From a virus: DNA of 44,147 nt. Where the stretch lies: positions 1 to 44,147 of the IMG/VR virus record IMGVR_UViG_3300027704_002498. One strand, given 5' to 3'. Position numbers and translations under genes: made by a program. The notes beneath the pieces are model-generated. The model was not told where the DNA came from. It saw only the letters and a list, made by a program, of their open reading frames with translations, and did not search any database. Below, piece after piece: positions 1-44,147 of the stretch (positions are counted from its first letter, which is position 1; the number at the start of each line of letters is the position of its first letter).

Positions 1-1866
1 ATCATATTTTGTATTTAAATCCCAATCCATTTGATTCCATTCATTAGTTTCATCAATGTATTGTTGTGTACACCAAGATGGATCACACCAATCTTCTTTA
101 CCTGTCATTAAGTAAGGACCTGTTCCCGAATAATAGCTGTTCTGGTTTTCTTTAAATTCTTCGTCACCGTTATTTTCAGCTTCGTTGAATACATCAGGAT
201 CGTCATACCATATATCACTATCATCTGTTACGTCACCTTCAAACTTTTCAATTTCATTAAATACGTCATCGGTAACGTCAAGGTCTGCTGACTCATCTTT
301 TTCCCAATCTTCGAGATAATCTCCCCAATCAGTTTCTAGTCCATATGAGGACATTGTAGCATCTTGTTTTTCTTGTAAGGCTTCCCAATCAACATTATCA
401 AAGTCAACGTCACTCCAGTCAATACTTTCCCAATCACAATTATTTTCACAACCTATAGCATCATAATATGCTTGGTCCATTTCGGCCCACATTTTTTTAC
501 TATCTTCGTAATCCATTTTGGTTTCGCCGGTAGAGTCCCAAACAGTTACTTGGTCGTTTTCATCTACCCAGCCCCACTCATCATCATAGGCTTCATCGTC
601 CCATTGGTCATAATATGATGTATCTACTTCTGTGTCAACCGACTCGTCTACAATTATATCTTCTGTTACTTCTTGATTAGGTTGTGCTACATCAAACTCT
701 CCCATACCTGGGAGGCTCTCAAAGTCATATGATATATCGCCTTCAATAGTTGCTTCATCTTTTGCTAAACTTTCTTCTAAGTCTGACGCAGCCTCATTAT
801 CTCCAACTTCAAAGTCTTGTTCGTTAACTTCCATTATTTCAATCTTTTTATCAACCTCTGCTTCATCTTGATCAAACACTTCAAAGTCTATTTTCTCTAC
901 TTCTAGTGTTTTAAATTCTATAACTTCTTCGTCTTGTTCTTCTTGTATAAGATCTTTAGTTTCTTCGTCTTGATCTACTTGCTCAATTGTCTCGACTTCG
1001 TTTAATACCTCGTTGTCGTTGGTCAGTAGTTCGTTGTCGTTGTTGTTGTCGTTGCCTTCGTTGTCGTTGCCTTCCATAGCTATTTTCTTTTTCAACAAGT
1101 CTTTAGACTTTTTCATACATTCTGCGTTAGTGCCTTCGCATGATTCTTCGTTTAGATTTTCTAACTTAGATGCCGCTCCGCGTCTATCATTTTGTTCATT
1201 TACTGCTTCTTCAATTATTTCTTCGTTAGTTTCTAAATCAAACAAACTAGCCCTTGAGGCGTTGTCTAACGGTCTAGGTGGACTAGGTAATAATGAAGCT
1301 GATAAAACTTCAACACTTGCAAACGGTATAGCAATAGTAGTACTACCTGCTTCGTTTCTTACAGTAACTTGACCTACTTGACCGCTACTGTCTGGTAATA
1401 ATGTAATTGTTGTTCTACCGTTTGGTTGTACTGTACCTGAAAATGCTGTACCCTGTACTGTTATAACTGCTGTAGGTGTAATAAGAGCAACGTCGCCACC
1501 CATTTTAGATATGCTACCACTTTCGTATGTAAATGTACCTACGTTAATTGCTATGGCTAATGCTACTTGAATAGGAACTGCGTCTGTGTCAAAAGCAAAC
1601 TCGTCAATAACTAATTCACTGTTAGGCGCTACTGTAACTTTTGTACCGTCAACAAATTCAATATTCATTGCGCCGTCTTCGCCAGTTTGTAAAAAGTCGT
1701 CCATGTACAATGGAAAATCTGAGTCTGTGATTGTTACGTTTTCAAAATCTCTTTCAACCCAGGTTGTACCCATTTTTTGCTTAACTTCGCCGACTGTTGG
1801 CCCACTGGCAGCCTGTGTTGTTGTTAGCATTACAAAACAAAAAATAAAGGTTAAAAGTTTTTTCAT
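1..1866 (-). CDS. FecR-domain secreted protein with long acidic C-terminal region (partial)
   Basis: Reads without a stop from ATG at 1866 to the left edge (at least 622 codons), so the C-terminus is missing. An N-terminal signal peptide (MKKLLTFIFCFVMLTTTQA) is followed by a FecR-like beta domain at about residues 20-150, with the motifs EFVDGTKVTVAPNSELVIDE and ITVQGTAFSG. From about residue 200 the protein is extremely rich in Asp and Glu, with scattered Trp and Tyr and a few Cys. FecR domains sense or bind partners in the periplasm; here no sigma factor or TonB receptor is nearby, so classical iron regulation is unlikely. It is the last visible gene of the curli-like operon and starts 2 bases after the upstream stop codon. 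I infer a secreted or surface partner of the CsgG channel. The acidic tail could bind cations or a basic surface. Confidence 0.75.
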   Translation of the reverse strand, partial: MKKLLTFIFCFVMLTTTQAASGPTVGEVKQKMGTTWVERDFENVTITDSDFPLYMDDFLQTGEDGAMNIEFVDGTKVTVAPNSELVIDEFAFDTDAVPIQVALAIAINVGTFTYESGSISKMGGDVALITPTAVITVQGTAFSGTVQPNGRTTITLLPDSSGQVGQVTVRNEAGSTTIAIPFASVEVLSASLLPSPPRPLDNASRASLFDLETNEEIIEEAVNEQNDRRGAASKLENLNEESCEGTNAECMKKSKDLLKKKIAMEGNDNEGNDNNNDNELLTNDNEVLNEVETIEQVDQDEETKDLIQEEQDEEVIEFKTLEVEKIDFEVFDQDEAEVDKKIEIMEVNEQDFEVGDNEAASDLEESLAKDEATIEGDISYDFESLPGMGEFDVAQPNQEVTEDIIVDESVDTEVDTSYYDQWDDEAYDDEWGWVDENDQVTVWDSTGETKMDYEDSKKMWAEMDQAYYDAIGCENNCDWESIDWSDVDFDNVDWEALQEKQDATMSSYGLETDWGDYLEDWEKDESADLDVTDDVFNEIEKFEGDVTDDSDIWYDDPDVFNEAENNGDEEFKENQNSYYSGTGPYLMTGKEDWCDPSWCTQQYIDETNEWNQMDWDLNTKYD

Positions 1867-1867
1867 A

Positions 1868-2986
1868 TTAGCAACCGTTCGATACAGTTGCTACTACATC
1901 AGCACCTTGAGTGTTTCTGTCAAAAGAATATGTACAAGTATCCGAACCATCTTGTGTGAAGTTTAATGTATAATCGTATATACTGTTACCTGATATAGTT
2001 ATGTTGGCTGTGTTAGCACCACCTTCTTGTGAAGCATAAATTAACGCACTATTTGTATTCACTGTAAGATTCAAATCGTTATTATTGCCTTGTTGATACA
2101 TTCCAATTCTATTAGTATTGCCACTAACTCTTAATGCTAGATCATTGTTATCGCCAAATTGCATTACTTTATTAAAGCCCTCACTATAAGCCTCTGGCGT
2201 ATAATCAACTCTATTGTTAGAAGCACCATTAAAGAACTCAATAAGCATATAGTTACTTTCGCCTTCGGTTTCTGTTTGTATAGAGTTGCTAGATCCAATA
2301 ATATAGAAGTCAATTGATGCTAAGTTTTTATCAGCAACTGCTCCGTGATTAAGTGAATTGTAATGACCTACTGCCGCGTTGGCTGTTGTGTTCATGCCTG
2401 AACCCTCACCCATCAAGTAGTTAATGTAATTGCTATCACCGTAAACATACACATATAAGTGATGACCACCGCCTGATCCGTTTTCAGTTTTAAACCACAT
2501 TTCATTATCTGTACCATCAATATCAATGTCGTAATTTTGATTTGCTACGTTAGTACCGTCTGGGGCATCTTGAATAAACACAAGGTTATCATTGCCTCTG
2601 ATATCAATGTCTATCCACCAACCTGTGTCGCCGGTGTCATCCATATCTAAGTTTATTGCGTTGTCGCTACCTTTGATGTTAACGTCTAGTGTACAGTTAG
2701 TACAATCAAATGTGGACCAATTTTCAAAGTCGTTTGTGTATCCAACCTGTCTAATATTGACAGTATTTCCTGTACCTGTAATTTCAAAATCGTCAGTGGA
2801 AGAATTACCGATCCAGTTATCGGCTCCATCTTGCTTTATGTAAATAGTTTCACCGGCTCCAGCGCCTGAAGTATCCTCTAATAAAAGATATACATGATTG
2901 CCGCCATCAACTGTGTCTGCTAATACAAGACTAGTTAGCGAGATGCCACATAGCAGACTTAATAGGATGTTCCGCATTAGTTTCAT
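1868..2986 (-). CDS. Curlin-repeat (CsgA/CsgB-like) secreted protein
   Basis: Signal peptide (MRNILLSLLCGISLTSLVLA) followed by about 330 residues of irregular beta-solenoid repeats built on a G-x-x-N core, for example GTGNTVNIRQVG, GNTNRIGMYQQGNNNDLN and GDNNDLALRVSG. These match the curlin pattern in which Gly, Asn and Gln alternate with short hydrophobic strands. Two Cys pairs are visible, one near residue 100 (CTNC) and one at the C-terminus. ATG at 2986 is chosen because AGGAG lies six bases upstream; an in-frame TTG at 2992 is too close to it. The gene overlaps the end of the CsgG gene by 56 bases, implying translational coupling. The likely role is a substrate exported by CsgG that forms a fibre or surface layer. 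It is longer than E. coli CsgA (about 150 residues) and its repeats are looser, so amyloid formation is unproven. Confidence 0.65.
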   Translation of the reverse strand: MKLMRNILLSLLCGISLTSLVLADTVDGGNHVYLLLEDTSGAGAGETIYIKQDGADNWIGNSSTDDFEITGTGNTVNIRQVGYTNDFENWSTFDCTNCTLDVNIKGSDNAINLDMDDTGDTGWWIDIDIRGNDNLVFIQDAPDGTNVANQNYDIDIDGTDNEMWFKTENGSGGGHHLYVYVYGDSNYINYLMGEGSGMNTTANAAVGHYNSLNHGAVADKNLASIDFYIIGSSNSIQTETEGESNYMLIEFFNGASNNRVDYTPEAYSEGFNKVMQFGDNNDLALRVSGNTNRIGMYQQGNNNDLNLTVNTNSALIYASQEGGANTANITISGNSIYDYTLNFTQDGSDTCTYSFDRNTQGADVVATVSNGC

Positions 2987-4025
2987 TATCAACTCCTGAA
3001 TTTACGAGATTTTCATCTATTGTTGTTTCCGGATCCACTATTGCTCCACCATCGACTGGCGCCACTTCTTCGATTTCGGCTTCTCGTTCTGCTGCCGCCA
3101 TTTCTTCTTCAATTTCCGCTTGCATTTCTAATGCCGCTACTCTAGCCTCTTCTTTAGACGCTTTAGCCTGTAGTGCTAGTCTAAGTTTTTCTTCTTCGAT
3201 GGCGTCTAATTCGGCTTTAGTAGGACCAAACTTCCATAATTCTAATTCGGCACCTTCTTTAATAATTGACACAACTCCAGCCTCAATTGCTTTTCTAACA
3301 GCATAAGTTACTGGCTCATTTTTGGCGTATCCGGCCTCTATTTCTACTAACATTGTACTAGCATCAACATATTTAAATATATCTGCGCCTGTACTTGATG
3401 AATATATTGTTTTTTCAATAGTAGTAGAAATAATAACTTCACCTGTTTGTACGTTAATTAAACGTAAAATTATAGAAATAATGTCTTGTCTATATTCACT
3501 ATGTCCTTGTAAACCTAAAACTCTAGCACCAAGTCCGCCCGATAAAACATCACTGTCATATCCTACTACACCGCCTGTTACATAAGCTCCAGCAAATAAT
3601 AACGCTGGTAATGGCTGTGCTTCTTCGCCGTCTGACATTTGTCTAGTAGTTCTAATTAACTTACGTTCTTGTAACAGTGAAGCCAAACTGTGACGTTCAA
3701 CTACTCTAAACCATTTGCCATCTCCAGCATCTTGTAACGCTTTAATTAGTATTTGGTAAGAACCCTGTGTTACCGCACTTGACATTGAAGCATAGTTTCC
3801 GCCTGGTTTCTTCTGACCCGACATGTCACCAAAGTCATACACAGCTATAATAATCGGAGCGCCGTCTGGCTGTGTAATTGTCTTAAGTTCTGAAAAAGCT
3901 ACTTCTTGCGTTTTTAAATATCCTTTGTTCGTTGTTGTTGAACACCCTACTGCGAATACTGTCAATAATAATACTGTTGCTATTTTCTTGAATGTACCGT
4001 CTATTTTAATTGATCTAATATCCAT
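2931..4025 (-). CDS. csgG: CsgG-family outer-membrane secretion channel lipoprotein
   Basis: CsgG forms a nonameric lipid-anchored pore that exports curli subunits across the outer membrane. The N-terminus is a lipoprotein signal with the lipobox AVGC (Cys at about residue 28), followed by a CsgG-like core: the PIIIAVYDFGDMSGQ strand, a KALQDAGDGKWFRVVERH segment, LLQERKLIR, and SIILRLINVQTGEVIISTTI. The core ends near residue 270. After it comes a phage-specific tail of about 90 residues that is mostly Glu, Ala and Lys (charged helix) and then acidic; E. coli CsgG (277 residues) lacks this. The start is an ATG one base after the csgF stop codon. Together with CsgF and a curlin-like protein it forms a small curli-type operon. 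How the phage uses it is not known from the sequence; export of the downstream products or host envelope permeabilisation are both possible. Confidence 0.85.
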   Translation of the reverse strand: MDIRSIKIDGTFKKIATVLLLTVFAVGCSTTTNKGYLKTQEVAFSELKTITQPDGAPIIIAVYDFGDMSGQKKPGGNYASMSSAVTQGSYQILIKALQDAGDGKWFRVVERHSLASLLQERKLIRTTRQMSDGEEAQPLPALLFAGAYVTGGVVGYDSDVLSGGLGARVLGLQGHSEYRQDIISIILRLINVQTGEVIISTTIEKTIYSSSTGADIFKYVDASTMLVEIEAGYAKNEPVTYAVRKAIEAGVVSIIKEGAELELWKFGPTKAELDAIEEEKLRLALQAKASKEEARVAALEMQAEIEEEMAAAEREAEIEEVAPVDGGAIVDPETTIDENLVNSGVDNETNAEHPIKSAMWHLAN

Positions 4026-4026
4026 G

Positions 4027-4491
4027 TTAACTGTTATCCTCTTTTGGCATTGTGTAAGTAGTTACTGTACCATCCGATTCTGTTACTGTTACCACAACAT
4101 TACCTGCACCTGATGGAGTCGTCCAAGCAACTGTTTCACCGTTAGTACCTGTAAATGTTCCTGAATCTTGTTGGTTTCCGTCTGATCCAAATACGTTATC
4201 CGTAATTTGTTTAGCAAGTGCTGTATAGAATCTTGCTTCTAAATTTGCTTTAAATTTAGCAAATGCTGTAGCATTAATTTCGTCTTTAAGTGCTTTAGCA
4301 GTCGCTTTCTCTTTTGCTTTCACGGCATCTTCACGTGTTTTTTCAATGTTTTCAATAGTCAAGTAATGTGAGGATTGACCACTGCCGTTAAACGACGGAC
4401 TACCGAACCCAAAAGTCAGTTCGCTACTGTTAACTGGCGTAATTGCCAGTGTAAAAACCATCGTTGTTAAAAATATAAAACTTGTTTTCAT
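4027..4491 (-). CDS. csgF: CsgF-like curli assembly factor
   Basis: CsgF is a small periplasmic or surface partner that inserts its N-terminus into the CsgG pore. Here a signal peptide (MKTSFIFLTTMVFTLAITPV) is followed by SSELTFGFGSPSFNGSG, which closely resembles the mature CsgF N-terminus (T-F-x-F-x-N-P-x-F-G-G), the part that plugs CsgG. Residues 45-100 form a charged helical region, and the last 50 residues are Gly/Thr-rich beta. ATG at 4491 is preferred because CGGAG lies nine bases upstream; the longer reading frame to 4512 has no better site. It is the first gene of the curli-like operon and sits just downstream of a CATAAATA late-type box. Length (154 residues) is close to E. coli CsgF (138). 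Confidence 0.75.
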   Translation of the reverse strand: MKTSFIFLTTMVFTLAITPVNSSELTFGFGSPSFNGSGQSSHYLTIENIEKTREDAVKAKEKATAKALKDEINATAFAKFKANLEARFYTALAKQITDNVFGSDGNQQDSGTFTGTNGETVAWTTPSGAGNVVVTVTESDGTVTTYTMPKEDNS

Positions 4492-4519
4492 AATGTTCGC
4501 TCCGAATATCATATAAACT

Positions 4520-4527
4520 TATTTATG
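4520..4527 (-). promoter_or_regulatory. Late-type promoter box CATAAATA before csgF
   Basis: Minus-strand GCATAAATAAG differs from the T4 late consensus TATAAATA at one base. It ends about 28 bases before the csgF start, leaving a short leader with an SD site. The same CATAAATA form precedes the tail-fibre gene and a small structural gene here, which supports it as a real class. Confidence 0.5.
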
Positions 4528-4589
4528 CTTAAAGATTATAGAATCAATCTTCCGCGCACAACTTTAAGTAAACAACTTCAGGGAACGTG

Positions 4590-5780
4590 TTAAGCTACTG
4601 CGATCCAGGCCATGCCTTCAGGATTTTCTAAACTCTGGGCACTTGCTGTAGCATTTGATTCAAACATACCGTTTCTCCAACGTATGTATATTTGAACTGA
4701 AGCACAATCTTTGGCTTCAGCATCTTTTGGGCCAACTGTTAGGTTCCATAATTGGCCAGTTCCATTAGCATTCATGTATGTTACTTCTTTTGCTTCTAAC
4801 ATTCCTGCCTTAAACTCTGGAACAAAGTATAATTTTTTATCGTTAGCATAGTAATAAGGAACGTCTTCAATTTGTAATACACTTTTAAGGTTCACATCAT
4901 TTGCTAAATGTTCTTTAATTATATCTGTAAACTTTTTTGATATTGCTGTTGCTACAGGCTTCATAAGTTTTTTAACTGTGTCATCAGCACCGTGGAAGTT
5001 TTGTTGGAACCAGTCACCAAATACACGTTGCCATTCAGCGTTCTTTACTGCTCCTTCTAATATCTTTTCAGCAGGTAAGTTGTTATACTCTTTCCCGCCC
5101 TTGCCTACAATGTTATATGTATTAGATTCTTGATTGTAAGTAATAGTTCTTCCTGATGTTTTATATCCCTTTGCTTCTTCTGGTGTTGCCTTTGCTTCTG
5201 CCATAACCTTTTTCATACACTCTTGTTTAAGTGTCACAAAAGCATTTCCACCGCCTTCTAGTTGAGAATAAAATTGAACTATGTCCACATTACGATCGCC
5301 AACTAGTCCCAAATGCTTTGGACTCAAGTTAGATAGTGTAATGCCCGACTCTGCTTTAAGTGATATGCCTGATAGTCTATTATCAGAAAATTCTATATCA
5401 GCAACAGGACCAGCGTTTGCTCCGCCTACCCAATTAAACTGTGTAGGCACCTCGCCTCTTTCTGTAGCTGTAATATCAGCAACTACTCTAGCATACATAG
5501 TCTTACCAATGTCAATCCAAGTGTTAAACAAACTTTCGCTGTATGTGTCAGCAGTTAAGTGTCGTTCAACTTGGCTATGTAAATTACCTGGATCACTTAA
5601 TGCCGTGTCATAATCACCACTATCAAATTTTTGTTTGGTAGGGCTAGTATCGCCTGAGGTAATACCAGCAAATGCTACTAGTACACCTAACTCAGTATTG
5701 TTTCTAATGCCGTCACTCTTGCCGCCTTCGCTGACAAATGTTTTAGATATGCTTGTTGAAATAAAATCGTTTGCTCTCAT
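4590..5780 (-). CDS. Unknown protein, possible PD-(D/E)xK nuclease
   Basis: 396 residues with no signal peptide or membrane segment. I do not recognise the family with certainty. Residues 126-144 read VADIEFSDNRLSGISLKAE: an Asp on one strand, then a second strand ending S-L-K, the spacing seen in PD-(D/E)xK nucleases (HaeIII-type enzymes have a similar D...ISVK arrangement). The following NLSPKHLGL would be the helix after the active site. The rest is mixed alpha/beta with a Trp/Phe-rich stretch around 250-265. It is the last gene of the operon carrying a Dam-type methylase and GMP reductase, which fits a DNA-metabolism role. The nuclease call is an inference from one motif; a structural protein is the alternative. 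Confidence 0.35.
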   Translation of the reverse strand: MRANDFISTSISKTFVSEGGKSDGIRNNTELGVLVAFAGITSGDTSPTKQKFDSGDYDTALSDPGNLHSQVERHLTADTYSESLFNTWIDIGKTMYARVVADITATERGEVPTQFNWVGGANAGPVADIEFSDNRLSGISLKAESGITLSNLSPKHLGLVGDRNVDIVQFYSQLEGGGNAFVTLKQECMKKVMAEAKATPEEAKGYKTSGRTITYNQESNTYNIVGKGGKEYNNLPAEKILEGAVKNAEWQRVFGDWFQQNFHGADDTVKKLMKPVATAISKKFTDIIKEHLANDVNLKSVLQIEDVPYYYANDKKLYFVPEFKAGMLEAKEVTYMNANGTGQLWNLTVGPKDAEAKDCASVQIYIRWRNGMFESNATASAQSLENPEGMAWIAVA

Positions 5781-5788
5781 GTCAATAT

Positions 5789-6457
5789 TTATCCTATTAC
5801 CGGGTCAGTTAAATCTAACTGCTTGAATCCCCATGCTCTTTCATGACACCACATACAGTCATTACAACTGCCTTCTGTTGTTGCTGTACAACTATGTGTA
5901 ACATCTATTAACGATTCAGCACTCAGTCTATAGAATAAATCTATTACATGATATTTGTATAAATGTAAAAATGGTGTTCTAAGTCCCGGAACATCTAGGC
6001 GCCATGGTCTTTGACCATTTGCCATACCACGTGATTGTAGTGTGTTAAATTCTTCAGGGATATCAAAATCAAACCCTAACGGAACTTGATGGTTTACACC
6101 GTCATACACTAACTTAAATCTGTTTGATTCTAGTAATTCTCTAGTAGGAGATGTACTATCTGTTGAATTTTCGTCACCTATTAGTTCTGGCGTTGCTGAT
6201 ACTCCTAGCAACTCTGCTACTTTTTTATGTACATTTATAGAATGTGTTAAAGAGTTATCTGCTTTTCGTGGAACACAAAAAGTCTTAATAGATTTAGTTG
6301 GATTAAGGACTGTTAGAGCGTAGTATAAAATAGCACTATCCATGCCACCGGATACCATTATTGCTACTTCGTCTATATCATCAGGTATGCCGAGATCTAT
6401 TAATCTCTTATCCCAACTCGGCCCAACCGGAAAGTTGTTAGGGTAAGGATATCTCAT
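5789..6457 (-). CDS. QueC-like ATP pyrophosphatase (7-cyano-7-deazaguanine synthase family)
   Basis: A PP-loop ATP pyrophosphatase: VAIMVSGGMDSAILYYAL holds the SGGxDS nucleotide motif at residues 36-41. Near the C-terminus Cys190, Cys198, Cys201 and Cys204 (SC...SCNDCMWCHERAWGF) reproduce the zinc-binding C-x7-C-x2-C-x2-C arrangement and following aromatic/Arg segment of QueC. QueC converts 7-carboxy-7-deazaguanine to preQ0, the precursor of queuosine in tRNA and of 7-deazaguanine bases in some phage DNAs. Length (222) matches the family. QueD, QueE, FolE and a DpdA-type transferase are not visible in this window, so host precursors or genes elsewhere would be needed. It lies 3 bases after the methylase gene. 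A related PP-loop enzyme acting on another substrate is possible. Confidence 0.65.
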   Translation of the reverse strand: MRYPYPNNFPVGPSWDKRLIDLGIPDDIDEVAIMVSGGMDSAILYYALTVLNPTKSIKTFCVPRKADNSLTHSINVHKKVAELLGVSATPELIGDENSTDSTSPTRELLESNRFKLVYDGVNHQVPLGFDFDIPEEFNTLQSRGMANGQRPWRLDVPGLRTPFLHLYKYHVIDLFYRLSAESLIDVTHSCTATTEGSCNDCMWCHERAWGFKQLDLTDPVIG

Positions 6458-6460
6458 AAT

Positions 6461-7360
6461 TTAACTGTCATCAAATAAGTCGTCAAAGTTATTAGTTGGT
6501 GGTACAGTAGGATCATAATTCATAATTAACAATTCTGTTCTTTCTGGTCGAACGCCACCTGCCGGCTTACCATCCTTTGTTAAAGCACCTTCTTGTTTAG
6601 CTAAACCGTTGTTAGTAAATGTAACTTCTTCGTGCCAGTAATATTGGGTACGTGGTAGCATTTTCTCAAGTTCTGGAAAATAATAATAACTTAATGCCCA
6701 CTTGCCTTTGGTCTGTTTGAGTAGATCTATTAACTCTAAATGATCAAGTTTTCCAAATTCATCTTCTGTATAATAACTTTCAAGTTTAAAGTAAGGTGGG
6801 TCTACATAAAAGAAAGTGTCTTTGTGATCATACTTTCTAATTAAATCTCTACAATCAAGATTTTCTACTGTAAGATGTTTTAGTTTATCTAAGTATCTTA
6901 TTTGCTGAAACTTTTCGGTAAACGTTTTAAACTTTGCTTTATAATTTTCATTAATATAAATTTTAGATTTGTCAGTTAACCCATTGCCGCCGGCAAATAT
7001 CTGTAATTGACAAAGCATATACTTTGCCGCTAAATCATAGTCTGGAATAGGAAATGGTTTTCCGTAAATAGTGAACACTTCATCTCGGTAACCTGTAAAC
7101 TTATCAGAATCACGTAAATCATTATAATACGTTTTACACGTTTCTTCCATCTTTGCTGGATCAGTACTACTACATAAAAACACATTTGCTAAATGCCTGT
7201 TAAAGTCATTATAAACATTTGTGTTTACTGGATACTTACCGCTCATCCAATATATCCACATAGCACCACCGAATACTTCTACGTAAGTCTTTGACTCGCC
7301 CGGAAACATTGGATCTATCCATCTGCTATGATGTTTTTTACCGCCTATATAAGGAAACAT
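6461..7360 (-). CDS. dam: Dam-type (D12 class) DNA N6-adenine methyltransferase
   Basis: Transfers methyl from SAM to adenine in DNA. Motif I-like residues lie at the N-terminus (FPYIGGKKHHSRWI and TYVEVFGGAMW), and the catalytic motif DPPY is at residues 187-190 (DTFFYVDPPYF). The order (SAM site first, DPPY later) and length (299) fit the D12/Dam class. The ATG overlaps the guaC stop region by one base. It probably protects phage DNA from host restriction or marks it for replication or packaging; the recognition site cannot be read from sequence. It sits between GMP reductase and the QueC-like gene, so base supply and base modification are grouped together. Confidence 0.85.
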   Translation of the reverse strand: MFPYIGGKKHHSRWIDPMFPGESKTYVEVFGGAMWIYWMSGKYPVNTNVYNDFNRHLANVFLCSSTDPAKMEETCKTYYNDLRDSDKFTGYRDEVFTIYGKPFPIPDYDLAAKYMLCQLQIFAGGNGLTDKSKIYINENYKAKFKTFTEKFQQIRYLDKLKHLTVENLDCRDLIRKYDHKDTFFYVDPPYFKLESYYTEDEFGKLDHLELIDLLKQTKGKWALSYYYFPELEKMLPRTQYYWHEEVTFTNNGLAKQEGALTKDGKPAGGVRPERTELLIMNYDPTVPPTNNFDDLFDDS

Positions 7361-8466
7361 TATTCACCTATTGTTGAATTTTCATAAACTGCGTTAAATT
7401 GATTATTTACTTGTATAAATGTAGCACACTTTGTAAGTCGTTTTAACATATTAGCACCTACGTATGTACACGAACTTCTAACTCCACCTAATACATCTTG
7501 TATAGTACCTTCTACATTGCCTCTATACGGTACTAGTACAGTTCTTCCCTCACTTGATCGATATTTCTTTAACCCACCAAAGTGTTTTTCGTTTGCTGAC
7601 TTTGAACTCATACCGTAGAACTGTACAAACTGTTTTTCTTCGTATACTGTTTCGTAGAAGTTATCATCTGTTTTAATAACTTCGTCTGTTTCATAAGTTT
7701 TAGTAATTACTTCGCCACCGCCCTCGTCATGTCCTGCTAACATTCCACCAAGCATAACAAAGTCACTGCCACCGGCAAATGCCTTTGCAACATCACCAGG
7801 GCAAGTACATCCACCGTCAGCGATAATGTGACCACCCAAACCATGTGCCGCATCGGCACATTCGATAACTGCTGACAACTGTGGATAGCCCACACCAGTT
7901 TTAATCCTAGTAGTACAAACACTACCAGGTCCAATGCCAACCTTAACGATATCGGCTCCATTTAAAATTAACTCCTGCGTCTGATCTGCTGTAACAACAT
8001 TCCCGGCAATGATAATCACGCCTGGATATTTTTTTCTAAACATAGCAATAAAATCTAAAAACCTTTCTGAGTAACCGTTTGCTACATCGATACAGACATA
8101 CTTTAAATTTTCGCCTACGCTGTCATATACTTCTTTAAATTTATTCACATCTCGTTCTAAAATGCCGATGCTCATAGCAACGTATTCTGCTCTAGAAGAA
8201 CCATTAAAAAACTCTACTAACTCCTCTACAGAATATGTCTTAACTAAACAAGTAAAAATAGACTGTTTAAGCAATGCGTCTGCCATTTCAAACGTACCAA
8301 CTCCATCCATGTTAGCCGCCATTAATGGAATACCTTTCCATTTGTGTTTATTTTTAAATGTAAATTCTCGCATAAGTTGAACATCTTTTCTCGATCCTAA
8401 TACACTTCTTTTTGGCCTTAATAATACACTACTGTAATCTAGTTTTATATCTTGTTCAATTCTCAT
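7360..8466 (-). CDS. guaC: GMP reductase
   Basis: A TIM-barrel enzyme of the IMPDH/GMPR family. The N-terminus [14 protein letters not shown] and the segment [14 protein letters not shown] are typical of GuaC, and the catalytic Cys184 lies in [20 protein letters not shown]. There is no CBS-domain insertion, which favours GMP reductase over IMP dehydrogenase, and 368 residues is close to E. coli GuaC (347). It deaminates GMP to IMP with NADPH, opening a route from guanine to adenine nucleotides. In an AT-rich phage this could rebalance purine pools. It overlaps the cytidylyltransferase gene by 11 bases and the methylase gene by one, so it is part of the ClpS-led operon. Confidence 0.88.
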
Positions 8467-8866
8467 CGCATACCCTTTTTCTTAAATCAGATGTGCTAAA
8501 CCTGTGATCTCTTTTATTAAAATAAATTTGTATATCCCTCGACTTACAAACATCCTTGCCAGTAAAATCTTGTGTTCTATATTCTTCACCTAATATCCTG
8601 ATGTTAATTGGATACATGGCTAAAATATCTTGTAAATCCTTTTCTGTTTGATACGGTACTACTTCATCGACATACTTTACAGCACTTAATTGAGCATACC
8701 GTTCCACCAAACTTTGTATTGGTGGATTCTTATCGCTTCTGTCTAAGCTCGGATCAACCTGTAAGCCTACAATTAAATGATCACAAGTACTTCTTGCCTC
8801 TCGTAACATTTCAATGTGACCTGCATGGAGCAAATCAAATGTCGAACAAGTAAATCCTATTTTCAA
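8456..8866 (-). CDS. Cytidylyltransferase-family nucleotidyltransferase (TagD-like)
   Basis: A small nucleotidyltransferase (136 residues, usual size for the family). [18 protein letters not shown] carries the H-x-G-H signature, and [10 protein letters not shown] near the end matches the R-x-S-T-S signature of glycerol-3-phosphate cytidylyltransferase. Such enzymes join CTP to a phospho-alcohol or phospho-sugar; the acceptor is not predictable here. Translation probably starts at TTG (8866) with GGAG eight bases upstream. This TTG overlaps the stop of the exonuclease gene, and the gene itself overlaps guaC. No ATG lies near the N-terminus of the domain. A role in surface modification or a nucleotide-linked cofactor is possible. 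Confidence 0.8.
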
Positions 8867-9399
8867 TGTTTAACTCCGAGTGCCTTGTAAGTTTTTTGAA
8901 CACACTTTGCTTGGAAGTAACAATCAGCTAAAGCATTGTGTAATTCTTGTTGTATTTCTTTTCTTGGATCAACTGGCATTAAATCAAACAATGTTCTAGA
9001 ATCTCGTATTTGCCAAAAGTTCCACGGAACTGGTTTGCCTAGTTGTGTATATAAGTTCTCTAGTATTACCATATCAAACACAGGACCTTGAGCCCATATT
9101 TTATCTACACCAATTAGAAATTTATTAAGTTGTGTAGTCATTTCTTCAATACTAATACGGCCATCTTCTGACAATGCTTCGTCTAATACTACTTTGTCTT
9201 GTTTTGCCCACCAAGCCATAGTGCCGTCATCTATATCTCGACCCATAGTTGTTTGTTCTTCTACTTCTACTTTGATATATAATGGATCATAAGGTTCCTC
9301 GTCATTAAACGGACTGAACTTTATGGCACCCATTGACGTTATAACTGCGTTAGGCTTAGTACTAAACGTTTCTAAATCTATCATAGCGTGAATTGTCAT
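8863..9399 (-). CDS. DexA-like 3'-5' exonuclease (DEDD family)
   Basis: The start MIDLETFSTKPNAVITSMGA gives the D-x-E exonuclease motif I. The middle holds WAQGPVFDMVILENL (motif II Asp), and LHNALADCYFQAKCV near the end gives the last acidic motif (H-x-A-x-x-D). This is the RNase-H-like DEDD fold of T4 DexA and related phage exonucleases; at 178 residues it is shorter than T4 DexA (227). It probably degrades single-stranded DNA or RNA during host DNA breakdown or recombination. It starts 1 base after the clpS stop codon and overlaps the next gene, so it is cotranscribed from the sigma70 promoter at 9736. Confidence 0.78.
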   Translation of the reverse strand: MTIHAMIDLETFSTKPNAVITSMGAIKFSPFNDEEPYDPLYIKVEVEEQTTMGRDIDDGTMAWWAKQDKVVLDEALSEDGRISIEEMTTQLNKFLIGVDKIWAQGPVFDMVILENLYTQLGKPVPWNFWQIRDSRTLFDLMPVDPRKEIQQELHNALADCYFQAKCVQKTYKALGVKH

Positions 9400-9400
9400 T

Positions 9401-9709
9401 TTATTCCTTCTCTATTTTTACTTGTAAAGGAAAACCTCTACTTCTTGCCAATACAGTTACTTCAATGCCTTTTTGTTCAGCAATCTCATACGGTAATACG
9501 GCTACAACTGCAAACCCATCTTCATGAATTTTTAATGTTATGGCCTCAGCGTCTTCTGGATTGTAATCAAATATATCTAATAAGGTTTCTACAACAAATT
9601 CCATTGTTGTTAATTCGTCATTCATATAAATGACTTTGTAAAGTCCAGGTTCGTCAATTTTGACTTGTGTACCTGTTTGTACCTTTTCTTTTATTTCAGT
9701 GTCACTCAT
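9401..9709 (-). CDS. clpS: ClpS-like adaptor of the Clp protease
   Basis: ClpS binds the N-domain of ClpA/ClpC, delivers N-degron substrates and lowers degradation of ssrA-tagged proteins by ClpAP. The 102-residue protein keeps the whole core: YKVIYMNDELTTMEFVVETL, KIHEDGFAVVAVLPYEIAEQ and LARSRGFPL. Residues that form the N-degron pocket in bacterial ClpS are present (Asn30, Asp31, Met36, His62). The start ATG has AGAGG about six bases upstream. It is the first gene behind a perfect sigma70 promoter (9736-9764), so it is probably made early. No clpA is visible in the window; a host ClpA would be the partner. ClpX, also encoded here, does not normally use ClpS. Confidence 0.85.
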   Translation of the reverse strand: MSDTEIKEKVQTGTQVKIDEPGLYKVIYMNDELTTMEFVVETLLDIFDYNPEDAEAITLKIHEDGFAVVAVLPYEIAEQKGIEVTVLARSRGFPLQVKIEKE

Positions 9710-9735
9710 AATTACCTCTTTGTTAGTATGTTTAT

Positions 9736-9764
9736 ATTATAACTGATTTTATACCGTTTGTCAA
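9736..9764 (-). promoter_or_regulatory. Consensus sigma70 promoter for the clpS operon
   Basis: Minus-strand TTGACA (9764-9759), a 17-base spacer, then TATAAT (9741-9736): full consensus. It lies about 27 bases upstream of the clpS start and just downstream of the hsp20 terminator, so it begins a separate, probably early, transcription unit. Confidence 0.85.
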
Positions 9765-9765
9765 G

Positions 9766-9803
9766 AAAAAAGATAGGATTAATCATAAAACTAACCCTAT
9801 CTT
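9766..9803 (-). terminator. Rho-independent terminator after hsp20
   Basis: On the minus strand a 12-base-pair stem (AAGATAGGGTTA / TAATCCTATCTT, one G-U pair) with a ten-base loop is followed by a run of T. It lies directly between the hsp20 stop and the clpS promoter and isolates the two units. Confidence 0.85.
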
Positions 9804-9820
9804 CAATTGTTAACTATGAA

Positions 9821-10249
9821 TTATTTGATATTAATTGTTCTTGGCTTTTTAGCCTCTGGAACAATTTTCTCCAATGATACTTTTAGTAAGCCATCTTTTA
9901 ATTCCGCACCGTTAACTACAACATCTTCAGCAATAGTGAAAGATCTTTTGAATTGACGTTTTGAAATTCCTCTGTGTAATACACTTGGATCTTCGTCAGC
10001 GTCTTTTTCACTTTGAACTGAATTAACAGTTAAGTTATTATCAGCATATTTTACTTCAATGTCTTTTTTGCCAAAGCCGGCTAAAGCCATTTCGATATCA
10101 TATGTGAAGTCGCCTGTTTTTACGATATTGTATGGTGGAAAATTCACTTGAGGCATATCAGTAATGTGTTCAAAATGATTGAACATATCGTCGAATCCTA
10201 CTGTGAATGGTTTTAGTTGATTAAAGATAGATAGTCTTGCGTTTGTCAT
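9821..10249 (-). CDS. hsp20: Small heat-shock protein (Hsp20/IbpA family)
   Basis: 142 residues with an alpha-crystallin domain at about 35-135: YNIVKTGDFTYDIEMALAGF, the DIEVKYADNNLTV strand, GISKRQFKRSFTIAEDV and the GLLKVSLEK strand. The C-terminal INI matches the I-x-I motif used for oligomer assembly. It acts as an ATP-independent holdase; in marine T4-like phages it is thought to help fold virion proteins. The SD site AAGGAG is strong. It is a single-gene unit with a TATAAATA late box and a sigma70-like box upstream and a strong terminator downstream, suggesting high expression both early and late. Confidence 0.92.
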   Translation of the reverse strand: MTNARLSIFNQLKPFTVGFDDMFNHFEHITDMPQVNFPPYNIVKTGDFTYDIEMALAGFGKKDIEVKYADNNLTVNSVQSEKDADEDPSVLHRGISKRQFKRSFTIAEDVVVNGAELKDGLLKVSLEKIVPEAKKPRTINIK

Positions 10250-10308
10250 TGCTTTCTCCTTATATTAAAGCGAGTTAACGTTGTACCCGAACATTCGGCG
10301 TACAATAG

Positions 10309-10316
10309 TATTTATA
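10309..10316 (-). promoter_or_regulatory. T4-like late promoter TATAAATA before hsp20
   Basis: Exact minus-strand TATAAATA, 60 bases upstream of the hsp20 start. In T4-like phages this octamer is the whole late promoter, read by the phage late sigma and sliding clamp. Confidence 0.7.
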
Positions 10317-10328
10317 TTACTATACTAT

Positions 10329-10358
10329 ATTATATAAGCATTAATGGTAAAAAGTCAA
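10329..10358 (-). promoter_or_regulatory. Sigma70-like promoter before hsp20
   Basis: Minus-strand TTGACT (10358-10353), 18-base spacer, TATAAT (10334-10329). It lies upstream of the TATAAATA box, so hsp20 seems to have tandem early and late promoters. Confidence 0.6.
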
Positions 10359-10404
10359 GTCTATTTTGGATATTTTCGGGTAAATATAGTATCAGGAGAA
10401 TATA

Positions 10405-11169
10405 ATGGCATCAAACGGAATATCAACACTAACGGTAAATGGTATTGCTGACAAACCCGGAAGGCAAACAGCAAAACTAAACCTAGCACAAACTCGCAGA
10501 AAAGCAGGTGGTGATACTACCAAGCCTTACTACAGACCTCTTAATACATATAACATCGGTATGTTACATCAGATCATTGACTATCGAAACATAGAGGAAG
10601 GTAAAACATATACTATACTTTCAGACTTTGATCCGAGTAACTCGCCTTTAAATCGTGCACGACCATGGAAGGCGTGGGAGGCAGGTGTTCAAAGTTTATC
10701 GATGCAAGAGTATCATGGCATACAGGTTGGCCAGACATATACTATATTCGCAGACGTAACAGTCGGCGGTGGTGCTGGACCAATTACAGATTGGGCTTCA
10801 ATGGGAGCATCAAGTAACGATATAGGTACAGTATTCACAGCAACAGCAATGGTCCACCAAGGACCCGGAGCCATCGCCTATGTATATGAAGGATCAGCAC
10901 CAATGCTCAAATGGCATGAATTTTGGGCAGGCGGCGGCCAGTCTAACATTCCAGGTGGTACTGGTCATAATCCATCAGGATGGATGGACTCGAGCCTAGT
11001 AAGGACCAACATCACCTCAGGATATCCAGATAATACCAAGGGCTATGTAGGTCTAACATTTACTGCCGCATTTGAATCAGGATTTCCTACCCAAGACTCC
11101 AGAGTTACTGGTGTGGTGATGTGTGGTGATGACAGCGATACTCCAGTAGCAGGAAGACCTTGGACATAA
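10405..11169 (+). CDS. Unknown protein, isolated plus-strand gene
   Basis: 254 residues; I do not recognise the family. The protein has no signal peptide or membrane helix and is rich in Gly, Ser, Thr and aromatic residues, with two similar half-motifs, GKTYTILSDFDPSNS (about 66-80) and GQTYTIFADVTVGGG (about 111-125), as in a duplicated beta-sandwich strand. That composition suits a virion decoration or fibre protein. AGGAG lies six bases before the ATG. It is one of only two plus-strand genes in the window, transcribed away from hsp20 and ending at a symmetrical hairpin. No clear promoter consensus is visible on the plus strand upstream. Codon choice includes more C/G-ending codons than its neighbours, which could indicate separate acquisition. 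Confidence 0.7.
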   Translation: MASNGISTLTVNGIADKPGRQTAKLNLAQTRRKAGGDTTKPYYRPLNTYNIGMLHQIIDYRNIEEGKTYTILSDFDPSNSPLNRARPWKAWEAGVQSLSMQEYHGIQVGQTYTIFADVTVGGGAGPITDWASMGASSNDIGTVFTATAMVHQGPGAIAYVYEGSAPMLKWHEFWAGGGQSNIPGGTGHNPSGWMDSSLVRTNITSGYPDNTKGYVGLTFTAAFESGFPTQDSRVTGVVMCGDDSDTPVAGRPWT

Positions 11170-11172
11170 AAA

Positions 11173-11190
11173 TCCCCCAATTAAGGGGGA
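11173..11190. terminator. Bidirectional hairpin terminator between convergent genes
   Basis: TCCCCC-AATTAA-GGGGGA, flanked by A-rich and T-rich bases on both sides. On the minus strand it is followed by TTTTTA and on the plus strand by CTTT. It lies between the plus-strand gene ending at 11169 and the minus-strand gene ending at 11257. Confidence 0.75.
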
Positions 11191-11256
11191 CTTTGAATAG
11201 TGTGGGATTTTAGTTTTTAAAGAGCGTAAAAATCCCTGGTAAAGTTGCTCTGTTGA

Positions 11257-11589
11257 TTAAGAATAAATTGAATTATTCCCAATTTGGTCGCTATCTTCAA
11301 CTTCAATCATAGAAAGGATTGGTGAATTAAGCCATTGCTGTAATCCTGTACTATATTGGATTTTATCAGCAAATTTAAGTTTATCAACTGGCTTTTGAAA
11401 TGAACGCTCTAATGCTTTCATCTTAGTAGCCTGTTCTAGTGTAACTTTAACAATTTCACCGTCATCTGTTTTAACAGTATCTAACGGAATTGGATTCTCC
11501 TGTGAATCTTCAATTTTACCAAACTGAATAAACATTTTCTTTTGCTTATAACCCGGAGCCAAATCATCATTATCAATCTTCATACCCAT
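11257..11589 (-). CDS. Small conserved-looking phage protein, unknown
   Basis: 110 residues, soluble, acidic at both ends and basic in the middle. No domain is recognised. The start ATG has AGAGG five bases upstream, and a good sigma70 promoter (11622-11650) lies directly upstream, so the gene can be expressed alone and early. The bidirectional terminator follows it. Short, early, singly promoted genes of this kind in T4-like phages are often host-takeover proteins, but nothing in the sequence shows a target. Confidence 0.6.
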   Translation of the reverse strand: MGMKIDNDDLAPGYKQKKMFIQFGKIEDSQENPIPLDTVKTDDGEIVKVTLEQATKMKALERSFQKPVDKLKFADKIQYSTGLQQWLNSPILSMIEVEDSDQIGNNSIYS

Positions 11590-11621
11590 ATAGAACCTCT
11601 TTCTTTATTATGTAATATACT

Positions 11622-11650
11622 ATTATACACTCAATTGAACCAAAAGTCAA
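11622..11650 (-). promoter_or_regulatory. Sigma70 promoter for the 110-residue protein
   Basis: Minus-strand TTGACT (11650-11645), 17-base spacer, TATAAT (11627-11622); one mismatch from consensus. The -35 box overlaps the last codons of the gene upstream (stop at 11647). Confidence 0.75.
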
Positions 11651-12270
11651 CCTTTTTTCGTGGTTTTTTTGGAAATGAGTTTGAAAATAGCGTCATGACC
11701 AGCTTGTGTATATGTTAAATCATAGTTATAATGCTTGTTTGTGGCTATCAAATCGTTGATTTTAGCGTGTTTTTCTATATTCGCACCATGTATGTTACAC
11801 CAACGAGTAAACTGCTCAGATAATGAATGTTTATGAAAATATGGTGTCGTAGTACTCTTTAATAGTGTTTCGCCTACACACGGGCTTATTTGAGCCCACT
11901 CTGTGACGATTTTAGCGTCTTTTCTTATGCTTTTAATAGCATTATAAAACCCCATGTTATGCTCAATCATACTATCGGGTGTATGTGTCATTAGCAACAT
12001 ATCACGTCGTCTAGTAAAGTTAATATCTAAGTAATTATCGTTGCTCCAATTATACACAAAACTACCTATTTTTTGATGTACAAGATCAGGAAACATTACT
12101 ATAATATTTTTATGAGTTTTTTGGTGTTTAATGAATTCTTGGAATGAATCTTCGTTTGATTCTGTGACAATAACTGTTGGTTCTTCTTTATAATAGTCTG
12201 CTAACTGAAGAACCCAATGCCCTTCGCCGTGATTAGTTATACTAACTGTATCATTACCTATTACTAGCAT
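11647..12270 (-). CDS. SGNH-hydrolase-like protein with degenerate active site (tentative)
   Basis: 207 residues. The N-terminus LVIGNDTVSITNHGEGHWVL and the C-terminal stretch YDLTYTQAGHDAIFKL have the layout of an SGNH-fold protein, and it follows immediately after a clearer member of that fold. The usual nucleophile Ser and the D-x-x-H pair are not intact here (D-L-T-Y instead), so catalysis is doubtful. It overlaps the upstream gene by 17 bases. A duplicate that lost activity, or a partner subunit, are both possible; the fold assignment itself is weak. Confidence 0.4.
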   Translation of the reverse strand: MLVIGNDTVSITNHGEGHWVLQLADYYKEEPTVIVTESNEDSFQEFIKHQKTHKNIIVMFPDLVHQKIGSFVYNWSNDNYLDINFTRRRDMLLMTHTPDSMIEHNMGFYNAIKSIRKDAKIVTEWAQISPCVGETLLKSTTTPYFHKHSLSEQFTRWCNIHGANIEKHAKINDLIATNKHYNYDLTYTQAGHDAIFKLISKKTTKKG

Positions 12271-13045
12271 CTATCTTCTCTTTTACTAATTTAGCAAAGT
12301 CTTTATTAGTTTTTGGACCTGGGTGTTTCCTATCTGATCCAAACTCTTGTGTATTATTTAACAACTCTAAAATGCCTGTTTCTAACCAATGGGTTTTGTC
12401 AATTTTATTTGCTAACTGTTTTACATTTAGTAAAGGCCCGTCTTCTATTTCATTTAAAAAATCTAAAGGATGCCAATAGCCCCAATCACCCGGATACTTA
12501 AAATGTTTCGCATGGAGCCAATCTCCTCCATTTACAAACAGATAAGGTTGATTAATTTCTTTAAAATAAGTTTGTAGCACATAAGCATTCTTTATTAAAC
12601 TTAAAAAACTAGTGGCTGCATCTTCTAAAAGAACATAGTGCCTGGCACTACTATTATCTACCCAACTACCATGTTCCACACTAGCATAACTTGTTGGGCC
12701 ATTATCTACAGTCCAAAAATTTTGAGTTCCTGTAACTATAGTATGTGTTAAACAGTGGAAGTCTTCATCTAAATTACTGGCTTCTAATAATTGAATACTG
12801 TCTGCTGGCTTTTGAATACCTATTGTTTCCCAACGAGGTAGACCAGTCCATTGAATAATAGCTAGTTCAGGTTTGTGATGTTCGCAAAAACTCCATGCCC
12901 GTCTGGCTATAAAATCATTTGAACTTCCGCAAACACCGTGGTTGTACACTTTGGAAAAACCTAAATGATTAGTCCAACTATCTTTATAACTGTTTAGATA
13001 ATGAAAATGACTATTACTACAACCTGCTATGTAAACTGTTGCCAT
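12254..13045 (-). CDS. SGNH/GDSL-hydrolase-like protein
   Basis: 263 residues. The motifs are arranged as in SGNH hydrolases: block I VYIAGCSNSHFHY (Ser in G-C-S-N-S), block II GVCGSSNDFIARR (Gly and Asn), block III IQWTGLPRWE, and block V DRKHPGPKTNKDFA with the D-x-x-H pair. SGNH enzymes remove acyl or other ester groups from sugars, lipids or peptidoglycan. No signal peptide is present, so it would act inside the cell or in the virion. The position between the helicase/ClpX region and a short early gene gives no further clue. Confidence 0.55.
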   Translation of the reverse strand: MATVYIAGCSNSHFHYLNSYKDSWTNHLGFSKVYNHGVCGSSNDFIARRAWSFCEHHKPELAIIQWTGLPRWETIGIQKPADSIQLLEASNLDEDFHCLTHTIVTGTQNFWTVDNGPTSYASVEHGSWVDNSSARHYVLLEDAATSFLSLIKNAYVLQTYFKEINQPYLFVNGGDWLHAKHFKYPGDWGYWHPLDFLNEIEDGPLLNVKQLANKIDKTHWLETGILELLNNTQEFGSDRKHPGPKTNKDFAKLVKEKIDASNR

Positions 13046-13056
13046 TGCTGATCACC

Positions 13057-13353
13057 TTAGTACATTCTCTTTTTGGAAAATCCCCAGGCTGAGTCGAGCT
13101 CACGTTGTTTCTTCTTCCAACGGTTTACGCCGGCTTTTTTAGCAAGGCGTCGCTTCTCACTTGGTTTTGTATAAAACTGCCTGTCTCTTGCTTCTTGTAA
13201 AGTATTGTCTGCTTGAAGTCTTTTCTTCAGTATTCGCAATGCCTTTGTAACATCACCATTTCTAACTTCAATTGTTGTTCCGCCTGTTAAATCTTGTGCT
13301 CTTTTAAATTTTGGTGGCCTTTCATATCCACCCTGCTTTTTATTTACAAACAT
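13057..13353 (-). CDS. rpsU: Ribosomal protein bS21
   Basis: 98 residues, strongly basic. The segment TTIEVRNGDVTKALRILKKR followed by FYTKPSEKRRLAKKAGVNRW is the bS21 core, with an N-terminal extension of about 25 residues and a C-terminal extension. bS21 sits on the 30S platform beside the anti-SD end of 16S rRNA and helps start-site choice. Phage bS21 proteins can replace the host subunit. The start ATG overlaps the clpX stop (TAATG), and a perfect AGGAGG lies within the last clpX codons, so the two are translationally coupled with very strong initiation on bS21. Confidence 0.93.
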   Translation of the reverse strand: MFVNKKQGGYERPPKFKRAQDLTGGTTIEVRNGDVTKALRILKKRLQADNTLQEARDRQFYTKPSEKRRLAKKAGVNRWKKKQRELDSAWGFSKKRMY

Positions 13354-14513
13354 TAAACCTCCTGTACGTCTGATTCATTAATAATTACTTCTTTCCCTGT
13401 TAGTTCGTCTAACTCATAATAGTATTCAAGCAAGGTACTTTCTAATATACCCTTTAATGCTCTAGCCCCTATCTTATATTGTAACGCAAGGTCTACTATC
13501 TTGTCAAGAGCTTTCTCCGAAAATATCAGTTCAACCCCATCTAACTCAAAATAGAACCTAGTTTGATCTAATAGGTTGTTATCAACATCGGTTAATATCT
13601 GCTTTAACTCATCTTTCGATAATTCTTTTGTTTGTACTATTACCGGAAAACGGCCAACAAATTCAGGTATCATTCCGTAGTTGATTAATTCAGAAGTTAT
13701 TAATTTTTTTTCTTTAGCATTGGCACTATTAAATCCAATAACACTAGAACTACTTTCAGTCAATCCAACAAACGCTCCACTACCAATAAACAGTATTCTA
13801 CTAGTATCTACTTCGATCATTTCCTGTTGCGGGTGCTTGCGGCCACCCATAGGTGCTACCCTAACAATAGTTCCTTCTACTAATTTTAGTAAGGCTTGCT
13901 GTACACCTTCTCCAGAAACATCTCTTGTTATTGAAGCGTTTTCTCCTTTGCGGCCAATCTTATCTATTTCATCTAAAAATATAATACCCTGTTCAGCCCT
14001 TGCTACATTGTAATCCACTTTCATTAATAACGAACTAATAATACTTTCAACATCATCGCCTACGTAGCCGCTTTCTGTTAAACTTGTAGCATCAGCAATT
14101 ACAATAGGAACATCTAAAAATTTAGCTATCTGCTTAGCCATAAATGTTTTGCCACTTCCTGTAGGACCAATAATTAGTTGATTGTTCTTTTCGACAGTTC
14201 CATCTAAGTCAAACATTAACCGTTTGTAATGATTAACAACACCAACTGCCATATGCCGTTTAGCTCGATGCTGGCCCACCATATTATTATCTAAAAAAGA
14301 AACAATCTCTTTGGCTGTTTTTGGTTTGAGGCTTCGTGTGTTTGCTTTTGCTTTTTCATCTGTTAAAACTTTGCTACACAAGTCTATACATTCGTCACAG
14401 ATTCCCACTCCCTCAGCAACAATAATTTTATATACTTGGTCTTTATTTTTGCCGCAGAAGTTACACTCTGTAACTTGTAATATCTCATCTATGTTTGTTG
14501 AAAAATCAGTCAT
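13353..14513 (-). CDS. clpX: ClpX, ATPase subunit of the Clp protease
   Basis: A full ClpX of 386 residues (E. coli 424). The N-terminal zinc domain has Cys17, Cys20, Cys39 and Cys42. Walker A is GPTGSGKT (116-123), pore loop 1 is SGYVGDD, Walker B is IIFLDEIDKI, the RKH loop is GGRKHPQQE, and the sensor-2 segment is KIGARALKG. The IGF tripeptide that docks onto ClpP is present (SSVIGFNSA). ClpX recognises ssrA tags ending in Ala-Ala, unfolds the protein and feeds it to ClpP; no clpP is visible here, so host ClpP is the likely partner. The start is supported by AAAGG seven bases upstream. It overlaps the preceding gene and is coupled to rpsU. Confidence 0.95.
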   Translation of the reverse strand: MTDFSTNIDEILQVTECNFCGKNKDQVYKIIVAEGVGICDECIDLCSKVLTDEKAKANTRSLKPKTAKEIVSFLDNNMVGQHRAKRHMAVGVVNHYKRLMFDLDGTVEKNNQLIIGPTGSGKTFMAKQIAKFLDVPIVIADATSLTESGYVGDDVESIISSLLMKVDYNVARAEQGIIFLDEIDKIGRKGENASITRDVSGEGVQQALLKLVEGTIVRVAPMGGRKHPQQEMIEVDTSRILFIGSGAFVGLTESSSSVIGFNSANAKEKKLITSELINYGMIPEFVGRFPVIVQTKELSKDELKQILTDVDNNLLDQTRFYFELDGVELIFSEKALDKIVDLALQYKIGARALKGILESTLLEYYYELDELTGKEVIINESDVQEV

Positions 14514-14880
14514 TTGTTAACCTTTTCTTTAATATCCAGTCTACTGGAACTGTTAATTTTCTATTATTTAATGATTCATAATTAGCATCATGATGAATAT
14601 CATCACACCACCAAACATTAGGCAGTGACATTAAAAACCCCGTCACTATTTTATTTTCATACTCATTACTTACTATTGTTACAGTTGACCTATGGGCTGT
14701 ATTAATAATCCAATCTACTTTGCTATTGTGTTCGCCAATATGTAAACTGTAATCACCATATTTTGGTAACTCCTTTATGTACTGTTCAACTGTCCAATTA
14801 TCACAGCCTACTAAAAATACACTTTCAACTTTGCCAAACCAATAGTCCGGCTCTGTTACTATTGTTACGTTATTGTCCAA
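14506..14880 (-). CDS. Unknown small protein upstream of clpX
   Basis: 124 residues, no recognised domain. The sequence is mixed alpha/beta, with VESVFLVGCDNWTVEQYI near the start and a WWCDDIHHD cluster (Trp, Cys, Asp, His) near residue 92, which could bind a metal. Translation probably starts at TTG (14880), preceded by AAGGGA; no ATG is available nearby. It overlaps the coiled-coil reading frame upstream by 11 bases and clpX downstream by 8, so it belongs to the same operon. It may be a ClpX or ribosome partner, but only position suggests this. Confidence 0.55.
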   Translation of the reverse strand: MDNNVTIVTEPDYWFGKVESVFLVGCDNWTVEQYIKELPKYGDYSLHIGEHNSKVDWIINTAHRSTVTIVSNEYENKIVTGFLMSLPNVWWCDDIHHDANYESLNNRKLTVPVDWILKKRLTND

Positions 14881-15469
14881 GTACGTCCCTTCTAGTTAAA
14901 TATTTAGATACTGCTTCTTTTTCGTCTACACTTAAATCGTCCACGTCGTGTGTATTTCGTGCTAGTTGATCAACTAAATGCTTAATGTAATCAGATGTCA
15001 AGTACGTTGAAGTTCCTTCCTTGTCAACACTAATCCATTTATTTCCGTTCCATTTTTTAAGTTCATGTGGGTAAACATTTGTTAAAGTGTGTAGTTGGCC
15101 TTTGTGTGGGTCAACTGGTAAATGCTCACCAAATGATGCTGTTGCTCCGAGGTTTTCTTCCTCTTCTGTTATTGTGGCATTTTTATCAATAAGATCATAT
15201 TTTTGACTTATTCTCTCAATAGCTTGGTCCCTACTTGCTACTTGAGTTTGTAAGTTTACTTGCTCTTTTTGTAAGTTTATAATATCGCTGTTGAGTGAAT
15301 CGATTCCGGTAGTATCAGTAATAATCTTTTCAACTTCAACTTCAACTTCTTTGATTACATCAGGCTTGTTTACTAATTCAGTTACTTGTGATTTAAGTAA
15401 CACATTTTCTTCTTCTAGTTTAGCAATAGTCTTTGTTGCTATCTTAGTTAACTCGTCGACTTCGTCCTT
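14870..15469 (-). CDS. C-terminal coiled-coil segment, probably translated by -1 frameshift
   Basis: An open frame of 199 codons that overlaps the end of the 550-residue membrane protein and is shifted by -1 relative to it. The only candidate start in the frame is GTG at 15403, with no SD site and lying inside a coiled coil. Reading from the 9-A run at 15468-15476 instead continues the coiled coil of the upstream protein without a break (KKKDEVDELTKIATKTIAKL...). The first 60-70 residues are coiled coil, then a VEVEVEKIITDT strand, a second coil and a C-terminal domain (about 90-199) with KKWNGNKWISVDKEG and a helical end. I therefore read this as the tail of a 743-residue fusion. A separate short protein or a homopolymer sequencing error are the alternatives. 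Confidence 0.6.
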   Translation of the reverse strand, partial: KDEVDELTKIATKTIAKLEEENVLLKSQVTELVNKPDVIKEVEVEVEKIITDTTGIDSLNSDIINLQKEQVNLQTQVASRDQAIERISQKYDLIDKNATITEEEENLGATASFGEHLPVDPHKGQLHTLTNVYPHELKKWNGNKWISVDKEGTSTYLTSDYIKHLVDQLARNTHDVDDLSVDEKEAVSKYLTRRDVLGQ

Positions 15470-17100
15470 TTTTTTTGAAGAACGGAATACTCTTCTTGTA
15501 ACTTATCTTTCTTAATAGTTAGGTCGTCGTGCTGTTGTTGTAGAGCATTGAGCTCTGATTTGGTTAACTTGCCACCTGCTATAGAATTATCTAATTCTTC
15601 TTCCAGCCTCAGCAGGAGGTCAGTATGTTCTTGTATTTTCATTTCAAGTTCCCTCTCTCGTTTGTCTGCCCTTTTTTTTACAGTAGCATTATCTGTTGGT
15701 TTTGTTGGTTGTGGTCCTTTTAGTGGATGATATGGGATATGACCGTTTTGTTGCCTTGCCCAGTTCACCGTTTGAACACCTGCTAACACCAACATAATAG
15801 CAAGTGGGTCAAATACTATAACAATTATAATAATAACCCAACGAACAGCACGTTCAAGTATATCTTGAGTTGCTTCTTCGCCGTAAATAAATTCAGCAAT
15901 ATATTTAATTGGTCCTACTTCAGCTTCTAGTTTGCGATACTCTTTTTGTATGTCAAACTTTTCATCAATTAGTACATCAATCTTGTCATTTGCCGTTTTA
16001 ATCTTTATTAGTTGTTCGTCTATCAAAGCATCAGAGGCATCAGTTTTTCCTTGTCCTAATTGAGAACGTAGTCGTGTAATGACCTCGTTAGCATTGGTAA
16101 TTTCTGTTTCTGCTATGCCACGTAAACGTTTAATCTCGTCACGTGCGGTAGATATAGCACTATTATCTACACCAGTATTAGACTGTTGAGCTTCTGCTGT
16201 TTCTCTTAAACGTGTTTTTTCTTCATTTGCTTTAACGATAATGTAATTAAACTTGTTATCATTTTTAATCTTATCTATGGCCGCTAATACTTCTAAGCGT
16301 CTGTTTGTTAGTTCTAGTTTAAATCTAGCCAAAGCATTTCTAGTATTATAACCAAAGTTACCATCAGCATTAACACCAATTAGTGCTTGTAGTTCTTTAA
16401 TCTTATCTTGAGCAGGCCAAGTTTCTAACTTGTTTATCTTATCATCAATTGTTGCTATTTCATCTGTGTAAGGTTGTATTGTGTTTGCTAGTTTTTGTTC
16501 TTCTCTATCAATAATAGCATTTTGTTCATCTATAGCAGGTTGGATTCTTTCAAACGCTTCATTAACTCTCCCTAACTCGATATCAATGATAGCTTGTTGT
16601 TGATCAATAGCAGGTTGTTGTCTAGCATAAGCATTGTTAATACGTTCTTCTTCTTGTGATATTTGAATTTGTATTCTAGCATCAGTGTCATCATCTTGAT
16701 TTTCAGCATCTACTATTTTTAGTTCAGCTCTAGTAATAACAGTTTCAAACCGTTCAATCTCTGATTCAATTCTTACTAGTTGTGATTGATTTTCTTCGCT
16801 TTGTGATGTTTGTTCAATGTGTGCTTTAGATAAAAATCCAAAGATACCCATACTTGTTATAAACATTATAATTATAACTGCGGCCGCTAGATAATTTCTC
16901 ATCCATCTCTTGGCATCGAACCAGAATTGATGTAACCATACTGTTGTTACAATCTTACCTATTTCAAGTACTACTCCCATAATAATTACAGGAATAACAG
17001 CGGCCGCAAATATTGCCGTAAGTCCTATTATGCTGTAGTATGCCGCAACACCTGAAATTGATAGTGCTACTAATAAAATAAAAATTCCGAATATCATCAT
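15448..17100 (-). CDS. Membrane protein with long coiled coils and internal peptidoglycan-binding-like segment
   Basis: 550 residues in the zero frame. Three hydrophobic segments lie at about 3-22, 25-47 and 70-92, and another at about 420-445 (WVIIIIVIVFDPLAIMLVLA). Between them is a coiled coil with repeated units (QPAIDQQQAII, QPAIDEQNAII) broken at about 235-268 by IKELQALIGVNADGNFGYNT, which resembles a PG_binding_1 repeat. After the last membrane segment comes another coiled coil. It is therefore an inner-membrane protein with a large periplasmic or cytoplasmic rod, perhaps linking membrane and cell wall. It ends just after a 9-A run where ribosomes may slip into a further 199 codons. 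SD AAGG lies ten bases before the ATG. Function is unknown; it may be a host-envelope modifier. Confidence 0.7.
   Translation of the reverse strand: MMIFGIFILLVALSISGVAAYYSIIGLTAIFAAAVIPVIIMGVVLEIGKIVTTVWLHQFWFDAKRWMRNYLAAAVIIIMFITSMGIFGFLSKAHIEQTSQSEENQSQLVRIESEIERFETVITRAELKIVDAENQDDDTDARIQIQISQEEERINNAYARQQPAIDQQQAIIDIELGRVNEAFERIQPAIDEQNAIIDREEQKLANTIQPYTDEIATIDDKINKLETWPAQDKIKELQALIGVNADGNFGYNTRNALARFKLELTNRRLEVLAAIDKIKNDNKFNYIIVKANEEKTRLRETAEAQQSNTGVDNSAISTARDEIKRLRGIAETEITNANEVITRLRSQLGQGKTDASDALIDEQLIKIKTANDKIDVLIDEKFDIQKEYRKLEAEVGPIKYIAEFIYGEEATQDILERAVRWVIIIIVIVFDPLAIMLVLAGVQTVNWARQQNGHIPYHPLKGPQPTKPTDNATVKKRADKRERELEMKIQEHTDLLLRLEEELDNSIAGGKLTKSELNALQQQHDDLTIKKDKLQEEYSVLQKKRTKSTS
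15468..15477 (-). other. Candidate -1 frameshift site (run of nine A)
   Basis: The zero frame reads CAA AAA AAA AGG. Slipping back one base gives AAA AAG GAC and enters the overlapping frame that continues for 199 codons, while the zero frame stops 18 bases beyond the run. A run of nine A also allows polymerase slippage. I see no strong downstream hairpin. Confidence 0.55.
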
Positions 17101-17115
17101 GTATTTATTACCTTT

Positions 17116-18516
17116 TTAAATGTTCTTCAGCATATTCTTCAGCTTATTTGCTTGTACATCTGCTGTGATTTTTGGTTGTTCTTGTGTTGAGGTATTGCTA
17201 TCACCTACTGTTGATCTAGTTTTTAGTTTCTCCATAACATCACTTGTATGTTGATCTGGTTGATGATCTTCACCTAAGTCTATAATCCGTAAACTATTAA
17301 CATCAAATCCTAATTCAACTTTTTGTCCAACTCCCGAACTACTTCTAGTTTTCATAAGTTGTAATTGATATTTGCCTCGTTCTCTCATAGCTCTACTTGT
17401 AAAAATACCAAACACATTATCTGCTGTATTAATTTTACTGATACCGCCAGCAATATGACTATGGTCAAATTCAATTTCTTCTACTGCTCCACGATTTAGC
17501 TGTGATGCTGTTACAAATAATACATTAAGTTCTTTAGATAAGTTTCGTAGTTCTTCACTAACATACTTGTCTTTAATAAACTGATCGTTTGGACTAACCT
17601 TAACACTAACTGGACTTAGCAAGTCTAAGTAGTCAACTAACATAAAGTCTATCTTATTACCTGTTTTAATTTGTAACTCTTTACAATATGCTCTAATATC
17701 ATTGATAGTACTCTGTGCTGGCATGTACTTAATTCTTAGGTTACCTGCCTTCTTACCTATCATCTTAACTTTAAAATCTAAATCATCTAAGTCTTTAAAG
17801 ATCTGATTGCTCGGAATCTCTGTAAGCATACTATCAACTCTCATGGCTGATAAATTTTCACTTAATTCTAAAGTAACATAAACACCATTGAGTCCAGCCA
17901 TTGTCCAGTTACACGCTAAGTTTTGTAAAAACAAGCTCTTACCAGAACCACTGCCGCCTGCAAATATATTAAGTTCGCCTTTACTCATACCGCCAAATAG
18001 TTTTCTATCTAGTGTTGGCCAACCTGTGCTTACTTGTCCGTTGTTATCTTTTAATGCTAGTAATCTTTGTTTAGGTTCATGGAAATAGTCTGTGCCTAAA
18101 TCTCGTGTCAAGCTAATCTGTACAGCATCCTTAATTAACTTTTCAACGGGAGCATAGTTGCCTTTTTCTAAATGATCAGCACTTTTTAAAATAGCTCTTT
18201 CTAATTCTTGTCGTCTTGTAAAGTTTTCAAATTCTTCAAAGAACCAATTATAATGCCCGTCTGCTAAATCCGGAGTTGCTTTTAAACTAGATCCAGCAAA
18301 AGCATTTACCTGCTCAAGTGTAGGCATTTGACTCTGCTTGTCAGCATGATCAAAAATAAACTGTGCCGCTTTTCTTAAACTCCGATCAAAGTTTTCATAG
18401 TTAAAAATGTTTTGTACTCTGACATAACTTTGGGCGTCATGAATCATCATCTCTAAAAATAGCTTCTGTAGTTCTACAGTATAATCTGTTACAGGTTTTT
18501 GTTCTTCATTTTCCAA
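17116..18516 (-). CDS. Replicative DNA helicase (DnaB / T4 gp41 family)
   Basis: 466 residues. An N-terminal helical domain (about 1-150) precedes a RecA-type core: STGWPTLDRKLFGGMSKGEL, Walker A GGSGSGKS near residue 185, VTLELSENLSAMRVDSML, Walker B FMLVDYLDLL and ASQLNRGAVE. This hexameric helicase unwinds DNA ahead of the replication fork and binds the primase encoded directly upstream in the operon. The apparent start is TTG at 18516, with AAGGA about seven bases before it, overlapping the primase stop region by 11 bases. The C-terminal 50 residues are polar and probably disordered. Confidence 0.92.
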   Translation of the reverse strand: MENEEQKPVTDYTVELQKLFLEMMIHDAQSYVRVQNIFNYENFDRSLRKAAQFIFDHADKQSQMPTLEQVNAFAGSSLKATPDLADGHYNWFFEEFENFTRRQELERAILKSADHLEKGNYAPVEKLIKDAVQISLTRDLGTDYFHEPKQRLLALKDNNGQVSTGWPTLDRKLFGGMSKGELNIFAGGSGSGKSLFLQNLACNWTMAGLNGVYVTLELSENLSAMRVDSMLTEIPSNQIFKDLDDLDFKVKMIGKKAGNLRIKYMPAQSTINDIRAYCKELQIKTGNKIDFMLVDYLDLLSPVSVKVSPNDQFIKDKYVSEELRNLSKELNVLFVTASQLNRGAVEEIEFDHSHIAGGISKINTADNVFGIFTSRAMRERGKYQLQLMKTRSSSGVGQKVELGFDVNSLRIIDLGEDHQPDQHTSDVMEKLKTRSTVGDSNTSTQEQPKITADVQANKLKNMLKNI

Positions 18517-19510
18517 GTTTCTTCCTTGCTAATTGTATTTTTAATTTGTTACGTTGTGTTGCTTCTAAAATACTACTTAACGTAAATAATTTACCATATT
18601 TCAGTACAGCATCACTAACATCTTTCACATCATCATGCCAGTTTGGAAAACTTACTCCCCAACCATATTCAAGAGCACTATCAATTAACTGTTCTCCTGC
18701 TTGATCTCTATCCGGCACTACTATTACCTCTTTACCAATGCTATCAATAATATCTGCTTGTTGTTCGTTAATGTTACTTCCTAATACACCAACACCATCA
18801 ATTGCTATAGCATCAAATACACCCTCTACTACTATTATACACTCTCTAGTACCAGTTTGTCTATCGGAATTAAAAACATATCCGGCTGGTCTGTGTGCCA
18901 TATACTTTTGCTTTAAACTATCAATTACTGCTCTTGCGGCATATCCAACAATTTTATCTTTCCACATAAAAGGTATAATAACTCTATGCTTCATTAAAGT
19001 TGAATTTGACCAGTACGTTGACCATTTATAATCAGGATCTCTGTCTAACAAATATTGGCAACATTTAGTAAACGCTTCAATGTCATTTTCTGTTAACTTG
19101 TCACCCCATTCGTTAATTTCTAAACTACCTTCAGGTAATTCATATTCATCAAAATTAACTTCTACTTCATGTTGTACTTCTTCAAGTACACCAACTTCAT
19201 CTTTAACTCTTACTGCTTCAATAACTAATCGTTGTATCTCTCCGTCATTAGCACCTAGCCAAGTAAGTAACTTTCTCATCTTGTATCCAAGATGTCCTCC
19301 TGGCTTCCAACCTGTTTTAAAATTACAATTAAAACAATGGTAGGAGATGGCACCATCACCTTGGGTAATAATGCCACCCCTACTGCGATTGTCTCGACTC
19401 TCGCCATTATGAACACAACACGGAGCATTAAAACTTGTCCAACCCGATGGTGTAGTCTTGCGACGAGGAGGAAGAAAGGATACTACACTATCTTGTATGC
19501 TGTTGTTCAT
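18506..19510 (-). CDS. DNA primase (T4 gp61-like)
   Basis: 334 residues. An N-terminal zinc-binding segment (CCVHNGESRDNRS ... YHCFNCNFKTGW; Cys, His and a Cys pair) is followed by a TOPRIM domain with VVEGVFDAIAIDGVG and VVPDRDQAGEQL, where the Glu and D-x-D bind metal. It makes RNA primers for lagging-strand synthesis together with the adjacent helicase. A good sigma70 promoter lies immediately upstream (19517-19546), giving an almost leaderless transcript. Gene order primase-helicase-membrane protein-clpX-rpsU suggests one early operon. Confidence 0.9.
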   Translation of the reverse strand: MNNSIQDSVVSFLPPRRKTTPSGWTSFNAPCCVHNGESRDNRSRGGIITQGDGAISYHCFNCNFKTGWKPGGHLGYKMRKLLTWLGANDGEIQRLVIEAVRVKDEVGVLEEVQHEVEVNFDEYELPEGSLEINEWGDKLTENDIEAFTKCCQYLLDRDPDYKWSTYWSNSTLMKHRVIIPFMWKDKIVGYAARAVIDSLKQKYMAHRPAGYVFNSDRQTGTRECIIVVEGVFDAIAIDGVGVLGSNINEQQADIIDSIGKEVIVVPDRDQAGEQLIDSALEYGWGVSFPNWHDDVKDVSDAVLKYGKLFTLSSILEATQRNKLKIQLARKKLGK

Positions 19511-19516
19511 AGTTAT

Positions 19517-19546
19517 ATTATACTAGATTAAGTAGGGTAATGTCAA
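19517..19546 (-). promoter_or_regulatory. Sigma70 promoter for the primase-helicase operon
   Basis: Minus-strand TTGACA (19546-19541), 18-base spacer, TATAAT (19522-19517). The -10 box is only 6 bases from the primase ATG, so the start of transcription would fall at or just past this ATG. The transcript may therefore be leaderless or use a later start. Confidence 0.7.
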
Positions 19547-19550
19547 CCTT

Positions 19551-20216
19551 TTATTTCGATTGTTTTAAATATATATAGATTTTTTTGAGTAATCGTTTGA
19601 TTACTGGATGAGTTGTGTCCCACTTAAAAAGAGCAAAGTAGGCTAACAAGTTTGGACTTAAAAAATGTCCAACTTCAGTTTTGAATTGTGCTGTTTTCTT
19701 GGCCATTCTGAGTAAGTCCACCGCACCTTCTTTGCCAACTTTACGTATGAATTCATCTCCAATATTCATAGCATATGCTTCAATCTCATCTGGACGACTC
19801 ATATATTCTCGTTCCATGCCTTTATCACTTACATATCCATCTTTACCTGGATGAAAATCCCTCTGCCTGTGCTGTTTCATATGTAATAGCTCGTGCTTCA
19901 TTACATCTTGTAAGTTATATAAGAAAAACTTTCTGCCTTCCTTTGTCCAAGTAAGTTGGTCGGTGTCTTCGTTGCTAAAAAACAAATCAATATGAATAGG
20001 TAGATCACCTTCTTCGTCTTTGTCAGGATCATAGTGAGCACTAATGTTCATCGATCCTTGATCGATTTTAATTGACTTATGTACATCAATTGTTATCATT
20101 GGAAAATGTTTCACAACAAGTTGCTTGATTTGAGTATATGATTGGGTTCCTCTAATCTCTTTGGCTAATGCTCTTAGCATTACTTGATCTGGTTCTGTGA
20201 TTTCAAACATTCTCAT
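19551..20216 (-). CDS. Zinc metalloprotease-like protein (HELLH)
   Basis: 221 residues with no signal peptide. The zinc motif HELLH lies in DVMKHELLHMKQHRQRD, followed about 30 residues later by MSRPDEIEAYAMNIG, whose Glu is well placed as third ligand; this layout is shared by several phage-encoded gluzincin-like proteins. A helical C-terminal part follows. Two ATGs are close together (20216 and 20210), neither with a strong SD. It follows the cell-wall hydrolase gene by 8 bases in the same operon. Possible roles are maturation of a phage protein or attack on a host protein. Confidence 0.7.
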   Translation of the reverse strand: MRMFEITEPDQVMLRALAKEIRGTQSYTQIKQLVVKHFPMITIDVHKSIKIDQGSMNISAHYDPDKDEEGDLPIHIDLFFSNEDTDQLTWTKEGRKFFLYNLQDVMKHELLHMKQHRQRDFHPGKDGYVSDKGMEREYMSRPDEIEAYAMNIGDEFIRKVGKEGAVDLLRMAKKTAQFKTEVGHFLSPNLLAYFALFKWDTTHPVIKRLLKKIYIYLKQSK

Positions 20217-20224
20217 AATAATAT

Positions 20225-20875
20225 TTATTTCATAAATGTGTGGTTGCCTAATATACCCACTAGTTCTTTAGTTTCTGCCCAACTTGGATATACTAGGTTG
20301 TGAGCATAATAAAATACAGCACCGTTAGTGTTATCTTTTATTGCCATTGTTCCTACTTCTAAAATGTATATTGCTACTTCTACTGATTCTCTCCATGCTC
20401 TAGCATTACCTTCAATAGTTTGTCCCGTTAATTCATAGTTGGCCCATATAACATCTTTATGACCATCACAGTACCAACTAAATTGACATCTGTACTTCTT
20501 AGGATAATATACTCTTTCTGAATCTGCTAAATCTTTATACTGTCTTGTTTTCCATGATTCTTTTACAGGACCGTCTGTAACAACATCACAATATGTATCA
20601 GGCCATCTAGAATCAATTACTCTGTTTCTAGTAACATTGCCTACGGCTGCCTTACCTGAAAATGCTTCTGCTCTTGCTTCAAAGTAAATATTCTCTGCTA
20701 AACACATTACTTCTGGATGGTCTTTATTTGCCACACCTTCTATTTCTAGTAATTGCCAAAGAATATGTTCTGCTTGAGAAGTAAATGTTGCGCCTGTTGT
20801 AGCGTGTGCTGGTTTGATTGCCCAAGCAATAAGAACAATTATTAAAATTAATAAGCCTCTACCCAAGTTAGCCAT
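20225..20875 (-). CDS. SleB-type cell-wall hydrolase (Hydrolase_2), probable endolysin
   Basis: 216 residues. The N-terminal hydrophobic segment GLLILIIVLIAWAIKPAHAT looks like a signal peptide or signal-anchor. The catalytic domain (about 50-216) starts MCLAENIYFEARAEAFSGKAAVGNVTRNR, with the catalytic Glu in YFEAR, and continues with CQFSWYCDGH and NGAVFYYAHNLVYPSWA, typical of SleB/CwlJ lytic transglycosylases. It cleaves peptidoglycan glycan strands, and export by its own N-terminus would not require a holin. A perfect sigma70 promoter is placed upstream, which is unexpected for a late lysis gene; it may act in envelope remodelling instead. Confidence 0.87.
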   Translation of the reverse strand: MANLGRGLLILIIVLIAWAIKPAHATTGATFTSQAEHILWQLLEIEGVANKDHPEVMCLAENIYFEARAEAFSGKAAVGNVTRNRVIDSRWPDTYCDVVTDGPVKESWKTRQYKDLADSERVYYPKKYRCQFSWYCDGHKDVIWANYELTGQTIEGNARAWRESVEVAIYILEVGTMAIKDNTNGAVFYYAHNLVYPSWAETKELVGILGNHTFMK

Positions 20876-20909
20876 AATATGCCTCTGTCTTTATTGTTTA
20901 TATTGTAAT

Positions 20910-20938
20910 ATTATAGCATATTTTGGCCAATTTGTCAA
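20910..20938 (-). promoter_or_regulatory. Consensus sigma70 promoter for the hydrolase-metalloprotease unit
   Basis: Minus-strand TTGACA (20938-20933), 17-base spacer, TATAAT (20915-20910): full consensus, 34 bases upstream of the hydrolase ATG. Confidence 0.85.
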
Positions 20939-20956
20939 CCAATTTTTAGGGTAGAT

Positions 20957-20976
20957 CTGTTGTAAAAATACAACAG
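20957..20976. other. Perfect 8-bp hairpin after the thermonuclease gene
   Basis: CTGTTGTA-AAAA-TACAACAG, starting two bases past the nuclease stop codon. It has no T run on the minus strand, so it may be a weak terminator or a 3'-end stabiliser. Confidence 0.5.
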
Positions 20977-20977
20977 T

Positions 20978-21406
20978 TTAGAGTGTTACTACACCCTCGT
21001 TAATTAAACGTGTTCTATTTTTCATGTGTTGAGCTTCAACATCTGCTTTAGCACCGCCAAAGTATGCTACAGCGTGTCCTTCTTTGATTAAAACTTGAGT
21101 AACTTTTACGCCACTATCTGTTTTAAAATCTCCCAAGACTCTGCCAAACTTACCTTTCATGTCTAGACCGTTCTTATCTACCTCAGTCATTAACACCGTA
21201 TGCTCTTTTAATAGCTCTGTTAATCTTTTCTTAGCCGCAAGGCCGAATTTCTTTTCTACTTTATCACGTGTTCTAGATTCTGGAGTATCAATGCCCATGA
21301 TTCTTACACGTTCATTTTTCATCCAAATCCCAAATCCTAAATCGATATCAACATCAACAGTATCACCGTCTACAATTTTAATTATTTTTGCTTTATATTC
21401 GTACAT
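20978..21406 (-). CDS. Staphylococcal-nuclease-like (SNase) thermonuclease
   Basis: 142 residues, one SNase (OB-fold) domain. IIKIVDGDTVDVDIDLGFG gives the calcium-binding Asp residues, RIMGIDTPESR the first catalytic Arg and Glu, and KFGRVLGD the second catalytic Arg. It cuts DNA and RNA at 5'-phosphate bonds. There is no signal peptide, so it probably acts inside the host, for example in nucleic-acid breakdown. It starts 3 bases after the amidinotransferase stop and is cotranscribed with it. Confidence 0.87.
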   Translation of the reverse strand: MYEYKAKIIKIVDGDTVDVDIDLGFGIWMKNERVRIMGIDTPESRTRDKVEKKFGLAAKKRLTELLKEHTVLMTEVDKNGLDMKGKFGRVLGDFKTDSGVKVTQVLIKEGHAVAYFGGAKADVEAQHMKNRTRLINEGVVTL

Positions 21407-21409
21407 TAT

Positions 21410-22450
21410 CTATTCTCTCCATAGTTCGCCGAAATTAAGATCTTCTCGTCTATTAAAAAGATCCTCAGGTTCACTTTTTCTGTTAATATCAAACGTAACA
21501 CAATGACTACCACCGTCCCAAAAATATTTGTGTCGCAAAGGACAATGTATTACTTCAATATCATTGTTATTTAACAGTTTAGTAACATCTTTATTTGTAT
21601 GACTTGTAATAACTGTTTCTGGATTAATATGTAACATATTAACTTCAAATGTAGTTTCTTGACTATAACCAATCCAATGTGTTAGGTACTGCTTAATAAA
21701 ATCTATTGCTTCTTGTTGCGGTTCGTTAACTAATTTAAAACTAAAATCTTCCCAAAGTCTATGGTAACGTTCTAAGTCATTTGGCATATAGTGAGGCAGT
21801 TTATGTATGTTCCAGCCGTGAAACGTATCCGAATATTGGTCTATTTCATAACGTGTTAATAACAGCCCCGGCTTAATAGGACACACGCTCGAGTCACTAT
21901 GGCCACCCATACTTGCTGTATGAATATTAACATCTAGTTCATGTGTGTCTCTATATTTTTTAATCCATTCAGTAAACGGTAAGTTATCTTTATTTTGTGT
22001 ATCTATTAACAAATCTTTGCCTAACCTAAAGACATCGCTGGCGCAAAAATAATCAAATAGTATAACGTCATCCTTATGATCGTGTAATGCTTCTTTACCG
22101 TAATTTTCCCATGCCCACTTGGCTCCAACAAATATTTTATCGTGCCAGCGTAACATGTGGTTTCTTACAGCAAATGGTTGACCTGGAAGTGTTTTACGTT
22201 CTGCTATTGTTTGCTCAGCATGAGTGAACCCTTCATTTTCCATATAGGTTTTAATATTAGGTCTTACAACCTCAACATCGTGAGAACGTAGAACTGAACA
22301 CATGTTTTCTAAATCTTCTTGTGTTTCTTCTGTTATCTGTGTGAGGCAATTTTTAATTTGGGTAGGGAGACCGTCGTAAACACTTGCCGGCAAAACATCT
22401 CCCACAAGTACCTTTGATAGTTCACCCCAACTGTGAAAACAATTATCCAT
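21410..22450 (-). CDS. Amidinotransferase-family enzyme (glycine amidinotransferase-like), copy 1
   Basis: 346 residues of the pentein fold. The catalytic Cys317 lies in WDGGSHCVTFDINRK, and the His motif is MGGHSDSSVCPIKPGL, as in glycine and inosamine-phosphate amidinotransferases, which move an amidino group from arginine to an amine acceptor. The acceptor cannot be predicted. The nearest relative in the window is the gene at 24809-26050, with the same motifs. Its ATG is 33 bases downstream of a strong terminator, and there is no obvious SD, so expression may depend on readthrough from the promoter at 22650. Confidence 0.82.
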   Translation of the reverse strand: MDNCFHSWGELSKVLVGDVLPASVYDGLPTQIKNCLTQITEETQEDLENMCSVLRSHDVEVVRPNIKTYMENEGFTHAEQTIAERKTLPGQPFAVRNHMLRWHDKIFVGAKWAWENYGKEALHDHKDDVILFDYFCASDVFRLGKDLLIDTQNKDNLPFTEWIKKYRDTHELDVNIHTASMGGHSDSSVCPIKPGLLLTRYEIDQYSDTFHGWNIHKLPHYMPNDLERYHRLWEDFSFKLVNEPQQEAIDFIKQYLTHWIGYSQETTFEVNMLHINPETVITSHTNKDVTKLLNNNDIEVIHCPLRHKYFWDGGSHCVTFDINRKSEPEDLFNRREDLNFGELWRE

Positions 22451-22482
22451 GCTAGTACTTATTTGGTTACGATACGTTAGTC

Positions 22483-22518
22483 AAAAAAATTGGACTTGTA
22501 CATAGCTACAAATCCAAT
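22483..22518 (-). terminator. Strong rho-independent terminator or attenuator
   Basis: Minus-strand stem of 12 base pairs (ATTGGATTTGTA / TACAAGTCCAAT, one G-U) with loop GCTATG, followed by seven T. It lies between the perfect sigma70 promoter at 22650 and the amidinotransferase start at 22450, so most transcripts should end about 165 bases after initiation. Confidence 0.85.
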
Positions 22519-22558
22519 TAGAAACTCTGTTGGTTGCCTTATCCTCATACTCTATTTC

Positions 22559-22580
22559 TATGTGCTAGAATATGTGCTAG
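22559..22580. repeat. Tandem 10-base direct repeat in the leader
   Basis: TATGTGCTAG at 22559-22568 and again at 22571-22580, separated by AA. On the RNA strand this gives two CUAGCACAUA copies. Confidence 0.6.
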
Positions 22581-22649
22581 TGGCTCTCATGTGTTGTTTT
22601 CATTATCTATTTCATATTGTACCTTATAAGGTTTTATAATAATTTTATT

Positions 22650-22678
22650 ATTATACTATATTTATTCGAAATTGTCAA
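22650..22678 (-). promoter_or_regulatory. Consensus sigma70 promoter upstream of the candidate small RNA
   Basis: Minus-strand TTGACA (22678-22673), 17-base spacer, TATAAT (22655-22650): full consensus. The -35 box overlaps the stop codon of the gene upstream. The spacer also contains AATAAATA, resembling a late box. Confidence 0.85.
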
Positions 22679-23433
22679 CCATTTTCTATATCTTGTATTA
22701 ACTTTTTATTTTCTACATGATACCATTTAATACAATTTATGACATCTTCATCTAGTTCTATTGGAGCAAATTTATAATAATCGTCTATTTCTTTAAAACA
22801 ACTAATGTCGCCTTCTATTAACTTATCATAGTCAAAAATTATATCAGCGTGTTCAACCTCTAAGTCTATCCATTCAAAAATTTCCACTTTTTGCTTTTGA
22901 GGTATTGGTAGTAATGCTCTAGCACCTAACTCATGCGGAGACGGGCCAGTAGTATACCAAATAGGCTTTTCCCTAACTTCCATATTTTGCTTGTCTCGTA
23001 ATCCAAAATTATCTTTCATTAATGATTTTACATCTCTTAAATTTCTACAAAAAAGTGCCGTGTCTTTATTTTTTGTTGTAATAGCAATAATTGGGCATCT
23101 TACACCTTTTACCTTTTTCATTGATTTGTTTAAGTTTGGGAATATTTGATGATCAAGTATAAAAGAATTTTTATCTTTGGGAATATTAAATGTTTCTAAG
23201 TATTGTTCTATTACAGTAGGATCATATTGTCCTTCTTTAATCCAGTCTTCTCCGTACTCTAAATCAATTTGTAGACGAGAGAAATCAGGCAACTGCCAAA
23301 GGGTTTCAGGGAAATGATATTCATTCCAATAACTATTGCTAACAGGTTTGTCTGCTAGTCCCCATCTCCAAAGCAAAAGCCTTAGAAAAAAATGGCCGCC
23401 CATTCCAGGTTGAAAAGAAAAGTATGCTATCAT
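22675..23433 (-). CDS. Unknown protein, weakly sulfotransferase-like
   Basis: 252 residues. The N-terminus AYFSFQPGMGGHFFLRLLLW resembles a phosphate-binding loop after a first strand, and IIFDYDKLIEGD near residue 210 is like the YEDL strand of sulfotransferase-fold proteins. The sequence in between does not show clear PAPS-binding residues, so the call is weak. It has no signal peptide or membrane helix. The ATG follows the porin terminator by about 15 bases and lacks an SD site, so expression is likely low or relies on readthrough. Kinase or host-interaction functions are equally possible. Confidence 0.4.
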   Translation of the reverse strand: MIAYFSFQPGMGGHFFLRLLLWRWGLADKPVSNSYWNEYHFPETLWQLPDFSRLQIDLEYGEDWIKEGQYDPTVIEQYLETFNIPKDKNSFILDHQIFPNLNKSMKKVKGVRCPIIAITTKNKDTALFCRNLRDVKSLMKDNFGLRDKQNMEVREKPIWYTTGPSPHELGARALLPIPQKQKVEIFEWIDLEVEHADIIFDYDKLIEGDISCFKEIDDYYKFAPIELDEDVINCIKWYHVENKKLIQDIENG

Positions 23434-23447
23434 ATTAATAATTAGCC

Positions 23448-23487
23448 ATAAAAAAAGATAGACCTCAAATTAATGAAGCCTACCTTT
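23448..23487 (-). terminator. Rho-independent terminator after the porin gene
   Basis: Minus-strand 14-base-pair stem (AAAGGTAGGCTTCA / TGAGGTCTATCTTT, three G-U pairs), loop TTAATT, followed by seven T. It ends the porin transcript. Confidence 0.85.
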
Positions 23488-23507
23488 AGTAATAACTTAC
23501 AAATAAC

Positions 23508-24416
23508 TTAGAACGTAAATTTAAGTCCTAGTGCCATTTGTGATGTATCTGTGCTTGATGCTAAAGTTAAGTCAGTTGACTGATATTCAACATAAGTGCT
23601 TAAAGAACTAGACAAGTCACGGCTAACACCAGCTGTGTAGTATTTTGCTGTGCCTTCTTTGTCCTGGAATCCAACTGATACTGTGTTACCAGCAAGAGTT
23701 GTAGAAGCTGTATATTCCATACCAGTTAAGTCAGCAGTACCAACTACATCTTTAACTGAATAAGTAGAAGCTAGTGTAATACCAGCTATGTCGATGCTTC
23801 CAGATAGTAAACGATATTTGATAACGTTAACTTTATCATTTACCATTCCGCCTGCTACTGATATTGGGCCTATGTCCATAGAAGCCGAAATGTCAGTCAC
23901 ATCCATACCTGTTTTTCCAGTTGCTCCGTCAATTACTGCTAGAGCATCTAAAGTTACAGGACCTACTGTGTTAGAATATTTTACTGTGTTAGAAGAACGA
24001 TCAGCATAATTAAATGTTGCGTTTCCACCATACACATTAAATATGTTTGTCTTACTTACACCAGCACCTGGATTTGTTTGTCTACCCATAGATACTGCAC
24101 CTACCGCACCTGCGTCTACACCAACATAAGCTAGTCTAGAATCAAATGTATCAGATCCTGCATCATCTGTATCAACACCAATTTCTAATTTACCAAAACC
24201 TGTTAAAGTAGCTGACTGGCCTTCGACTAATGTCTCAGAAAAATCAACGCCAATTTTAGATCCGTTGTCTTGTGCCTTCAAAACAGCTTTTCCAGTACTA
24301 TCATCATCATTGCTGACTTTGTAGTTTACTGAACCATAGAGGTTAACGTCTGCAAATGCCGAAGCACCTGTAAACATTAGGCCTAAAGCCATAGTGGCGA
24401 TTAGTATTTTTTTCAT
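23508..24416 (-). CDS. Gram-negative outer-membrane porin
   Basis: 302 residues. Signal peptide MKKILIATMALGLMFTGASA is followed by the mature start DVNLYGSVNYKV, alternating amphipathic beta strands (FGKLEIGVDT, VGAVSMGRQTNPG, VKYSNTVGPVTLDALAV) and the C-terminal LGLKFTF ending in Phe, the BAM insertion signal. These are features of general trimeric porins, most like those of beta/gammaproteobacteria. ATG at 24416 has AAGGA about seven bases upstream. It is bounded by the tmRNA hairpin and a strong terminator. A phage-borne porin could change host outer-membrane permeability or mask or replace the phage receptor. It probably came from a host. Confidence 0.88.
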   Translation of the reverse strand: MKKILIATMALGLMFTGASAFADVNLYGSVNYKVSNDDDSTGKAVLKAQDNGSKIGVDFSETLVEGQSATLTGFGKLEIGVDTDDAGSDTFDSRLAYVGVDAGAVGAVSMGRQTNPGAGVSKTNIFNVYGGNATFNYADRSSNTVKYSNTVGPVTLDALAVIDGATGKTGMDVTDISASMDIGPISVAGGMVNDKVNVIKYRLLSGSIDIAGITLASTYSVKDVVGTADLTGMEYTASTTLAGNTVSVGFQDKEGTAKYYTAGVSRDLSSSLSTYVEYQSTDLTLASSTDTSQMALGLKFTF

Positions 24417-24439
24417 ATCTTTTTCCTTTACATATATGT

Positions 24440-24467
24440 AAAGACACTCACCAAACAATGGTGAGTG
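24440..24467 (-). terminator. Hairpin ending the tmRNA transcript
   Basis: Perfect 9-base-pair stem CACTCACCA / TGGTGAGTG with loop TTGTT on the minus strand, followed by TCTTT. The T run is short, so it may be partial and let the tmRNA transcript continue into the porin gene, or act as a processing signal. Confidence 0.6.
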
Positions 24468-24469
24468 CC

Positions 24470-24745
24470 CTTTTGTAGATTTCTGTTGATAGGCATCTTC
24501 TAACCCCGAGCAACTATGCCGCTATGGCATAGTCCTCAAAAAACACATTATCTTTTGCGTTTATAGTTTTTGTTCGCGTTAATCCAGCTTACATCGGAGT
24601 GACTCCACTTTCCTAATAACTACCAGTCGATCCTATATCAACCCCATCATAAAAATATTCTCAACTTTAGGAACGAATATGCTTATGGTGGAGTTGCCGG
24701 GTACTGCCCCCGGGTCCTGATTAGTGTTTGAATTGCTTCAACATC
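24470..24745 (-). ncRNA. ssrA: Two-piece (circularly permuted) tmRNA
   Basis: tmRNA rescues stalled ribosomes and adds a degradation tag. The order is permuted. The acceptor piece comes first (about 24745-24686) and reads CUAAU, then T-arm CCGGG-GGCAGUA-CCCGG, acceptor strand CAACUCC, discriminator A and an encoded CCA ending at 24686. After a spacer of about 40 bases the coding piece begins at 24645 with GGGGTTGATATAGGATCGAC, the usual tmRNA 5' end. The two acceptor strands pair over 7 base pairs with G3-U, the alanine identity pair. AUUAG in the coding piece can pair with CUAAU to form helix P2. The tag frame is at 24558-24514. The exact 5' and 3' ends are estimates. A TATAAATA box lies directly upstream. 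The alphaproteobacterial-type split suggests acquisition from such a host. Confidence 0.9.
24514..24558 (-). other. tmRNA tag reading frame (AKDNVFFEDYAIAA)
   Basis: Resume codon GCA, 14 codons, then TAG. The end YAIAA matches the hydrophobic-Ala-Ala signal read by ClpX; DN near the start resembles alphaproteobacterial tags. The final codons form a hairpin, CTATGCC-ATAGC-GGCATAG, equivalent to P5. The exact resume codon is inferred: the alternative GCG frame upstream gives a basic tag with an early stop. Confidence 0.8.
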
Positions 24746-24752
24746 ACGTACA

Positions 24753-24760
24753 TATTTATA
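24753..24760 (-). promoter_or_regulatory. T4-like late promoter TATAAATA for the tmRNA
   Basis: Exact minus-strand TATAAATA. Transcription would start near 24745, just before the acceptor piece, so the tmRNA and perhaps the porin are late products. I found no recognisable riboswitch upstream. Confidence 0.65.
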
Positions 24761-24808
24761 ACATATTACGATATAAATGTCAAGAAAGTGATTGGAAAAA
24801 CACCCAGT

Positions 24809-26050
24809 TTATAGGTTGTAGTCGGTTTGTTTGCCCTTTCTGTGAATGTCAAGTGTATTACAATGCCACCCGCCGTCCCAGAAAAATCTGTGCCTTAAAG
24901 GAACATAAATTGGAGTGATGCCTCTCTGCTCGAGCTGATTTATTAAATTTTTATCGTTACTATTAATAACAACATGCTTCTCATCAATGACTAAAACGTT
25001 AACATCAAATATAGTTTCGTCTGATTGTCCATGCCAGTTGTCTAGCCAGTTGTTAATAAAATTTTCTAATTGTGGATTTTCTTCTACTTCGGGTGTCCAA
25101 TAACAACCTTGGTTGTTGTGTCTTAAATTTATTGCTGATTTAACTTCCTTACCCCAACTTGGTTGATCAAACCAAATAATATCCCAACCTTTAAAAATAT
25201 CAGCATACGGTTTGAACCAAGGAGTAGCAATTACTAAGCCTGGACGAACTACACTAAACACGCTGTCGTTGTGTCCACCAATAAAAATTTTATGAAAGTC
25301 AAAGTCTTTATAGTTAGGTTCTAAAAATTCTTCTACTACCTCTGGAGTTTGCCACACATCAACTAAAACTTTATTGCCAAGCCTAGTTAAGTTAGGAGCA
25401 CACCATCCGTTTAATGGCGTAGAGCTTTGTAACTTTTCTAGTTCTGCTATATCATCAACATCAATAGATAAATGATGTCGTTCTGCCCAACTTTTAACGT
25501 TTTTAATACTACGCCTAAAGTTAATATTCTTTTCATATATACTATTATCTACTACAGCATCGCCAAACATTTCTTTATACTTTATAGCAGACAAGTTAGT
25601 ACTATATACGTGAGCCTGTGTAATTAATATTTTGTTGCCCATTACTAGAGCATCATCTCTTATTGCTAATGGTGGTTGAGGTATTCCTGTACTAGAATCA
25701 CGTGATAAGCGTATGTTCCTGTGGTTTACACCAAAGTCACTTGCTTCTGGAAAATCCTTAATAGGACTACTTACACCTATTTCTCCTGTTTGCCAATCTG
25801 TATAATCTAATATACTATCTTGGTAACCTAGTTCTTTTGGTGTAAGTTGTATAACATCAATGCCGTGGCTTAATAATGTTTGTTTAAAGTATTCAATATC
25901 TTCTCGTGTTTCACGAAGTATTTTAGCTAGACCGTTTTTAATAGTTGTATTCTTAATCCCATCTAAGAAACTATCCTCAAAGACTGACCCTACCATTACA
26001 GTTTTTAATGGTTGAAATTCATCCCAAGAGTTTACGGTTAAGTTTGACAA
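24809..26050 (-). CDS. Amidinotransferase-family enzyme (glycine amidinotransferase-like), copy 2
   Basis: 413 residues of the same pentein family as the gene at 21410-22450, with catalytic Cys397 in WDGGWHCNTLDIHRKGK and His in IGGHNDSVFSVVRPGL. The C-terminal halves of the two proteins are alike in motif order (Y-x-P-L-R-H-R-F-F-W-D-G-G); copy 2 is about 67 residues longer, mainly in the N-terminal half. The only start is TTG at 26050, without a good SD, 3 bases after the preceding stop. The acceptor amine is unknown. The copies flank the tmRNA-porin unit, which suggests either an old duplication with an insertion between, or two different substrates. Confidence 0.82.
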   Translation of the reverse strand: MSNLTVNSWDEFQPLKTVMVGSVFEDSFLDGIKNTTIKNGLAKILRETREDIEYFKQTLLSHGIDVIQLTPKELGYQDSILDYTDWQTGEIGVSSPIKDFPEASDFGVNHRNIRLSRDSSTGIPQPPLAIRDDALVMGNKILITQAHVYSTNLSAIKYKEMFGDAVVDNSIYEKNINFRRSIKNVKSWAERHHLSIDVDDIAELEKLQSSTPLNGWCAPNLTRLGNKVLVDVWQTPEVVEEFLEPNYKDFDFHKIFIGGHNDSVFSVVRPGLVIATPWFKPYADIFKGWDIIWFDQPSWGKEVKSAINLRHNNQGCYWTPEVEENPQLENFINNWLDNWHGQSDETIFDVNVLVIDEKHVVINSNDKNLINQLEQRGITPIYVPLRHRFFWDGGWHCNTLDIHRKGKQTDYNL

Positions 26051-26053
26051 TCT

Positions 26054-26377
26054 TTAGTTTGCTTTTAATTTATTTGCGCCGGTACCTGTTGCCATTACCA
26101 GTCCACTCGTGCTTTCAACATAACTGGCTTCAACTGCTTTAGTTGGAGTGCTACTTGAAATTATTGCTGTTTTGTTATATACAATTTCAGCATGTGGATC
26201 TACAGTTACCATCGCAGGAACCATAACAACTCCTTTTGGTCCATTAACTAATGCTAAAGGTTTTTTAACTGTATATGTGTGAGTATCTTCGATGGCTAAT
26301 TTGGCTACTATTTCTTCACCTGTTGTTATCCTAAAACAAATTATATCGTTAGTCTTGAATTGACTTGTTTTTAACAT
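26054..26377 (-). CDS. Small phage protein, possibly Sm-like beta barrel
   Basis: 107 residues. The first 70 form a run of short strands: DIICFRITTGEEIVAKLAIE, HTYTVKKPLALVNG and KGVVMVPAMVTVDPHAEIVY. The G-E-E-I-V-A-K-L element resembles the Sm1 motif of LSm/Hfq-like barrels. The last 35 residues are Ser/Thr/Ala-rich and probably disordered. It lies in the ribonucleotide reductase operon, one base after glutaredoxin. If it is Sm-like it may bind RNA, but that is inferred from a short motif. Confidence 0.5.
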   Translation of the reverse strand: MLKTSQFKTNDIICFRITTGEEIVAKLAIEDTHTYTVKKPLALVNGPKGVVMVPAMVTVDPHAEIVYNKTAIISSSTPTKAVEASYVESTSGLVMATGTGANKLKAN

Positions 26378-26378
26378 T

Positions 26379-26639
26379 CTATTCTCCTTGAATTGATTCT
26401 ACTTTTTCATTGATTTGATCTTTTGATAATTTAACTAATTCGTTGGCACCACCTGCAACTAGCAAAGTCTTACCTACAAATAGTTGAGGGACAGATCTTA
26501 GGCCCTGATCAACTAGAAAGTTTCTTCCAGCTGGATCGTCTTCTATGTTGATTGATTCGTATGCTATATTTTGTAAGTCTAAATAGTTTTTAGCCTTAAC
26601 ACAATAGGGACATATATTTTTCGTATATACTGTTATCAT
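26379..26639 (-). CDS. Glutaredoxin
   Basis: 86 residues, thioredoxin fold. The redox motif CPYC is in TKNICPYCVKAKNYL; the cis-Pro is in LRSVPQLFVGK, and GGANELVKL gives the glutathione-binding end. It reduces ribonucleotide reductase, whose NrdB gene overlaps it just upstream. The start at 26639 (MITVYTK) is chosen because AAGGA is five bases upstream; the ATG at 26651 overlaps that SD site and the nrdB stop. Confidence 0.92.
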   Translation of the reverse strand: MITVYTKNICPYCVKAKNYLDLQNIAYESINIEDDPAGRNFLVDQGLRSVPQLFVGKTLLVAGGANELVKLSKDQINEKVESIQGE

Positions 26640-26647
26640 ATTTTCCT

Positions 26648-27781
26648 TCATAATTCAAAGCCACTAAACGTGTCTTCTTTAATATCCTGTTTTGTTCCGC
26701 CAATAATATAAGAACTTATTTCAGTTTCCTGTGGTGCTACTTGTACATCACTTCCTGCTATCCATTTCTCTGTCCATGGTAGAGGATTTGATGCTGGCAC
26801 TTTAATAGGACTAGGTAAACCAACTGCTAAAATACGTCTATGAGCAATCCAATCTACATACTGATTTAGTAGTTCAGTATTCAATCCTATCATTGAGCCA
26901 TCTTTAAACAAATAGTCAGCCCATTCTTTTTCTTGTTCTATTGCTTCCATAAACATGTCAACACATTCTTGTTCTGTTTCTTTAGCAATCTTTTTAAAGT
27001 CAGGATCATCGTTTGGTAATATTTTTATTAATGTTTGTGTACTTGCTAAATGAACATTCTCATCTCTAGCAATAAACTTAATAATTTTAGCATTACCTTC
27101 CATTTTCTTTAATTCAGCAAATGCCCAACTACAAGCAAACGAAACGTAAAAACGAACACCTTCTAGGATATTTACACTCATTAAACATATCCATAGTAAC
27201 TTCTTGAGTTCATACAATGTAACCGATTCTTTCTTTCCGTTAAGATTATGTGTGCCCTCGCCTAATAGTTCGTATAACTTTGTTTTATGAATTAACTGGT
27301 CGTATGACGCTGAAATAGTTTTAGCACAATCGACAATTTGTTTAATGTCTAGTAATTCATCAAACACTTTTGTTGGGTTACTGTAAATATTACGAATAAT
27401 ATGTGTATAACTACGACTATGAATTGTTTCACTAAACGCCCATGTTTCGATCCAAGTTTCCAACTCAGGTATACTAACCAATGGTAGGAAAGCCGCATTT
27501 GGAGAGCGTCCTTGAACACTATCTAACAGTATTTGACGTTTTAGGTTTGACGTGAAAATATGTTGTTCGAATTGAGTTAGCCCTTTAAAGTCTGCCGCAT
27601 CTTTATTAATATCAACCTCTTCAGGTCTCCAAAAAAATCCTAGTTGTTTATCAGTCAATTTATCAAATTGTCGATACTTCATAGTATCATAACGTTGGAT
27701 ATCGACTCCGCCGTTTGGGTCTAAGAACGCTAGGCTCTTTACGTGATCTTTTTTCTTATCAGTTTGAAATACTGTTTTCAA
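26648..27781 (-). CDS. nrdB: Class I ribonucleotide reductase small subunit
   Basis: 377 residues, ferritin-like diiron protein. Metal-ligand segments are visible: Glu and His in WAFSETIHSRSYTHI, and ARDENVHLAST late in the chain. Residues such as FTSNLKRQILLDSVQGR match phage and enterobacterial NrdB. It houses the tyrosyl radical needed by NrdA to make deoxynucleotides. The apparent start is TTG at 27781 with GAGGA eight bases upstream; no in-frame ATG is near. Order nrdA-nrdB-glutaredoxin is as in many T4-like phages. Confidence 0.93.
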   Translation of the reverse strand: MKTVFQTDKKKDHVKSLAFLDPNGGVDIQRYDTMKYRQFDKLTDKQLGFFWRPEEVDINKDAADFKGLTQFEQHIFTSNLKRQILLDSVQGRSPNAAFLPLVSIPELETWIETWAFSETIHSRSYTHIIRNIYSNPTKVFDELLDIKQIVDCAKTISASYDQLIHKTKLYELLGEGTHNLNGKKESVTLYELKKLLWICLMSVNILEGVRFYVSFACSWAFAELKKMEGNAKIIKFIARDENVHLASTQTLIKILPNDDPDFKKIAKETEQECVDMFMEAIEQEKEWADYLFKDGSMIGLNTELLNQYVDWIAHRRILAVGLPSPIKVPASNPLPWTEKWIAGSDVQVAPQETEISSYIIGGTKQDIKEDTFSGFEL

Positions 27782-27813
27782 TTCATTTCCTCGATTCTTT
27801 CTACTTTACTATA

Positions 27814-27842
27814 GTGAGTGTGCTATATAGCACAGGACTCAC
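27814..27842. other. Long palindromic hairpin at the nrdA-nrdB junction
   Basis: GTGAG-TGTGCTATATAGCACA-GG-ACTCAC spans the last nrdA codons and stop. The inner TGTGCTATATAGCACA is a perfect 16-base palindrome, extended by GTGAG/CTCAC. There is no T run, so it is more likely a processing or stability element than a terminator. Confidence 0.55.
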
Positions 27843-30225
27843 AGTATTCATCATATTCGATGTCGCTACCAAAACTTGTTCTACCTAAAGTTGTTGTTAC
27901 TTCTTCTGCTTGGCTAACTATATCTTTAATTTCTATTTCGCCAGCACCGTCATACGTATTAAAATAATACAATTGCTTTCCGCCATACTTATAAAAAGTT
28001 AAAAGATGTCCTAGCATAGTACTCATTGGTATCTTTTCATCTTCATGGTGTACTGGATTGTAGCTTGTATTAACACTAATTCCCTGATCAACATATTTTT
28101 GGAATATCGCCATAATCTTAATATAACCATCTGGTGACGTTTGGTCCCAAAGTAATTCATATTTGTTTTTAAGTGTAGCAATACCTGGTACTACTTGTTT
28201 AAGTACACCGTGCTTACTTTGTTTGATACTTACTAAACTTCTAGGTGGCTCAATTCCGTTTGTACTGTTACTAATTTGTGCTGATGTTTCAGCAGGCATA
28301 AGTGCCATTAACGTTGAATTTTTAATTCCTGTACTTTTAAGTTGTTTTCTTAAACTTGTCCATGCCATACGTTCTTTGTGTGGCACTAGTTCATCTACAT
28401 CTTTTTTGTAAGTGTCAATAGGCAAAAGACCATCGCTGTATTTTGTATCATTGTTTCCAGGACAAGCACCATGCTCTACTGCCAAATCGGCACTAGCTTT
28501 AATTAAGTAATAACTCCACGCTTCTGCCCATCTGTCAATTAATTCTAAATTAGGCTTACTGTATGTCATATCATTTTTTGCCATCCAGTAAGCAAGGTTA
28601 ATAATACCAACGCCTAGTGGACGTCTTTTCATTGTACTGTTTTCTGCGGCTTTAACAGGATAATCCTGATAGTCAAGCAACGCATCTAATCCTCTTACTG
28701 CTAATTCACACGGCACTTCGAAATCTCTAGGATCCTTTATGTTACCCCAATTGATAGCAGATAATGTACATAGTGCTATTTCACCTTCTTCGTCATTAAA
28801 ACTGCTTAATGGCTTAGTAGGTAGATTAATTTCACAGCATAAGTTACTTTGTTTAATAGGTGCTACTTCTGGTTTGAATGAACCATGCTCATTCGCATTG
28901 TCGACATTCATTAAGTATATTCTTCCAGTGTTTTTTCTTTCTTCCATAAATTGACTAAACAACTTAGAAGCGGGAATAGAATGTTTTCTTATTTTAGTAG
29001 ACCGTTCAGCTTTCTCGTAAAGCTCTTTAAATTTGTTTTGATCAGCAAAGAATGCCTCATATAACCCAGGCACATCATGTGGGCTGAATAAAGTAATGTC
29101 TTGACCGGCAATTAAGCGTTCATACATTAATTTATTAAACTGTACTCCGTAGTCCATATGTCGTACTCGATTATCATCGGTACCTTTGTTATTCTTTAAA
29201 ACCAATAAATCTTCAATCTCTAAATGCCAAATAGGATAGTATAGTGTAGCGGCTCCATTTCTTACTCCACCTTGGCTACAACTCCTAGTTGCGGCTTGAA
29301 ACATTTTATAAAAAGGAACAACTCCTGTGTGGTAAGCATCACCTTTTCTAATAGGTGACCCTAAAGCACGAATAGATCCTGCTCCAATTCCTATGCCTGC
29401 CTTTTGACTAACATATTTTACAATACTGCTAGTAGTAGCATTAATCGAATCTAAGCTATCGCCTGTCTCAATCAATACACAAGAACTAAATTGTCTCTGT
29501 GGTGTTCTAACTCCTGCCATTACTGGCGTAGGTAAACTTAAATCAAAGTTGCTAATAGCATCATAATATTTTTTTACCCAGCTCAATCTGGTCTCTTTTG
29601 GATACTTACTAAACAATGTTGCGGCAATTAGTATATAAGTTATTTGAGGTGTTTCTTTAAGTTCTCCAGTAACCCTATTTTGTACTAGATACTTTCCTCT
29701 AAACTGTTCCATTGCGGCATAAGTTAAATTATTATCACGTGAGTGCTTAATAAACCCATTTAGTTTATTCCATTCGTCTTCTGAATATGTGTGTAATAGT
29801 TCCGGATCATAATAGCCTTCTTCTACGTTCTTTTTAACAAGTTTATGAAGATGCCACGGTTCAAACTCTCCGTACACCATCTTTCGTAAATGATATGATA
29901 TTAATCTTCCGCCAACGTATTGATAGTTGGGTGTGCTTTCACTTATTAAGTCTGCGGCACTTTTAATTAATGTTTCTTGTATTTCTACCGTTGTCATTCC
30001 GTTGAAAAAACTTAAATGACTATTAATTTCTACCTGGCTCGCACTTACATTTGTTAAGTTGCCACAAGCGTGAAAAACGACCTTGTGCATCTTTTCTAGA
30101 TCTAACGGTTCATTGATACCTGTTCTTTTTTTAATTGATATGTTATTCATGACTACTATATTTCCTACATTCTTTGAATACTTACTGCTATCATCATAAG
30201 TACGATTCTGTTCTAAGTTCAACAT
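27823..30225 (-). CDS. nrdA: Class I ribonucleotide reductase large subunit
   Basis: 800 residues. An N-terminal ATP-cone (about 25-115, ISIKKRTGINEPLDLEKMHK) is followed by the barrel: FSSCVLIETGDSLDSI with the first redox Cys, NLCCEINLP with the thiyl-radical Cys, and ALMPAETSAQISNSTNGIEP. The C-terminus YCESCAI carries the swinging Cys pair. It reduces ribonucleoside diphosphates together with NrdB. ATG at 30225 has GGAG eight bases upstream and overlaps the previous gene by 32 bases; an alternative ATG at 30150 (MNNISIKK) has a poorly spaced SD. The ATP-cone implies normal allosteric control by dATP. Confidence 0.94.
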   Translation of the reverse strand: MLNLEQNRTYDDSSKYSKNVGNIVVMNNISIKKRTGINEPLDLEKMHKVVFHACGNLTNVSASQVEINSHLSFFNGMTTVEIQETLIKSAADLISESTPNYQYVGGRLISYHLRKMVYGEFEPWHLHKLVKKNVEEGYYDPELLHTYSEDEWNKLNGFIKHSRDNNLTYAAMEQFRGKYLVQNRVTGELKETPQITYILIAATLFSKYPKETRLSWVKKYYDAISNFDLSLPTPVMAGVRTPQRQFSSCVLIETGDSLDSINATTSSIVKYVSQKAGIGIGAGSIRALGSPIRKGDAYHTGVVPFYKMFQAATRSCSQGGVRNGAATLYYPIWHLEIEDLLVLKNNKGTDDNRVRHMDYGVQFNKLMYERLIAGQDITLFSPHDVPGLYEAFFADQNKFKELYEKAERSTKIRKHSIPASKLFSQFMEERKNTGRIYLMNVDNANEHGSFKPEVAPIKQSNLCCEINLPTKPLSSFNDEEGEIALCTLSAINWGNIKDPRDFEVPCELAVRGLDALLDYQDYPVKAAENSTMKRRPLGVGIINLAYWMAKNDMTYSKPNLELIDRWAEAWSYYLIKASADLAVEHGACPGNNDTKYSDGLLPIDTYKKDVDELVPHKERMAWTSLRKQLKSTGIKNSTLMALMPAETSAQISNSTNGIEPPRSLVSIKQSKHGVLKQVVPGIATLKNKYELLWDQTSPDGYIKIMAIFQKYVDQGISVNTSYNPVHHEDEKIPMSTMLGHLLTFYKYGGKQLYYFNTYDGAGEIEIKDIVSQAEEVTTTLGRTSFGSDIEYDEYCESCAI

Positions 30226-30649
30226 AATTATATCTCCAAAGTCTATTATTGGAACTACTTTTTACTACTGTTGAAGTATTTACAACCTTATCATGACTCC
30301 AATTAAGAGTATATTTGTTGTAGACATCGACAGTGGCTATTGCCGTTGAACTATTTGTGTTACTATATAATACTACATCTAGGTCCCGTTTGTCAAATCT
30401 ATTTGTCAAATAAAGTGTATAATATATCCCTAGTGCTTTTCCAACTTCGTCAAAAGAATGATAAGATATCAAATCCCACGGTTGTGGCCAAGTATCCGGT
30501 AAGTCAAAATCTAGATGCGGCATTGCGATTGGAGCCGTTGCCCACAATTTAGCAGTACGATCTAAGATCTCATCTCTATCCAGCCACGACACTTCTAAGC
30601 GAAAACTACGCCATGCCCTGACTTTCTCTTGGTACGAAAGGTCAAACAT
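30194..30649 (-). CDS. Conserved-looking phage protein, unknown
   Basis: 151 residues, rich in Trp and Tyr (WRSFRLEVSWLDRDE, LWATAPIAMPHLDFDLPDTW, PWDLISYHSFDEVG). The N-terminal half is helical, the C-terminal half beta. No catalytic motif or membrane helix is evident. It lies between the tail-fibre gene and nrdA and overlaps nrdA by 32 bases. A virion or host-takeover protein is possible. Confidence 0.6.
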   Translation of the reverse strand: MFDLSYQEKVRAWRSFRLEVSWLDRDEILDRTAKLWATAPIAMPHLDFDLPDTWPQPWDLISYHSFDEVGKALGIYYTLYLTNRFDKRDLDVVLYSNTNSSTAIATVDVYNKYTLNWSHDKVVNTSTVVKSSSNNRLWRYNYVELRTESYL

Positions 30650-30664
30650 TCTTTGTATATGTAA

Positions 30665-32224
30665 TTAGTAGTTGCGTTCTATTTTGTAGTAGAAGCTGGC
30701 GGTGTTGCCTTGACTATTAGTTTTATAAAATAACTTTGTGTCACTTCCGGATCTATCTAAGCTAAAATCAACGCCGACATCTGATTCTTCAATAAGATTA
30801 TCTGAAATTGAACTATCTGCTGTTGTGTTGGTTATCCATATAGTCCCGGTTCGCATTCTAACACCTCTGCTAATAGCATATGATATTTTCATACTAGTTT
30901 CTGTTGCCCTACTAAATGCTATACCAGTTGTAATTGCTGAAGTTTGATTGTCTAAAAGGACAACTTTTTTACCAGCAAATTCTTTAGAATAGCCATAGCC
31001 GATATAGTTGTCTGCTAACGCTGTATAAACCTCTTTCCCGTTATGCTCGACTCTAGGGTATATCAAAGCATCCACATCTGACCTGTCAAACCAATCACCA
31101 AACGCTCCGTTACCATCGTGATTATAATCAATAACAGGCGCTATTGGATTTCCTGCTCCGGCTAAATTTGTAGCACAATCTTTATACGTATTAAACGCTG
31201 ACGTTATTGCCTGTCCGTTAAATATATAAAGGGCTCTTCCTGTGATGTTATCAAATTGACTATTTTGAATTCTTAATCCCTTGGCATACGTGCCACCAAC
31301 AACATTTTCACCTATACGAAATGCTTCATACAAATAAGCAAACGAACAAGCATCAAATACAACATTTGTGTGTGCTACATCTGATATAACACCAATGTCG
31401 TTAAATGTAAAATCACACCCACTGAATACAATATGTGTTGCTACATGAGTTGCTGTCTGGTCTATTTTAACACAAGCATATTTGTTGCCCACTGAAGTAG
31501 GGCCTGCTGATAGTCTTCCCTTAAATCCTACATCATTAAATCTTATTTCATTACATTGCTCTACGTAAGCAACATGGTCGCCGGTTGTATTGTGTAATGT
31601 CATTCCGGTAACAGTAATATACCTAGGTGTTATTGCAGATCCTGTTCCAATACTAGCAGATATATTTTGATCACTGTCTGCTGTTCTTAAAACTACTTTT
31701 CCGCCACCTGTTTGTTGTTTGAGGAATGTTTTTTCTTGCCCTGCCCCGATCATATGAGCATACGCCGGCACTTTAATTTCGTCTGTATTTAAAATGTATG
31801 TTCCTGGTGGGAAATACAAAGATCGCCTAGTAATAGTACTAGTTTCTTGTACACAATATAATTGATATAATGCTGTGTTAATTGCCGTCGTATCATCAGT
31901 GGCACCGTCACCTTTAGCACCAAAATCTAATACACTAGCAAAGTCGTCTAATTTAGTTTGTAAACTTCTTGCTGTTGTTGATCCTGCTGTGTAACCTGCT
32001 CTATCACCTTTATATGTATAACTGTTGGCACCAGCTAAAATGTTGCTATGCTCAGTTAGTACTTCGGTGTTTCCTATAGTAGGTGCTCCCTCTACGGCAG
32101 AACCATTTCCTATATAAAGTTTACGTTGGTTAATAACCCAGCCAAGCTCAGCTGATGTTAATTGAGGTAAGTCATCACTTAAACCTCGTCTGTGTTGAAT
32201 TCGTGATATTTGAACTACGGCCAT
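30665..32224 (-). CDS. Tail fibre/spike with pectate-lyase-like beta helix
   Basis: 519 residues. The N-terminal 60 residues (QISRIQHRRGLSDDLPQLTS and AELGWVINQRKLYIGNG) match the short repeat found at the start of many phage fibre proteins. FASVLDFGAKGDGATDDTTA begins a pectate_lyase_3 right-handed beta helix at about residue 95, with YFPPGTYIL and HMIGAGQEKTFL rungs, continuing to about 380. The last 130 residues are a distinct C-terminal domain. It probably binds or cleaves a host surface glycan. A late-type box CATAAATA precedes it by 25 bases. Confidence 0.82.
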   Translation of the reverse strand: MAVVQISRIQHRRGLSDDLPQLTSAELGWVINQRKLYIGNGSAVEGAPTIGNTEVLTEHSNILAGANSYTYKGDRAGYTAGSTTARSLQTKLDDFASVLDFGAKGDGATDDTTAINTALYQLYCVQETSTITRRSLYFPPGTYILNTDEIKVPAYAHMIGAGQEKTFLKQQTGGGKVVLRTADSDQNISASIGTGSAITPRYITVTGMTLHNTTGDHVAYVEQCNEIRFNDVGFKGRLSAGPTSVGNKYACVKIDQTATHVATHIVFSGCDFTFNDIGVISDVAHTNVVFDACSFAYLYEAFRIGENVVGGTYAKGLRIQNSQFDNITGRALYIFNGQAITSAFNTYKDCATNLAGAGNPIAPVIDYNHDGNGAFGDWFDRSDVDALIYPRVEHNGKEVYTALADNYIGYGYSKEFAGKKVVLLDNQTSAITTGIAFSRATETSMKISYAISRGVRMRTGTIWITNTTADSSISDNLIEESDVGVDFSLDRSGSDTKLFYKTNSQGNTASFYYKIERNY

Positions 32225-32248
32225 TTTAAATAACTCCTTATATAGAAG

Positions 32249-32256
32249 TATTTATG
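32249..32256 (-). promoter_or_regulatory. Late-type promoter box CATAAATA before the tail fibre
   Basis: Minus-strand GGCATAAATACTT, overlapping the stop codon of the upstream nuclease gene; one mismatch from TATAAATA. An SD-like AAGGAG lies between it and the fibre ATG. Confidence 0.5.
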
Positions 32257-32935
32257 CCATAAGTTGATAGTATGATTGAACTCTATTTAACCAGTGCTCT
32301 GTAAAAAGTTCAAACTCGTCGTCTTTAATTGTCCATGTTTGGTATAATAAGTCTTTACTACACATTAAAATAACGCCCTGTTTAATGTTTGTACCGTATA
32401 CTTCATTATGGGCAAGGGCATAAGCTACTAACTGTGTTTTATAATCGTCGATCCATTCTTCTTTTTTAGGTTTATTTGTTTGTTTAAAATCAATAATACT
32501 AGGCTTGCCATTGTATATTCCAACAGCGTCTGTTGTGCCAGCATATAATTCTGGGAAATATAGCGGGATTTCTGTCCCCCATATTTCAGTAAAGTTACAC
32601 ATGCCTTGCTCTACAATAACTTCAGCCATTTTATTTGCTTGTTGACTAAATGGATTAGAGCCTGGTGTTTTTAATTTATCATCAATACAATAATCTTCTA
32701 AGTACTTGTGCATTCTTGTTCCACGGCCTGATGCTTCGGTAACAATTTCTTGGGCCGCTTTAGCGCCTACTCGTTTCTTCCAATTAGCAAGAGCCATTCG
32801 TTTTTCTTCAGACTTAGTTTTATCTAAGATTGTTGTAACACTAGGAACTGCGGTACCTTCTGGTGTTGTGTAAAGGCGTTTGCCCTCAACACTTTTTCGT
32901 TTTAATTGGGTATAATTAAATTTCTCTGTTATCAT
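32252..32935 (-). CDS. RecB/MGME1-like PD-(D/E)xK exonuclease
   Basis: 227 residues. The core reads AGTTDAVGIYNGKPSIIDFK, giving D...D-x-K of the PD-(D/E)xK fold, and DDYKTQLVAYALAHNEVYG gives the Q-x3-Y helix typical of RecB-family nucleases. The N-terminal part has SVTTILDKTK and RGTRMHKYLEDY, also seen in mitochondrial MGME1-like exonucleases. It probably trims single-stranded DNA ends in replication or recombination. ATG at 32935 is chosen because AGAGG lies six bases upstream; a TTG at 32950 is inferior. A sigma70 promoter lies directly upstream. Confidence 0.85.
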   Translation of the reverse strand: MITEKFNYTQLKRKSVEGKRLYTTPEGTAVPSVTTILDKTKSEEKRMALANWKKRVGAKAAQEIVTEASGRGTRMHKYLEDYCIDDKLKTPGSNPFSQQANKMAEVIVEQGMCNFTEIWGTEIPLYFPELYAGTTDAVGIYNGKPSIIDFKQTNKPKKEEWIDDYKTQLVAYALAHNEVYGTNIKQGVILMCSKDLLYQTWTIKDDEFELFTEHWLNRVQSYYQLMA

Positions 32936-32960
32936 AATGACCTCTCTCAACTATGTTACT

Positions 32961-32989
32961 ATTATAACAGGTCTATAATAGGAAGTCAA
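32961..32989 (-). promoter_or_regulatory. Sigma70 promoter for the RecB-like nuclease
   Basis: Minus-strand TTGACT (32989-32984), 17-base spacer, TATAAT (32966-32961); one mismatch from consensus. It starts just after the terminator of the preceding unit. Confidence 0.8.
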
Positions 32990-33001
32990 GTCTAAGTAAA
33001 G

Positions 33002-33028
33002 AAAAAACCCGAAGTTTCCTCCGGGTTT
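33002..33028 (-). terminator. Rho-independent terminator after the 75-residue gene
   Basis: Minus-strand stem AAACCCGGAG / CTTCGGGTTT (10 base pairs, one G-U) closed by a GAAA tetraloop and followed by six T. A textbook terminator. Confidence 0.9.
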
Positions 33029-33037
33029 ATAAGACTT

Positions 33038-33265
33038 CTACTTACTATCAACGAAAGAATATAACTTCTCTGCTTCTTGTAGTATCTCGTCTGATGAAGG
33101 GTAGTGTGGGCTGTCATTAGTAGATAGTATAGCACCAGTTTCTGGATGCCTATCAGTTGAGTCTTGCCATTTTTGATGTTGATTATGAAACTTGTCCATA
33201 ACAAAGCCTTGGGCCATGCCTAATATTTCTGTACGAATTTCGTACGCATTTTTACTTGTAGTCAT
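33038..33265 (-). CDS. Small conserved-looking phage protein, unknown
   Basis: 75 residues. Helical N-terminus (YEIRTEILGMAQGFVMDKFHNQ) and C-terminus (SSDEILQEAEKLYSFVDS) around a His/Pro/Asp-rich centre. CAGGAG gives a strong SD. It ends at a strong terminator. No recognised function; similar short proteins occur in marine T4-like phages, from memory. Confidence 0.65.
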   Translation of the reverse strand: MTTSKNAYEIRTEILGMAQGFVMDKFHNQHQKWQDSTDRHPETGAILSTNDSPHYPSSDEILQEAEKLYSFVDSK

Positions 33266-33351
33266 TTGTTTCTCCTGTGTGTTTGTGTGTTGTAACGTTA
33301 GTGTTACATAAATTAGTTATAAAAACTATATAGGAGGGAGGTAAGTCTTGG

Positions 33352-33684
33352 TTATCTTCTTTTGTTAAGAGCTCGTTTAGCCATGTCATTTACTTTTTTA
33401 TCAGCGTCTATTTCTGGCTGTTCGGTGTCTAACGTGTCTGTATCTATTTCGTCTGGGGATTTTAATATAATGCTGTCTTGATTTAAGTCAGCGATAAGAT
33501 TTTGTAAGTTAGGATTTTCGTCGTATGCTTTTTTAAGTGCTATGTAATTTAAAGGTATTCCCATATTATGGCCCATTGCAATGAAGGCCTTCATGGGGAT
33601 TTCTTTGTCATCACCTTGAATTTTATTGGCTAAGAATGCCATTAACGAGGATAATTTAGTAGGAGCAAACTCGTCGAGTCGCAT
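33352..33684 (-). CDS. Unknown phage protein, likely structural cluster
   Basis: 110 residues, helical and acidic in the second half (PDEIDTDTLDTEQPEIDAD) with a basic C-terminus. No domain recognised. It starts two bases before the stop of the 358-residue gene is cleared and is cotranscribed with it behind the TATAAATA box at 34791. It is followed by 86 bases without a gene, containing a short TGTAAC/GTTACA hairpin. Confidence 0.6.
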   Translation of the reverse strand: MRLDEFAPTKLSSLMAFLANKIQGDDKEIPMKAFIAMGHNMGIPLNYIALKKAYDENPNLQNLIADLNQDSIILKSPDEIDTDTLDTEQPEIDADKKVNDMAKRALNKRR

Positions 33685-33685
33685 T

Positions 33686-34762
33686 TTAGCGTTCCTCTCG
33701 GTCTAGTCCTGGTTCACCTTCTGTTCCACCTTCTTCGGAATCTAAGTCCATAGCAGGCATTTCAGCATCAACGGCGTCTATATCTATCTCACCAGCTGGT
33801 TCCATAGTATCAGCACCTAAGTCGTCTTCTGGTTCAGCACCTAAATCAATGCCTGTTTCTTCGCCAGTTAACATTCTAGTAGCACTATCCATGCCAGCTC
33901 TTGCTGATTCAACAGCACTTAAACAAGTTTCTACTGTACCTTTAGCGGCATTTGAAAAAGCGTCTGCTCTGTCTTGGCCCATTTCATCTCTAATAGCATC
34001 TACTAACGGAGGAAGATTTTCGTTTTGTAATTCGCCTAATTGTTCTTGCATTTTTTGAAGTTGGTCAACCATATCCTTAGCGGCTAATACTAATTCTGCG
34101 GATTCCATTTCTCCTTCTTTAAGAACACTTTCTTTAACTTTCAACATACGTCGGCTTCTTTTATCAAGTTGCTTCATAATATGTACGTTTGAAAGACTTG
34201 CTGACATTACATTTTCTAACAAGTCTAATAATGGAAATAATCCTTCCATAAAGTTTGCTGGTACACTTTTACCTGATCTTGCCATTTCCATTGCTCTTAA
34301 TGCCTTGGCATAATTGCTAGATCCAACTAGCATTCTTAAAGCCTGTTTAGCAGTTGCGTTATCTCCAAATGCTTCTTTTACAGACTCTTTAGCTTTACCT
34401 TTATATTCATATCTAGGATCGCCTGCTTTAAAACGTTTCCACGCCGGCGTGTTAGCATTTTTATCAGCATCAGTTACTTGCATTTTACGTCCTGGAATAT
34501 CGTGCTCTGAGACTATTTTTTGTTCTGTGATCCATTTTTCCAATGTTTCCATAGTCATTATAGCATTTAGATACTTTTGTGATGTTTTAACGTCACTGCC
34601 ATGTAATTTGATTTGTTTAATATCATTTCTAGTTGATTCTAGTATATCCATTGCTAACGCTGGTGTTAGCTTAGTAAAATCAATTTCGTGATTAAATGTT
34701 TTTTTAAGTTGTTTGTTCACTGCCGAACTAGTGACTCTTTTTTCTATTTCCATTAAATTCAT
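33686..34762 (-). CDS. Helical virion-associated protein with acidic tail, unknown
   Basis: 358 residues, mostly alpha-helical, with a coiled-coil stretch near 215-245 and an acidic, Pro/Gly-rich C-terminal 60 residues. There is no enzyme motif. The late promoter TATAAATA lies 29 bases upstream, and it sits in the structural cluster, so a virion or head-assembly role is likely. I do not recognise a T4 equivalent. Confidence 0.6.
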   Translation of the reverse strand: MNLMEIEKRVTSSAVNKQLKKTFNHEIDFTKLTPALAMDILESTRNDIKQIKLHGSDVKTSQKYLNAIMTMETLEKWITEQKIVSEHDIPGRKMQVTDADKNANTPAWKRFKAGDPRYEYKGKAKESVKEAFGDNATAKQALRMLVGSSNYAKALRAMEMARSGKSVPANFMEGLFPLLDLLENVMSASLSNVHIMKQLDKRSRRMLKVKESVLKEGEMESAELVLAAKDMVDQLQKMQEQLGELQNENLPPLVDAIRDEMGQDRADAFSNAAKGTVETCLSAVESARAGMDSATRMLTGEETGIDLGAEPEDDLGADTMEPAGEIDIDAVDAEMPAMDLDSEEGGTEGEPGLDREER

Positions 34763-34790
34763 AATTTTAGCCCTTTAAATTCATATATAG

Positions 34791-34798
34791 TATTTATA
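34791..34798 (-). promoter_or_regulatory. T4-like late promoter TATAAATA
   Basis: Exact octamer on the minus strand, 29 bases upstream of the 358-residue gene and overlapping the stop of the gene before it. Confidence 0.7.
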
Positions 34799-35186
34799 TA
34801 ATGTTCATCGCTTTTGATAATTCTTTTAATTCGTTTATTGCATTATCCCACCCAGACATACTTTTGTCGAGTTTAGTTTGATACAGCAATATAGCATCGC
34901 TATCGTGTCTTTTATGTGCTTCCTTTAAATGATACCTATGAAACACAGCATCATTCTTATGTTTTCCTAAATTATTATCGATTCTTCTAATAGTTTCTGC
35001 CGAATGACCGGTTTCATATGCCACTGCATACGACACAGCACCTAATCTTGATGAAAACTCTATTTTTTCATCTTCCCTTATATATCGCCAATAGCCACCT
35101 TTAATCTGAACGACTATAGATTCGTTTACGCGAGTAAACGTATCTTGCTTAACTATTATAGGAAATCTATTTTCGCTTTTTGCCAT
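34794..35186 (-). CDS. Unknown phage protein
   Basis: 130 residues. N-terminal beta part (FPIIVKQDTFTRVNESIVVQ, GGYWRYIREDEKIEFSSRL) and helical C-terminal part with many His and Lys. The start at 35186 (MAKSEN) is uncertain: it lacks a clear SD and overlaps the gene upstream by 20 bases; a GTG at 35198 is the alternative. No function assigned. Confidence 0.5.
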   Translation of the reverse strand: MAKSENRFPIIVKQDTFTRVNESIVVQIKGGYWRYIREDEKIEFSSRLGAVSYAVAYETGHSAETIRRIDNNLGKHKNDAVFHRYHLKEAHKRHDSDAILLYQTKLDKSMSGWDNAINELKELSKAMNII

Positions 35187-35379
35187 ATAACACATCACCG
35201 CCCATACTCTTACGCCAGATTATGCTTTTACTTACCAAACGGTTAATGTCAAGTAAGTATTCTTGTTTTAATTCTGATCGCAATAGTTCGCCTTCTTCTG
35301 AATTCTCTATGAGTGTTAGTATGTGTTGTTCTTGTTTATTAACCCAAATTTTTACAGTAGGGCTTAATTTATAAAACAT
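35167..35379 (-). CDS. Small basic phage protein, unknown
   Basis: 70 residues; helical centre (NKQEQHILTLIENSEEGELL) followed by a basic C-terminus ending YGKKRK. It starts exactly where the kinase-domain protein ends. Nothing recognised. Confidence 0.5.
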   Translation of the reverse strand: MFYKLSPTVKIWVNKQEQHILTLIENSEEGELLRSELKQEYLLDINRLVSKSIIWRKSMGGDVLYGKKRK

Positions 35380-36905
35380 TATCTTTTATTTGCTGATAAC
35401 CATTTTTGGGCAAGTTGGTTACGGGGTGGTGCTGTTAGGAATGTTCTTAAACTTCCTTCAACTTTTGTGAATGCTTGTTGTCTATCTGGATCTTCTAATC
35501 CGCCTGAATTATCTATTACAATAAATCTATCTGCTCCAAATAATTGTTGAAACTTCATTATATTTTCTTGTACTGCTCGCCACATTTGTTCTACTTTTAA
35601 TATTGGTAATTTTCTTTTACGCTCTTGGTTTCGTTGTTGTGCTACTCCCAAATCAGTATTAACATATAGCATTAGTGTGCCGTAGCCTAAATCAATCATT
35701 TCTTGTCTTATTTTTGCTGTTTTTTCTACGTCTCGGCCAGTGCCATCAATTACTACACCTATTTTACCATCTAGCCACCAACCTTTTTGTATCGATATTA
35801 GTTTTTTACCATGGTCTCTAGTTGCTTGTCCGTCTGGACTATAAATTTGTTCTGGGTCACCTACATCCATGCCTTTCTTTGACATTAAGTATTCAAACAT
35901 TTTGTCTGAGTCAATTACTTTTAATCCAAATTGTTTTAATACTTCTTGTGCTACAAATGATTTGCCAGAGCCGGGGCCGCCTGCCATAAAAATGGCTTTA
36001 AATATGTGTTTATCGTGTGGGCCTTCTTCGAGATCTAAACCAGTATCAACTAGTCTTTTTTTTTGGACTGATTCGGCGTGCTGACTTCTAATATTGCTTG
36101 GCTTTAATCCAAGTTCTCTAGTTCTAATGTCGTCAACAGCATTTTGAATTCTGTATGCTATCTGTCCATATTTATTTTTAGGAAGGTCTGTGAATAACAT
36201 TTCTACATACTCATCAATAGTATCTAAGTAGCCTGCAATGTTACCTTCGTTGTCTACTTCAACTTTAGACTCTTTATAGAATTTATTTGGAAATGCTAAC
36301 TTTAAATTCTCAAGTTCATCTATAACAAATTCAAGTGTTGTTTTAAAGTGTGACGGTGCAAGAGCTTGGTGCGGTGCTACTGGAGATCTAGTTGCTCCAT
36401 CAATTATCGACTTTAGTCTTTTAATTAGTAAACCTAACGTTTCATTGTGATATCTATCTGCTTGTCCTTGGTCTTCTTCTACTGATTCTGGCCATTCATT
36501 AGGACTTCTGTGGTCAGAAAGAAAGCCTTTTAATTCTTCTTCTGAAACATCTTGTAACAATTCTTCTATTGCGGTATAGTCGCCTTTGTGGGCATCTGCT
36601 TCCATTTGCTGGGCAACTGCTTTAAGTAGGCCTATGTCTCGTTCTTTTAGATCTTTCTCTTCTATAGAAACACCTCCGCCTACTTTAACGCCGCCTGGTT
36701 TTTTAAGTTTATTTTTATTATCACGATTTAATTTTATTGAAGTTTTGCCGTTGTCTTGACTAACATCAATGTTAGGATCTTTATCTAAGTCTAACTCCAT
36801 GCTCTGTCCAGGTCCTGTTTGTACTGATATTTGTTTACCGTCTCCGGAAACTTTAGTAACCCTAGCAATTGTTGGCATTGCTTCTAATAATTTAAAATAG
36901 CTCAT
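35379..36905 (-). CDS. Two-part protein with C-terminal P-loop kinase domain (zeta-toxin/PNK-like)
   Basis: 508 residues. The first 280 have no known motif: acidic, helical, with a beta N-terminus (ARVTKVSGDGKQISVQTGPG). The C-terminal 200 form a P-loop kinase: Walker A GGPGSGKS (309-316), VIDSDKMFEYL after strand 2 (Asp331 and Asp334), VVIDGTGRD as the second Asp motif, and RNQERKRKLPIL as an Arg-rich lid. This layout is shared by zeta-toxin-like and polynucleotide-kinase-like enzymes. The substrate is unknown. It overlaps the small basic gene upstream and lies inside the virion gene cluster, where a kinase is unexpected. It could be injected with DNA. Confidence 0.65.
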   Translation of the reverse strand: MSYFKLLEAMPTIARVTKVSGDGKQISVQTGPGQSMELDLDKDPNIDVSQDNGKTSIKLNRDNKNKLKKPGGVKVGGGVSIEEKDLKERDIGLLKAVAQQMEADAHKGDYTAIEELLQDVSEEELKGFLSDHRSPNEWPESVEEDQGQADRYHNETLGLLIKRLKSIIDGATRSPVAPHQALAPSHFKTTLEFVIDELENLKLAFPNKFYKESKVEVDNEGNIAGYLDTIDEYVEMLFTDLPKNKYGQIAYRIQNAVDDIRTRELGLKPSNIRSQHAESVQKKRLVDTGLDLEEGPHDKHIFKAIFMAGGPGSGKSFVAQEVLKQFGLKVIDSDKMFEYLMSKKGMDVGDPEQIYSPDGQATRDHGKKLISIQKGWWLDGKIGVVIDGTGRDVEKTAKIRQEMIDLGYGTLMLYVNTDLGVAQQRNQERKRKLPILKVEQMWRAVQENIMKFQQLFGADRFIVIDNSGGLEDPDRQQAFTKVEGSLRTFLTAPPRNQLAQKWLSANKR

Positions 36906-37189
36906 TTTCTTCTTCCACTCATTGCTTTATTCATTGACTGTACCCTACGACTTGCTGGATTAATCCGTTTAGTTCTTTTTGATTTCATAGCATTTCTTCT
37001 TTTAAACTTTGCTTTAGTAATCATTAATTGAATTCGTTTTTTAACATTGGGGGCTTTATAACAAGCACCGGGCGTTGAAACAATCTTACCCTTGAGTCTT
37101 CCTGTTGAACAACGATATTTACGGACTACCTTTTTACCGGATCTAGCCCATGCCATCGTCGTTTCTAATGTAATTTCTTCTACTAGCAT
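36902..37189 (-). CDS. Very basic small phage protein, unknown
   Basis: 95 residues, with about a third Lys and Arg in the second half and a short Cys pair (RKYRCSTGRLKG ... PGACYKAP). From memory, similar proteins with RKYRC-x-G-x-R-K-G are common in marine T4-like phages. Likely binds DNA or RNA, perhaps packaged with the genome. An inner ATG (37156, MAWARSG) is an alternative start; neither has a good SD. Confidence 0.6.
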   Translation of the reverse strand: MLVEEITLETTMAWARSGKKVVRKYRCSTGRLKGKIVSTPGACYKAPNVKKRIQLMITKAKFKRRNAMKSKRTKRINPASRRVQSMNKAMSGRRK

Positions 37190-37210
37190 ACTTGTATTTA
37201 GTACGCTATA

Positions 37211-37474
37211 TTAATTAAGAATAATTAGTTGATATGTTAGAAATGCAACAGCGGACAATAATGCCCCTATTACTCCAACGCCAACTGTTGTTATCTGCTT
37301 ATTACGAGACGACTTGTCTTTATACATTGCATCACGTAATTCAACCAAGACCTCATCGACCTTAGTCATACGCTCGTCAATCGAGTCTAATTTTTCTTCC
37401 ATTCTCTTATACCTTTCTGCACATAAATCTACGTGTGCTTCGAGGCTTTCTTTTTCAACGTCTATAACCGCCAT
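37211..37474 (-). CDS. Holin-like/XhlA-like membrane protein
   Basis: 87 residues. Residues 10-55 form an amphipathic coiled coil (AERYKRMEEKLDSIDERMTK), and one hydrophobic segment ends the protein (TTVGVGVIGALLSAVAFLTY). Coiled coil plus C-terminal membrane helix is the layout of XhlA-type lysis accessory proteins and some holins. Its neighbours are virion genes; the SleB-type hydrolase is 16 kb away. The call is by layout only. It could equally be a membrane-attached virion component. Confidence 0.45.
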   Translation of the reverse strand: MAVIDVEKESLEAHVDLCAERYKRMEEKLDSIDERMTKVDEVLVELRDAMYKDKSSRNKQITTVGVGVIGALLSAVAFLTYQLIILN

Positions 37475-37532
37475 TGTGTCTTATCACCTATATATATTGT
37501 TAATTAGTGAATTGCTACTAGTACAATGAATT

Positions 37533-37568
37533 GTGTTTTGCCTATAAAGTGTGCCTAAGTGTTGCCTA
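37533..37568. repeat. Three short direct repeats, GTGT-n-GCCTA
   Basis: GTGTTTTGCCTA (37533-37544), GTGTGCCTA (37549-37557) and GTGTTGCCTA (37559-37568), in the 118-base gap upstream of the holin-like gene. A GATAAATA box (37586-37593) lies just before them. They may be protein-binding sites in a leader. Confidence 0.45.
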
Positions 37569-37592
37569 TTAGTGTCAACCAAATATATTTAT

Positions 37593-38120
37593 CTATTCTA
37601 TGTCAATTGGATAACATAGTGTATTTACTTTAATGCCGGTTGTGACCATTGTGTTAGTTATTAAATTTGTTGTTTCGTTTAGACCTGTTATAATAGGTAT
37701 AACGTCTAATTGCTGTATTAGTAAATTAACAGGATCATCATAGTTTAAATAAACATCAGTAGTTTCAAAGCCAAACTCAAATGTCCACACTTTTTTCTTA
37801 CCGGTATATCCAAATCCTAGGCTAGCTAAATTTACAGTTTCTATAATCGGTGCTTCTAACATAATAGGTTGTGCCCTAATAGAAATACATTGTATAACTG
37901 TTTCCCAATTACGTTGCTCGTTTCTACTAACGTTCCATGTTTCTTTATTATTAATAATATTACTTAGGTCATCTACAAATGGCAGGGGAACATCATTTCT
38001 AAATTCAGATATCATACCAGTGGGAGATATATCTATTAATGTTTTTATTTTGTATCTGCTTCTTATTGTGCCAAAGCTATACCCTGCTGTAACTGAACCG
38101 TGTGTTGCCGTAGATGTCAT
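37593..38120 (-). CDS. Unknown phage protein, beta-rich, probable virion component
   Basis: 175 residues, strand-rich (KKVWTFEFGFETTDVYL, DVIPIITGLNETTNLI), with no signal peptide or catalytic motif. Its start overlaps the radical SAM stop by 4 bases. Position in the structural cluster suggests a virion role. Confidence 0.55.
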   Translation of the reverse strand: MTSTATHGSVTAGYSFGTIRSRYKIKTLIDISPTGMISEFRNDVPLPFVDDLSNIINNKETWNVSRNEQRNWETVIQCISIRAQPIMLEAPIIETVNLASLGFGYTGKKKVWTFEFGFETTDVYLNYDDPVNLLIQQLDVIPIITGLNETTNLITNTMVTTGIKVNTLCYPIDIE

Positions 38121-39214
38121 AATGTATACCTTTGTGAATTAAACGTACCTTCTTGACTACTAAACTCATACTCGTTACCGCAAGTTCTGCCGCAAGTAAA
38201 TAATTTTGAATTTTCACTATCCATTGTATTACCCCAACTATTGTTTAAATCTTTATTATAAAATTCGTGTTCTAATACGTCTTTTAATGTGTGTTCTCTT
38301 AATGAATTAAAATCTTTTTCATATCGATTTTGTAATGCTTTCAATTGTACTTTTTGAATATTATCTTCATTCTCAAAGTAAGTAGGCGCACCTACCCAAC
38401 AACAAGGCCATAGTTTCATTTGGAAATCTATGTAAACCGTTTTGTCTACTTTGTATTTACAAGTAATAGGTGTCTGGTCAACGTAAGAATTGAAACTACC
38501 AAACTTATCTATAATTTGCTCGTACTTGTTTTTATTTGTATTTTCTTTACTAGAAATAGTATGTGTTGATTTCTTATTGCTTACTTCTAATTCCATTACA
38601 TTATTAAAATCGCTTACGTTTATAAATCTGCTAGTATTTTTAAAATTAATACTTTTAAATTTTAGTTTAGTAGCAAGATCCTTTGCCTCTGCTACCTGAT
38701 GTATATTATGATCAAATATTAAGAAGTCCCAATGGGCATTGCCACCGGCGTTAATAAATGCTGTAATGTTTTCTTTTAATTTTTTCCAGTTACTATTAAT
38801 ACGATATAAATGATTTGTATCTTCAAGTCCGTCTATGCTAAAATCAACACGGTCTGTATCCCTATCTAAAATTTTAGCAACTTCTGTCCACCACTCTGGA
38901 TCTCTAGCACTACCGTTAGTAACTATAGTAAGTCCACCTACTCCCGAATATCTTATAAATTTTAAACATTCTAAAAAATTATTACTAGCAATACTATCTC
39001 CGTAATTGCCACACCAAAATATACGTTTTATTTGTTTAGCAAATTCGGGTGTTAAAATTCTTTTGTAATCATCAAGTGACAATTCATCTAACGGAAGTAT
39101 TGAATTTTTCTTTCCGTCATCACCGACCCTGGCACATTGAGGACAAAGTAAATTACATTTACTAGTGTGTTCAATATGTAAACAGGAGATTTCGTCAAGA
39201 TTTAGATAATTCAT
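38117..39214 (-). CDS. Radical SAM enzyme with C-terminal Cys-rich (SPASM-like) region
   Basis: 365 residues. The 4Fe-4S motif is Cys20, Cys24, Cys27 in EHTSKCNLLCPQCARV. The SAM-binding strands follow (IKRIFWCGNYGDS, GGLTIVTNGSARD, DRVDFSIDGLED). At the C-terminus CKYKVDKT, WPCCWVGAP and TCGRTCGNEY place at least six Cys for auxiliary clusters, as in SPASM/twitch enzymes that modify peptides or small molecules. The substrate is unknown; its neighbours are structural, and no RiPP-type precursor with Cys-rich core is obvious. A terminator precedes the gene, so it is a separate unit. Confidence 0.8.
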   Translation of the reverse strand: MNYLNLDEISCLHIEHTSKCNLLCPQCARVGDDGKKNSILPLDELSLDDYKRILTPEFAKQIKRIFWCGNYGDSIASNNFLECLKFIRYSGVGGLTIVTNGSARDPEWWTEVAKILDRDTDRVDFSIDGLEDTNHLYRINSNWKKLKENITAFINAGGNAHWDFLIFDHNIHQVAEAKDLATKLKFKSINFKNTSRFINVSDFNNVMELEVSNKKSTHTISSKENTNKNKYEQIIDKFGSFNSYVDQTPITCKYKVDKTVYIDFQMKLWPCCWVGAPTYFENEDNIQKVQLKALQNRYEKDFNSLREHTLKDVLEHEFYNKDLNNSWGNTMDSENSKLFTCGRTCGNEYEFSSQEGTFNSQRYTL

Positions 39215-39250
39215 TATATATGTACTTATCTAGTGCTGACATAGAGGTCA

Positions 39251-39279
39251 AAAAAATAGACACCGCAAAGTGCCTATTT
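39251..39279 (-). terminator. Rho-independent terminator after the 116-residue gene
   Basis: Minus-strand AAATAGGCAC / GTGTCTATTT (10 pairs, one G-U), loop TTTGCG, followed by four more T beyond the stem. It lies between the small structural gene and the radical SAM gene. Confidence 0.75.
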
Positions 39280-39317
39280 AAAATCCTAAGGTAAGAATTT
39301 TTAAGTCTTAATAGTTA

Positions 39318-39668
39318 TTAAGATACTGCCGCGGCAGTCAAAATACCTAATTTAGTTTCAGTTACAGTAGCGCCTGCTAATGAAACTGAATCAACTGTAC
39401 CTAACGCTCTGATAGCCGTTTGCATTGTTGCCGCAACTAAAGTTCCTTCAACAGCAAAAGTTTGCTGTGTGTTAGTATCTAGCATAGGACCAATTGCTAC
39501 AATTGTGTTAGTAGAACCAATCGTTTGGTGTGCTGCCGCTTGAGCGCCAGCTGGACCTGTTGAAGCATTTGTTGCAACATAGTCTACTGTGAAAAAAGTC
39601 ATGTTAGCACCAACCATCTCTGTATTTGATGTAGTTGCCGCAGGACTTACTCTTGTTAAATTTGCCAT
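39318..39668 (-). CDS. Small Ala/Thr-rich structural protein, copy A
   Basis: 116 residues, rich in Ala, Thr, Gly and Val, with no Cys, suggesting a compact beta virion protein. It begins MANLTR, like MASLTR in the next gene, and both are Ala/Thr/Gly-rich, so they may be distant paralogs. It is a single-gene unit with its own late box (39737), a leader hairpin and a terminator, which points to high late expression, as for decoration or tail-tube subunits. Confidence 0.6.
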   Translation of the reverse strand: MANLTRVSPAATTSNTEMVGANMTFFTVDYVATNASTGPAGAQAAAHQTIGSTNTIVAIGPMLDTNTQQTFAVEGTLVAATMQTAIRALGTVDSVSLAGATVTETKLGILTAAAVS

Positions 39669-39700
39669 AATATTAATCTCCGATTTATAACATTTTATTG

Positions 39701-39726
39701 GTAATAACTATATTTTAAGTTATTAC
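39701..39726 (-). other. Leader hairpin before the 116-residue structural gene
   Basis: Perfect 9-base-pair stem GTAATAACT / AGTTATTAC with an 8-base loop in the 5' leader, between the late box and the SD. It may protect the RNA 5' end. Confidence 0.55.
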
Positions 39727-39736
39727 ATTACATGTT

Positions 39737-39744
39737 TATTTATG
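39737..39744 (-). promoter_or_regulatory. Late-type promoter box CATAAATA
   Basis: Minus-strand GCATAAATAAAC, one mismatch from TATAAATA, 68 bases upstream of the 116-residue structural gene and just past the terminator of the previous gene. Confidence 0.5.
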
Positions 39745-39765
39745 CTATTATGGACGGTTACTCAT

Positions 39766-39790
39766 AAAGAAAGGGTCCTAAGACCCTTTC
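39766..39790 (-). terminator. Terminator after the 97-residue gene
   Basis: Minus-strand GAAAGGGTC-TTAG-GACCCTTTC, perfect 9-base-pair stem with TTAG loop, followed by TTTATG. Confidence 0.8.
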
Positions 39791-39808
39791 TAGTGTTCTA
39801 ATTAACTA

Positions 39809-40102
39809 TTAGTTAAAAAGTGCTACAACTGTTGCTGTTACACCTGTTTGGCCACCAAAATCTGAACCTGCTGCCGGAACCGCACCTTCTGACATTATGT
39901 GAACCGCATCTGATGCACCTGCGTTGAAACCACCTGTTGTGTCGTCACCGATACCAACGATAGTCGCTGTAAGACCGATAAAAGCGATACAACCATCAAG
40001 CTCTGCTTGAGTGATGTTTGATTTTGCTAATTTTGTTAATGCTACTTCTTTACCCGCGTACATTACTTTAGTACTGCCGTGAGCTCTAGTTAAACTTGCC
40101 AT
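39809..40102 (-). CDS. Small Ala/Thr/Gly-rich structural protein, copy B
   Basis: 97 residues. Begins MASLTRA; the body is Gly/Ala/Thr-rich with beta strands (FIGLTATIVGIGDDTTGG, VTATVVALFN). AGGAG lies seven bases before the ATG, and the leader contains a CCCG/CGGG hairpin flanking an AT-rich palindrome. It ends with a strong terminator. Likely an abundant virion component related to copy A. Confidence 0.6.
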   Translation of the reverse strand: MASLTRAHGSTKVMYAGKEVALTKLAKSNITQAELDGCIAFIGLTATIVGIGDDTTGGFNAGASDAVHIMSEGAVPAAGSDFGGQTGVTATVVALFN

Positions 40103-40171
40103 TTTAAGACTCCTATATTTTTATGAACCCGATATATATATTCCGGGCATACTAATATTTAGCCAAAATGC

Positions 40172-40825
40172 CTAATTTCTTATACCTTTGATCTGATTTT
40201 TAATACGTGGATCTCGTATTGCTTTGTACAGGGCCGCACCCGCTACAGCACCCCACACAAGAGGATTCTTTTTAAGTGGGCTCGTTGCTTGATCTATTCC
40301 TAAGTCTTTCTTTTTCATAGTTTTCATATAACCTGGCATAAAGTCACTACCTTTGGCACTATGATTTAGGGCAAAACCTAATCTAGTAGCCGCTACTTTA
40401 CGTTCTGCTGGTAACATTCTTGGCCAGTCAGCAATTACACGTCTCATTTGGTTAGTAGCGCCGCTCCTAACACCTAATCCACGTTGTAACATAATTAATG
40501 CTCGCCTATCTGCTTGTGTATCTAATTTACCAGTAGCAATGCCTTGTAAATAACCACGTACTTGGTGCTGTGGTACTTTATCAACACTTGCTAATAAATT
40601 ATGTAAATCTGTGCCGCCTGGGCGGACAGCATTAAATGGCAAACTTAAAGTTTTTCTAGCATAAGCCTGTGCCGCTTTTGGATTTTCATACTTCATTACT
40701 TGTAACCCAAGTAAATGAGAATATAACGTGTCTGCTAATTGGCCTTGGCTAGTAGCATTAATTCGATTAGGATTTTTAAACATCCTTGCTTCTGCTAATT
40801 CTTCTTTTAAAAATTCAAATGCCAT
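40172..40825 (-). CDS. Unknown phage protein, probable virion-associated
   Basis: 217 residues, basic and helical (QADRRALIMLQRGLGVRS, PAERKVAATRLGFALNHS), with a short hydrophobic stretch near the C-terminus (NPLVWGAVAGAALYKAI) that could be a membrane segment. Its start overlaps the ligase-like gene by one base. A protein that is ejected with DNA or interacts with the membrane is possible. Confidence 0.55.
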   Translation of the reverse strand: MAFEFLKEELAEARMFKNPNRINATSQGQLADTLYSHLLGLQVMKYENPKAAQAYARKTLSLPFNAVRPGGTDLHNLLASVDKVPQHQVRGYLQGIATGKLDTQADRRALIMLQRGLGVRSGATNQMRRVIADWPRMLPAERKVAATRLGFALNHSAKGSDFMPGYMKTMKKKDLGIDQATSPLKKNPLVWGAVAGAALYKAIRDPRIKNQIKGIRN

Positions 40826-42090
40826 TACTTACCCCAATTCTTTGTTTGGTTAAAGTTGGCCGCATTAAACTCTAGTCTATCATTTAGTTTAACTGCTCCA
40901 CCTTCCATGCCAAATGCCACAAAACCTTCTGGGTTTGTAACTTTATAACCGTTATCTGTTTTTAAGAATGTACCAACACTTTGTTCAATACGTTCTAATT
41001 TCTTTAATAGCTTTAATTTAAGTTGTATAACTTGTCTGTATACTGCCATTACTATTAATATAGTATTTAAATTGTCTTCAATAAACTTTTCAGTTGCTAA
41101 TATTTTTTCAAGTCGTTTTTGTGCCGCTGGACCTTCTGCGCCTGTTTTAAGTTTTGTTATTTCGCCTTCCATCTTCTCTTTAAAATAAACAATAAATTCT
41201 TTTACAAACTGTATCGGCTCTCCTACACTTTGTCCTGCTGTGATTCTTTTATTAATAAAAGGCTTTAACCAAGTAGCAAGAGCAGGATCTTCTAAAAACT
41301 TATCAAATGTTTCTGGAGATGCTTTCTTTAATGTAATCTGTGCCTGGTGTAAACCGTTTTTGACTACTTCATTTTCTTTGCTTGTTAAAGTTGCTTTTCC
41401 GCCTACATCTTTATAATAAGCATCGTCAAACCAAACATCTGTTGTTGGTGTTAAATTACCAACTTGGGCACCAAATTCTGCTTTCATATCTGCTAATGTT
41501 TCGCCTGTATATGTTGTATGAAATATAACACCTATTTTAGCCGACTTAATACGCTTACCTATGTCGCTGTCTACAGGTACTGAATATGTAATAGTGTTAG
41601 GAGTAAACGTATAAACGTCCTCACCGCCGATTGTAGCTGTTTCTACAGAATCAGCTGTAAACATCATGTCTCCCTGTAAAACGCCTTGTATGTTTAATTT
41701 TGATAGTGTAGCTAGTGCTACTTTAAGTTTAAGGTTAAGTCCTTCGCCCGGATACCAGTTGTCGACGTCAGCTGTTGACTTAGCCGCTTTATTTGTAGTT
41801 TTACCAAATACTGCCTTAGTGCCTACAAAGAACTTTCCATCTACAGGATCAGTTCCACAAAATATAGCAGGAGCACCGTCCCACTTAACTGTTACTTTGC
41901 TTTGTCCTTCGCCGCCAACATTAAGCATCATTCTTAAAGAATTAATATACTTTAATGCTGTGCCGGCACCAGCATAGCCGTCATTTAGAATCAAATCTTC
42001 CAAATGTTCTAGATGTAAATTTTTATTACTAGCTTCATTTAATAGTTGCCAGTTTGCTTGTTTCGGTTTAAGTACTTCTGTTATTAACAT
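40825..42090 (-). CDS. Ligase-like nucleotidyltransferase-fold protein
   Basis: 421 residues. KWDGAPAIFCG (K69-W-D-G72) matches motif I, K-x-D-G, of ATP-dependent DNA/RNA ligases. It is followed by GKFFVGTKAVFGK (motif III-like), GVLQGDMMFTADS (motif IIIa/IV-like) and, near the end, EGFVAFGMEGGAVKLNDRL, reminiscent of motif V. Motif order fits the nucleotidyltransferase fold, but there is a long helical insertion (about 270-370). The distance from motif IV to V is unusual, so enzymatic activity is uncertain. It lies in the virion gene cluster and is cotranscribed with its neighbours. From memory, related proteins of unknown function occur in marine T4-like phages. Confidence 0.55.
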   Translation of the reverse strand: MLITEVLKPKQANWQLLNEASNKNLHLEHLEDLILNDGYAGAGTALKYINSLRMMLNVGGEGQSKVTVKWDGAPAIFCGTDPVDGKFFVGTKAVFGKTTNKAAKSTADVDNWYPGEGLNLKLKVALATLSKLNIQGVLQGDMMFTADSVETATIGGEDVYTFTPNTITYSVPVDSDIGKRIKSAKIGVIFHTTYTGETLADMKAEFGAQVGNLTPTTDVWFDDAYYKDVGGKATLTSKENEVVKNGLHQAQITLKKASPETFDKFLEDPALATWLKPFINKRITAGQSVGEPIQFVKEFIVYFKEKMEGEITKLKTGAEGPAAQKRLEKILATEKFIEDNLNTILIVMAVYRQVIQLKLKLLKKLERIEQSVGTFLKTDNGYKVTNPEGFVAFGMEGGAVKLNDRLEFNAANFNQTKNWGK

Positions 42091-42774
42091 TTATTTTCCT
42101 TCCCGTCTGGTAGATGGGATTTTATTAAAATCGACGGCTACTACTGTATTGTTACTAGTTTTTACTTGAGTGTAACCTTGCTTGACTTCCTTCCCAGTAA
42201 CAACACCTTGAACTGTATTACCTTTAGCACTCGTCCATGTTACTATATCACCAGCATTATAAGTTTTAGATTTAGGTGTTTGATTTTGTGCCGCAGTTGG
42301 GTTTTCCGAGCCTGCTGGTTCAGGGAGGCGTACTTGTGGGAAGCCGATATTTTTCCGCATTTCAGGTGGCATATAATCTACTATTTGCTCTCTAAAAAGT
42401 TTTGCTTGATTTTCAGTATCAGGTTTTAACAAAATAGCTGTTACAATTCTAAATATCGCTTCAGCACCCTTCATACCTTGCTTAAATTTAATATTATCAG
42501 ATGTTGTTGCTTTTTTAACAGTCATTTTAGCAGAACTTGTCCCGTAGAATTTTTCTAGCCAAGCATTAAGTAATCCTTGCGGATTGGACTTTGCTACATC
42601 GGAATTCTTTTGTACCGCATGTTTCCAAAAAGCATGATGCTTTTCAGCCATTTTTATAACATCGCCAATTTGACCACCTTTGCCAGTGAAACCGCCTGAT
42701 AATTTAGCTGACTTCTGTTGGGCTTTTTTAGTTCTAGCTGCAAACTTCTCTACATCTATTTCATTAATTATCAT
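42091..42774 (-). CDS. Unknown phage protein with C-terminal beta-barrel-like domain
   Basis: 227 residues. Helical N-terminal half (KFAARTKKAQQKSAKL, AEKHHAFWKHAVQKN), a Pro/Gln linker at about 150-170, and a small C-terminal domain with GDIVTWTSAKGNTVQGVVTG and YTQVKTSNNTVVAVDF, which looks like an SH3-like/KOW barrel. No function recognised. It starts 10 bases before the upstream gene ends and is followed directly by the ligase-like gene. Confidence 0.55.
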   Translation of the reverse strand: MIINEIDVEKFAARTKKAQQKSAKLSGGFTGKGGQIGDVIKMAEKHHAFWKHAVQKNSDVAKSNPQGLLNAWLEKFYGTSSAKMTVKKATTSDNIKFKQGMKGAEAIFRIVTAILLKPDTENQAKLFREQIVDYMPPEMRKNIGFPQVRLPEPAGSENPTAAQNQTPKSKTYNAGDIVTWTSAKGNTVQGVVTGKEVKQGYTQVKTSNNTVVAVDFNKIPSTRREGK

Positions 42775-43012
42775 TTTTTAGCTTCCTAATGCCTCTAGTA
42801 AATTTAATTGGTTCTTGTTTTTTAATTGCCGCTATGAATCTTTTCTCTAAATCTAGAGACACTTCTTCAGAAAAGTTTTCTTTAATCATCTTTAATAAAT
42901 TAATAGATGACTGAATTAGGTGGGTTGCTCTACTTTCCACCACATGTTTTCTGTCTTTGTTGATCGCTATTTCATCTAGCTCTTCTAATAATGATCTCGT
43001 TTGTCGCTTCAT
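42764..43012 (-). CDS. Small helical phage protein, unknown
   Basis: 82 residues, basic and helical throughout (TRSLLEELDEIAINKDRKHV, LKMIKENFSEEVSLDLEKRF). GGGAG lies six bases before the ATG, and an AATAAATA box about 20 bases further upstream may be its late promoter. First gene of the virion block at this end. Confidence 0.55.
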   Translation of the reverse strand: MKRQTRSLLEELDEIAINKDRKHVVESRATHLIQSSINLLKMIKENFSEEVSLDLEKRFIAAIKKQEPIKFTRGIRKLKNDN

Positions 43013-43121
43013 TAGTGTCTCCCGTTAGTAATGTTATTTATTGAATTTTGGATCGTTGTTCAAAGATTGTTAAATTCATTTATAACAAAATTGGTTAAAT
43101 ACTACTACAATAGGAGATCAC

Positions 43122-43841
43122 ATGAATAGAAGTAGTCATTTTGCTAATTTATCAGGGTTAGCGTATAAAAAATTCGATGATAAATTAACTGAAAAATTAA
43201 AAAAGCTAGGATATAGCAAAGTAAAATATCTCAACAAAGATGGTGCTCAAGCAATGGTATTAACCAATAACAGCGAACAAGTATTAGCTTTTAGAGGAAC
43301 ACAACCTAAAGAATTAAATGATGTTGCCGCAGATTTAAAATCATGGAAACATAAAGCTAAAACAGACGGGCAAGTACATGATGGGTTTTTTGACGAAGTT
43401 GAAAAACTGTGGGCTGATATTATTCCTTTATTATCTAAAAAGAAACCGCTTTTTATATGTGGACATAGTTTAGGTGGAGCAATGGCTACAATTGCCGCTA
43501 GTCGACTAGAAGAACAAACAGAAGCGTTATACACGTTTGGTTCTCCGCGTGTAGGTAATAAACAGTTTATTAGTCATGTTAATGTTACTCACTACAGGTG
43601 GCGTAATAATAATGATTTGGTTCCTACTGTTCCTTTTTGGGTTATGGGATTTAGGCATCACGGTACATTCTGCTACTTAAACAGTTATGGACAACTTAGA
43701 AATGGTATGAATCCCTGGCAACGTGTTAAAGATAAAATGAGAGGGCATTGGCAGGCAATTAAAAAGTTTGAATTAGCTGACAGCTTTAGAGATCACGGCA
43801 TAAAGAACTATGTCAGAGGTACAAAAAATAGCAAACTATAA
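43122..43841 (+). CDS. Class 3 lipase (alpha/beta hydrolase)
   Basis: 239 residues. The nucleophile elbow is GHSLGG (Ser116) after LFICGHS; the acid Asp165 is in RNNNDLVPTVP and the His in FRHHGT (179/180), giving a complete triad. AFRGTQP is the usual oxyanion-region segment of class 3 lipases, and YTFGSPRVGN also fits. No signal peptide, so it acts in the cytoplasm or from the virion. AGGAG lies five bases before the ATG. It is on the plus strand, unlike its neighbours, and may be a recent acquisition. It could cleave host membrane lipids at lysis or mobilise fatty acids. Confidence 0.88.
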   Translation: MNRSSHFANLSGLAYKKFDDKLTEKLKKLGYSKVKYLNKDGAQAMVLTNNSEQVLAFRGTQPKELNDVAADLKSWKHKAKTDGQVHDGFFDEVEKLWADIIPLLSKKKPLFICGHSLGGAMATIAASRLEEQTEALYTFGSPRVGNKQFISHVNVTHYRWRNNNDLVPTVPFWVMGFRHHGTFCYLNSYGQLRNGMNPWQRVKDKMRGHWQAIKKFELADSFRDHGIKNYVRGTKNSKL

Positions 43842-43874
43842 TTTATATTCGAAGTTCTGTGTTGTGTACTTTGT

Positions 43875-44147
43875 TCATTCATCTCCCAAATTTACAAACA
43901 CTTTTAATGTCTGTTCTTTGTCTTGTAATTGATAAAACGTCTCCTTAACATCATTCTTCACGTAACATCGTCCAGTATCATCAATTAATTCTACTCGCGT
44001 CACTGTCTTTGGTATGAATCCAGTCTGGATTATTTCCGTGTTGTTTTTTTCAACTTTCTTAAAATCCGCAACTTGTTCTGGACTTAACCATACACCGCCG
44101 TGGGCACATATCTTCTCAAATGCCTCTTGCAATCGATTAAACTTTCG
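43875..44147 (-). CDS. Unknown protein (partial, runs off right edge)
   Basis: Open from the right edge to a stop at 43875, so the N-terminus is missing; a TTG at 44132 is the only start inside but has no SD. About 90 residues are visible: helical start (AFEKICAHGGVWLSPEQVAD) then beta strands (TGFIPKTVTRVELIDDTGRC, TLKVFVNLGDE). Not recognised. It converges on the lipase gene, with 33 bases between them and no obvious terminator. Confidence 0.5.
   Translation of the reverse strand, partial: RKFNRLQEAFEKICAHGGVWLSPEQVADFKKVEKNNTEIIQTGFIPKTVTRVELIDDTGRCYVKNDVKETFYQLQDKEQTLKVFVNLGDE

Follow-up and report, generated by a model that had tools for sequence, protein, structure and literature searches.

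A conserved clpX–bS21–hsp20–clpS locus with a putative ROSE-like RNA thermometer before hsp20 in large aquatic T4-like myophages

Introduction

Do the genes for ClpX, ClpS and Hsp20 and the tmRNA that occur together on one virus fragment form a system and, if so, with whose protease would it work? The fragment is an IMG/VR record of 44,147 bases, the whole of which was analysed (hereafter, the window). A preliminary description had named these four features, and all of them were confirmed in the window with Pfam, NCBIfam, Rfam and ARAGORN (Table 1). The bS21 gene directly after clpX, absent from that description, is part of the set. ClpX, ClpS, ClpP, Hsp20, bS21 and tmRNA are each known singly in phages; the conserved locus as such we have not found reported.

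Table 1. Features of the clpX–bS21–hsp20–clpS region and of the tmRNA in the window
Feature	Coordinates	Strand	Evidence
clpS, N-degron adaptor for ClpA	9401..9709	(-)	PF02617 E=5.6e-25
clpS sigma-70-like promoter TTGACA-N17-TATAAT (predicted)	9736..9764	(-)	12/12, consensus scan only
Terminator-like hairpin (intrinsic type) between hsp20 and clpS	9769..9804	(-)	16-pair stem, then T tail
hsp20, small heat-shock protein	9821..10249	(-)	PF00011 E=1.3e-17; phrog_432 8e-45
ROSE-like RNA thermometer (predicted)	10247..10311	(-)	model R1 44.4 bits (window among its training sequences); RF02523 ROSE_3 25.5 bits; hairpin 1 covariation; fold
T4-late-promoter-like TATAAATA upstream of hsp20	10309..10316	(-)	sequence pattern
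hsp20 sigma-70-like promoter TTGACT-N18-TATAAT (predicted)	10329..10358	(-)	11/12, consensus only
bS21 ribosomal protein, locus gene 2	13057..13353	(-)	PF01165 3.8e-14; TIGR00030 above cut-off
clpX, unfoldase	13353..14513	(-)	zf-C4_ClpX and AAA_2; NCBIfam ClpX 457.8 bits (cut-off 359)
Conserved transmembrane and coiled-coil protein, upstream of clpX	15448..17100	(-)	found before clpX in most loci
Permuted two-piece tmRNA, tag AKDNVFFEDYAIAA; outside the locus	24472..24781	(-)	RF01849 103.4 bits; RF04321 103.9 bits; ARAGORN 24423-24779
tmRNA promoter-like TTGACA-N17-TATAAATA	24753..24783	(-)	read from sequence; likewise arranged in sister phage G001

Results

Conservation of the locus

The viral collection was scanned separately with an alignment of ClpX and with one of ClpS, and the neighbours of the matches were then mapped. 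Counts anchored on ClpX cover the distinct phage ClpX genes, 63 in all, that are followed by 8 kb or more of sequence. Downstream on the same strand, clpS occurs at 60, hsp20 at 61 and bS21 at 50 of these 63, figures for loci related by descent that would mainly reflect a single old acquisition with its order retained and, therefore, do not count independent events. In all 60 ClpX-anchored loci that have clpS, the order is clpX–hsp20–clpS. Phage clpS genes, in turn, are preceded by hsp20 in every testable case (67/67), by clpX in 38 of 47 and by bS21 in 39 of 47, and clpP lies within 5 kb in the downstream flank of 24 of 43. A gene for DnaK is held in, or overlaps, 18 of the mapped loci, mostly inside the locus.

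Cultured phages share the arrangement. Pseudomonas phage PA5oct, whose ClpX is merely 39% identical to that of the window, has clpX–bS21–two genes–hsp20–clpS; Atu_ph07 has, across the start of its record, clpX–IF3 ... hsp20–tk–clpS; and Phosso shows the order more loosely. The scattered occurrence in relatives that the preliminary description had named as speaking against its grouping was not seen for clpX, hsp20 and clpS, which keep order and strand at 60 of 63 loci. The comparison supports ClpX, Hsp20 and ClpS as a real set in a conserved same-strand locus, clpX–bS21–hsp20–clpS, and inheritance of that locus within large aquatic T4-like myophages is the best explanation of its distribution. 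The protein encoded upstream of clpX in the window yields an all-helical structure model of low confidence (pTM 0.38). The window clpX itself is situated downstream of helicase and primase genes.

Conserved order need not mean joint function, and clpX and clpS could be separate host-derived genes that travel with an old T4-like hsp20/bS21 neighbourhood. The pelagimyophages Mosig and HTVC008M, the nearest cultured relatives as to the window Hsp20 (58–60%), have the same succession of a cobS-like AAA gene, bS21 and hsp20 with neither clpX nor clpS; three records (G011, G016 and G022) retain hsp20-clpS and have no clpX; and clpS has its own predicted promoter and terminator. We nevertheless consider such an association with no joint function unlikely, since the four-gene order persists among phages with ClpX proteins 39–50% identical, cultured PA5oct included, and since the functionally related clpP and dnaK repeatedly adjoin the locus.

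The ClpX and ClpS proteins

The window ClpX scores above both NCBIfam ClpX equivalog cut-offs (the second, 434.3 against 370.75 bits). Aligned to solved ClpX, it keeps the C4 zinc site, Walker A and B, the pore loops GYVG and ITRDVSG (pore 2) and the RKH and IGF loops, which bears out the earlier reading of an intact zinc domain, pore loops and ClpP-docking loop. That docking loop is IGF or MGF throughout the phage ClpX clade. In a quick maximum-likelihood tree, 99 of 102 phage rows fall into one clade (SH-aLRT 97) that takes in the window, PA5oct and Phosso, and two of the three rows outside it look bacterial. These two, L425 and L436, which group with bacteria in the tree and look like bacterial contigs, were rejected as phage ClpX, and the “phage” ClpX matches of the OR84 series were left out as they, too, look like bacterial contigs. 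The tree suggests a near-single origin of phage ClpX: mainly one old acquisition, retained in order.

The window ClpS exceeds the Pfam gathering score (87.4 against 23 bits) and falls below the NCBIfam ClpS equivalog cut-offs (at best, 80.6 against 149); we therefore call it a divergent ClpS-family protein and do not claim orthology with bacterial ClpS. Compared with Caulobacter ClpS, it retains the pocket residues N30, D31, T34, M36, V39, H62 and L95, and E75 and K80 are invariant across 17 phage ClpS; by this comparison of aligned residues, the residues of the N-degron pocket and of the ClpA contacts are present.

The tmRNA stands apart from the locus

The tmRNA of the window is of the permuted, two-piece alphaproteobacterial type (RF01849, 103 bits; gathering score, 50); CCA is encoded, the tag frame is present and the acceptor, read from the sequence, is GGGGUUG/CAACUCC with a G3-U70 pair. 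ARAGORN gives the tag as AKDNVFFEDYAIAA, and that of the sister phage (G001, see below) is ANDNVFHEDFALAA. Both are of a common kind and show no sign of a phage-private tag, a reading that was rejected: on comparison, the AIAA-ended window tag is an ordinary, common tag of alphaproteobacterial type. The permuted tmRNAs of pelagimyophages and of Melnitz (PMC9004378) are likewise two-piece, alphaproteobacterial in type and carried by marine myophages; the window tmRNA differs in its neighbourhood and in having no Rfam match to a glutamine riboswitch such as that of Melnitz.

Among the 21 cassette records of at least 200 kb, some of which are near-copies (G035-G037), Rfam detects a tmRNA in 19 at E<=1e-3 and none in the other two at that threshold; 11 matches are over the gathering score, and several of those below it are supported by ARAGORN. 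With RF00023, nothing above the cut-off was found in PA5oct, Phosso or Atu_ph07. Among ten records picked by a tmRNA pattern, several of them fragments, two have clpS, and in 22 records picked by helicase, clpS and tmRNA overlap in five (Fisher p=0.052, uncorrected for kinship). With its position varying between genomes, and with the pattern-picked tmRNA phages mostly without clpS, the tmRNA was ruled out as a member of the locus. We treat it as a frequent companion, a separate and variable part of these genomes, so that the four-gene grouping first proposed stands for ClpX, Hsp20 and ClpS and fails for the tmRNA, which is not recognisable in complete cassette phages such as PA5oct. No SmpB was found over the cut-off in 35 records; hence, the tmRNA would need SmpB from the host.

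Which ClpP and which ClpA?

The nearest long relative of the window is the sister record G001 (204 kb), with a ClpX 83% identical to that of the window and with DNA colinear to it at roughly 74–88% identity over 5.8–43.8 kb. It encodes a ClpP (6143-6760 of that record) with the Ser, His and Asp of the catalytic triad in place. There is no clpP within the 44,147 bases of the window; as the G001 gene lies outside the stretch that matches the window, the window phage probably carries clpP as well, by extrapolation from a sister about 80% identical. ClpP occurs in 19 and a Clp_N (ClpA-like) protein in 16 of the 21 cassette records of at least 200 kb, near-copies included, and a ClpA-like protein in 21 of 35 long records; PA5oct also has genes for ClpP, a ClpA-like protein and FtsH. 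No ClpA-like protein was found in G001, so that ClpS in the lineage of the window and G001 would need host ClpA. A search for a phage N-degron maker of Aat type found none.

The preliminary description had proposed that host ClpP is redirected, ClpS keeping ClpAP on N-degron substrates while phage ClpX takes the tmRNA-tagged proteins. All parts are indeed present in one phage, ClpX conserves the IGF and the ssrA-binding loops, ClpS conserves its ClpA-contact residues and, with G001 having no ClpA-like protein, ClpS would act on the ClpA of the host. Host ClpP is, however, not the partner that one would first expect, since a ClpP with its triad intact is encoded in the closest long relative, and most other cassette phages also encode a ClpP; moreover, the tmRNA is unlinked, goes undetected in some complete cassette phages and specifies a tag that looks host-like. 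The proposal is weakened to the point that we hold it to be quite improbable. Very improbable in our view is a ClpX that dispenses with ClpP and serves phage DNA replication or virion assembly as an unfoldase: proposed for the phage ClpX of other jumbo phages (PMC7824862, PMC6102473) and in keeping with the helicase and primase genes upstream, it sits poorly with a ClpP-docking loop kept across the phage clade and with phage ClpP being common.

Promoters and timing

The promoters described here are sequence patterns and, as such, predicted. That of clpS is a perfect sigma-70-like match located behind the terminator-like hairpin, an arrangement fitting early expression. The sigma-70-like box paired with TATAAATA, the T4 late-promoter core, before the tmRNA is compatible with early or late transcription; of the timing formerly suggested, an early ClpS finds support here, and a late tmRNA is one of two readings. 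The core occurs three times in the window, against 7.5 times expected by shuffling, in all cases on the coding strand: before hsp20, before the tmRNA and before a virion-protein gene. In relatives, it is found upstream of hsp20 in 51 of 137 (shuffled mean 4.7, maximum 10).

A ROSE-like leader before hsp20

The hallmark of ROSE elements is a U(U/C)GCU motif that base-pairs with the Shine-Dalgarno sequence and leaves a G bulged out. The hsp20 leader of the window consists of a first hairpin followed by ACUCGCUU, which base-pairs with AAGGAG, the Shine-Dalgarno sequence, and likewise leaves a G bulged; the motif facing AAGGAG is ACU(U/C)GCUU. Of 133 distinct hsp20 leaders, 129 have TYGCT no more than 40 nt from the start, compared with 19 of 590 leaders for seven other genes in these loci. 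The upstream hairpin covaries (score 0.499 against 0.245 when shuffled, reached by 0 of 500 shuffles), with 91.6% of cells paired (76.1% when shuffled), two-sided changes in 48 cells (13.3) and both-side changes in seven of the eight pairs. The helix that pairs with the Shine-Dalgarno is nearly invariant in sequence and was not placed by RNAalifold. Against ROSE_3 (RF02523), the window leader scores 25.5 bits (E=0.0016) where the gathering score is 43, for which reason we call it ROSE-like only.

A covariance model (R1) was built from 42 leaders, that of the window being one of them. On large phage genomes, R1 mostly finds one or two sites each, some of the extra sites being directly before phage dnaK genes, the leaders of which were outside the training set. 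Directly before hsp20, it matches in 14 of 15 cultured phages, none of them used in training: Melnitz, S-PM2, Mosig, PA5oct, HTVC115P, Atu_ph07, P-SSM4, HTVC008M, Phosso, C48C1, S-CAM8, S-CRM01, S-RIM44 and P-TIM40, the matches in HTVC008M and Phosso being weak (E 0.02-0.03). S-B68 is the sole exception. In bacterial genomes, R1 found no match among the part of the candidates that was scored. When folded, the leaders of the cultured phages mostly take a two-hairpin form in which the Shine-Dalgarno is hidden and its accessibility rises with heat; that of PA5oct is half open throughout, and for the window leader, little opening is predicted at temperatures up to 45 C. Taken together, hsp20 looks to be preceded by a putative ROSE-like RNA thermometer.

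The element resembles the ROSE_3 of bacterial small heat-shock genes in its place before hsp20, in U(U/C)GCU, in the bulged-G pairing with the Shine-Dalgarno and in the upstream hairpin GAUGCCGA..UCGGGUC. It differs in being carried by phage genomes, in being behind a T4-late-like promoter, in its score under the Rfam gathering threshold and in occurring also before phage dnaK. Another (pro)phage gene with an RNA thermometer is blyA of SPbeta; that one is reported (PMC10586365) to be of the fourU type and belongs to an autolysin gene of a prophage, whereas the type in the window would serve heat-shock genes of lytic phages. In the open-access literature, we found no description of an RNA thermometer or ROSE element before hsp20 in phages, cyanophages included.

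Discussion

The reading that we prefer, with a probability of roughly 0.6, is a phage proteostasis locus, clpX–bS21–hsp20–clpS, with protease, adaptor and holdase roles and a thermometer-gated Hsp20, the tmRNA being a separate acquisition. Beyond what the window fragment holds, relatives have phage ClpP, often a ClpA-like protein and sometimes DnaK. The phage would thus supply a ClpXP protease of its own, assembled from ClpX and phage ClpP, and ClpS would direct degradation of N-degron substrates, with host ClpA in the lineage of the window and with phage ClpA in others. Hsp20 would act as a holdase and, with the proteases, would hold or remove proteins that are misfolded or unwanted while virions are being made. 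Its translation may be gated by the ROSE-like element, which would hide the Shine-Dalgarno when cool and open on warming. The tmRNA would use host SmpB and supply whatever ClpXP is present with ordinary AA-ended tags.

The jumbo phages PA5oct/MIJ3, Atu_ph07, AP-J-162 and Phosso have genes for ClpX, ClpS and Hsp20 as in the window, with bS21 in PA5oct and Phosso. Jumbo-phage Clp genes are listed singly in PMC6102473, PMC7824862 and PMC11242549, the passages found on them describing neither a shared locus, nor a single origin of ClpX, nor a thermometer; the MIJ3 paper does not mention Clp.

A wider proposition is tentative, and we rate it at slightly less than an even chance: lytic T4-like phages, cultured cyanophages and pelagiphages among them, may have a heat-shock regulon in which Hsp20, and DnaK where present, are under a ROSE-type thermometer, beside a phage Clp protease in the large members, and so exert temperature-gated protein quality control.

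Hsp20, a core gene in marine T4-like phages, has long been puzzling. A thermometer before hsp20, if true, would provide a regulatory logic for Hsp20 and let temperature act directly on marine infection, and it is testable in phages already in culture. A conserved phage Clp system with an adaptor of its own, if true, would imply that the regulated proteolysis of large phages is their own and not merely borrowed from the host.

Genes and predicted RNA elements around the locus

In the window, a predicted ROSE-like RNA thermometer lies 5′ of hsp20. It also precedes hsp20 in other phage records (L566, L567, L568, L569, L570, L573 and L140), and is common to cultured cyanophages, pelagiphages and jumbo phages. 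In the five records tabulated, this predicted element also lies immediately 5′ of phage-encoded DnaK (Hsp70) genes, and in many loci the DnaK gene is placed between bS21 and hsp20.

Coordinates of features in the window and in compared phage records
Feature	Position	Strand	Remark
CsgA-like ORF	1868-2992	(-)	adjoins csgG, csgF
csgG	2931-4025		
csgF	4027-4512		
ROSE-like element (predicted)	10247-10311	(-)	5′ of hsp20
Inserted ORF	10405-11169	(+)	just upstream of hsp20 promoter
Transmembrane coiled-coil protein gene	15448-17100	(-)	upstream of clpX
Amidinotransferase/arginine deiminase-like ORF	21410-22450	(-)	
Outer-membrane porin-like gene	23508-24416	(-)	adjoins tmRNA
Amidinotransferase/arginine deiminase-like ORF	24809-26050	(-)	
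709-aa ORF	G001 29015-31141 = L143 9015-11141	(-)	
ROSE-like element	L317 7465-7527		5′ of DnaK gene
ROSE-like element	L374 11475-11536		5′ of DnaK gene
ROSE-like element	L412 11458-11527		5′ of DnaK gene
ROSE-like element	L309 1735-1796		5′ of DnaK gene
ROSE-like element	L348 7548-7609		5′ of DnaK gene

The inserted ORF is missing from the sister phage G001, where its flanks are contiguous. G001 encodes an apparent class III nucleotide cyclase fused to a CHASE2 sensor, judged by eye (709-aa ORF). Of the genes lying upstream of clpX, the transmembrane coiled-coil one is the most consistently kept across the clade; by eye, residues ~233-275 of its product resemble a peptidoglycan-binding stretch. 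The porin-like gene, a weak match to OmpK35 (E=0.0011), is kept in the two closest relatives, and the two amidinotransferase/arginine deiminase-like ORFs, each matching phrog_25854, form a paralogous pair.

The CsgA-like ORF, with no Pfam curlin match, contains six QxGxxN-type repeats. Whereas published marine phage curli loci reportedly lack csgA/csgB (PMC9004378), the window has this CsgA-like ORF beside csgG and csgF.

Follow-up and report, generated by a model that had tools for sequence, protein, structure and literature searches.

The window analyzed here, a single linear virus record from IMG/VR (44,147 bases) and probably a fragment, carries on its minus strand a complete permuted (two-piece) tmRNA gene of the alphaproteobacterial type (24472–24783), on which the raw sequence, Rfam and ARAGORN agree. 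We consider it probable that this gene yields a working tmRNA in a large marine phage related to T4 and that a composite promoter, which would be used both early and late in infection, drives it from a single start site. Two-piece phage tmRNAs have already been published, among them the ssrA of Methylophilales phage Melnitz (MZ577097; PMC9004378), so the type of tmRNA found here is already known in phages.

The gene opens with the acceptor piece (24686–24748, minus strand), delimited by sequence, Rfam and covariation, and comprising a 5′ hairpin, the T arm (24713–24697) with a stem of 5 bp, the 3′ strand of the acceptor stem (24696–24690) and an encoded CCA (24688–24686). A spacer (24646–24685, minus strand) follows, placed by the order of the RF04321 and RF01849 models and presumably excised, as in other two-piece tmRNAs. 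The coding piece (24472–24645, minus strand), called by ARAGORN and by Rfam, with RF01849 reaching 24472, contains the 5′ strand of the acceptor stem (24645–24639), the tag region and the 3′ domain. The acceptor stem spans both pieces, CAACUCC (24696–24690) pairing with GGGGUUG (24645–24639), including the G3-U pair. The tag reading frame (24514–24558, minus strand) runs from GCA to TAG, with a resume codon and a stop, and encodes AKDNVFFEDYAIAA, the same tag that ARAGORN reports for its permuted tmRNA call.

RF04321 (tmRNA_permuted) matches 24748–24514 on the minus strand with 103.9 bits (curated cut-off 47; model positions 1–213 of 213), and RF01849 (alpha_tmRNA) matches 24781–24472 with 103.4 bits (curated cut-off 50; model positions 1–355 of 355), each scoring about twice its cut-off. 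An earlier note, made from the letters of this DNA, had described a phage-encoded two-piece tmRNA with the acceptor piece ahead of the coding piece, a G3-U pair in the acceptor stem, a T arm, an encoded CCA and a readable tag, and had proposed a covariance-model search as a check. The two full-length matches, the ARAGORN call and the covariation described below bear this description out in every one of these points, and we infer from membership in the family that the transcript is cut into two RNAs. No similar sequence was found when the tmRNA DNA was compared with GenBank phages.

Relatives were collected by searching viral contigs with the upstream neighbor protein, which gave 52 loci. The gene of this protein (24809–26050, minus strand; phrog_25854, amidinotransferase/DDAH-like) is a syntenic marker: all seven loci with a full-length neighbor protein (L122–L128; 86–95% identity) carry a permuted tmRNA directly after it. 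Their tags read ANDNVF(H/Y/N)ED(F/Y)ALAA or ANDNFANEDFALAA; in L126 and L127, ARAGORN places the start of the tag frame too early. Among eight aligned tmRNAs, Melnitz included, compensatory double changes occur in 14 of the 33 predicted pairs, the acceptor and T stems pair in all eight, and G3-U is invariant. Pairs predicted within the spacer are less regular and were left out as evidence. An alpha-type tmRNA within a phage could also be a functionless gene acquired from a host not long ago; however, the covariation of the stems, the synteny across relatives and a promoter unlike all host tmRNA promoters examined leave this explanation with almost no credence.

A porin-like gene with a signal-peptide-like start (23508–24416, minus strand) lies directly downstream of the tmRNA; three relatives (L124, L126 and L128) contain it in full, and in L123 and L125 the sequence shows where it begins. 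The encoded protein gave no family match, and its structure model is unusable (mean pLDDT 29.5). Between the two genes lies a terminator-like 14-bp hairpin (24440–24472, minus strand; −22.1 kcal/mol, z −6.9), and hairpins of different sequence occupy the equivalent place in L124 and L128. Terminator prediction called no terminator on the minus strand at this hairpin, which by its shape and position may be a terminator or a 3′ processing signal. Two related amidinotransferase/dimethylargininase-like proteins (phrog_25854), encoded at 21410–22450 and 24809–26050 (minus strand), flank the tmRNA block.

The promoter of the tmRNA combines two elements. A −35 element TTGACA (24778–24783, minus strand), of which TTGAC is invariant in all eight aligned rows, stands exactly 17 nt upstream of TATAAATA (24753–24760, minus strand), which is both a T4-type late box and the −10 element of a sigma-70-type promoter, preceded by TG. 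Agreement with the sigma-70 consensus extends to 11 of 12 positions with a spacer of 17. Across the aligned rows, the 17-nt spacing and TGTTATAAATA are likewise invariant and the remaining spacer has diverged; both halves of the composite are kept in all seven close relatives. Of the listed TATAAATA sites of the window and Melnitz, the two at the tmRNAs are alone in having a −35 match of 6/6; another Melnitz site (TTGACT) reaches 5/6, and no other exceeds 4/6. One of the three TATAAATA sites in the window has a −35 element of at least 5/6.

The earlier note had placed the tmRNA under late control. The box on which this view rested is indeed present, and all three TATAAATA sites of the window lie upstream of minus-strand genes, as a purely late promoter would have it. 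However, the box doubles as the −10 element of a conserved TTGACA-N17 promoter: TTGACA at 17 nt is found in all relatives, in Melnitz and in most box-bearing viral tmRNAs. Because TTGACA is conserved in the relatives, we reject a purely late promoter, a reading that retains very little likelihood. Most likely, as far as sequence can tell, the tmRNA promoter is a sigma-70-type early promoter whose −10 element is a T4 late box.

Viral and bacterial tmRNA promoters were surveyed with one T-arm/acceptor pattern in viral contigs (120 stretches) and in bacterial and archaeal genomes (115), to which 60 SAR11 loci were added. After removal of tmRNAs not permuted according to ARAGORN, loci without a call, and upstream-shortened, N-holding or duplicate segments, 59 of the 120 viral, 59 of the 115 bacterial and 33 of the 60 SAR11 segments were kept. 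TATAAATA stands upstream of 28 of the 59 viral tmRNAs (shuffle expectation 1.0) and of none of the 59 bacterial or 33 SAR11 ones (expectation 0.7). The form TTGAC[AT]-spacer-TATAAATA is present in 16/59 viral segments, and a second composite form, TATTATAAATA, in which TATTAT overlaps the late box, in 4/59. The composite promoter thus precedes 20 of the 59 distinct permuted tmRNAs from viruses, with a 17-nt spacer in 18 of the 20, and is absent from the bacterial tmRNA copies examined, SAR11 included (0/92). Another locus, L219, has the composite promoter too and falls outside the count of 59.

The difference between viruses and bacteria plus SAR11 (n = 92) is significant by Fisher's test both for the box (p = 2e-14) and for the composite (p = 7e-10). 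It persists in the subset with GC of at most 0.45 (box 26/49 viral vs. 0/37; composite 19/49 vs. 0/37) and after dereplication at 70% (box 24/55 and composite 18/55 viral vs. 0/61 bacterial). When segments were both GC-matched and dereplicated, which leaves only 7 bacterial segments, p is 0.016 for the box and 0.08 for the composite (17/45 vs. 0/7). When the tmRNAs are clustered at 70% identity, composites turn up in 17 of the 51 clusters, among them those of the window family and of Melnitz. A Melnitz-like gene lies at the locus in 30 of 34 box-bearing cases vs. 14 of 31 box-free ones, and in 10 of 59 bacterial cases.

The promoter could also be a strong sigma-70 promoter only, with TATAAATA tolerated as its −10 element and unused by any late sigma factor. 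TTGACA, the exact 17-nt spacing and the extended −10 are in line with this, and the Melnitz authors call the promoter early in the section on their tmRNA, where a late box goes unmentioned, a late-promoter motif being named in their methods (PMC9004378). Elsewhere in the window, three perfect TTGACA-N17-TATAAT sites (9736–9764, 20910–20938 and 22650–22678, minus strand) are probably early promoters. These use TATAAT, whereas the tmRNA promoters keep TATAAATA, without T at −7; moreover, four viral tmRNAs pair TATTAT with an overlapping TATAAATA, and the box was never found in the host tmRNA copies examined. We therefore regard a promoter read by sigma-70 only as unlikely.

A candidate for the late reader is gp55, which is annotated in Melnitz. 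A homolog of Melnitz gp55 is encoded in 7 of 32 related records, including the 204-kb nearest relative; none is found in the 44-kb window fragment. For eight isolate phages of alphaproteobacteria, each with a permuted tmRNA, the box is missing and the complete records contain no gp55 match. There are also counter-examples: L118 (G169) and L014 (G138) have gp55 without TATAAATA, and L121 (G171, 129 kb) carries the box but gives no match to gp55.

Under the composite reading, which we prefer, host sigma-70 RNA polymerase would read TTGACA-N17-TATAAA early and a gp55-type phage late sigma factor would read TATAAATA late, from the shared start site, so that the tmRNA would be made throughout infection. 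Such a dual-readable promoter could keep up tmRNA production after host transcription stops. Cleavage of the precursor would give the acceptor and coding pieces, G3-U would direct charging with alanine, and host SmpB would bind; the mature tmRNA would then release ribosomes that had stalled on broken mRNAs and tag their products for ClpXP/ClpAP. In the window lineage, the phage itself may supply ClpX and ClpS for this purpose. The recurrence of the composite in viral tmRNAs and its absence from the bacterial ones examined suggest that phages need tmRNA before and after host shut-off.

A different function is conceivable, in which the phage tmRNA acts as a competitor by sequestering SmpB, AlaRS or ribosomes of the host, or exchanges the tag and thereby lets proteins evade degradation. 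A CDS-less tmRNA of phage DS6A is reported to inhibit host tmRNA (PMC11915505), an SmpB gene is present in none of the 32 related records, the window's own included, and the window tag is unlike the bacterial tags observed. On the other side, this tag closes with the Clp-type degron AIAA (ALAA in the relatives), and the intact coding piece has a conserved reading frame; we consider a competitor role rather improbable.

The window encodes several proteins with a possible bearing on the fate of tagged products. ClpX (13353–14513, minus strand; 457.8 bits vs. an equivalog cut-off of 359) is encoded on the same strand as the tmRNA, about 10 kb away, and keeps the Cys4 zinc finger and the Walker A/B, GYVG, RKH and IGF motifs. 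We take RKH and GYVG to be those that read the ssrA tag and IGF to be the one that docks ClpP; the motifs for ATP use are also kept. Further minus-strand genes encode a ClpS adaptor (9401–9709; PF02617, 87.4 bits), the small heat-shock protein Hsp20 (9821–10249; PF00011, 64.2 bits) and ribosomal protein bS21 (13057–13353; TIGR00030, 50.7 bits). The window also encodes a GMP reductase (7360–8466, minus strand; NF003470, 525 bits) and a radical SAM protein (38117–39214, minus strand).

The nearest large relative (204 kb) adds a true ClpP. The tmRNA is present in 16 of 34 related records, the window's own excluded. Among 32 related records, own included, ClpS is found in 12, ClpX above cut-off in 14, a frequency biased because the records came from searches with ClpX or the neighbor gene, and ClpP in 14, of which only the 9 above 250 bits were counted because those scoring around 115 bits could represent head proteases. 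Four records (G001, G010, G031 and G034) combine the tmRNA with ClpX, ClpS and a ClpP match over 250 bits. However, a general partnership of tmRNA and ClpX is ruled out, since ClpX is encoded in none of 37 other tmRNA-bearing viral records, chosen from the 120 pattern-found stretches. With no ClpX there nor in Melnitz, a phage tmRNA does not require the Clp set, which, judging from gene content, is a trait of large-phage lineages and not of phage tmRNAs generally.

The presence of ClpX and ClpS alongside the tmRNA offers a testable link from phage tagging to phage-directed proteolysis. We tentatively speculate, without rating it as probable, that several T4-related lineages gave captured tmRNAs one fused early/late promoter, keeping trans-translation on throughout infection, and that in the window lineage the tmRNA supplies substrates to a degradation route belonging to the phage (its tag, ClpX and ClpS, with ClpP in relatives), for which SmpB alone would come from the host.

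Among the closest known systems is Melnitz, isolated on an OM43 bacterium, which likewise is a marine T4-like phage with a permuted alpha-type tmRNA and has TTGACA-N17-TATAAATA before its ssrA. The earlier note had mentioned a split tmRNA reported from an OM43 myophage, described there with a glutamine riboswitch, and had suggested that control would differ here; since Melnitz has the same composite, the window promoter is not a different control. The Melnitz riboswitch (L205, 46398–46446) lies 3′ of the tmRNA (46013–46345) and 5′ of the gene for a late-transcription coactivator, and therefore exerts no upstream control of the tmRNA; from this arrangement, the coactivator gene is its likelier target. 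The same note saw no riboswitch in the window, and rightly so: a whole-window Rfam scan at E ≤ 1 returns no RNA family besides the tmRNA and therefore no riboswitch. The glutamine riboswitch RF01739 specifically is absent at the window tmRNA (E ≤ 1) and from the loci of six relatives. Melnitz shares the CsgG/CsgF, Hsp20 and bS21 genes with the window, but its tmRNA lies elsewhere in the genome, beside the late-transcription coactivator, with the riboswitch 3′ of it, and tblastn finds no ClpX or ClpS. In the window, CsgG and CsgF are encoded at 2931–4512 (minus strand), as in pelagimyophages and Melnitz.

Compared with the alphaproteobacterial permuted tmRNAs of RF01849/RF04321, the window tmRNA has the same piece order, acceptor and T arms, tag and 3′ domain; the phage copies differ in the composite promoter, unseen in the 92 bacterial tmRNAs. 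Jumbo phages with Clp genes have been published before: Atu_ph07 (PMC6102473) and AP-J-162 (PMC11242549) are described as having ClpX and ClpP-type genes, Atu_ph07 also ClpS, and AP-J-162, like the window, a tmRNA, Hsp20 and bS21, while Atu_ph07 is without a tmRNA according to a table in the AP-J-162 paper (PMC11242549). Both belong to a phage group other than that of the window, and the authors of these papers connect ClpX with replication. The open-access literature consulted, mostly abstracts and passages, with few subscription papers, describes no fused early/late phage-tmRNA promoter, and the double early/late switch at a phage tmRNA appears to be new. A related case is known from phages RB49 and S-PM2, where overlapping early and late promoters are thought to stand in for middle transcription (PMC2984593). 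They too bring early and late elements together in one region, but that account describes them neither at a tmRNA nor as a single element fusing −10 and late box. By analogy, the tmRNA promoter may be one use of this RB49/S-PM2-type early/late overlap.
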